36,682 bases of DNA from Candidatus Babeliales bacterium (GCA_031292305.1 JARLHJ010000022.1:1-36682); one strand, 5' to 3'. Shown: positions 1 through 36,682, numbered from the stretch's first letter. Made by a program: numbers and translations. Notes: generated from the sequence alone by a model not told the origin.

Positions 1-1049
1 AAGGTCGCAAACAAATTATTAATGATATAATTTCAATTTACCTTGTTATTGCGACTCCAATTTTTATTTTTACTTTAATGAGTGTAAATTATATTAATAA
101 AGTTATTTTTATAAACGAAGCAACTAATGCAGCCATTTACATATCTTTAATAATTTGTTTTATGCATTTTTTTATTGAACTATTTTTTCAAGTATTTAGA
201 TATCAAGAAAAAGCAAAAACTTTAGTGATGCTTCAAGTTATTATGGGATCCATCAATTTATTATTTGCTATAATTTTAATATATTTTTTAAATTACAAAA
301 TTGAAGGCATAATTTTTGCAAACTTAATAAGCATTCTTTTAATATGTGCATATGCTTTGTATCTTTATTTCAAAAAAATAAACTCTTTACGTTTTAACAT
401 ATCCAAAGACAAAGCAAAGATTTTTTATTATCTAAAACTAGGTTTACCCTTTATACCTAGCATAATTTTTTCTTGGGTTTTATCTTTTGCAGATCGCTGG
501 ATTTTAGCACATTACAAAACGTTTGCTGAAGTTGGCATTTATTCTTTAGCTGACTCTTTTGCGCAACTATTTAATGCAATTATTTTATTGCCCATTATTA
601 GTTCTTATCAACCTTATATTTTAAAAAAATTCGCTGAAAATAAAAACAGGATCTTAGAGATAGATAATCAAAACATAAAAAACATGTGCATGATTTTAAT
701 TGTAACACTTGCTCTTTTAATATCTGGATTTTTGATATTTAAAAATATACTTTATTGGATCTTACCCATTAAATTTCACGAAGCAATTAACTACATTTTA
801 ATATTATTAATTGGTCAAGTTTTTTTCTTAGGTTCGCAATTTGCAACTTGCTTATTGGTATACCTAAGAAAATCTTATATCTTGATGTATATTATGATTA
901 TTTCAGCTTGCACAAATCTTTTTTTAAATTATATGCTTATTCATAATTACTCTACATATGGGTGCTCTGTAGCTACTGCAATTTCTTATTTTATATATTT
1001 AATTTTGATACTCATGACAAATATTATTCTTAAAAGAAATCTGCCTTAA
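1..1049 (+). CDS. Wzx/MATE-like polysaccharide flippase, 5' end outside window
   Basis: This is an integral membrane protein of the polysaccharide transporter (Wzx/RfbX, MOP superfamily) kind, which moves lipid-linked oligosaccharides across the inner membrane. The reading frame is open from base 3 and runs without a stop into the ATG at 78, so that ATG is internal and the true start lies upstream. What is visible is almost entirely hydrophobic helices, at least eight, separated by short polar loops. A loop with the family-typical pattern FADRWILAHY follows a helix-breaking G-L-P-F-I-P, the usual pattern of the second half of these transporters. The last 51 bases overlap the 3' end of the convergent glycosyltransferase. 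The neighbouring glycan genes support a role in exporting a surface glycan unit. The family is assigned from hydropathy and the ADRW loop only; a precise substrate cannot be given. Confidence 0.8.
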   Translation, partial: GRKQIINDIISIYLVIATPIFIFTLMSVNYINKVIFINEATNAAIYISLIICFMHFFIELFFQVFRYQEKAKTLVMLQVIMGSINLLFAIILIYFLNYKIEGIIFANLISILLICAYALYLYFKKINSLRFNISKDKAKIFYYLKLGLPFIPSIIFSWVLSFADRWILAHYKTFAEVGIYSLADSFAQLFNAIILLPIISSYQPYILKKFAENKNRILEIDNQNIKNMCMILIVTLALLISGFLIFKNILYWILPIKFHEAINYILILLIGQVFFLGSQFATCLLVYLRKSYILMYIMIISACTNLFLNYMLIHNYSTYGCSVATAISYFIYLILILMTNIILKRNLP

Positions 1050-2048
1050 AATTGTCTCTGCTTTTTTATTTAAATCATTTTGATTTCGCATTTCAAATAA
1101 AATTGTACCCTCCGGCCTTTGACATACATTGCTTGCAATCACTGCTGCATTCATATCTAGTGCCTCTTGTATGCTTATTCCATATGCATCGCTACACGTT
1201 GGTCGAATAAAAAGATCAACTCTTGCAAATATTGGCCAAATTTCTTGATTACAACCTAAAAGCAGGTATATATCTTTATTATCTTTAATTTTAGAGTAAA
1301 TCTGATCAAAATAATCTTTATCCCCAATTTCAGCTAAAACAACAATTAATCCCAATCTGATGCCCAAATGATTTAAATTGTTAAACATCTCAATTGCCAT
1401 ATCAAAACCATACAAGTCTACTCCGTTAACTAAACGCGCGGCTGAACCATTAATCAATACTATAGGCGATCGCCTTGCTATGAAATTTTTTAAATCTTGG
1501 GGGTATTTGGACCATATTTCATCACATTTATTAAAATCAGGTGATATATATGGTGATTCTATACTATAGTTTTTAGAAATATAAATCCCGTTTTCACGAT
1601 ATGATTTGTATGTCGAATCACCAATAAATACTTGTTTATCTATATGACGTAATAAAAAACTAACAACACTCTTGTAAAACAAGCTTTTTCCATAAAAAAA
1701 TCTTGGAGTATGGTCAATTAAAGTAAGCTGATATTTAAACAATAGTCTAAACAGGACCAAAACAAGCAATTCTACCGGCAGCTTCCTTAATGACAATGTA
1801 TGATAATAAACAATGTCTGGCTTCGATTTGATGATAATTTCAATTAAATAGAACAAATAACCAAGCTTAGCCCTTGCCTTGGTTTCTTTAATTACATCTA
1901 TAAAAGTTATTAAATTGCTCTGACTTCTGAATTTAGCAATCACGCGGGTATTATGCACAGCAATGCCACCCAACGGTGGCGGCTCAATGCCCATAATTAC
2001 TATTTTTTTATTAAAAATGCCATCTGAATACTTATGTTCTAATTTCAT
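999..2048 (-). CDS. GT4-family glycosyltransferase, cytosolic type
   Basis: A 349-residue GT-B fold glycosyltransferase that would transfer a sugar from a nucleotide donor to a lipid-linked acceptor on the cytosolic face of the membrane. The N-terminus has the acceptor-side loop EPPPLGGIAVHN (about residues 22-33). The C-terminal half shows the GT4 donor site pattern: VLINGSAARLVNGVD, then FIRPTCSDAYGISIQEAL, where the usual E-x7-E motif is D-x7-E. No signal peptide is present, in contrast to the GT4 paralogs further right. Its normal topology fits with the adjacent flippase. The start ATG has only a weak AGG upstream. The gene runs against the flippase and the two overlap tail to tail by 51 bases, with no terminator between them. 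Family is well supported, sugar specificity unknown. Confidence 0.85.
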   Translation of the reverse strand: MKLEHKYSDGIFNKKIVIMGIEPPPLGGIAVHNTRVIAKFRSQSNLITFIDVIKETKARAKLGYLFYLIEIIIKSKPDIVYYHTLSLRKLPVELLVLVLFRLLFKYQLTLIDHTPRFFYGKSLFYKSVVSFLLRHIDKQVFIGDSTYKSYRENGIYISKNYSIESPYISPDFNKCDEIWSKYPQDLKNFIARRSPIVLINGSAARLVNGVDLYGFDMAIEMFNNLNHLGIRLGLIVVLAEIGDKDYFDQIYSKIKDNKDIYLLLGCNQEIWPIFARVDLFIRPTCSDAYGISIQEALDMNAAVIASNVCQRPEGTILFEMRNQNDLNKKAETILRQISFKNNICHEYQN

Positions 2049-2165
2049 AAACCTAATACTACCAAAGAATTCAAGTAAAAATAGCCTACGATTTGACTAT
2101 AAACCTTGTTTTCAGGTTCAAAGTTAAAAACCTAGCACCCTTTTAATGTTTTTTAATACAAGGGG

Positions 2166-2194
2166 TTGATTTTTTTGAAATCAATTGGTATAAT
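2166..2194 (+). promoter_or_regulatory. sigma70-type promoter with extended -10
   Basis: TTGATT at 2166-2171, a 17-base spacer, then TATAAT at 2189-2194 preceded by TGG, which makes an extended -10. Transcription would start near 2201, leaving a leader of about 40 bases with a strong AAGGAGG Shine-Dalgarno just before the ATG at 2241. This is the clearest promoter in the window and suggests high expression of the small secreted protein. Confidence 0.7.
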
Positions 2195-2240
2195 TAATAC
2201 TAAGAGTAAATAATAATTCAAAATTTTTAAGGAGGCTACT

Positions 2241-2882
2241 ATGTCAAATTCGAAAAATTTAATTGGTAAAGTATTGTTAGCAATAATGATGTTATCTAGC
2301 TTCTCAGTTTATTGTGCTGATGCTAACAAGCCAAGTGCAGCTGGAGTAGCGGCAGCCCCTATAAATGCAACTGGCATTTACCTTCAAGAGCTTGTAGACG
2401 CAGAAGATGCTTATGAAGCGATACCTGCAAATGGCGCTCCTAGTGTGGCAGAAGTAGCTGGATTAAAAGATAAATTAGCAACGTTCGCTCAAGCTTTTCT
2501 AAAAGCTCAACCAATTGTAGATGCCACAGGTATACAAATCGCTAAAGATGCTTTAACTCACATGGCAAACCAACTTGAAAATAAGCCAGTAGTTAAGTTC
2601 ATAAAAAATACATTACTTAATCCTAAAGACCAAGCTGGATTAGGTTATGATTTATCAAACTCGGACTTAATTACATTACTTGCAAATCCTAATGCAAAAG
2701 CAATAAACCCAAATACAGGAAGCCCTAGAATGTTCTCGACTTTTGTATTTGCAACTGATAGAAAACAACTTGACGTTTTAGCATTACTTCTTGCACTTGG
2801 AGCAAATCCACAGGAAGGCCTAAAACACATCGAGCCAAAAGATAAAAATGATTATGCAGAAGTAATTGCATTATTAAGCTAA
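2241..2882 (+). CDS. small secreted protein with ankyrin-like C-terminus
   Basis: A 213-residue exported protein of unknown function. Residues 1-25 form a signal peptide (lysine near the start, hydrophobic core, VYCA at the end), with probable cleavage near the alanine at 25. The mature part is rich in alanine and predicted helical. The C-terminal stretch, about residues 155-193, reads like one degenerate ankyrin repeat: N-P-N-T-G-S-P-R-M-F-S, then DRKQLDVLALLLALGANPQ, matching the usual LLL-x-x-G-A-D/N-P ending. It stands alone, with a strong promoter and AAGGAGG ribosome-binding site upstream and a hairpin terminator downstream. Ankyrin proteins of host-associated bacteria often bind host proteins, which is a possible but unproven role here. 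With only one recognisable repeat, the fold assignment is tentative. Confidence 0.8.
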   Translation: MSNSKNLIGKVLLAIMMLSSFSVYCADANKPSAAGVAAAPINATGIYLQELVDAEDAYEAIPANGAPSVAEVAGLKDKLATFAQAFLKAQPIVDATGIQIAKDALTHMANQLENKPVVKFIKNTLLNPKDQAGLGYDLSNSDLITLLANPNAKAINPNTGSPRMFSTFVFATDRKQLDVLALLLALGANPQEGLKHIEPKDKNDYAEVIALLS

Positions 2883-2905
2883 ATAATATTTGTAAATAGA
2901 GATAG

Positions 2906-2933
2906 AAGAAGGAGTGATTGTTCACTCCTTCTT
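2906..2933. terminator. hairpin terminator between convergent genes
   Basis: A perfect 12-bp inverted repeat, AAGAAGGAGTGA and TCACTCCTTCTT, with a 4-base loop TTGT. It lies between the convergent genes ending at 2882 (+) and 2949 (-). There is no long T-run on either side, so it is a strong hairpin but not a textbook intrinsic terminator. Confidence 0.65.
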
Positions 2934-2948
2934 AGTTATTAAGTCCTC

Positions 2949-3689
2949 TCAAACCAGGTCACAGTCTTCAAAAATTTTTTTCCAGGAATTTACATTGGTA
3001 AGATGTAACCTATCTATATAATAATTTTTTATTTTTTTTAAATCCCATGAAATGCCTTCATTTATAGTTTTAACAACGCAAACTAAAGTTAAATCTAAAT
3101 TAGGAAATTTTTTTAATATTAAGTCATATAATTTTATAGAACTCTCTTTATCAATGTCATATCTAAATAGATAAACTTTCTTTTTTGAAGATAGCGCTCG
3201 GTACAAACGCGCAACCCTTCTTTCGTATTTACTTTTTATATCTTGATATTGGGACCAAAAATCTTTATTTATTAAAAAATCATGCCGGCTGTGAATATCG
3301 TAAACGGTATCATAAACTCCTAGATTGCCTGGGTGCCCTCTGTCTTTGATTAATAAATGAGATTTATGAAAATAATCTTTAAAATCATTTTCAAATAATA
3401 AAAATAAAGAATTCAATGGGGTAATAACCCAATTTAGCGGGAACGAGTATTCACTTAATCCAGCACGTCTTAAACTTCCAGCTACCACACACCCTGATCC
3501 CAAGCTGATTGCTATATAATCTCGATTAAATTCTAAGCTAGGATCTCTATGTATTATTTTATCTTCCAGCTCTTCTTGCAATATATATTGTTGGGTTAGA
3601 GAATTATCGAAATCTTCAACATCTGCAGGCGCATAATTAAATTTACATAAGAAAAAAAATAATATTATTTTTAAACAAGTATATTTCAT
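2949..3689 (-). CDS. exported DUF1796-type papain-like cysteine peptidase homolog
   Basis: A 246-residue protein with an N-terminal signal peptide (about residues 1-20, basic start then IILFFFLCKF). The mature part matches the DUF1796 family, annotated as putative papain-like cysteine peptidases: ISLGSGCVVAGSLRRAGL (about 61-78) with the candidate nucleophile Cys67, then SFPLNWVITP and FENDFKDYF, and a later H-x-x-HDF (His133, His136) at the place of the family's conserved HDF. Family members are usually cytosolic and sit near glycan genes; their activity has not been established as far as I know. A good AGAGGA ribosome-binding site lies 6-7 bases before the ATG. The C-terminal part repeats the family's alternating strand-helix pattern. 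Enzyme activity is inference; the family match is by motif only. Confidence 0.65.
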   Translation of the reverse strand: MKYTCLKIILFFFLCKFNYAPADVEDFDNSLTQQYILQEELEDKIIHRDPSLEFNRDYIAISLGSGCVVAGSLRRAGLSEYSFPLNWVITPLNSLFLLFENDFKDYFHKSHLLIKDRGHPGNLGVYDTVYDIHSRHDFLINKDFWSQYQDIKSKYERRVARLYRALSSKKKVYLFRYDIDKESSIKLYDLILKKFPNLDLTLVCVVKTINEGISWDLKKIKNYYIDRLHLTNVNSWKKIFEDCDLV

Positions 3690-3924
3690 TAAAATCCTCT
3701 ATTAATTAATTTTTATTACAGTCATTTAAAAACAATTTAAGGTAAATAATATATAAAAATCAAGTCTTATTGTTAAAATACTTACAATATTATGAATAAT
3801 TAAAAGTTAGTACGACACAACAATTTTTCTGAATTATTAAATTTGTTTGCATAAATACTATAAAAATATTTATATATATTAATGTCTGAATAAACCATTT
3901 TTAATAAGTTTAATAAGGAGATTT

Positions 3925-4713
3925 ATGTCAACATTATTATTTGTTAACCCTAAGCTTTTGAAGCTGTTTAAAAAATCTATAAACAAAACATTGTATTCTT
4001 TGTCTTTATTTTTATCAGTTACGTTCTACTTATGTGCAAATAATATTTTTGCAATTAATATTCCAAATGGGGTTATCACAAAAAAAACAATCAGCAAGTA
4101 TCTATCTAAAAATCCCGTAATTGTGGAAGCTGGGGCGCATAATGGTACAGATACTCTTGAAATGGCTAAATTATGGCCAAATAGCACCATTCATGCATTT
4201 GAACCAGTTCCTGAATTATTTCAAAAAATTAAAAATAAGATAAAGCACTATTCTAATATAAAAATATACAATTTGGCTTTATCTGATCTAATTGGAAAAA
4301 CAAAAATGTATGTAAGTTCAAGAAATGATGCAGCCAGTTCTTTACTTCCTACAAATTCTGTAGTTTTTAATCACTATCAACCTAAAGTCCTATTTAATAA
4401 AGAAATATACATAGAATCAACAACTTTAGATAAATGGGCAACAGTAAATAATATAAAAAATATTGATTTTTTATGGTTAGACATGCAAGGGTATGAACCT
4501 AAAATGCTTATGGCATCACCTAATATCTTAAAAACTGTTAAAGTAATTTATACAGAAGTAAATCATAAAGAATTGTACGCTGGAAGTATTTTATTTAATG
4601 AATATCGTAAATTTCTAGAAACACAAGGCTTTCAATTAGTTCAAGTTTGTTTTCCATTTGAAGATTGGGGTGATGCATTGTTTGTACGAAAGAATTTAGC
4701 ACTAGTCAAATAA
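3925..4713 (+). CDS. FkbM-family methyltransferase with N-terminal hydrophobic segment
   Basis: A 262-residue SAM-dependent methyltransferase of the FkbM (Methyltransf_21) family, which methylates hydroxyl groups, frequently on sugars. SAM-binding motif I is VIVEAGAHNGTDTLEMA (about 65-81), followed by the acidic HAFEPVP loop; the family's DFLWLDMQGYEPKML lies near 182-196. About 45 residues precede this: a basic stretch, then SLSLFLSVTFYLCANNIFA, which looks like a signal peptide with a late start and possible cleavage after IFA. The ribosome-binding site AAGGAG sits 5 bases before the ATG and supports this long start. A strong shared terminator follows. Its sugar or lipid target is not visible; nearby glycan genes make sugar O-methylation the best guess. 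Confidence 0.8.
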   Translation: MSTLLFVNPKLLKLFKKSINKTLYSLSLFLSVTFYLCANNIFAINIPNGVITKKTISKYLSKNPVIVEAGAHNGTDTLEMAKLWPNSTIHAFEPVPELFQKIKNKIKHYSNIKIYNLALSDLIGKTKMYVSSRNDAASSLLPTNSVVFNHYQPKVLFNKEIYIESTTLDKWATVNNIKNIDFLWLDMQGYEPKMLMASPNILKTVKVIYTEVNHKELYAGSILFNEYRKFLETQGFQLVQVCFPFEDWGDALFVRKNLALVK

Positions 4714-4732
4714 GACAAAGACAATCATTAAA

Positions 4733-4764
4733 AAGGGCAGTAAGAAATATTTCTTACTGCCCTT
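4733..4764. terminator. bidirectional intrinsic terminator
   Basis: A perfect 15-bp inverted repeat AAGGGCAGTAAGAAA and its complement, with a 2-base apex, between the convergent methyltransferase genes ending at 4713 (+) and 4772 (-). T-rich sequence follows on the plus strand and an A-run precedes it, so it should work in both directions. Confidence 0.85.
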
Positions 4765-4771
4765 AATATTT

Positions 4772-5476
4772 TTAATTGATTAACTTGTTAACATATACGT
4801 CATCTACACCGAGCCTACATTTATATATAAAGTTTTTGCTTTCTAAATACTTTCTTATAGTCTGATTATTATAGTTATTTTCTACCGCAATTGTGTTGAT
4901 TTTTACCTTATCAAAATCAATTGTTCTTATAATGTCTTCTTCGCTACCTTCTGTATCAATACTCAAGAAGTCAATGTGTGATATATTATACTTTTTGCAA
5001 ATAAAGTTAAAATTATAAGTTTTAACTTTAATGACTTCTTTAGTTCCGCCGTGAATTTGCATTAAACCAGCCACAGCACCACCATGAATTGATTCATATG
5101 TTTCAACTAATCCACTACATAAATTTACTGGTCCTGATATTTTTAGGAAGTCTTGTTCTCCATTTTCTTTGTAGATACATCCTTCTATACAAATACATTT
5201 TCTACTATTTTTTAATAGTTTAAATTGTTCCGGTTGGGGCTCAACACAAATACCTGTCCAATTCAAATTTTTTTCTAAGAAATATGTATTGCTAGTATGA
5301 ACTCCATCAAAAGCACCTATGTCAAAAAAGACACCTTTCTTTTTTGATTTAAAGATATTTTCGGATATGTATTTATCTTGACCAAACTGACTATAATATT
5401 GACCCATTAAACCTTCAAATTTAACGATTACACAAATGATTATACTAATACTTAAAAAATATTTATTTTTGAACAT
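4772..5476 (-). CDS. FkbM-family methyltransferase, exported type
   Basis: A 234-residue methyltransferase, last gene of the long minus-strand glycan cluster. After a hydrophobic N-terminus (about 1-24, FLSISIIICVIV core) comes QYYSQFGQDKYI, the start typical of FkbM proteins, then motif I VFFDIGAFDGVHTSNTYFLE, the acidic loop GICVEPQPEQF and motif DFLSIDTEGSEEDII. These are the SAM-binding and family-defining segments. The gene overlaps the end of the upstream glycosyltransferase by 14 bases and its AAGGAG ribosome-binding site lies inside that gene, so the two are probably translated together. It ends eight bases from the bidirectional terminator. It most likely O-methylates a sugar built by the neighbouring enzymes; the exact target is not visible. 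Confidence 0.85.
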   Translation of the reverse strand: MFKNKYFLSISIIICVIVKFEGLMGQYYSQFGQDKYISENIFKSKKKGVFFDIGAFDGVHTSNTYFLEKNLNWTGICVEPQPEQFKLLKNSRKCICIEGCIYKENGEQDFLKISGPVNLCSGLVETYESIHGGAVAGLMQIHGGTKEVIKVKTYNFNFICKKYNISHIDFLSIDTEGSEEDIIRTIDFDKVKINTIAVENNYNNQTIRKYLESKNFIYKCRLGVDDVYVNKLIN

Positions 5477-6716
5477 AACTCTCCTTAAGTTCCATATATT
5501 TGTAATACAACACTTTTGAACTTGTCATTAAATAATCTGTAGTTACGAGATTCTTGTCTCCCAATATAATTTCCTTTGGTTTAAATAAATTTATAAAGAA
5601 TAAACTTAATTTATTCCAATCATATTTCTGGGCCCAAGCAATTCTTTTTTTGCATAGCAATAAATGTTTATCATAATTATTGTAAGCATTTAATAAAGCT
5701 TCTTTTACATCTTTAACATCACAATTAAAATTATTTCCAATATTTTCATTAAAAATAATATTATGTGCAGGTTTTTTAATTTCTGATTTAACAGGAATTA
5801 CCAAACCAGAACTACAAATAGTTTGATGTGCAGTATTATTTGATAAAATACATGGCAATCCAATTAACATAGCCTCGCGAGGTGTCAATGAAAAACCTTC
5901 AGCTTTAGATAATAAAGCATAGCAATTTAAAGATTCAAGAAATTTTATATAATCATTTCTGGTAAATAACTCAGTGCTTAATTCAACATTATTAATTTTA
6001 GAATTTACAATTTTATTTTTAATTTTTTGATATGAATCTGCACCAAATTTCCCATGTAGCTTTAATTTAAACTTAGGATTATTTCCAAACTGCTGGATGA
6101 AAGCATCCAACAATAATTCATGGTTTTTATGATTCCAAAAAGATGCTGATGAGCCAAAAACAAATGGTTTAACATTGCGTTTAAATTTTCTATTATTTTT
6201 AAATAATTCAATATTTCCAAGACCTAGTGGAATTGTAAATATTGGAATATTAACTCCTGCATTTTTGTATACACCTATGTAGTATTTATCTGGAACAACT
6301 ACCATATCAAAATGATTATTTAAAATTTCTACCCAGTTTTTGTGAATGGCATCTGATTCAAACATAGAATAAGCAATTTTTAATTTTGCTTGAAGTTTTG
6401 AAGTATCAAAATGATTTCCACCTGGGTACCACAACGCTTCAGAAAATAATAGAATGTTTTCATTTTCCAGAGTGCCATAATTTTCTGAAAAACTTTTTAC
6501 CACTTCGCTTTCATTTTCGAGCATGGACGGTCTTGTAGGTACAAATTTTATAGATAATTTATCATTTAAAACATTTATTAAATTTGGTATAATTTGACCT
6601 AAGCCATCATTGCTCATCATGTACCCAATAAAAGTTGCGTCTACTTTGTCATTAACAGATAATAAATACGAGCTATTAAATAAAAAAGCGAATACAATAA
6701 AATTAATTATTTTCAT
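5463..6716 (-). CDS. exported-type GT4 glycosyltransferase, paralog 1
   Basis: A 417-residue member of the six-copy GT4 set in this cluster. An N-terminal signal-peptide-like segment (about 1-21) leads straight into the first strand ATFIGYMMSNDGLGQ. The GT-B donor half shows FVFGSSASFWNHKNHELLLDAF split across 185-206, a K-L-H-G strand, and E273-x7-E281 in KAEGFSLTPRE, the standard donor-ribose and phosphate site. It is followed by LSNNTAHQTICSSG, shared by all six paralogs. The C-terminus carries the group's own tail, KPKEIILGDKNLV then LMTSSKVLYYKYM. Start ATG and the upstream gene's stop overlap as TAATG, indicating coupled translation. Compared with its siblings, the acceptor-side half is the most divergent, which may mean a different acceptor. 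Confidence 0.85.
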   Translation of the reverse strand: MKIINFIVFAFLFNSSYLLSVNDKVDATFIGYMMSNDGLGQIIPNLINVLNDKLSIKFVPTRPSMLENESEVVKSFSENYGTLENENILLFSEALWYPGGNHFDTSKLQAKLKIAYSMFESDAIHKNWVEILNNHFDMVVVPDKYYIGVYKNAGVNIPIFTIPLGLGNIELFKNNRKFKRNVKPFVFGSSASFWNHKNHELLLDAFIQQFGNNPKFKLKLHGKFGADSYQKIKNKIVNSKINNVELSTELFTRNDYIKFLESLNCYALLSKAEGFSLTPREAMLIGLPCILSNNTAHQTICSSGLVIPVKSEIKKPAHNIIFNENIGNNFNCDVKDVKEALLNAYNNYDKHLLLCKKRIAWAQKYDWNKLSLFFINLFKPKEIILGDKNLVTTDYLMTSSKVLYYKYMELKESYVQK

Positions 6717-7963
6717 TATTTTTTACCTATATTTTTTAAATACTTATTATAAAGACTTTGTGAATTTGTAATGACATAATCATTGGTTATATCATTAATA
6801 TCTCCAAGGACTACTTTTTTAGGGCTTATTAAAGTGAAGTAATCTTTTTTGATATTCTGAATATCATATTTTTTAACCCAAACAGAACCTTTAGCAGCCA
6901 ATTTATGAAATTTAGGATAATTTCTATATACACTAACTAAGGCTTTACAAACATCTGACAAAGAACAATTAAAGTTTTTTCCAACAAAACCTAGCGCTTC
7001 TGAATAAGCTTCTTTTGCGATATCTGATTTTACAGGATAAACAAAACCAGAATTACACAAAGTTACATGTGCTGTGTTATTGCTCACAATAACTGGAATG
7101 TTGGCCGCTAAAGCCTCACGTGGAGATATGGAATAACCTTCACCTGAAGAAACAGTAACGTAGCAATCTAGAGAATAAATAAAATCCATATATTCTTTTT
7201 TTGTGAAGGGCTGCTTAATTAAAATGATATTTGTGGATTTTAAATCACTAATTTTTTTTCTTATGTTTTCATACTGCCCACCACCTTTTCCATGAAGCTT
7301 TAAAATTACATTTTTGTTATTTCCAAAAACTTTATGAAATGCATCAATTAGTAAAATGTGGTTTTTGCGTGCTTCAAATCCTGCAGTGTTACCAAATACG
7401 AATGTTTTTTTATTTTTTTCTAAAGCCTTGGGTTTAAATTTGTTTAAATCTAAAGACATTGGCAAAACAAAAACGGGTATTTTTACACCAGAATCTTGAT
7501 AAACTTTTACCAAACTTATATCTGGCACCACTAAGGCATCAAAACTTGAATTAAGCTTATCAACCCAATCTTGCAGAACATGGGTACTTTCAACCATTGA
7601 ATAAGCTAATGAAATTCCATTTTTTTTAAAATTCAGAAAATTATCCCATTTATTAGTGGAAAGTATATGCGTGTAAAGACATACGTCATTACTTTCATTT
7701 TTCAGAACAGTTTCATCGTTTACAGCTATGCTATTTTCTACTATTTTTTGAGTGTCTTTTGATAAATCTTGTAATCTAGTTTCTTCAGGATAAATATTAT
7801 ATAACTTTATTTTTAAACCAGTTTTTAGACATTCTATAAAACTTAGAGCTACCTGACCTATACCACCATAGGGATCAACAAAACCTACAATATCCAAGTC
7901 AACATTTGCATTAATTACAGAGATATTAAAAAGTAAAAAAAGTATCTTTATATTCAATTTCAT
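6716..7963 (-). CDS. exported-type GT4 glycosyltransferase, paralog 2
   Basis: A 415-residue GT4 enzyme. The signal peptide is well formed: MKLNIK, a hydrophobic core, and INA before NVDLD, a plausible signal peptidase I site near residue 19. The donor site motif is E275-x7-E283 in SGEGYSISPRE, and the K-N-H-x-L-L-I-D-A-F helix lies near 200-209. A glycine-rich KLHGKGGGQY replaces the longer loop found in its siblings. The conserved tail is SPKKVVLGDINDI then VITNSQSLYNKYL. The family transfers sugars from nucleotide donors with retention of configuration; the donor here cannot be told. A clear AAAGGTG ribosome-binding site precedes the ATG. It follows paralog 3 after a 26-base gap, consistent with one transcript. 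Confidence 0.85.
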   Translation of the reverse strand: MKLNIKILFLLFNISVINANVDLDIVGFVDPYGGIGQVALSFIECLKTGLKIKLYNIYPEETRLQDLSKDTQKIVENSIAVNDETVLKNESNDVCLYTHILSTNKWDNFLNFKKNGISLAYSMVESTHVLQDWVDKLNSSFDALVVPDISLVKVYQDSGVKIPVFVLPMSLDLNKFKPKALEKNKKTFVFGNTAGFEARKNHILLIDAFHKVFGNNKNVILKLHGKGGGQYENIRKKISDLKSTNIILIKQPFTKKEYMDFIYSLDCYVTVSSGEGYSISPREALAANIPVIVSNNTAHVTLCNSGFVYPVKSDIAKEAYSEALGFVGKNFNCSLSDVCKALVSVYRNYPKFHKLAAKGSVWVKKYDIQNIKKDYFTLISPKKVVLGDINDITNDYVITNSQSLYNKYLKNIGKK

Positions 7964-7989
7964 TGTTACACCTTTTATATTTAATTATA

Positions 7990-9234
7990 TTACTTATAAA
8001 GTTCCATATATTTTTTATATAATTCTTTGGATGAGGTCATGAAGAAATTTTTAGAAATAATATTGTGTTTTCCAAAAACTATTTTTTTTGGCTTTACTAA
8101 ATTTAAATATTTATTTCTCATAGATTCAATTGAATATTGATTAGCCCAGTGACGTCCTTTTTGAGCAAGCTCAGAATAGTATTCATAATTATTATAAACT
8201 TCTCTAAGTGCCCTTCTTGCGTCTTTTATTTCACAATTAAAATCAAATCCAAAAGTAGTTTGATCAACTGTAATATGTGGTTCTTTAATATCAGATTTAA
8301 CTGAATAAACAAACCCAGAATTACAAATTGTTTTTTGGCACGTATTATTAGAAACGATTGTTGGAAGACCCAATGCTAATGATTCGCGAGGAGTTATAGA
8401 AAAGCCTTCGCCTTTTGATAATATTACATATGAATCTAAGCTTAATAGAAATTCAATATATTCCTGTCTAGAAAAAGTTTGATATAAAAGTTCAATATTA
8501 AAATTTGGGTAACTTTCGACACACTTTTTCACTTCTTCATAATAATGGCCCTGCCTGCCATGCAATTTTAATTTTACTACATTTTTCTCATATGCAAATT
8601 CTTCACAAAAAGCCTGCACTAGCAATTTGTGATTTTTACTTTCTCCAAACCCTGCAGAAAATCCAAAAGTAAATATAGGGTTTGTTGATTTTCTTTTTTC
8701 TTGTTTTAAAAAAACATCCAAATTTAAGGCAATTGGCAAAACAAAGATTGGTATTTTTACACCAGAAGATTTATAGACATCGACTAGATATTCATCACCA
8801 ACAAGCACACCATCAAAATGCTTATTTAATCTTTCTACCCACGCGACAGGCACTCTGGTACCTTCAACCAACGAATAAGAAAATTTTATCTGATTTTGTT
8901 TTTGTAAATATTCTTCTGAATATACATCTAAAGTATCTGTGTAAATAGAAATACTTTTTGGTTTTATTTCATTAATTTTTTTTGTTTTACTTATTATATC
9001 AGTTATATATACAGGCAAATCAGCTGGCCAAAGCCAAAATTCTCTGCTATTAACAAAATTTATATGTATATCTTTATGCAATGTGGAAATGAAGCTTATC
9101 GGAATTTGACCCAACCCATCTGAAAATTTTATGAAACTGATTAAATTTAAATCAACGTTTATATCTTTGCTTTCAGAATAGTTTTTAAAAGCAATAACTA
9201 TAAGAAATAAAAACAGTTTTTTTTGTAATTTCAT
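7990..9234 (-). CDS. exported-type GT4 glycosyltransferase, paralog 3
   Basis: A 414-residue GT4 enzyme. I place the start at the ATG at 9234 and not at an in-frame TTG at 9249, because TTGGAG overlapping that TTG is the ribosome-binding site (nine bases before the ATG) and because the protein then begins MKLQKKLFLFLIVIAF, a normal signal peptide. Donor-site residues are E276 and E284 in KGEGFSITPRE. Other group motifs present are FGFSAGFGESKNHKLLVQAF, KLHGRQGHYYEEV, and SNNTCQKTICNSGFVYSVKS. The tail reads KPKKIVFGKHNII then FMTSSKELYKKYM. An unusual tryptophan-rich stretch, FWLWPADLP (about 66-74), occurs in the acceptor half. A 135-base gap to the next gene upstream could hold a promoter, but none is convincing. 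Confidence 0.85.
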   Translation of the reverse strand: MKLQKKLFLFLIVIAFKNYSESKDINVDLNLISFIKFSDGLGQIPISFISTLHKDIHINFVNSREFWLWPADLPVYITDIISKTKKINEIKPKSISIYTDTLDVYSEEYLQKQNQIKFSYSLVEGTRVPVAWVERLNKHFDGVLVGDEYLVDVYKSSGVKIPIFVLPIALNLDVFLKQEKRKSTNPIFTFGFSAGFGESKNHKLLVQAFCEEFAYEKNVVKLKLHGRQGHYYEEVKKCVESYPNFNIELLYQTFSRQEYIEFLLSLDSYVILSKGEGFSITPRESLALGLPTIVSNNTCQKTICNSGFVYSVKSDIKEPHITVDQTTFGFDFNCEIKDARRALREVYNNYEYYSELAQKGRHWANQYSIESMRNKYLNLVKPKKIVFGKHNIISKNFFMTSSKELYKKYMELYK

Positions 9235-9369
9235 TTGAATTTGCTCCAATTATAAAACAATAATTAAAATAGGATTTTCAGAATCTATTATAATTTTTTA
9301 TTGTTAAAAATAACTAGTTTTAATGAAATTATTTAATAATAGCCTTTCAGAAACCAAATTATTCTCAAG

Positions 9370-10572
9370 CTACTTTATGTTCTTATATTTTCTGTATAGC
9401 ATTAAAGAATTTGTCATTAAATAACTATCGGCAATAATATTCTCAGGTCCGAACCTTAATTTTTTGGGTTTAATTAAGTTTAAATATTTATTCTTCAATC
9501 TTTCTGGTAGATATTTCTTAACCCAGTTTCTACCTTTAATGCCATTTTTTAAATTTTCGTTGTAATTGTCATATAATTCCCTTAAAGCTTTTCTGGCATC
9601 ATTTAAACTGCAATTAAAATCAAACCCACAGTAATCTTTTCCATTTGATGTATGCGGCTCTACAATATCTGATTTTACTGAGTATACAAAGCCTGAATTG
9701 CATATGGTTATGTGTGATGTATTATTAGATACGATACACGGAACCCCTAACGCCATAGCTTCACGTGGAGTAATAGAAAAACCTTCACCTTTTGAAAATG
9801 TTACATAACAGTCCAACTTTTTAAGAAAGTTTATATATTCATCCGTAGATAAAACTGCATTATCTAAATATATGTTTGAAGATGTTTTAATTTTATTTTT
9901 TATTTCATCAAAATAATACCCTCCTAATCCATGTAGTTTTAAGATTACATTTGGATTTTCACTAAATTCCGCTTTAAAAGCCTCAATTAACAAATCATAA
10001 TTTTTGCTAATACCAAAACCAGCTGAATACCCAAACACAAATTTTTCATTTTTAAATGATTTAATGGGTTGAGTTAATATCGGATTTAAGTCTAAACTCA
10101 TGGGCAATTCAAAAATTGGTATTGTTACGCCTGAATTTTTATAAACTTCTATATAATATCTATCGGGAACCATTACTGCATCAAAGTATTTATTCAACCT
10201 CTTTACCCAACTTGAATCTAATTGCGTGCACTCAGTCATTGAATATGCTAATTTAATGTATGCAGGAATAGCTAAATCTTGTTCTGTATAAGTTGTGATA
10301 ACATTTGTATAAATAATTATGTCTTTGCTAAAATCTTGATTAATAATAACAGAAGCATTCTTGATAATTTTTTTTATTTTAGGTTCATAAGTCTGCTCTG
10401 GACTGGGAACTTGTTTAATCATTTGTAGTCCAGGAAAATCAAGTAAGCATTGTAAAAAACTATAGCTAACTTTGCCTATTCCGCTTTTAACATTCACAAA
10501 TCCAAAAATGTAAACATTTTGTCCATTAATATTTAATATAAGTATTGCTATTATAAAAAGTAATTTATTCAT
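9370..10572 (-). CDS. exported-type GT4 glycosyltransferase, paralog 4
   Basis: A 400-residue GT4 enzyme, the shortest of the six. The signal-peptide-like start (about 1-17, LLFIIAILILNING) is followed at once by NVYIFGFVNVKSGIGKV, the first strand and glycine loop of the catalytic fold, so there is no linker between export signal and enzyme. The donor motif is E263-x7-E271 in KGEGFSITPRE; FGYSAGFGISKNYDLLIEAF replaces the usual KNH with KNY. The group tail is KPKKLRFGPENII then LMTNSLMLYRKYK. The ribosome-binding site is poor (AAGGGC thirteen bases upstream), so expression may be weaker or rely on coupling. It sits downstream of the divergent GDP-mannose dehydratase, 83 bases away. Sugar specificity unknown. 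Confidence 0.85.
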   Translation of the reverse strand: MNKLLFIIAILILNINGQNVYIFGFVNVKSGIGKVSYSFLQCLLDFPGLQMIKQVPSPEQTYEPKIKKIIKNASVIINQDFSKDIIIYTNVITTYTEQDLAIPAYIKLAYSMTECTQLDSSWVKRLNKYFDAVMVPDRYYIEVYKNSGVTIPIFELPMSLDLNPILTQPIKSFKNEKFVFGYSAGFGISKNYDLLIEAFKAEFSENPNVILKLHGLGGYYFDEIKNKIKTSSNIYLDNAVLSTDEYINFLKKLDCYVTFSKGEGFSITPREAMALGVPCIVSNNTSHITICNSGFVYSVKSDIVEPHTSNGKDYCGFDFNCSLNDARKALRELYDNYNENLKNGIKGRNWVKKYLPERLKNKYLNLIKPKKLRFGPENIIADSYLMTNSLMLYRKYKNIK

Positions 10573-10655
10573 AAATATAATAAAGCCCTTAAAATAAATT
10601 TATACTACGATATTATCTATTACATAGTTATATAATTTAAAACTAGCCTTTTGTT

Positions 10656-11816
10656 TTATTTTAACAAATTAATATCGTTTTTTATCATCATTTTCACTAA
10701 TTCTTTAAAAGATACTCTCGGCTTCCATTTCAATTGATTTTTTGCTTTAGAAGGGTCACCTATTAAAAAGTCTACCTCAGTGGGTCTGAAGTATTTAGGA
10801 TCTACGTAGATCAATTTCTGACCTGTTTTCTTATCAATACCTACTTCATTTACGCCATGTCCGCGCCAAATAATATCTATTCCTATTTCATTAAAAGCTA
10901 ATTCTACAAACTCTCTTACTGAATGCACTTCCCCTGTAGCAATTACATAATCTTCAGGCTTATCTTGTTGCAACATCAACCACATCGCTTCAACGTAATC
11001 ACCTGCAAATCCCCAATCTCTTTTAGCATTAAGATTACCTAAGGATAAATACTTGGCTTCTCCTTTTTTAATTTTAGAAACACTTTTTGTAATTATACGC
11101 GTTACAAATTCTTCTCCACGAAAAGGTGATTCATGGTTAAATAAAATCCCATTGCATGCATACATATTATAAGCTTCTCTGTAATTAATAGTTGACCAAT
11201 ATGCACACGCTTTGGCAACACCATAAGGAGAACGTGGATAAAAAGGAGTTAATTCGTCTTGTGGAAATTTCTTAGTTTTACCAAAAACTTCACAAGTAGA
11301 AGCTTGATAAAACCTTATCTTTTTTTCTTGATCAACGCTATGCATAGAAACTAAAATATTTAAAGTTCCTACTGCATCTACCATTAAAGTGTGTAATGGT
11401 TCTTCAAATGAGGTCTTAACTGAACTTTGCGCGGCTAAATTATATATTTCATCCGGCATATACTTACGTATAGTTTCTGAAACGAATGAATGATCTGTAA
11501 TATCACCATTTAATAAAATTAAATTTTCTTTTAATTCTATATCTACGTCTTTTATAAATTCAAATAATTTTTGCGTGTTAGAAGCTGTAGCTTTACGAGT
11601 AATCCCGTATATTTTATAACCTTTATTTAAAAGCAATTTTGTTAAATAACACCCATCTTGGCCTGTAATTCCAAATACTACGGCTATTTTTGAATCGCAA
11701 ATCTCGTTTTGATCAATATCTTTATCAACTTTAATTAAATCATTGCAATAAATTTTATTTACAAATAACGACATTAAAATTATTAACCATATGCAATCTC
11801 TATAAAAACTCTTCAT
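10656..11816 (-). CDS. GDP-mannose 4,6-dehydratase-like SDR with signal peptide, divergent copy
   Basis: A 386-residue extended short-chain dehydrogenase resembling Gmd, which turns GDP-mannose into GDP-4-keto-6-deoxymannose using bound NADP. Seen: nucleotide-binding GITGQDG (49-55), catalytic Thr174 and Glu176 in QASTCEVFG, and Tyr198-x3-Lys202 in SPYGVAK. Also typical are NHESPFRGEEFVTRII and [13 protein letters not shown]. Different from canonical Gmd, the RRSSSFNT segment that helps bind cofactor between subunits is replaced by TRKATASNTQKL, so substrate or assembly may differ. About 40 residues precede the fold, including a hydrophobic signal-like segment (9-24). A strong GGGGGAG ribosome-binding site supports this start. 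The cysteine at 24 lacks a proper lipobox. It may be a related GDP-sugar enzyme and not a true dehydratase. Confidence 0.8.
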   Translation of the reverse strand: MKSFYRDCIWLIILMSLFVNKIYCNDLIKVDKDIDQNEICDSKIAVVFGITGQDGCYLTKLLLNKGYKIYGITRKATASNTQKLFEFIKDVDIELKENLILLNGDITDHSFVSETIRKYMPDEIYNLAAQSSVKTSFEEPLHTLMVDAVGTLNILVSMHSVDQEKKIRFYQASTCEVFGKTKKFPQDELTPFYPRSPYGVAKACAYWSTINYREAYNMYACNGILFNHESPFRGEEFVTRIITKSVSKIKKGEAKYLSLGNLNAKRDWGFAGDYVEAMWLMLQQDKPEDYVIATGEVHSVREFVELAFNEIGIDIIWRGHGVNEVGIDKKTGQKLIYVDPKYFRPTEVDFLIGDPSKAKNQLKWKPRVSFKELVKMMIKNDINLLK

Positions 11817-11851
11817 CTAACTCTCCCCCTTAAATATAATGTTTTTTGTAG

Positions 11852-11879
11852 CTTATATAAAAATCAAATCAACAATCAA
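11852..11879 (-). promoter_or_regulatory. possible promoter of the second half of the GT4 cluster
   Basis: Read on the minus strand: TTGATT (11879-11874), 16-base spacer, TATAAG (11857-11852), about 35 bases before the dehydratase ATG at 11816. It lies in the 125-base gap that splits the long cluster and would start a separate transcript there. Such hexamers are common in AT-rich DNA, hence low confidence. Confidence 0.35.
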
Positions 11880-11941
11880 GTGGTTCTGTTATTAATTTAA
11901 TTTTTTATTAAGAGAGCAAGTCTTTTACTATTATCTATTAT

Positions 11942-13180
11942 TTAATTTTTTATAGTTAAATATTTTTCATATAATTTTTTTGAGCTTGTCATTAGATATT
12001 CTTCAGTTACTAAATTCTTATCGCCTAGTATTATTTTTTTGGGTTTTATTAGATTTAAATATAATGGTTTTAATGAATACCATGTGTATTGTTGAACCCA
12101 TGATTTTCCTAGATCAGCCAAAGCTAGATATTTATTATAATTTAAATAAACCCCTCTCATTGCTTTTCTGATATCCAGTATTGTAGAATTAAAAAAATAT
12201 CCTATTTGATCCGAACCATATTGCTTATAAAATGCCGGCTCTAATATCTTACTATCAACTTCTCTTATATAACCAGTATTACAAATAGATTTTTGCGCAG
12301 TATTGTTAGATAAAATACAAGGAATACCTAACGCTAAGGATTCTCTAGGAGGCACAGAATAACCCTCGCCTTTGGAAATATTAATAAAGCAATCCAAGCT
12401 AGACATAAATTCTATGTATTCTTCTTGTGTAAGAATATTTGAAGTCAGAATTATATTGTTATAATTTTTGCATAATTTTTGAAGCTTAGTAAGCAAATTA
12501 TTATTATCAAAGGAACGTCCATTTATTTTCAAAATAAAGTCTTTAGAATTCCCAAATTCCTCAATAAAACTTTTAATTAACAATTCATGATTCTTTCTTT
12601 CGTGATAAGCTACAGTTGTTCCAAATGTAAAAGATTTATTCATCTTGTTTTTTTGTGGACGCGATAAAAATTTATGTAGATTTAAACCTAACGGCAACAT
12701 AAAAATTGGAATATTAACTCCAGCATTATTATAAACAGTGATCAAATAACTATCTGGGACAACTACCGCATCAAATTCTTTGTTTAAAACTTTTACCCAT
12801 TCTTCTGGTATGGCAGTAGTTTCAAACATGGAATAAGCTATCTTGATTTTACTATTAGAAGGAATAACATGATAAGTAGGTATTTTATTATAAAAAACGA
12901 CATCCGTAAGGATAGAAACATTGGTTTTATTATTTATATTATTCACACTAACCGATTTTGGTATATATTTACCCTGGTCCTTATAATTTCTAGTGGGGAT
13001 AACATTAATTTTTAAATCTCTTTCAAAAGAATTAATTAAACCAATAGGTATTCTTCCTAATCCATCTTCATATTTTATATATCCAACTATCGTTAAGTCA
13101 GAAACTGTATCTAAAGCCATTTGAGGAGTTATGTTCAAGATTAAAAATAGAGTGAACTTATATTTGTAAATTATTTTCAT
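11942..13180 (-). CDS. exported-type GT4 glycosyltransferase, paralog 5
   Basis: A 412-residue GT4 enzyme. The N-terminus is basic then hydrophobic (MKIIYKYKFTLFLILNI) with likely cleavage near QMA at 20-22; the fold starts at LTIVGYIKYEDGLGRIP. Donor-site glutamates are E272 and E280 in KGEGYSVPPRE, where proline replaces the usual threonine of the other copies. The KINGRSF strand replaces KLHG, so the histidine of that strand is lost in this copy. SNNTAQKSICNTGYI and the tail KPKKIILGDKNLV, LMTSSKKLYEKYL are retained; the tail is almost the same as in paralog 1, which suggests these two are closest relatives or exchanged their 3' ends. Only eight bases separate it from the gene before it, so both are on one transcript. 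Confidence 0.85.
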   Translation of the reverse strand: MKIIYKYKFTLFLILNITPQMALDTVSDLTIVGYIKYEDGLGRIPIGLINSFERDLKINVIPTRNYKDQGKYIPKSVSVNNINNKTNVSILTDVVFYNKIPTYHVIPSNSKIKIAYSMFETTAIPEEWVKVLNKEFDAVVVPDSYLITVYNNAGVNIPIFMLPLGLNLHKFLSRPQKNKMNKSFTFGTTVAYHERKNHELLIKSFIEEFGNSKDFILKINGRSFDNNNLLTKLQKLCKNYNNIILTSNILTQEEYIEFMSSLDCFINISKGEGYSVPPRESLALGIPCILSNNTAQKSICNTGYIREVDSKILEPAFYKQYGSDQIGYFFNSTILDIRKAMRGVYLNYNKYLALADLGKSWVQQYTWYSLKPLYLNLIKPKKIILGDKNLVTEEYLMTSSKKLYEKYLTIKN

Positions 13181-13188
13181 ATAGCCAA

Positions 13189-14403
13189 TCAGCTTATAAT
13201 GTTCATATATTTGTGATACAAATCTTTTGAATTAGTTATTATACAATCATTTAAAATAATATTTTCTTTTCCCAATATTACTTTTTTTGGTTTTAATAGG
13301 GCTAGATATTTATTCTTTAAATTAGGCCAATCATATTGCTTAACCCAATTTTTACCTTTTTGTGCTTTTGCCCAATAAAACTGATAATTATTATAAACTT
13401 CTTTTAAAGCTGCAACAGCATCAGAAAGTTGACAATTATACTGATATCCACAAAATTGTTTGAATAGATTATTAAATGCCGGTTCTTCTATTTGTGATTT
13501 AACACCTAGAACAAAACCAGAGTCACAAATTGTTTTATGTGCTGTATTGTTAGAAATTATGCAAGGGATGCCCAATGCTAAAGACTCTCTTGGTGTTATT
13601 GAAAAGCCTTCACCTTTAGAAAGTAGTACATAACAATCTAATGAAGAAAGAAACTCAATATATTTATTTTGAATTAAACCTTCTTCTATCAATTCAATAT
13701 TTTTGTAGTTAATTTTTTTCAACTTACTTTTTATTTTATTATCTAAAAACCTAGAATGTATTCTTAAATAAACTTTAGATGACTTGCCAAATGCTTGGCA
13801 GAAAGCATCCACAACCAGATCCAAGTTTTTTCTATCCCAATCACCAGCGGAACAACCAAAAATAAAATTCTGGTTAATTTTTTTTGGTTTATTTTTTTTA
13901 TAAAAATCCCCCATATACATTCCGAGTGGCAAAACAAAAACAGGAACCGTAACGCCTGACTTTTCATATACATCTACTAAAAAATGATCTGGAACAACTA
14001 CCGCGTCTAATTTATTTAAAATATTAACCCAAACTTGAGGTATTCGGGAAGATTCCAACATGGAATAAGCAATTTTTATTAACCCATTAGGAATGCTCTT
14101 GTCATGTTTTCCTTTGAGCCATAAATAATTAATATCGGTAAGGAGTACTACATTTCCAGGAGATTTATCTTTGTTTACAATTATCTCTTTTATGTTTTCT
14201 GGCAAATTTCTTAAATTATAAATACTCGTGGGAATAAAATTTATTTTTATATCATCTTTTAAGCAATCTATTATACCAATTGGTATTCTTGCAATACTTC
14301 CTATGAAATCTAATTGTCCAACAATTGTTAAATCATAAGATTTATTTTCTACAAAAAACAAACTTATTAAAATTATGGAAATCAATTTCTTAATTAAATT
14401 CAT
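13189..14403 (-). CDS. exported-type GT4 glycosyltransferase, paralog 6
   Basis: A 404-residue GT4 enzyme, first of the six in transcription order. Signal-like segment: MNLIKKLISIILISLFF, then directly YDLTIVGQLDFIGSIARIP. The glycine loop GLG found in most siblings is here I-G-S-I-A. The donor motif is E265-x7-E273 in KGEGFSITPRE; FGCSAGDWDRKNLDLVVDAF holds the basic Arg-Lys pair that contacts donor phosphates in this family. The K-L-H-G strand is RIHSRF. The tail KPKKVILGKENII and IITNSKDLYHKYM is conserved. It follows the sulfotransferase gene after 18 bases and precedes paralog 5 by eight, so these three are co-transcribed, tying sulfation and glycosyl transfer together. Confidence 0.85.
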   Translation of the reverse strand: MNLIKKLISIILISLFFVENKSYDLTIVGQLDFIGSIARIPIGIIDCLKDDIKINFIPTSIYNLRNLPENIKEIIVNKDKSPGNVVLLTDINYLWLKGKHDKSIPNGLIKIAYSMLESSRIPQVWVNILNKLDAVVVPDHFLVDVYEKSGVTVPVFVLPLGMYMGDFYKKNKPKKINQNFIFGCSAGDWDRKNLDLVVDAFCQAFGKSSKVYLRIHSRFLDNKIKSKLKKINYKNIELIEEGLIQNKYIEFLSSLDCYVLLSKGEGFSITPRESLALGIPCIISNNTAHKTICDSGFVLGVKSQIEEPAFNNLFKQFCGYQYNCQLSDAVAALKEVYNNYQFYWAKAQKGKNWVKQYDWPNLKNKYLALLKPKKVILGKENIILNDCIITNSKDLYHKYMNIIS

Positions 14404-14421
14404 AATGGCCTAGTACCTCAA

Positions 14422-15201
14422 TCACCAATTTAAATCTTTTTCATATCCTAAATCTATAAGTAATTGGCCAAAAGTTTGCTTGAAGACCACTATATGTTGG
14501 CTTGTAAAATGTGACTTCCAAGAACCAATTTTTCCCTCTCTGAATGATGCAGCCTCACCCCAAAGACTATTGGCAACAGATTTTATATTACCTATATTTG
14601 ATTTTAAGCCTAAACGTTCTAATATTTTATAAATCTCTTTAATTTGTTTATCTAGGCTTCCTCCACCCTTTTCGCCAATTAAGTTCTCAAATCTTACCAA
14701 GTGAATTCCAGGTTCGTTAATCCACCCAACATACTCTCGGTAACTATTTATAGATTCATAAGCCTTTCTCTTGGCATTGTTTTTTTCTATAAGATTAAGA
14801 ATTAAATCATTCATATTCAATTTATATAAATCTTCAAATGATTCAGGATTTTTATAAACCCAATAAGCTAAAGAAACAATTTGATCCCTTGGGTCTCTTA
14901 TAATAAAAAAAGTGTTTAAATTAGCTTTTTTTATAAATTCCTTAGCTGATTGATTATGTGGAAGATGTTTGTGAAAAATTATCGAACCTTGCAGTTCTTT
15001 AATTTTTGAATAATTTATTATTCCATTAAACTCAACTCCATGCAGATTACTTACAAATCCTTTCCCAGTTAACAGAGAAAGACATTTGCTCAGTAAATGC
15101 GTCCCAGCTTTTGGAATACTTATAAAAAAAACAGGTCTTTCGGCGCTTATTGTTAATGCATAACTTATATAACTTATTATAAATAAATATTTTATACGCA
15201 T
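14422..15201 (-). CDS. exported-type sulfotransferase, copy A
   Basis: A 259-residue PAPS-dependent sulfotransferase, which would move a sulfate from PAPS to a hydroxyl, here probably on a sugar. The 5'-phosphosulfate loop is IPKAGTHLL (29-37). The 3'-phosphate site is R102-DPRDQIV-S110, with the canonical arginine-to-serine spacing, and the late loop FREGKIGSWKSHF matches the family's R-K-G-x-x-G-x-W-K segment. His78 or His80 in FHKHL is the likely catalytic base. A signal peptide (about 1-20, ending TISA) abuts the first strand RPVFFISIPK. GGGAG ribosome-binding site present. All cofactor residues look intact, so it should be active if PAPS reaches it, which is unexpected outside the cytosol. 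Copy B on the other strand shares the ending YEKD-x-NW. Confidence 0.85.
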   Translation of the reverse strand: MRIKYLFIISYISYALTISAERPVFFISIPKAGTHLLSKCLSLLTGKGFVSNLHGVEFNGIINYSKIKELQGSIIFHKHLPHNQSAKEFIKKANLNTFFIIRDPRDQIVSLAYWVYKNPESFEDLYKLNMNDLILNLIEKNNAKRKAYESINSYREYVGWINEPGIHLVRFENLIGEKGGGSLDKQIKEIYKILERLGLKSNIGNIKSVANSLWGEAASFREGKIGSWKSHFTSQHIVVFKQTFGQLLIDLGYEKDLNW

Positions 15202-15239
15202 TACCTAGCTCCCTATTAATTAAATTTTTATTAAAACTT

Positions 15240-16373
15240 CTATTTATTTATTAATTTTAAGTCTTCTTGAACCATCAATGAAACTAATTCTTTAAATGTG
15301 GTTTTTGGTTTCCATCCAAATTTTTTATAAGCTTTTGTAGAATCTCCAAGCAGATAATCTACTTCTGTAGGCCTGAAGTATTTAGCATCTATAGCTACAC
15401 AGGTTTCCTTAGTTGCTTTGTTAATCCCTATCTCTTGTAAACCTTGACCTTGCCATACAATTTCAACGCCTACTTCTTTAAATGCTAATTCCACAAACTC
15501 ACGCACTGTATGCGTTTCGCCTGTTGCAATAACATAATCATCTGGCTTATCTTGTTGCAACATTAACCACATTGCCTCAACGTAATCTTTAGCATATCCC
15601 CAATCTCTTGAAGCGTCTAAATTTCCTAAGTATAGTATTTTATCTAGGCCTTGCTTAATTCTGGCAACCGCCATTGTTATTTTTCTTGTTACAAAAGTTT
15701 CTCCGCGCAATGGTGATTCGTGATTAAATAAAATTCCATTACATGCAAATATTGGCTTGTCTTCGCGTTCTCTGTAATTTACGGTTTCCCAAAAACCAAA
15801 TAATTTTGCAACTGCATATGGCGATCTTGGATAAAAAGGAGTTTTTTCAGTTTGTGGTTTTTCTTGTACCAAACCATACATTTCACTAGAACTAGCTTGG
15901 TAAAACTTTGTTTTATTTGATAGTCCTGAAATTAGGATCGCTTCTAGAATACGAGCAACACCCAAGGCAACTATGTCAGAAGTATATTCAACGGTCTCAA
16001 AAGAAACTTTTACATGGCTTTGCGCAGCTAAATTATAAATTTCATCTGGTTGAACCGCTTGGATAATTCGCACTATATTAGTGGAATCGGCTAGATCTCC
16101 ATAATGTAAAATAAAATTGGTTGACCCATGCAGATCCTTATAAAGATGATCGATTCTTCCAGTATTAAAAGATGATGATCTGCGCTTTACTGCATGAACT
16201 TCATAATCTTTACCTAGCAAAAGCTCCGCTAAATAAGCACCATCCTGTCCTGTTACACCAAATATTAAAGCCTTTTTTTTAGCAGGTTTTAAATCCCCTT
16301 GCGCATAGGATAAAAAATTAGCTGTAAGCATTGTTGATAAAAAAACAAGTTTATATCCAAAATTTAATTTCAT
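15240..16373 (-). CDS. gmd: GDP-mannose 4,6-dehydratase with signal peptide
   Basis: A 377-residue enzyme converting GDP-D-mannose to GDP-4-keto-6-deoxy-D-mannose, the branch point to GDP-fucose, GDP-rhamnose and GDP-perosamine. All canonical segments are seen: GVTGQDG (39-45), [15 protein letters not shown] (64-78), catalytic Ser161 to Glu164 in QASSSEMYG, Tyr186-x3-Lys190, [17 protein letters not shown], and [12 protein letters not shown]. The only oddity is the front: residues 1-24 are a textbook signal peptide ending SYA before QGD. The AAGGAG ribosome-binding site seven bases before the first ATG, and the absence of a good internal start, make this extension real. It heads the minus-strand cluster, 38 bases before the sulfotransferase. 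No GDP-fucose synthase is present in this window. Confidence 0.9.
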
Positions 16374-16602
16374 CTATTGCTCCTTTTAATAATTTGTATT
16401 GATATAAAAAGCATTTTACAAAAAAATATAAGATAAACAAAAGAATTGATCTTGAATTCGTAAAAAAATCTTTGTGTATTGTTCTTACATTAGAAAATTA
16501 AAACCATTTTGTGCTGGTAATTGTTAATTATAAATCTAAAATATTGATTTTTAATTTAGAAAAATTCTAGACTATAAACATATTTTTTATTTTTAGTTTT
16601 TT

Positions 16603-16620
16603 ATAATACCCTGGCAGGAA
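16603..16620 (+). promoter_or_regulatory. possible -10 element and ribosome-binding site of sulfotransferase B
   Basis: TATAAT at 16603-16608 followed by AGGA at 16617-16620, six bases before the ATG at 16627. No clear -35 is seen. The element lies in the 253-base divergent gap 16374-16626, which is very AT-rich and otherwise shows no gene or strong repeat. Confidence 0.35.
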
Positions 16621-16626
16621 ATTATT

Positions 16627-17403
16627 ATGCAAAAATTTTTATTATTCTTTTTAATTTGGAATACTGTAATGATTTTTAGTATAGACAAAGAGAGACCTAT
16701 TTTTTTTACTTCAATGGGAAAATCCGGAACCCACTTATTAGCTAAATGTTTAAAATTAATAACCAAAAAAAACCCAACGCTCAATATGGGGGGTTTTATA
16801 AAAAATGATATAGTTGATTATACTTCAATAAAAAACAGTTCTGGAAATTATTTTTTTCACCAACATCAATACTATTCAAATGGCGCTATTGAAATGATAG
16901 AAAAATGCAATTTTGTAACTTTTTTTTTGATGAGGGACCCTCGGGATGTAATTGTATCATCCATGCATTGGGTTTTTAAGCATAAAGATTCGAAATTGCC
17001 AATTGGTGATATATATCGTAAATTTCGCACAAGTAATGAAATTTTAAAGTTTTTCATTGAAAGATCAACAATACTTTCGTATAAAAGATTTTGGGGTTGG
17101 CTTTCGCACCCGAATGTTTGCACTATACGATATGAAAATTTGGTAGGAACAAAGGGTGGGGGCAATTCAAAATCACAACGAGATGAAATAATAAAAATAT
17201 GTAATCATTTAAAAATGAAACTCAGCGACAAACAAATTTCATATGTTTGTCAAAATGCATTTGGTGATAAAGTCGGCACTTTTAGAAAAGGTCAAATTGG
17301 ATCATGGAAAACGCATTTTACAAATGAACATAAAGAATTATTTAAAAAGGTTTGGGGAAATTTATTAATTGATCTTGGGTACGAAAAAGATATGAATTGG
17401 TAA
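16627..17403 (+). CDS. exported-type sulfotransferase, copy B
   Basis: A 258-residue paralog of the sulfotransferase at 14422-15201, on the opposite strand. Cofactor sites are intact: MGKSGTHLL (30-38), R103-DPRDVIV-S111, and FRKGQIGSWKTHF near the end. The proline of the usual PKSGT loop is glycine here. The N-terminus (FLLFFLIWNTVMIF) is a signal-peptide-like segment joined directly to RPIFFTSMGK, without a clear cleavage site, so it might remain as a membrane anchor. The two copies share the insertion KGGG and the ending YEKD-x-NW but differ strongly in the acceptor region (about 45-95), which suggests that they sulfate different positions or sugars. It ends only four bases from the convergent GT2 gene, with no terminator. 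Confidence 0.85.
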   Translation: MQKFLLFFLIWNTVMIFSIDKERPIFFTSMGKSGTHLLAKCLKLITKKNPTLNMGGFIKNDIVDYTSIKNSSGNYFFHQHQYYSNGAIEMIEKCNFVTFFLMRDPRDVIVSSMHWVFKHKDSKLPIGDIYRKFRTSNEILKFFIERSTILSYKRFWGWLSHPNVCTIRYENLVGTKGGGNSKSQRDEIIKICNHLKMKLSDKQISYVCQNAFGDKVGTFRKGQIGSWKTHFTNEHKELFKKVWGNLLIDLGYEKDMNW

Positions 17404-17407
17404 TTAA

Positions 17408-18202
17408 TTAATAAAAAAAGTCTTTATGCATTGTCCTTACAAGTAATTTCTCCTTTGCGAGCAAGTCCATAGTTTGCCCATTGGTAGAAAGGCCCATAGG
17501 GTTGTGGTAAGCCAAACCATAAAAACCTGGAACTTTTTTGAATTTTACATCATTTCTAGCTATGCGAATCCAAAATTCCCAATCACCTACTATTGTAAAA
17601 TTTTCATTAAATAGTCCAAATTTATTGTGCAGTTTTTTTCTCCACATTGGGTTAAACGAAGGCAAGCAATTATATCTTAGATACATTTTAGAAAATTCAG
17701 GCTTGGATATAGTTCCAATTCTCGGATTAGGTGCAAATGCTGTATTGATGATATTTGTTTGATATCCATCTGAATAGACTAAATCTACACTTTTGTATTT
17801 GTCTAAGGTTTTTACATATGTTTCATAGCATGTGTACTCAAGCCTGTCGTCTACATTTGCATTAGTTAAATATCTACCACTTGCCAACCTAATTGCTTCA
17901 TTCCATGCGCTATAAATTGTCACTCTTTTTTTTAGTTTCTTATAAATTATATTTTTATATTTTTTTAAATAAGGTTTTATTATTTTTTCTTCATTTTCTG
18001 GTGAATTTGCATTAATCAAAATCAACTCACATTGATTAAATATGGTTTGCTTGGTTATCTCTTGCAAAAAATGTTCTATAAATATTTCACCCTTATAGAT
18101 TGAAGTAATAATAGAAACCTTAGGGGTGAAGCTTAAATTTTTTTCACTTTTTATATCCAAAAAGATTATAAAAAATAAAAAAATAAAAAACCGGTTTATC
18201 AC
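17408..18202 (-). CDS. GT2-family glycosyltransferase with N-terminal signal/anchor
   Basis: A GT-A fold glycosyltransferase of family 2. I choose the GTG at 18202 (264 residues) over an ATG at 18229: the GTG overlaps the upstream TGA as GTGA, GGAG lies ten bases upstream, and the protein then begins MINRFFIFLFFIIFLDI, a typical signal or anchor. Seen motifs: PKVSIITSIYKGEIFIEHFL at the fold start, the first Asp-like position in LILINANSPE, AWNEAIRLASGRYLTNANVDDR where the catalytic-metal DxD appears as NVDDR, and GDWEFWIRIARN, typical of the GT2 acceptor helix. PNPRIGT and SFNPMWRKKL lie between. Donor sugar unknown. It is translationally coupled to the bi-domain oxidoreductase, suggesting that this enzyme uses or follows that product. 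Confidence 0.85.
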   Translation of the reverse strand: MINRFFIFLFFIIFLDIKSEKNLSFTPKVSIITSIYKGEIFIEHFLQEITKQTIFNQCELILINANSPENEEKIIKPYLKKYKNIIYKKLKKRVTIYSAWNEAIRLASGRYLTNANVDDRLEYTCYETYVKTLDKYKSVDLVYSDGYQTNIINTAFAPNPRIGTISKPEFSKMYLRYNCLPSFNPMWRKKLHNKFGLFNENFTIVGDWEFWIRIARNDVKFKKVPGFYGLAYHNPMGLSTNGQTMDLLAKEKLLVRTMHKDFFY

Positions 18203-20352
18203 AATTCCAATTCTCCGCCACCTTGGCAAACTAATTGATCAACTGTCAAAGCTAAATCTGTAACAGTCGCTAGTCTTTCTAAATTAAATGGCATTTCAGA
18301 TTTTTCATTTTTGATGCTTTCAAAAAAAGATGTAATAAGTTTTTCATATCCTTGATCTGGAACTTTAACGCGCTCATCAAAAGTTGGAGAAACTCCATAC
18401 CCTACCAGACTTACATAATCTTCCATTATTATAGATTTAGAATCAAAAAATAGTTCCATACGTTCTTTACCTAGATCCATATGCCCCAGCGATGTAAACA
18501 ACAGTGAACAAACAGAGCCATCTTCAAAACTGACAGTGGCACAAAAATTATCAGTAGGAAATGCAACGTTGCTTTGATGTTTGAGTGATTCAACCGATAC
18601 TGATATTGGCTTAGTGCCTGTCAGGTAACAAAATAGATCAAAAATATGAGGCGCTTGAATCATTATTCTTCCTGATTTCCACTCTGATTGCATTCTTTGT
18701 TCTTTTGGTATAAATCCAGCATTGAATCTGTATTGTATCATTAATGGAGAGTTACGATTTGCAATAGCTTTTTTTATTTTTTGTATGAACGGAGAATAAG
18801 TTCTATGGTATCCCACGCATAAATATGAGTTTTTGTTTTTCAAAAAAAACTGTTTTAATTGCTTAAAATCAATCAAGTTTGTCTCTAAGGATTTAGCCAT
18901 AAAAATAGCTTTTCCGCGTTCTAAAATAGAAATTACTTCTTCAGTGGTGATATCTGCAGATGGACTTACAACGACCACATTACAATTGTTTTCAGAAAAT
19001 AATCCTGCATTACCTGCATACGCCAATGATCCTGGATAGAACTTTGCTGCATTTAAAGAATTAGCCATATCTCTGTCTACTATAGTATCAATAATTACGT
19101 TGTTTAATTTGGAGATAATAGGCATTAAATTTAATTGCATAAATTTTGATGCACCAATTATCCCAACTCTCATAGAATCTTTAAATGCGGGAATAAACGT
19201 AATTTTTTCTTCGCCATTGTATGGCATGCAGCCTAGTTTTTTATCATCCATATAATTTAAAACTACACCTAAGCTATTATTTTGATTTATATTTTCTATA
19301 GCTTTAGAAATGTCATTTAACCCAAACTCATTTTTTATAAACCCTGAAAGATCTATTTGATTTGTTTCAATTAAATTTGCAAAAACTTCCATGTTTCTAT
19401 TTTCTGTCCAACGAACATATGAATATGGGTAGTCTTGACCTTTGTATTCATATAAAGGATCATATCTTCCAGGGCCATAAGACAAAGAAAATAATACATC
19501 TATCTCTTTTTGACCAATTAAATTCTTTTTAAGTTGAATATCTCTATTTTCTACAATTACTATGCGGCCTTTTTTTCTAACTATTTTTAAAGCATCGTTA
19601 ATAATATTGTCTTGTGCACAATCTGGTGTGATAATTACACAATCCACGCCTACTGAATTTGTAAGTAACTCTATTGATTGCATCAAATTATCTTGAGAAA
19701 AATTATATGTATATGGAATTCCAGATTGTTGTGCATTTAGCACAAGCTCTGGATTGTGGTCAACGCCCACAACTTTACATCCGGAGATTCGAGCCAGTTG
19801 TGCAATTAGATGACCTAATGTTTCAAGTCCAAAAATACAAACAGACTCCCCTAGTTGTAAATTTGCTCTACGTATACTTTGTAGAGCCATTGCACCAACA
19901 GCCGTTAAACTGCTTGTTTTTAAAAGAGATTCATCTTTAATTGGTGTGATTAAATTTTGAGGCACACATACCACATCTGCATGATTAGCAAGCCCAGGAC
20001 CTGCGCAGGCCACAAAATCACCTACTCTAAATTTTTTTACTTCTTTGCCTACTGCAATTACTTGCCCTGAACAAGATTGCCCAAGGGGAATGATTTTACC
20101 AGCAAGTTTATCTTTAATTATTTTTGCTGTATAATCCACGCCATGCTGAGTTACTATTTCTAGAATTTTTTTTACCTTCGTGGGAACATTTTCGTAAAAG
20201 AGTTCTTGGTTTGCTGCCACAATATTTGCAAGCCCTTTGCCTGAACTTATAAAGGAATAATGTACTGACACTATTACAGAATAGTCGTCTAATTTTGGCT
20301 CGCAAACTTCTTTTATTGATAATATTCCACGTTCTAGAAATAACTGTCGCAT
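18199..20352 (-). CDS. bi-domain oxidoreductase (MDR plus Gfo/Idh/MocA)
   Basis: A 717-residue fusion. Residues 1-365 are a medium-chain dehydrogenase: GQSCSGQVIAVGKEVKKFRV, GDFVACAG, and a Rossmann strand VCIFGLETLGHLIAQLA in which the second glycine of G-x-G-x-x-G is Glu. It has ISSGKG in the place of a zinc-binding Cys, so no catalytic zinc is expected. Residues about 390-717 are a Gfo/Idh/MocA domain: MRVGIIGASKFMQ, the dinucleotide motif also imperfect, and MAKSLETN at the family's EKP position, keeping only the Lys; GYHRTYSPF and APHIFDLFCYLTG follow. Such fusions occur in surface polysaccharide clusters, probably oxidising or epimerising nucleotide sugars. It has no signal peptide, unlike most neighbours. 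AAGGAG lies before the ATG. Confidence 0.85.
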   Translation of the reverse strand: MRQLFLERGILSIKEVCEPKLDDYSVIVSVHYSFISSGKGLANIVAANQELFYENVPTKVKKILEIVTQHGVDYTAKIIKDKLAGKIIPLGQSCSGQVIAVGKEVKKFRVGDFVACAGPGLANHADVVCVPQNLITPIKDESLLKTSSLTAVGAMALQSIRRANLQLGESVCIFGLETLGHLIAQLARISGCKVVGVDHNPELVLNAQQSGIPYTYNFSQDNLMQSIELLTNSVGVDCVIITPDCAQDNIINDALKIVRKKGRIVIVENRDIQLKKNLIGQKEIDVLFSLSYGPGRYDPLYEYKGQDYPYSYVRWTENRNMEVFANLIETNQIDLSGFIKNEFGLNDISKAIENINQNNSLGVVLNYMDDKKLGCMPYNGEEKITFIPAFKDSMRVGIIGASKFMQLNLMPIISKLNNVIIDTIVDRDMANSLNAAKFYPGSLAYAGNAGLFSENNCNVVVVSPSADITTEEVISILERGKAIFMAKSLETNLIDFKQLKQFFLKNKNSYLCVGYHRTYSPFIQKIKKAIANRNSPLMIQYRFNAGFIPKEQRMQSEWKSGRIMIQAPHIFDLFCYLTGTKPISVSVESLKHQSNVAFPTDNFCATVSFEDGSVCSLLFTSLGHMDLGKERMELFFDSKSIIMEDYVSLVGYGVSPTFDERVKVPDQGYEKLITSFFESIKNEKSEMPFNLERLATVTDLALTVDQLVCQGGGELEL

Positions 20353-20401
20353 TCCGGCTCCTTAAGCTATTGCAATATCTAACTCCATCTTGTAATTTAA
20401 T

Positions 20402-20429
20402 TTTACCTTTTTTAAAATTACTACATAAT
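20402..20429 (+). promoter_or_regulatory. possible promoter of the UDP-glucose dehydrogenase operon
   Basis: TTTACC (20402-20407), 16-base spacer, CATAAT (20424-20429), 20 bases before the ATG. It lies in the 97-base divergent gap. Match is moderate only. Confidence 0.35.
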
Positions 20430-20449
20430 TATGACCAAAGGAAGAAAAA

Positions 20450-21853
20450 ATGAAAACAAATTTATTAATATTTATATTTTTTAGCATTATGAATTTACAA
20501 ACTATGAGCAACACACCAAAACCATTTCCCAATGTAACTATTATCGGCTCGGGATATGTTGGATTAGTGGCCGCTTGTTGTCTTGCTAAATTAAAAAAAC
20601 AAGTCTGCTGCGCAGATATTGATAAAGACAAAATCGATAAATTAAAAAATAAAATATGCCCATTTTATGAACCGGGATTAGAAGAACTTCTTGGCAATGC
20701 AATAGATGAAAAATCAATTGAATTTACAAGTAACATAGAAATAGCGATTGAAGAAGCTAGCATAATTTTTATTGCTGTAAACACACCCACATTAGAAAAC
20801 GGTGATGCAGATATAACTGCAGTAAAAGCAGTAGCAAAAACAATTGCTAAACATTTAAATACTTATAAAATAATTTGCCTTAAGAGTACTGTACCTATTG
20901 GTACACACAAAATAGTTGAAGAAATTATTAATAAAGAAAAAATTAGCGATGTAACATTTGATATAGTTTCAATTCCTGAATTCTTGCGAGAAGGTTCTGC
21001 TATATACGATTTTATAAACCCGAACAGAATAGTAATTGGCGCAAAATCCAAAGAAGTATTTGATACAGTTAAATCTTTGTTTGATAATGTGAATGTAAAA
21101 TCAGAAAACATCATTTTTACTAATAATTTAGTTGCAGAAACAATTAAATATGTAGCTAACTCTTTTTTAGCTTTAAAAGTTTCTTTTGCTAATGAAATTT
21201 CAAATTTTTGCGATGAATTAGGAATTGATACAATTGCAGTTATGTATGCAGTTGGTAAAGACGAAAGAATTGGATCGCAATTTCTTAACCCTGGACCTGG
21301 GTTTGGCGGATCATGTTTTCCTAAAGATGTTAAAGCTCTAAAAAAAATGATGGAAGATGCTGGAGTTGACCCTAAATTGATCTCCAATATTCTATCTGTT
21401 AATGAAGCTCAAAAGCATATTGTTGTAAAACGTCTATGCACTTTGATAGGAAATGATATTAAAAATAAAAATATTGCTGTGTTGGGACTAGCATTTAAAG
21501 CAAATACAGATGATATACGTGAAGCACCTGCATTAACAATTATTAAGGAACTTAAGAGCTTAGGCGCAAATATTAGAGCTTATGATCCTAAAGCAAATAG
21601 CAATATGAAACGGGAAATACCAGATATAACTTATTGCGATAGCCTAAACACAGCTATAGAAAAAGCTGATGCAATTTTAGTTTTAACAGAATGGCAAGAA
21701 TTTAAGAACTTAGACTTGAGCGCAATAAAAAACTCAGTAAATCAAAAAATTATTTTAGACACACGCAATATTATAAATTCTGTACGCGCCATAGAACATG
21801 GTTTTATATATGATGCCATTGGAAAAAACTTTTTATTACGTAATTCAAAATAA
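20450..21853 (+). CDS. ugd: UDP-glucose 6-dehydrogenase with N-terminal signal-like extension
   Basis: A 467-residue NAD-dependent enzyme that oxidises UDP-glucose twice to UDP-glucuronate. Seen: VTIIGSGYVGLVAACCLA (29-46), NTPTLENGDAD, KSTVPIGT, PEFLREGSA, catalytic Lys243 in LALKVSFANE, and catalytic Cys289 in GFGGSCFPKD, followed by the UDP-binding C-terminal domain GLAFKANTDDIREAPA. All key residues are present. The oddity is the first 20 residues: a hydrophobic run (NLLIFIFFSIMNL) before the fold. An ATG at codon 14 or 19 would give an ordinary cytosolic protein, but neither has a ribosome-binding site, whereas AAAGGAAG precedes the first ATG. The exostosin-like transferase follows after 19 bases. 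Product UDP-glucuronate points to an acidic glycan. Confidence 0.9.
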   Translation: MKTNLLIFIFFSIMNLQTMSNTPKPFPNVTIIGSGYVGLVAACCLAKLKKQVCCADIDKDKIDKLKNKICPFYEPGLEELLGNAIDEKSIEFTSNIEIAIEEASIIFIAVNTPTLENGDADITAVKAVAKTIAKHLNTYKIICLKSTVPIGTHKIVEEIINKEKISDVTFDIVSIPEFLREGSAIYDFINPNRIVIGAKSKEVFDTVKSLFDNVNVKSENIIFTNNLVAETIKYVANSFLALKVSFANEISNFCDELGIDTIAVMYAVGKDERIGSQFLNPGPGFGGSCFPKDVKALKKMMEDAGVDPKLISNILSVNEAQKHIVVKRLCTLIGNDIKNKNIAVLGLAFKANTDDIREAPALTIIKELKSLGANIRAYDPKANSNMKREIPDITYCDSLNTAIEKADAILVLTEWQEFKNLDLSAIKNSVNQKIILDTRNIINSVRAIEHGFIYDAIGKNFLLRNSK

Positions 21854-21872
21854 TTAATTAAACAGGAACAAT

Positions 21873-22880
21873 ATGATTAATAAATATATTTTCACAACTT
21901 TGATATTATTTTTTTTAACTAACCAAAATTTATTAGGTGAATTTAGTACTAAAAATTTAGTTATAAATAATGAATTAAAAAATGAATTAAAAAATTCTTA
22001 TATTATGGGAAGTGGATTCAAAGTGATCTGCAGACATATATTTGACGCAAGCGAGAAAATTGAATTTGACCATCCTGCTGATCCAAAAAATGTCTTATCT
22101 GGTGATTTAGTTTATACTAGCAGTGGCAATATTGTGAATTTTTTTAACAATATACATCCCCAAATTAAAAATCCTTACATTCTTATTACAAGTCAAACTG
22201 ATGCATCATCGCCCGGCATGGTTGGAGGATTTGGATACGGCATCTATGCAAATAAAGAAATAATTGATCGTTCATTGAATTATCTAAATGATGAAAAATT
22301 AATTGCATGGTTTGGAATTCATCCTGATATTATTCATCCTAAATTTGTCCCTATTCCCTGTGGGATTAGGTATTTCTATAGTCAAAAATTTATTGAAGTT
22401 TTTGATAAAGTTATTAATAAAAATAAAAATAACCCGCCTGTTAAAAATAAATTACTTTATATGAATTTTACCATTGCTAATGCACCTGTATATCGTCAAT
22501 TAGTTTATGATTATTTTTCAAAACAATCTTTTTGCACAAACTTAATTTTTAATAGAATGCCGTATATAGATGAGATTTTTCTAGATCAATTATCTGAATC
22601 AAAGTTTGTTTTAAGTCCTCATGGGCATGGAATAGATTGTTATAGAACATGGGAAATTTTATTAATGGGCAGCATTCCAGTAGTTAAAACATCAATTCTT
22701 GACGAACTTTATGAAGATTTACCGGTATTAATTGTTAAAGAATGGTCAGAAGTTACTGAAAAGTTTCTTGAAGAAAAATATATAGAGATTTGTTCTAAAA
22801 AATATAATTATGAAAAACTCTATATGCCTTATTGGATTAACAAAATTAATACGTTTATTGCAGAAAACCAAGCAAGATAA
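21873..22880 (+). CDS. exostosin-like (GT47-like) glycosyltransferase, exported type
   Basis: A 335-residue protein whose C-terminal half has the exostosin-family donor segment: SKFVLSPHGHGIDCYRTWE and then LLMGSIPVVKTSILDELYEDLPV (about 236-285). In eukaryotes and bacteria this family transfers sugars such as glucuronate, N-acetylglucosamine or xylose; the bacterial relatives are usually capsule or surface glycan enzymes. The N-terminus is a signal-like segment (MINKYIFTTLILFFL), probable cleavage near LLG at 20-22. An aromatic-rich central part (LLYMNFTIANAPVYRQLV) is also typical. AGGAA precedes the ATG and the gap to ugd is only 19 bases, so a glucuronosyltransferase role using the Ugd product is attractive but inferred. 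The final codons form part of the terminator stem. Confidence 0.65.
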   Translation: MINKYIFTTLILFFLTNQNLLGEFSTKNLVINNELKNELKNSYIMGSGFKVICRHIFDASEKIEFDHPADPKNVLSGDLVYTSSGNIVNFFNNIHPQIKNPYILITSQTDASSPGMVGGFGYGIYANKEIIDRSLNYLNDEKLIAWFGIHPDIIHPKFVPIPCGIRYFYSQKFIEVFDKVINKNKNNPPVKNKLLYMNFTIANAPVYRQLVYDYFSKQSFCTNLIFNRMPYIDEIFLDQLSESKFVLSPHGHGIDCYRTWEILLMGSIPVVKTSILDELYEDLPVLIVKEWSEVTEKFLEEKYIEICSKKYNYEKLYMPYWINKINTFIAENQAR

Positions 22881-22893
22881 CTTGCTTGGTTTT
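22864..22893 (+). terminator. intrinsic terminator overlapping the gene end
   Basis: A perfect 13-bp stem, AAAACCAAGCAAG with CTTGCTTGGTTTT, and the 4-base loop ATAA, whose TAA is the stop codon of the exostosin-like gene. The right arm ends in TTTT and continues into GTTTATA, so it is a compact intrinsic terminator. The gap to 22988 has no further clear hairpin. Confidence 0.75.
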
Positions 22894-22988
22894 GTTTATA
22901 TAGTAAAAAAGATTTCAAAAACTTCTTATTAAGACTCTGCAACCTAAGTCTTTAAATACTTTTGTGTCCCACTTGCAAATATTTCCAA

Positions 22989-23621
22989 TTATTTTTTAGG
23001 TTCAAAATACCAAAAATTATCCTCAGAATAAACTTCAAGTTTTAACTCTGCTATTGCGCGCGCCACACCCTTTTTAACAGATGGCCACCACCAATCGTCC
23101 CCGCAACAAATTCCACCTTTTTTTACTTTTGGGTACCAAGCCATAATATCTTGATATACATCTTCTTCTGTATGGCAAGCATCGATAAAGATTAAATCTG
23201 CGTTTATATTTAACGCTTTAGAAGCTTGAATCGATTTCATTTTAATAGGAATTATTTTATGAGTAAGTTTCATATGTATGCAATTAGACAAAAACTGCCA
23301 ATACGACGTTGGCATTCTCTTTTGATATTCTGGAAAAGCATGCATCTCTTCGTAATCTTCCCATGGATCAACAACATACAGTTTAGATTGCTTTCCTAAT
23401 TGTTTGGCAATCAGAAAAGCTGTAACACCTAGCCATGTTCCCACTTCTATAACTGTTGTCGGATTAAGCTTTTTTATAAAGTTTGACAAATACGCTTGAT
23501 TTGTAGGATGAACTCCACCGTGATAATCTGCAGCTAGCGGAACTATAGACGCATAAGGCTCTGGCAAAGCGAAAACTTTCAACATCACAATTAAACAAAT
23601 AAAAATTAATTTAAAATTCAT
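22989..23621 (-). CDS. exported-type class I SAM methyltransferase (Methyltransf_24-like)
   Basis: A 210-residue protein with a clean signal peptide (1-18, MNFKLIFICLIVMLKVFA, cleavage before LPEP). The rest is a class I methyltransferase: TVIEVGTWLGVTAFLIAKQL (motif I), YVVDPWEDYEE (acidic residue binding SAM ribose), then LIFIDACHTEEDVYQDIMAW and KGGICCGDDWWWP, the D-H-x-Y/E-x-V-x-x-D and G-G-x-x-x-x-D pattern of Methyltransf_24-type enzymes. Relatives methylate sugars or small natural products, often in polysaccharide clusters. The AAGGAA ribosome-binding site fits. It lies downstream of the next methyltransferase gene, 37 bases apart, in a small minus-strand operon. The triple tryptophan at the D-D-W-W-W-P site is notable, but its role is unknown. 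Confidence 0.8.
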   Translation of the reverse strand: MNFKLIFICLIVMLKVFALPEPYASIVPLAADYHGGVHPTNQAYLSNFIKKLNPTTVIEVGTWLGVTAFLIAKQLGKQSKLYVVDPWEDYEEMHAFPEYQKRMPTSYWQFLSNCIHMKLTHKIIPIKMKSIQASKALNINADLIFIDACHTEEDVYQDIMAWYPKVKKGGICCGDDWWWPSVKKGVARAIAELKLEVYSEDNFWYFEPKK

Positions 23622-23658
23622 GATTCTTTCCTTAATCGAAAATTATACAATTTTCTCA

Positions 23659-24378
23659 TTATTTTTTTGATATAACTGCAACATAAATCCCATTCCACCA
23701 AGTACTAGTATCCATATTTTGAGACGATGGTAAGAACTTCTCGTATAAGACTTTATAGCCTAAATCTTTAAAAGCTGCTTGAGTACCATCTTGAACTTCT
23801 TTCCAATTATAATCATCTACTATTGCAATAAATTGATCCTCTAATATTTCATTATAATATGCAAACGCTAGTCTTTGTTCTTCGAATGTATGGCCGCCAT
23901 CATAAAAATAAATATTTATTTTATTTTTTATATTTTTAATATCAAACTTAAAGCAATCGCTTTCATAAAATTTATATGCGCTTGGTAAAATAAATTTATT
24001 AAGATTGTTTTGAAATTCTTGCTTTGGTCCAGTAAATTGGGCCCAATTATCAATAGCTGTTGCCTCTAACAATTTTGTGTTATTATATAAGGCTGAAACA
24101 AATGTCGAACCTTTCCATACACCAATTTCTAAATATCTCCCATTTTTCAAAGAACATATATTATTTAAAAGATGTCTAACTTTATCGCTAGACATGCCTT
24201 CCAGTTTTAATATATCTGAATTTAATTGAGATGTTTTATTATCAGCATTCTTAATACTTTTAACAACATGATTAACCAAATATTGGGTTTGATTAATTGC
24301 TGATGAAACTATTATAGAATTTGAAATCGAGAAAACAAAAATCAATAACTTATAAGTCTTAAAATAATTTTTATACAT
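23659..24378 (-). CDS. exported-type class I methyltransferase-like protein
   Basis: A 239-residue protein. A hydrophobic start (about 1-27, LLIFVFSISNSIIVSSA) is followed by a helical linker of some 50 residues and then a Rossmann-like methyltransferase core: GRYLEIGVWKGSTFVSALYN (motif I), TAIDNWAQF (acidic loop), IYFYDGGHTFEEQRLAF and IAIVDDYNWKEV. These match the D-G-x-H and D-D-x-x-W of Methyltransf_24-like enzymes, as in the gene downstream, though the two are not close copies. The ribosome-binding site AAGGGA lies six bases before the ATG. It is first in a two-gene operon of methyltransferases and starts in the divergent 190-base gap 24379-24568. Substrate is unknown; sugar methylation is inferred from neighbours. 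Confidence 0.7.
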   Translation of the reverse strand: MYKNYFKTYKLLIFVFSISNSIIVSSAINQTQYLVNHVVKSIKNADNKTSQLNSDILKLEGMSSDKVRHLLNNICSLKNGRYLEIGVWKGSTFVSALYNNTKLLEATAIDNWAQFTGPKQEFQNNLNKFILPSAYKFYESDCFKFDIKNIKNKINIYFYDGGHTFEEQRLAFAYYNEILEDQFIAIVDDYNWKEVQDGTQAAFKDLGYKVLYEKFLPSSQNMDTSTWWNGIYVAVISKK

Positions 24379-24530
24379 CTTAGTCCCTTATTTTTTACAA
24401 ACATTTATTTTAATTTTATTATAAAAGCTCATGCCCTCCCTAAAAAATTGTTATTAATAATGTTTATAATATTTTTTTTATGTTTTTTTTGTCAATAGAT
24501 TGGTAATTATATTATACAAAAAAATATAGT

Positions 24531-24539
24531 TGATATAAT
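24531..24539 (+). promoter_or_regulatory. extended -10 promoter element
   Basis: TGATATAAT: a perfect TATAAT at 24534-24539 preceded by TGA, making an extended -10, 29 bases before the ATG at 24569. No good -35 is present, as is usual for extended -10 promoters. An 8-bp AT-rich inverted repeat (24537-24544 and 24549-24556) overlaps its end. Confidence 0.45.
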
Positions 24540-24568
24540 AAGAAAAACTTCTTATTTAAAGTAAAAAT

Positions 24569-25570
24569 ATGTTAAAACTTATTACAGCTTTTATTTTTTT
24601 TATATTGCCATTAAATTTTTCATACTTAGATTATGCCTATCCAATTAGAGCCTTTAAAGCTCAAACTGGCCGTTCTAGATTTGGAGACTGTTTGTCTATT
24701 ATCTACACAACTAAATATCTTTCTTGCAAATACAACTTGCCTGTTTTATTTACAAAATTTAATAATTATGATGAGTTAGAAATTCAAAAGTCTATAGATT
24801 CACAAGAGAATAATTTTATTTATTTTAATAATATTATTAAAATAAATAATGAAACCGAAATTAGGCACTATAATGAAGACACGTTGTTTATTGTAGATGT
24901 TAATTTTTCTTTAAATAAAGAAGAAATGAGCCCGCAAGCAGTCCACGATGCCGATAATGATTTTAAGAAACTAATAAAGTTGACGCGCCCAATCCAACCT
25001 GCATGCCCTAAATTAGACAAGAACATAATTAAAGTTGCCTTACATGTAAGAAAGGGTGGTGGTTATGATTTGCCATTGCTCTCAAAAGATGCACTAGATT
25101 TAGAAAATTATAATCCTGAAAATGTTATAGATGCAGATGAATTGGCAATAGAGCATCAGAAAAAACGCTTTTATTTTTCGGATGTTAGATGGCCATTTAA
25201 ATTTCCACCAGATTCATTTTATTTAAAACAAATACTATATATTTATAAGCTTTTAAATAACAAGCCTCTTCATGTACATATTTTTACCGATGATCCTAAT
25301 CCTAAGTGTATAATGGAAAAATATAAAAAATTTATTAATAATCCCAACATTACCTTTTCTTGCAGACAACAAGACAATGCGCATGACAAGAACGTTGTTG
25401 ATGATTTTTTTGCAATGTCAACATTTGATTGTCTAATTAGGCCCGTGTCATTTTATTCAGAAAATATACAACGAATTGGGAATTTCAAAATAGTAATTTT
25501 TCCTGCGCATGGCATTTGGGTAAAAAATGATATATTAATAATTGATGAGGTTAAAACAATAACAAAGTAG
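24569..25570 (+). CDS. fucosyltransferase-like (GT11-like) protein, exported type
   Basis: A 333-residue protein. After a signal-like segment (about 1-20, LITAFIFFILPLNFSY) comes TGRSRFGDCLSIIYTTKYLS (33-52), in the position of the glycine-rich first motif of alpha-1,2-fucosyltransferases, then VALHVRKGGGYD (156-167), the H-x-R-R/K-G donor-binding motif of the GT11/GT23/GT65 superfamily, HVHIFTDDPNP, and DDFFAMSTFDCLIRPVSFYS, the late motif where GT11 has D-F-x-L-M-S-x-C-x-x-x-I-x-x-x-S. Thus it would use GDP-fucose or a related GDP-6-deoxyhexose, which agrees with the Gmd genes in the window. The upstream ribosome-binding site is weak. The HIT gene follows six bases later, on the same transcript. 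The assignment rests on motifs and is moderate. Confidence 0.6.
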   Translation: MLKLITAFIFFILPLNFSYLDYAYPIRAFKAQTGRSRFGDCLSIIYTTKYLSCKYNLPVLFTKFNNYDELEIQKSIDSQENNFIYFNNIIKINNETEIRHYNEDTLFIVDVNFSLNKEEMSPQAVHDADNDFKKLIKLTRPIQPACPKLDKNIIKVALHVRKGGGYDLPLLSKDALDLENYNPENVIDADELAIEHQKKRFYFSDVRWPFKFPPDSFYLKQILYIYKLLNNKPLHVHIFTDDPNPKCIMEKYKKFINNPNITFSCRQQDNAHDKNVVDDFFAMSTFDCLIRPVSFYSENIQRIGNFKIVIFPAHGIWVKNDILIIDEVKTITK

Positions 25571-25576
25571 GGTGAT

Positions 25577-26101
25577 ATGAAATTTTTATACGTTCCCTGG
25601 AGAAGTAAATACGTTCAACAAAATGGGCCAGATAAAAACCCAAAAGCTACAAAAGATGTTTGTGTATTTTGCTTAAAATTTTCTGAAAATAATGATACAT
25701 CCAATTTCATCTTAGCAAGATTTAAATATAATTTAGTAATACTTAATTTATATCCATACAACACTGGCCATTTAATGATTCTTCCAAATACTCATGTCCA
25801 AAGATTAGATGAACTAAGCACACAAGCAAGGTCCGAATTAATCGAGCTTATAAACCATAGTATCAACATTTTAGAAGAACAATTAAATTGCGAAGGGATT
25901 AATTTTGGAATCAATTTAGGAAAAATTGCGGGTGCTGGCATACCATCACATCTACATACACATATTGTTCCTAGATGGCAGGGAGATACAAACTTTTTAC
26001 CTATTATTGCTGATGTAAAAATAATCTCATTTGATTTAAATAAAATTTACAACGATTTAAAACCCAAATTTGAGGAATTAACAAAATTATTGGATAAATA
26101 G
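25577..26101 (+). CDS. HIT-family nucleotide hydrolase/phosphorylase
   Basis: A 174-residue histidine-triad protein of the Ap4A phosphorylase or FHIT-like branch, which cleaves dinucleoside polyphosphates or nucleotide conjugates. It begins FLYVPWRSKYV, the usual start of this branch (PWR-x-x-Y), followed by the zinc pair Cys29-x2-Cys32, YPYNTGHLMILPNTHV, and the triad His125-x-His127-x-His129 in PSHLHTHIVPRW with the active-site histidine in the middle. No signal peptide: it is a cytosolic protein and a useful contrast to its neighbours. It follows the fucosyltransferase-like gene after six bases and precedes the clostripain-like gene by 36, with a TAGGGTG ribosome-binding site. Relation to the glycan pathway is unclear; it may be housekeeping. 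Confidence 0.9.
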   Translation: MKFLYVPWRSKYVQQNGPDKNPKATKDVCVFCLKFSENNDTSNFILARFKYNLVILNLYPYNTGHLMILPNTHVQRLDELSTQARSELIELINHSINILEEQLNCEGINFGINLGKIAGAGIPSHLHTHIVPRWQGDTNFLPIIADVKIISFDLNKIYNDLKPKFEELTKLLDK

Positions 26102-26137
26102 TAATAGTTGTTTTAGTCTAAAACAAAAAGGGTAAAA

Positions 26138-27289
26138 ATGAAAAAAATATGTCTAGCTTTCTTATTAACTATTCAATTAGTAAGTACCGCTTCTCTTCCA
26201 AAAAAGTCCTGGTTGTTTTATACCCATGTAGATTCTACTAATCTTCATCCCTTTGCATTATATGACATAGATGAAATAAAAAGAAATTATAATAAGGATG
26301 TGAATAGTTTAATTTTTTTTAATGGCTTTAATAGCACCCAAAAAAGATTTAGTAAGAAATTAATTTTACAATCAAATAAAACCTTTAATGAACAAGAATT
26401 AAGTTTTGGCAAAGCAGGTAGTTCGCGCGAAAGTTTACTCGAAGGTTTAAGATGGGCAATATCACAATCTTCTGATGAATTTATTTTTTTAAATTTTTGG
26501 AATTTAAAGAATGGTATTTTGAATCAGACATCAAAATCTCCATCAAAAAATTCTATTTCTGATAAAGACTTACGATATGCTCTTTTTGAAGTTGTTAGAT
26601 CACGCAATGGAAAGAAAATTGATGTTCTTTGTCAAGATGCTTGTCTCATGGCATCTATTGAGAATGTCATTGCAGTAGCTGATCATGTAAAATATTATGT
26701 AGCTTCTCAGCATTATATTGCTGGATATGGATTAGGTTATAAGAAAATTTTGAATTCACTTAATAATATAATACAACCCAAAAGTTTTGCTTTAAAAATT
26801 GTAGATTCTTATAGAGAAAATTACATGCAAGCTAATGCAGAGTACACATTATCTGCAGTGGATACATCAAAAGCAATTAAGCTTGCTGGTATAGTAGATA
26901 AAATTTCTTTAACTCTAAAAAGCATGATAGATGAAGACAGTGATTTAGCTATAGTTGTTAGAGATTCATTAAGTAAAACTCCTCGTTATGGTTTAAACCA
27001 TATTGACTTGAGTTGTTTTTATCAAAATTTAATTAATCATCTAGAAAATTCAGATTTAAATATATTAATTACAACCATTGATGAACTTACTTATAATTTA
27101 AAACTAGCAATTGATTTAATTAATAAATCAGTAATTAACAAAACCTCAAGCGAGTTTCGTGCGAAAAGCATGGGAATATCAATTTATTTTCCCAACAATT
27201 TAATAATCCCTTCTTATTCTGACTTGCATTGGTCTAATTTATACCCAAATTGGTTGAAGTTCTTGTATAAATATCTGGGCTATAAATAG
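26138..27289 (+). CDS. clostripain-like (peptidase C11) protein lacking the catalytic His
   Basis: A 383-residue secreted protein: signal peptide 1-18 (MKKICLAFLLTIQLVSTA), then a caspase-fold domain like clostripain. Seen are WLFYTHVD near the start, the strand EFIFLNFWNLKNGI, where active members have W-N-H-G-x-G, so the catalytic histidine is Leu123, and KIDVLCQDACLMASIENV with the expected nucleophile Cys169 in D-A-C-L-M-A. YYVASQHYIAGYGLGYKKIL corresponds to the conserved S-Q-x-x-x-x-G-x-G-x-x-Y that follows. Late in the protein FRAKSMGISIYFPNN fits the family's G-x-S-I-Y-F-P. Loss of the histidine suggests a pseudoenzyme or a binding protein, unless another residue takes its place. AAGGG lies before the ATG. 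Third gene of the operon starting at 24569. Confidence 0.75.
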   Translation: MKKICLAFLLTIQLVSTASLPKKSWLFYTHVDSTNLHPFALYDIDEIKRNYNKDVNSLIFFNGFNSTQKRFSKKLILQSNKTFNEQELSFGKAGSSRESLLEGLRWAISQSSDEFIFLNFWNLKNGILNQTSKSPSKNSISDKDLRYALFEVVRSRNGKKIDVLCQDACLMASIENVIAVADHVKYYVASQHYIAGYGLGYKKILNSLNNIIQPKSFALKIVDSYRENYMQANAEYTLSAVDTSKAIKLAGIVDKISLTLKSMIDEDSDLAIVVRDSLSKTPRYGLNHIDLSCFYQNLINHLENSDLNILITTIDELTYNLKLAIDLINKSVINKTSSEFRAKSMGISIYFPNNLIIPSYSDLHWSNLYPNWLKFLYKYLGYK

Positions 27290-27315
27290 TTTCTGACGTT
27301 TGATAAAAACATAAA

Positions 27316-27363
27316 AAAGAGTTACCTTTAAGTTTAAAGTAAAAAAACTAAGGGTAACTCTTT
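27316..27363 (+). promoter_or_regulatory. hairpin covering the alaS ribosome-binding site
   Basis: Bases 27316-27330 pair with 27349-27363 in a 15-bp stem with a single G-U pair and an 18-base loop. The right arm contains the Shine-Dalgarno AAGGG (27350-27354) and ends at the base just before the alaS ATG. When folded it would block initiation. It might also act as terminator of the upstream operon, although only three T follow the stem base. In either reading it lies where regulation of alaS would be expected. Confidence 0.55.
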
Positions 27364-29964
27364 ATGAAATCAATAGAAATTCGCAATAAATTTTTTGATT
27401 TTTTCATCAAAAATAAACACGAAAAATGTGCAAGTTCATCTTTAATTCCTGCCCAAGATCCAACTTTGTTGTTTACAAATGCAGGAATGAATCAATTTAA
27501 AGATGTATTATTGGGTTTAGAAAAACGTAGTTACGTACGCGCTGTAACCATTCAAAAATGTATGCGTGCAGGTGGCAAACATAACGACCTAGACAATGTT
27601 GGCTTTACAAAACGCCATCTTACTTTTTTTGAAATGATGGGAAACTTTTCTTTTGGCGATTACTTTAAAAAAGAAGCAATTGCATTTGCTTGGGAATTTA
27701 TAACAAATTATCTTAAACTTGATACAAAATATCTATATGTGACTGTTTTTGAAAAAGATGATGAAGCTTACGATATTTGGAACAAAGAAATAGGTGTTTC
27801 TAAAGAAAAAATTTATAGACTTGGCGCTGCTGATAATTTCTGGCAAATGGGAGAAACTGGACCTTGTGGACCATGTTCAGAAATTTATTATGATCGCGGT
27901 ATTTCATTTGGTTGTGGACAAGAAAGCTGCGCTCCTGGATGTTCTTGTGATAGATTTATGGAATTTTGGAATTTAGTTTTTATGCAATACAATCGCCAAG
28001 CTAATGGCGAATTATTACCTCTTAAACAACAAAGTATTGATACGGGTATGGGATTTGAACGCATTTGTTCAATAATGCAGAATAAGAATTCTGTTTTTGA
28101 GATAGATAGCTTTGAATTAATAATTCATAAAATTGAAGAACTTACTGGTGTTAAATATTCTGAACAAACTGACTTGCTTAAGGCTGCCTTTCATGTAATT
28201 TCTGATCATATTCGTGCTTGCAGTTTTTTAATTGCAGACGGGTGCTCACCATCAAATGAAGGTCGCGGATATGTATTAAGAAAAATAATTAGACGTGCAG
28301 CTTTATTTGAACAAAAATTAACTAACAAATCAATTTTCTCAGAACTTTCACAAACAGTTATTGCAGAAATGGGTGATATTTATCCTGAACTAAAAACTAA
28401 TGAAAAATTAATTAAAAGCGTTTTAGAAAATGAGATAGAAAAGTTTGCGACCAACTTAGTGCGTGGCAAACTAATTCTTGAAAAATATCTACAAGCCAAC
28501 ACAAACAAAACTGTCACTGGCGAGCAAGCATTCAAGCTTTACGACACTTATGGTTTTCCAATAGAAGTTACAAAGTTAATATCAGGCGAACAGGGCTTTG
28601 CTGTAGACGAGCAGGGTTTTGAACAAGAAATGCTTAAGCAACGCGAGCAGTCAGGCAAAAAAACAACTCAAGAGTTTCAAGAAGTAGAACTGCCTGAAAA
28701 CATTACAACTGAATTTATTGGCTATAAAGAACTAGATAACCAATCAGAAATCAGTGCGATAATTTCCGAGAATAAAATCTCTGACAAATTAGCAGCTGGA
28801 TCAACAGGATGGGTAATAACAAAGCAATCACCTTTTTTTGTAGAAACAGGTGGACAGGTAAATGATAAAGGCTGGATAGAGCTCGGTAATAAAAAAACTG
28901 AAATTTTAGATTTAAAAAAAATTAATAATAACACAGCAATTGCTGTAAAAATAAAACCTGAATTTTCATTAAGCGTTGGTGACAAAATAAAGTCTATTGT
29001 AGATAAAAGTACGCGCATTGATACAATGAAAAATCACACAGCAACACACATGCTGCAAGCGTCACTAATTCAAGTACTGGGCAAAACAGTAAAACAATCT
29101 GGTTCAGTAGTTCACCCTGATTATTTAAGATTTGATTTTACATTTCATAGAAATTTAACAGATGAAGAAATAAAACAAGTTGAAGATATTATAAATGCTA
29201 AAACACGTGAAAATATTACTGTAGATGTTTACCAAACAAATTACAAAGATGCACTTGCTAAAGGCGTCATTGCTATATTTGGTGAAAAATATAATCCAGA
29301 AAAAGTTCGCGTTGTTGACCTGCCAGGTTTTTCTGCAGAACTTTGTGGTGGTACACATGTGCATGCAACTGGTGAAATTGGCTGCTTTAAGATAATTGAA
29401 GTTGGTGCTTTATCAGCAGGAAATAGAAGAATACTTGCACTAACTGGACCAAAAGCAATAGAACTTTTCCAACAAGATTTTTCTACAGTCAAGCAATTAA
29501 GCCAAGAGTTTAAAATTAAACCTGATGAAGTTGTTGATACTGTTTTAAAATACAAAGAACAACTAAAAGAGTTGCAAACTACTTTGGCTAAACTAAAGAA
29601 ACAAGGTTGGCAATCCGAAGTAAATAATTGGCTTTCCAAAATAGAAGAAATTAATGGCGCTCCATTCTTATTTCTTAGTTTACAAGATTTTGAAAGCTCT
29701 GACCTTAAAGAAATCTCAAACTCTTTAATTAATAAAAAACCTGGCTTTTATTTTATTATTAGTAATTCTGGTGACGCAAGTTCATTCATAAGCTCAGTAT
29801 CTCCTGAATTTACACCTAAAATCAATCTTAAAGACTTCTCGGTGTGGCTAAAAGATAATTTTGGCTTGCGAGGTGGCGGAAAAGATGTAATCCAAGGTGG
29901 TGGACCTGTGCAAGAGAAATCACTTGAGGTTAAAATTAAAGAATGGATCAAAAAGAATAAATAG
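27364..29964 (+). CDS. alaS: alanyl-tRNA synthetase
   Basis: An 866-residue cytosolic class II synthetase that charges tRNA-Ala. Domain order is complete: catalytic core with FTNAGMNQFKDVLLG (37-51), RAGGKHNDLDNVG and THxT-type FTKRHLTFFEMMGNFSFGDYF (motif 2 region), DTGMGFERI (motif 3); then the tRNA-recognition helices; the editing domain with zinc ligands in NHTATHML and CGGTHVHATGEIG; and the C-Ala domain ending FGLRGGGKDVIQGGG. Length is near the usual 870 residues. A four-cysteine cluster, FGCGQESCAPGCSC (about 182-195), between motifs 2 and 3 looks like a bound metal site found in many bacterial AlaS. No signal peptide. Its ribosome-binding site is buried in a hairpin (27316-27363), suggesting autoregulation. 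Confidence 0.97.
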   Translation: MKSIEIRNKFFDFFIKNKHEKCASSSLIPAQDPTLLFTNAGMNQFKDVLLGLEKRSYVRAVTIQKCMRAGGKHNDLDNVGFTKRHLTFFEMMGNFSFGDYFKKEAIAFAWEFITNYLKLDTKYLYVTVFEKDDEAYDIWNKEIGVSKEKIYRLGAADNFWQMGETGPCGPCSEIYYDRGISFGCGQESCAPGCSCDRFMEFWNLVFMQYNRQANGELLPLKQQSIDTGMGFERICSIMQNKNSVFEIDSFELIIHKIEELTGVKYSEQTDLLKAAFHVISDHIRACSFLIADGCSPSNEGRGYVLRKIIRRAALFEQKLTNKSIFSELSQTVIAEMGDIYPELKTNEKLIKSVLENEIEKFATNLVRGKLILEKYLQANTNKTVTGEQAFKLYDTYGFPIEVTKLISGEQGFAVDEQGFEQEMLKQREQSGKKTTQEFQEVELPENITTEFIGYKELDNQSEISAIISENKISDKLAAGSTGWVITKQSPFFVETGGQVNDKGWIELGNKKTEILDLKKINNNTAIAVKIKPEFSLSVGDKIKSIVDKSTRIDTMKNHTATHMLQASLIQVLGKTVKQSGSVVHPDYLRFDFTFHRNLTDEEIKQVEDIINAKTRENITVDVYQTNYKDALAKGVIAIFGEKYNPEKVRVVDLPGFSAELCGGTHVHATGEIGCFKIIEVGALSAGNRRILALTGPKAIELFQQDFSTVKQLSQEFKIKPDEVVDTVLKYKEQLKELQTTLAKLKKQGWQSEVNNWLSKIEEINGAPFLFLSLQDFESSDLKEISNSLINKKPGFYFIISNSGDASSFISSVSPEFTPKINLKDFSVWLKDNFGLRGGGKDVIQGGGPVQEKSLEVKIKEWIKKNK

Positions 29965-29985
29965 GTAAAATTCCAATAAAAAATC

Positions 29986-30089
29986 GCAAGCCCCACTTTT
30001 TCTGAGTGAGGGCTTCCTCAAGCCTAAGAACAAACCTGTAATTCACTTTAAAATACCAATGTTTTCTATTTGGATTTAGGGGCTTTTGC
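29986..30089 (+). promoter_or_regulatory. region with alternative RNA pairings between alaS and the WD40-like gene
   Basis: Four segments can pair in two exclusive ways: A (29986-29994, GCAAGCCCC), B (30005-30015, AGTGAGGGCTT), C (30020-30024, AAGCC) and D (30079-30089, GGGGCTTTTGC). State 1 joins A to B (10 bp, one bulge) and C to D. State 2 joins A to D (7 bp, a two-base bulge, 2 bp) around the B:C hairpin. No T-run follows any of the stems on the plus strand. It could be a leader switch, a small structured RNA or a chance arrangement. The remainder of the 193-base gap (to 30157) shows nothing else clear. Confidence 0.35.
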
Positions 30090-30157
30090 AAATACCTAAA
30101 TAGTCGCTAAAATTAAATAAATAGGTTTAATTGACTTAGTGATTATTTGGGGGTTAT

Positions 30158-32479
30158 GTGAAATTTATTAAATACTTTATTTTATCTATAGCACTTCTTT
30201 TGCAAGCAAATTTATTTACTGCTGCTCCGGTTCTAAAAAAACCAATTGCAAAGCCAGCTATCAAGGCCCCTGCTAAACCAAAAAAAGCTGCGCCTGTCAA
30301 AGTAAAACCTATAGTTTTAGCAAAACCAACTATAACGCCGGTAGTAAAACCTATAGTTGCTAAGCCTGTTACATTGCCAATAGCCATAGTCGCGCCTGCA
30401 CAACCTGTAGCTCAGGAAGTTAACGTTGCCGCACAACAGTCTGTTATTGATCCGTCAAAAGAATCTGAGAAATTATTTCTAGAATTAATAAAAAAAACAT
30501 ATACAGAAGAAATTGTAAACCCAAACGCTTTAGCAAGTCATTACTTTTCTCCTGATTTAAAAAAATATGCAAACTTATCTATAAGCAGTTACTTAACCAG
30601 CACGACAATAACAATTTTTGATGATAATAAATTTGTACAGATCGATTTAAGCAAAAAACTAACTACCCAATCTTGGATTTCAAGTTGTGCCTGGTCATCT
30701 GATAGCAAATATTTAATATTAAATGCTTGCACTGTTTCAAATAATTACTGTAGCTATGTTTATCAAATTCTTATAATTAATACACTCGACACTACGGATA
30801 TAAAATCACTTCCATCAGATCAAAATTATACCCGAAGCGTTTTGTCACCTGATAATTCTTTATTAGCTATGAATGGTACTTATTATCTAAAAATTTTAGA
30901 CCCCAATAAAAATACTGAATTGTATAATAAAACATTTAATGTTGAATATGTTCTGAATACTGCATGGTCACACAATAGCTGTAGCTTGGCAATATTACTA
31001 AGCAATAATACTATTAAGATCTTAAACAAAGATTTAAAGTCGGGTAAATGGATAGAATCAAAAAAATTAATTGGTTTTAAAGATACACTTTCTTCATGCA
31101 CTTGGTCGCCAGATGGTTCTAAACTTCTTTTAAATACGAATACATACTCTTCTTATGGCTATACATACCAACTAAGCATACATGATCTTAATTCACATGA
31201 AGAATTGACTAAAATTAATATTCCTAGTTATGGACAGACATATTATTGGGTAAAAGATAACTTAATACATAGTAGTAATGGTTCTCAAATAAAAATTCCA
31301 GAATTAAACTCCAATGATTTTATAAAAACACTAGAAGCGCAGCCAACATTACCAAAATATGCAAAACAACTTATTCAAGACGATGCACAGAAGTTTTTCA
31401 ATTTAGTTAATACAAAAAACTTGAATGAAAAAATTAAAGAGTATTTCACCAAATTCTATTTAGAGAGTCTTGAAAAAACAAAGAAAATAAAGTTTACAAT
31501 AAAGTCTTTAATTGAAGTAATAACAGAGAATAATTTTTTAGATGTTATTCCACCAAATACTATAAATGCTTTTATAGAGAAGATAAGTAAATTTAAATTT
31601 GATAACATCAGCCAAACCAAGCAACATTTTTTATGTAACTTATTGATCATTTTTAATTTGTACAAAAAGCATGCTGGGTTAAAAAATAAAGATGTTTCGA
31701 ATTTATTACTAAAAATATATGCAAAAGAAAAAGAAGAATACAAAAAAGGCAACTATGTTTTTTATCATGGCAGATTTAGAACAGGTGGTTTACTTTCTGA
31801 AATTTACAAGAATTTATGGACTGTTACAAAAAAACAAACAGTAAAAGATAATTTTGTTTTCTTTAGATTTAATGAACAAAAAACAGCATATAGCGATAGA
31901 ACAGACTACCTGTTTATGAATCATGCGTTGTTTGGCAATGCGCATGAAACTACAACTGCTTGCACATTAACGCAGTATTTTCTTTCAAACAAAAGTGTAT
32001 ATCAAGGTCAATATACAATTGGGTCACTTTTTAAACAATTTAAGCTAGTCGATTTTTATGAACAAAACAAAGCAGATTTGCAAAAACTTGAAGAGTTATA
32101 CCTTAAAGCAAGTAAGTTTGGAGAAGTTTTATTAATTTCTATACCAAGCAATAAAGTTAATTTAGTAAGAATTGTAAGTCCTGGCGGATATCCAACTTCT
32201 GCAGTTGTAAATGGTGAATACACCAAAAACACTGAAAATATTCTTAATGCAATTAAAACTAACCAGCAAGTCACTAATGCAGATTACTTTGAATGGTCAA
32301 TCCCAGCAACCACGCAATATCTACTTGATCCAATAAATGGCCCTGATGTTTATAGCTTTCAATTGAATGATGAAAAGCTGATGCGTGAATACAATGAACT
32401 AAGTCAGAAGATTTTTGATAAACTAAAAATTCATATTGCAGCAAATAGTACACATAAATCTCTGTGGGGGATTATATGA
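30158..32479 (+). CDS. exported WD40/propeller-like protein with conserved unknown C-terminal domain, copy 1
   Basis: A 773-residue secreted protein, unknown function. It starts with GTG after GGGGG; the ATG two bases earlier is followed at once by TGA. Parts: signal peptide (1-22); a Lys/Pro/Ala-rich linker (about 23-90, repeated AKP and KPI); a beta-propeller-like region (about 130-390) with repeated blade pieces such as SSCAWSSDSKYLILN, TAWSHNSCSLAILL and SSCTWSPDGSKLLLN; a helical part (about 400-525); and a C-terminal domain with YVFYHGRFRTGG (533 on), DNFVFFRF, DYLFMNHALFGNAHE, SPGGYPTSA and EWSIPATTQYLLDP. I do not recognise the last domain; the Y-H-G could recall ADP-ribosyltransferase folds, but this is weak. 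Followed by a paralog with a 4-base ATGA overlap. Confidence 0.8.
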   Translation: MKFIKYFILSIALLLQANLFTAAPVLKKPIAKPAIKAPAKPKKAAPVKVKPIVLAKPTITPVVKPIVAKPVTLPIAIVAPAQPVAQEVNVAAQQSVIDPSKESEKLFLELIKKTYTEEIVNPNALASHYFSPDLKKYANLSISSYLTSTTITIFDDNKFVQIDLSKKLTTQSWISSCAWSSDSKYLILNACTVSNNYCSYVYQILIINTLDTTDIKSLPSDQNYTRSVLSPDNSLLAMNGTYYLKILDPNKNTELYNKTFNVEYVLNTAWSHNSCSLAILLSNNTIKILNKDLKSGKWIESKKLIGFKDTLSSCTWSPDGSKLLLNTNTYSSYGYTYQLSIHDLNSHEELTKINIPSYGQTYYWVKDNLIHSSNGSQIKIPELNSNDFIKTLEAQPTLPKYAKQLIQDDAQKFFNLVNTKNLNEKIKEYFTKFYLESLEKTKKIKFTIKSLIEVITENNFLDVIPPNTINAFIEKISKFKFDNISQTKQHFLCNLLIIFNLYKKHAGLKNKDVSNLLLKIYAKEKEEYKKGNYVFYHGRFRTGGLLSEIYKNLWTVTKKQTVKDNFVFFRFNEQKTAYSDRTDYLFMNHALFGNAHETTTACTLTQYFLSNKSVYQGQYTIGSLFKQFKLVDFYEQNKADLQKLEELYLKASKFGEVLLISIPSNKVNLVRIVSPGGYPTSAVVNGEYTKNTENILNAIKTNQQVTNADYFEWSIPATTQYLLDPINGPDVYSFQLNDEKLMREYNELSQKIFDKLKIHIAANSTHKSLWGII
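32322..32400 (+). repeat. 79-bp exact repeat, copy 1 (3' part of WD40-like gene 1)
   Basis: Bases 32322-32400 are identical to 34466-34544 in the second paralog, including all third codon positions, although flanking parts of the two genes differ often. It encodes the segment from LLDPINGPDVY to REYNEL. Likely gene conversion, or selection on the DNA itself. Confidence 0.9.
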
Positions 32480-34602
32480 AGTTTATTAAATACTTTATTG
32501 TATCTCTATTATTTTTACTTCATGTTAACTTAAACAATGCTGCTCAGGTTTTAAAGAAGTCGACAAATAAGAAAACAGTAGTCACTAAACCGCAAACGCA
32601 AGAACAATTGCTAAATGAGTTGATTAAAAAGACTTATGCTAATCAAACAAAATCAATGGATCCCACAAAAGATCGTCACTATTCTCCAGATTTAAAAAAA
32701 TATGTGACTTTATCTATTGATAAACCTCTAAAGAGTACAAAAATAACTATTTTTGATGGTAATAAATTAAAGCAAATTGATTTAAATAAGAAATTAATTT
32801 TAAATAAAACTATAATTTTGAGTTATTCCTGGTCAAGGAATAGCAAATATCTAATATTAAATACCCGAACATACCATACTGTTAATTACAAGGTTTTAAT
32901 TATTAACACAGATGATCTTGCCATAAAATCATTGCCTGTTTCGGGAGATTGGTCTTTGAGTAGTAAGCTCTCACCGAACAACTCATTGTTTGCTCATTTT
33001 TGCGTTGGACAATCGTGCTTAAAAATTGAAGCAGTTAATAAAACTACTAATTTGTACAATGATCCAATTATGGTTACTTATCCTATAGCAGATATTGCAT
33101 GGTCACGTAATAATTTAAATTTGGCAATATTATTAGACAACAATACTATCCATTTACTTAATAAAAATTTAAAATCTGGTAAATGGATAAAATCAAAGAA
33201 AACACATACTCTTCGCTCTTCTGGCAATTCAGATAATATTTTATCTTTGGATTGGTCACCTGATAATTCCAAGTTAATTTTAAACTTGCATAAATACACA
33301 GATGAAAATTATAAAGATATTCTATATTACTCAATTATATACGATATTAAATCGGGTAAGGAATTGATTAGATTTAATACCAACAATAACACAGCCTCAA
33401 AACCTTATTGGGTTAGAGAAGATTTAATAAATTTTAGCAACGGATCCCAAATAAAACTTCCTTCGATATCATCTATAGATTTATTAAAAATTTTAAAAAC
33501 ACAACCAAAGCTATTAAAATATGTGAAAAAACTCATTAACCAAAATTCGCCCAAAATTATTAAATTATTAGAATCATCTAATAATTTTGCAATAAAGTCT
33601 TTTTACACCAATCTAATTATTTCAAAGTTTAATTACACAGTTCAATCTTTGATTAATTTAATAAGTGAACAAAATAAGGTTTATAGTATTATTCAGAAAG
33701 AAATTATCGATAGCATTCAAGAAAGATTTAATAAATTAAAATTAGCCCCAACAAGCCAAACAAGACAGCATTTATTTAAAAATTTAATAATTATTACAAA
33801 TCTTTTTAAGAAACACGTTGAACTTAAAAAGAAAAAAATCGCAGACTATTTAGTAAAAATATATTCCAAAGAAGAAACTGAATTCAAAAAAGGAAACTAT
33901 GTCTTTTATCATGGTCGTAGAAGAAAAATTAGCTTTATTTCTGCTATTTATAAAAAATTACGTGAAATTAAAGAAAACCAAAAAATCAAAGATAATTTTG
34001 TCTTTTTTAGATTTAATAATTTAGCTACTCCATCTGATAACAGAACTGATTATTTATTTATGAACCATGCATTGTTTGGCAATGCACATGAATCTACAAT
34101 GGCTTGTACTCTTACTCAATATTTTCTTAACAATACGAGTGTTTATAGCCCACCATATTCAAGCGAACAAATATTTAAACAGTTTAATTTATTAGATTTT
34201 TATAATCAAAATTTAACAGACCTAACCCAACTACAAAACCTATACGTTAAGGCAAGCAAGTATGGTGAGATAGTCATGGTGTCTATACCAGCTAAATACA
34301 TTAACAAAGTGAGATTGGTAAGCCCTGGAGGTTATCCAACTTCTGCAAATATTAACGGGAAAAGTACAAAAAATACCAAAGAAGTTCTTGATGCAATAAG
34401 AGCTGGTAAAAAAATAGAAAATGATGATTATTTTGAATGGTCAATTCCAGCAACTACGCAATATTTACTTGATCCAATAAATGGCCCTGATGTTTATAGC
34501 TTTCAATTGAATGATGAAAAGCTGATGCGTGAATACAATGAACTTAGTAATAAAATTTTTGAAAAACTAAAAACCCAACTTAATCCACAAGGAATGAAAT
34601 GA
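32476..34602 (+). CDS. exported WD40/propeller-like protein with conserved unknown C-terminal domain, copy 2
   Basis: A 708-residue tandem paralog of the preceding gene. I set the start at the ATG at 32476, not at an in-frame GTG at 32464, because the GGGGG ribosome-binding site lies between them and because MKFIKYFIVSLLFLL then aligns with copy 1. The ATG overlaps the upstream TGA (ATGA), so the pair is translationally coupled. Signal peptide about 1-22; the Lys/Pro/Ala linker of copy 1 is reduced to some 20 residues; propeller-like pieces include LSYSWSRNSKYLILN and LSLDWSPDNSKLILN; the unknown C-terminal domain begins at YVFYHGRRRK (about 474) and keeps YLFMNHALFGNAHE, TLTQYFLNN and SPGGYPTSA. 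Function unknown; the different linker suggests different reach from the cell surface or membrane. Confidence 0.8.
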   Translation: MKFIKYFIVSLLFLLHVNLNNAAQVLKKSTNKKTVVTKPQTQEQLLNELIKKTYANQTKSMDPTKDRHYSPDLKKYVTLSIDKPLKSTKITIFDGNKLKQIDLNKKLILNKTIILSYSWSRNSKYLILNTRTYHTVNYKVLIINTDDLAIKSLPVSGDWSLSSKLSPNNSLFAHFCVGQSCLKIEAVNKTTNLYNDPIMVTYPIADIAWSRNNLNLAILLDNNTIHLLNKNLKSGKWIKSKKTHTLRSSGNSDNILSLDWSPDNSKLILNLHKYTDENYKDILYYSIIYDIKSGKELIRFNTNNNTASKPYWVREDLINFSNGSQIKLPSISSIDLLKILKTQPKLLKYVKKLINQNSPKIIKLLESSNNFAIKSFYTNLIISKFNYTVQSLINLISEQNKVYSIIQKEIIDSIQERFNKLKLAPTSQTRQHLFKNLIIITNLFKKHVELKKKKIADYLVKIYSKEETEFKKGNYVFYHGRRRKISFISAIYKKLREIKENQKIKDNFVFFRFNNLATPSDNRTDYLFMNHALFGNAHESTMACTLTQYFLNNTSVYSPPYSSEQIFKQFNLLDFYNQNLTDLTQLQNLYVKASKYGEIVMVSIPAKYINKVRLVSPGGYPTSANINGKSTKNTKEVLDAIRAGKKIENDDYFEWSIPATTQYLLDPINGPDVYSFQLNDEKLMREYNELSNKIFEKLKTQLNPQGMK
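34466..34544 (+). repeat. 79-bp exact repeat, copy 2
   Basis: Second member of the exact repeat pair described at 32322-32400, near the 3' end of WD40-like gene 2, 2144 bases downstream in direct orientation. Confidence 0.9.
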
Positions 34603-35435
34603 AAATGAAACTAACTTTATTATTATTTGCTTCAATTTGCGCAATGCAAATTAATGCAAATGTTGTTATCTGGGATGTTGGTGATACATTACTAACCTCA
34701 AGCGCTGGCTCTTCTTTTAATCAAATGGGCATGTTTAATACTAGTGCTTATGTTTTAGATTTTTTGGTTAGTAACAAATTAAGTTTTAAAAAACTAAAAC
34801 CACATATGCGAGACTTATTCTTAGACACACTTGCATTAATTCCATGTCCATTAAATAATCCTGATAATGGTGCGTTGTCTGTTGCAGGCAAACCATTGCC
34901 AGCATTATTACGTGAAAACTTATTAGGAACATTATCAGGCAAAGAAGTATTGCAAATATCAAATGCATGGACAGAAGCCAATAAGAGTTATTTTAAAAAT
35001 TCAAGACAACGCACAATCTTTGAAAGAACTTTACGCATTTGCTTTGACCCAGAAACTTCTCTAAAGACGCTAACAAAAACAAAGCATTTTGGCTTATTAA
35101 AACAATGCTATCAAGCAACCGGTGTAAATGGGAAAAGAAAAAATACATGTGTAATTTTATCTAATTGGTCATCTGACAAATTAGGTAACCTAAAAAATAA
35201 TTTTAAAGATGTGTTTGAATATTCTGATGGACAGGTTTTTTCTTGTGAAGAAAAATTATTAAAACCTGCGACTAAATTATTTGAAAAATGTTTGAAATTT
35301 AAGAAAAATAAAAATGAAAAAGTTATTTTAATTGATGATCAAGAAGAGAACAGAAAAGCTGCTGAAAAATTTGGCATTATAGCTGTGCATCCTGATTATG
35401 CACTTAAAACTCTAAAAGAACATTCAATTATCTAA
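34599..35435 (+). CDS. exported HAD-superfamily hydrolase-like protein
   Basis: A 278-residue haloacid dehalogenase-like protein. Signal peptide 1-20 (KLTLLLFASICAMQINA), with the first catalytic strand beginning at once: VVIWDVGDTLL, nucleophile Asp26. The residue two after it is Gly, not the Asp used as acid/base by most HAD phosphatases; the YihX/epoxide-hydrolase-like group also has Gly there. Motif II is VILSNWSSDKL, motif III Lys in EEKLLKPATKLFE, motif IV LIDDQEENRKAAEKFG (Asp246, Asp247). A large helical cap lies between motifs I and II. The ATG overlaps the upstream stop as ATGA and AAGGA lies five bases before it, so it is in one operon with the WD40-like pair. Strong terminator downstream. 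Substrate unknown; might act on sugar phosphates in the periplasm. Confidence 0.8.
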   Translation: MKMKLTLLLFASICAMQINANVVIWDVGDTLLTSSAGSSFNQMGMFNTSAYVLDFLVSNKLSFKKLKPHMRDLFLDTLALIPCPLNNPDNGALSVAGKPLPALLRENLLGTLSGKEVLQISNAWTEANKSYFKNSRQRTIFERTLRICFDPETSLKTLTKTKHFGLLKQCYQATGVNGKRKNTCVILSNWSSDKLGNLKNNFKDVFEYSDGQVFSCEEKLLKPATKLFEKCLKFKKNKNEKVILIDDQEENRKAAEKFGIIAVHPDYALKTLKEHSII

Positions 35436-35454
35436 AAGTAAATGACTACTCAAA

Positions 35455-35492
35455 AAAAAGAGCATTTCACTTAATTGTGAAATGCTCTTTTT
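35455..35492. terminator. bidirectional intrinsic terminator
   Basis: A perfect 16-bp stem, AAAAAGAGCATTTCAC with GTGAAATGCTCTTTTT, and the 6-base loop TTAATT, between the convergent HAD and aspS genes. T-run on one side and A-run on the other make it a textbook two-way terminator. Confidence 0.92.
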
Positions 35493-35502
35493 GATTTTAT
35501 TA

Positions 35503-36682
35503 TTATTTTTTAACGATTGGCGTAAACATCAAACCGTAATCTTTAAGTTTTTTTTCTTCAACTAAAGTAGGCGCTTCCATCATAGGGTCAAAACCACGTG
35601 CAGTTTTAGGAAATGCAATAACTTCACGTATTGAATCAGAACCTGTTAATAACATAACAAATCTATCAATACCTAATGCAATGCCGCCATGAGGTGGAAA
35701 ACCCATTTCTTGTGCTTCTAATAAAAAACCGAACATTTTATATGCAAGTTCTTTATCTATACCAAGCATTCCAAAAACTTTTTCTTGTTTTTCACGATTA
35801 AAAATACGTATTGAACCACCACCAAGCTCGATGCCGTTTAATACAACGTCATAAGCGCGTGCTTTGATATCGCCTGGTTGTTGGTTCTCCCAACCATCTT
35901 GTGGACTGGTAAATGGGTGATGTCTAGCAGCCCAACGTTTTTCTTCTTTGTCGTATTCAAACATTGGGAAATCTACTATCCATAAAAACTTTAAATCTTT
36001 TTTATTTATTAAATTTAAGTCATTTCCAAGTTGGGATCTTAAGCGCCCCAATAATGTCCAAGCGTCTTCGTATTCACCAGCAATTAAAAACAGCGTGTCT
36101 GTTTTTTTTATTTCTGGATAAATTGCTTGAACTTGTTCTAAGAAATTTTCTGGTAAAAATTTAGCAATTGGTGATTCTGGTTTGCCATCTTCACTGAAGC
36201 GAATATATAAAAGACCTTTAGCGCCAAAACTTAAAGCTTTTTCAACTAAAGTATCTAATTCAGAACGTGTAAAATTTTTGTCAGGAACTACAATTCCACC
36301 AATTTTACCATTATTATCTAATACTGATTTTAAAAATTTTACATCTGTATTTGCAAACACAGAAGAAAAATTCTTAATCTTTAGATCAAAGCGTAAGTCA
36401 GGCTTATCAACACCATACTCATCAAACGCTTGTTGAAATTGCATGCGTTGTAATGGTAATTGTAAATCTATGTTAAATATTTTTTTTAAAATATGCTGCA
36501 ATAATTTTTCAATAATATTTTGAATGTCATGTTCATTAATAAATGACATTTCCATATCAAGCTGAGTGAATTCAGGTTGTCTGTCTGCTCGTAAGTCTTC
36601 ATCACGGAAGCAACGAACGATTTGATAGTATTTATCAAAACCCGACATCATTAAAATCTGTTTAAACAACTGCGGTGACTGG
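35503..36682 (-). CDS. aspS: aspartyl-tRNA synthetase, 5' end outside window
   Basis: C-terminal two thirds of AspS, the class II enzyme that charges tRNA-Asp (or Asp and Asn). The frame is open to the window edge, where [15 protein letters not shown] is read, so the apparent TTG start at 36669 is internal. Seen: motif 2 [19 protein letters not shown]; the bacterial GAD insertion domain (about the middle third, with [16 protein letters not shown] and [16 protein letters not shown]); [25 protein letters not shown]; and motif 3 [16 protein letters not shown], ending with [17 protein letters not shown]. The GAD domain marks a bacterial and not an archaeal or eukaryotic enzyme. The N-terminal anticodon-binding OB domain is not in the window. 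No unusual feature is visible. Confidence 0.97.

Follow-up and report, generated by a model that had tools for sequence, protein, structure and literature searches.

Do the enzymes of a bacterial glycan pathway act outside the cell that encodes them? The question is raised by the 36,682-nucleotide stretch of DNA analysed here (the window), in which an earlier note, made from the sequence alone, had described a near-complete glycan pathway whose enzymes carry export signals. Within an assembly of 1.53 Mb, the window makes up contig C8; its GC content is 29%, and its genome belongs in Candidatus Babelota (= Dependentiae, TM6), a phylum of very small bacteria found inside protists. Two ATP/ADP translocase genes in this genome fit an intracellular energy parasite. 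The assembly is 92% complete and was surveyed by sampled stretches. A chimeric contig was rejected, since relatives also have HIT and AlaS genes near equivalent clusters. The genes under study are listed with coordinates, strand and the basis of each assignment.

3925..4713 (+): FkbM-type methyltransferase, probable signal peptide, long n-region (borderline); PF05050 at residues 69-238, no call by the first signal rule
4772..5476 (-): FkbM-type methyltransferase, signal peptide; PF05050 from residue 52, signal score 3.2, AAGGAG upstream of the ATG
5463..6716 (-): GT4 glycosyltransferase a, signal peptide; PF00534, start codons absent between signal and domain
6716..7963 (-): GT4 glycosyltransferase b, signal peptide, junction INA/NVD; Pfam, signal rule, start-codon scan
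7990..9234 (-): GT4 glycosyltransferase c, signal peptide; ATG start (longest ORF from a TTG at 9249), Pfam, signal rule, start-codon scan
9370..10572 (-): GT4 glycosyltransferase d, signal peptide; Pfam, signal rule, start-codon scan
10656..11816 (-): Gmd1, GDP-mannose 4,6-dehydratase, signal peptide; TIGR01472, strong ribosome-binding site AAGGGGGAG upstream, no internal start
11942..13180 (-): GT4 glycosyltransferase e, signal peptide; Pfam, signal rule, start-codon scan, 48% identity to a signal-bearing Babela massiliensis GT4
13189..14403 (-): GT4 glycosyltransferase f, signal peptide; Pfam, signal rule, start-codon scan, comparison with Babela massiliensis GT4
14422..15201 (-): sulfotransferase ST1, signal peptide of lower hydrophobicity; PF00685 from residue 23
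15240..16373 (-): Gmd2, GDP-mannose 4,6-dehydratase, signal peptide, junction SYA/QGD; TIGR01472, GGAG upstream, no internal start
16627..17403 (+): sulfotransferase ST2, signal peptide; PF00685, signal rule, start-codon scan
17408..18229 (-): GT2 glycosyltransferase, signal-like N-terminus, TTG start; PF00535 from residue 39, signal score 3.45
18199..20352 (-): bi-domain oxidoreductase, signal-free internal control; Pfam, signal rule, extension in 0/9 phylum-locus copies
20450..21853 (+): Ugd, UDP-glucose 6-dehydrogenase family enzyme, signal peptide; TIGR03026, catalytic-Cys motif GFGGSCFPKD present
21873..22880 (+): exostosin/RXYLT1-like glycosyltransferase, signal peptide; PF24785, signal rule
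22989..23621 (-): class I methyltransferase, signal peptide, junction VFA/LPE; PF13578, signal rule
23659..24378 (-): class I methyltransferase, signal peptide; PF13578, signal rule
24569..25570 (+): fucosyltransferase-fold protein, signal peptide; Foldseek, no Pfam match
25577..26101 (+): HIT protein, signal-free internal control; Pfam, signal rule

Predicted Sec signals on the window enzymes

Signals were initially called by a hydropathy rule applied to the N-terminus (positive n-region followed by a hydrophobic h-region). On its own, this rule misfires on Rossmann-type starts, with false positives in 5/27 cytosolic E. coli proteins, and the phylum census therefore counted a copy only if a distinct N-terminal extension, 17 residues or longer, also preceded the domain. 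A positive n-region and a hydrophobic core precede a complete catalytic domain in all named window enzymes, the FkbM protein at 3925..4713 being borderline; in the window Ugd, the Pfam N-domain begins at residue 28, after the hydrophobic segment. The window enzymes are thus predicted, by the n/h-region rule, to carry Sec-type signals before the mature domain. Pfam/NCBIfam matches and hydropathy bear out the earlier reading of signal-like N-termini on the six related GT4s, the GT2, the exostosin-like protein, the Gmds, Ugd, the sulfotransferases and the methyltransferases. The weakest signals are those of ST1 (h-region mean hydropathy 1.95), Gmd2 (1.99) and the FkbM protein at 3925..4713 (long n-region). 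For the latter, which had been counted as signal-bearing, PF05050 and a hydrophobic N-terminus were found, and the first signal rule made no call.

At internal Met residues, the null rate of signals was 2.9%, and residue shuffling gave 11%. Chance hydrophobicity in an AT-rich genome was rejected on the basis of the internal-Met null and of signal-free paralogues. Signal-like N-termini occur on ~59% of the sampled genes in the window genome, and a value of 44% has been published for such N-termini in Chromulinavorax (PMC6561590). A signal alone is ordinary in this genome; the surprise is which enzyme families bear one.

A Shine-Dalgarno match of at least 4 nt was found at 44/65 signal starts, 7/32 internal in-frame ATGs, 47/65 starts of signal-free copies and 16% of random sequence (p ~2e-6). 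Since ribosome-binding sites lie at the start codon of the signal, and not at internal ATGs, the signal is translated. No ATG, GTG or TTG occurs from residue 17 to the domain in 9 of the 15 tested window genes, among them those of Gmd1, Gmd2, ST1, ST2 and 5/6 GT4s, and Gmd1 and Gmd2 combine a clear ribosome-binding site with zero alternative starts before the domain. An artefact of start-choice annotation was rejected on the placement of ribosome-binding sites and the missing internal starts, in line with the earlier note, which had pointed to signal-free neighbours: the HIT protein and the bi-domain oxidoreductase are signal-free, whereas AspS, which the note took as a further control, has its N-terminus outside the window and does not count here.

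Among 79 signal-bearing N-termini, the n-region was net positive in all 79; in 63 it carried more positive charge than the flank that follows the h-region, and in 15 the two were equal; this charge excess predicts an N-in orientation, with the enzyme outside. Cleavage sites are weak evidence for the predicted signals: a -3/-1 compatible site is present in 77/79 but also in 64% of random windows, and few N-termini (21/79) have a strong [AVS]xA site. The three junctions singled out earlier, SYA/QGD (Gmd2, 15240), INA/NVD (6716) and VFA/LPE (22989), were found in the translations.

Enzyme identities and the rest of the pathway

Gmd1 and Gmd2 score 504 and 569 bits against TIGR01472, the NCBIfam gmd equivalog (cut-off 415), with the model beginning at residues 43 and 33, respectively; with this score and the catalytic motif, both are predicted to be GDP-mannose 4,6-dehydratases. 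The S/T..E and SPYxxxK catalytic motifs are kept in 58/58 Gmd copies of the phylum, and degraded or decoy enzymes were rejected on this intactness. The window Ugd matches the subfamily model TIGR03026 from residue 28 (457 bits, cut-off 190) and falls below the cut-off of the TuaD equivalog (483 vs 700 bits). For the 24569..25570 protein, described earlier as fucosyltransferase-like, Pfam gave no match and no sequence match was found; the fold supplied the support. The best 16 Foldseek matches of its AlphaFold2 model, which is of moderate confidence (pLDDT 72), are all GDP-fucose transferases (FUT8, AtFUT1, POFUT2; E 1e-4, TM ~0.45), indicating a predicted GDP-fucose-transferase fold. The nearest solved structures to ST1 are SULT-type enzymes (animal SULT), and ST1 is possibly a gene transferred from a eukaryote. 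By fold, the window GT4 comes closest to B736L of chlorovirus PBCV NY-2A (PDB 3oy2), like it a parasite-encoded glycosyltransferase, but viral and compared by sequence profile and fold only.

The description of the pathway as near-complete held in part: Gmd, Ugd and transferases lie in the window, whereas the PAPS synthase and an Fcl-like protein are encoded on other contigs (C31 and C18), and ManC was not found in the 92%-complete assembly, where only two NTP_transferase genes turned up, one GalU-like (signal-free) and one GlmU-sized. The PAPS synthase is signal-bearing, scores 869 bits against NF004040 (cut-off 669) and contains both PF01747 and PF01583, as predicted for a bifunctional sulfate adenylyltransferase/APS kinase. 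The divergent C18 protein, signal-bearing and with a TTG start, is under the cut-off for GDP-L-fucose synthase (NF047922, 240 vs 500 bits), and is hence named Fcl-like only. A second Ugd-like enzyme and further transferases (C37, C6) also bear signals, and the window genome yielded neither a Gmd nor a Ugd without one. Contig C37 (G000:C37; L084, L121) holds a second signal-rich glycan cluster, with Ugd-like, FkbM and other methyltransferase, GT2, Gly_transf_sug-like and fucosyltransferase-like genes, and G000:C6 encodes a signal-bearing fusion of an N-terminal part of no assigned type with an NDP-sugar epimerase (L087:3806-5596).

A similar arrangement occurs in Babela massiliensis, whose 'ATP sulfurylase', of a function called unclear by the genome authors (PMC4378268), is by its sequence a PAPS synthase with a signal, encoded next to four GT4s that carry signals too. 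The PAPS synthase is 66% identical to that of the window genome, and the adjoining GT4s (L271:2171-9154) reach 48% identity to window GT4s. About 11 kb from this cluster is the gene of a Gmd that bears a signal and shares 62% identity with Gmd2. In an exported pathway, seemingly orphan enzymes, the Babela ATP sulfurylase among them, would gain a purpose.

Recurrence of the signals across the phylum

Signal-bearing extensions were counted in 101 genomes of the phylum, all from a single order. They were present on 27/58 scored copies of Gmd, 14/31 of Ugd, 13/24 of Fcl, 5/12 of ManC and 6/6 of PAPS synthase, and on 10/10 scorable sulfotransferases, many loci being without the motif needed for scoring. 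The count of signal-bearing versions in relatives, put forward as a check by the earlier note, thus shows them to be recurrent. PAPS synthase and sulfotransferases occur together in 5/6 genomes, and 8 genomes contain both a signal-bearing and a signal-free Gmd. The extension is absent from neighbours in the phylum loci, namely the bi-domain oxidoreductase (0/9), HIT (0/7) and the WbpA/MnaB-type dehydrogenase (0/10), and from near Gmd homologues outside the phylum (0/79, from a genome-contig scan that yielded no Babelota record).

The Gmd tree, which is weakly supported, needs 7 or more changes of signal state, and the signal-bearing copies cluster on it (mean of ~22 changes after shuffling). 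Several gains of the signal on Gmd are likely; a single origin, which this tree would also allow, is less likely. Between the closest relatives among the Gmd, Ugd, Fcl and PAPS synthase copies, identity is mostly 12-55% in the signals and 62-89% in the mature parts. Such drift of the signal beside a conserved enzyme is as expected if only its physical character is retained.

Proposed site of action and supply of donors

Our preferred reading, to which we give a probability of about 0.62, is that the glycan pathway is exported, draws on donors from the host and probably operates outside the outer membrane. The signals predict with high probability that the enzymes leave the bacterial cytosol, and the recurrence in the phylum, the placement of ribosome-binding sites, the signal-free paralogues and the signals on PAPS synthase and the Fcl-like protein support this well. 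The earlier note had placed the pathway in the periplasm or in a host cell; of these, a site beyond the outer membrane is favoured. By analogy, action beyond that membrane is somewhat probable, because RING finger, PP2C phosphatase, Fic and ADP-ribosylglycohydrolase-type proteins of the window genome have similar signals (L085:3193-4456, L120:13574-15507, L084:293-922 and L082:8709-9908), being candidate host-directed effectors, and because secretins are numerous. A shorter RING protein (L085:3193-3669) failed the signal rule, with a Pfam match below cut-off. Five secretins are encoded, four in tandem at G000:C21:17524-26800 (L314) and the fifth on C34, an unusual number for a 1.5-Mb genome; their neighbours are PilM/O/P-like (named by eye). 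For Babela, the sole secretion system reported is of type II (PMC4378268).

In the proposed mechanism, Sec signal peptides placed before ordinary cytosolic enzymes (Gmds, Ugd, sulfotransferases, glycosyltransferases, the fucosyltransferase-fold protein, methyltransferases, PAPS synthase and the Fcl-like protein) would direct them through the Sec machinery out of the cytosol, a step strongly supported by sequence. The outer membrane would then most likely be crossed, perhaps via type II secretion/type IV pilus-type secretins, and the enzymes would work either in the cytosol of the host or at the side of the bacterium exposed to it. The host would provide GDP-mannose, UDP-glucose, ATP, sulfate, NAD(P) and SAM, and the likely product would be a glycan that contains fucose and uronic acid, is sulfated and methylated, and decorates either a host target or the bacterial coat. 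The chances are about even for the fuller version, in which the whole pathway is secreted, with Sec signals grafted several times, and both donor synthesis (GDP-fucose, PAPS) and glycan assembly run in the host cytosol.

The main rival is a periplasmic pathway fed by host donors, in which the enzymes stop in the periplasm, while host nucleotide sugars, ATP, SAM and NAD enter by outer-membrane pores, as does ATP for the inner-membrane translocases. A Sec signal by itself guarantees periplasmic delivery only, the two ATP/ADP translocase genes imply that host nucleotides get into the periplasm, and a Gram-negative-like envelope is reported in Chromulinavorax (PMC6561590). However, the similar signals on RING, PP2C and Fic proteins, which are of a eukaryotic signalling type, are easier to understand if these proteins act in the host, and the numerous secretins point outward, so that we regard this rival as the less likely of the two.

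Dual or vestigial targeting, in which the signals are weak or internal starts skip them and the enzymes function chiefly in the cytosol of the bacterium, is improbable. Internal ATGs persist in 12/13 signal-bearing Fcl (near the old start) and 13/27 signal-bearing Gmd copies, a cytosolic form of Fcl from such an ATG is possible, and ST1 and Gmd2 have weak signals. Yet internal ATGs are near random in their ribosome-binding sites, which stand at the signal starts, Gmd1 and Gmd2 are without an internal start, the signals are retained despite sequence drift, and several genomes have separate signal-free copies. Uncleaved inner-membrane anchors that hold the catalytic domains in the cytosol, with which the scarcity of strong [AVS]xA sites would agree, are very improbable given the N-in, enzyme-out charge pattern of the n-regions and the near-universal -3/-1 compatible sites, common as these are in random windows.

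The nearest precedents are the secreted glycogen enzymes of Chlamydia and the hexokinases of microsporidia. Chlamydia trachomatis secretes GlgA and other glycogen enzymes by type 3 secretion, and host UDP-glucose is imported by SLC35D2 (PMC4829429); the phosphoglucomutase CT295 gained a secretion signal in only some Chlamydia species (PMC9251005). There too, an obligate intracellular bacterium exports housekeeping-type sugar enzymes and uses host UDP-glucose outside its own cytosol. By contrast, the Chlamydia enzymes leave by type 3 secretion, lack Sec signals and build glycogen in a vacuole, whereas in Babelota Sec signals are found on Gmd, Fcl, Ugd, ManC, PAPS synthase and transferases, for which the location is the one predicted above. 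Secreted hexokinases of microsporidia, proposed to act in the host cell, occur as signal-bearing and signal-free copies (PMC4654818). Like Babelota, these are intracellular parasites with a metabolic enzyme in both forms, but they are eukaryotes, and a single enzyme rather than a glycan pathway is concerned. The cytosolic GDP-fucose/colanic-acid pathway of E. coli (ManC-Gmd-Fcl-Ugd-Wca) comprises the same enzyme families; its enzymes begin at the domain, without a signal extension, whereas several Babelota counterparts bear export signals.

Our literature search, with subscription papers and preprints outside it, returned no report joining Dependentiae with secreted glycosyltransferases, nor one of such a whole exported pathway. 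To our knowledge, none of these parasites uses Sec signals to export the enzymes that make nucleotide-sugar and PAPS donors along with the transferases. Genome-based metabolic reconstruction presumes that enzymes act inside the encoding cell, a presumption that probably fails across this phylum. If the proposal is true, these parasites make glycans from host-supplied donors, a new way to exploit the host. Babela grows in amoebae, which makes the idea of an exported pathway directly testable.

Elsewhere in the window, 26138-27289 encodes a clostripain-family (C11) peptidase with a signal peptide, and 30158-34602 encodes two neighbouring, paralogous, signal-bearing beta-propeller-like proteins that have in common a C-terminal part of no assigned function.
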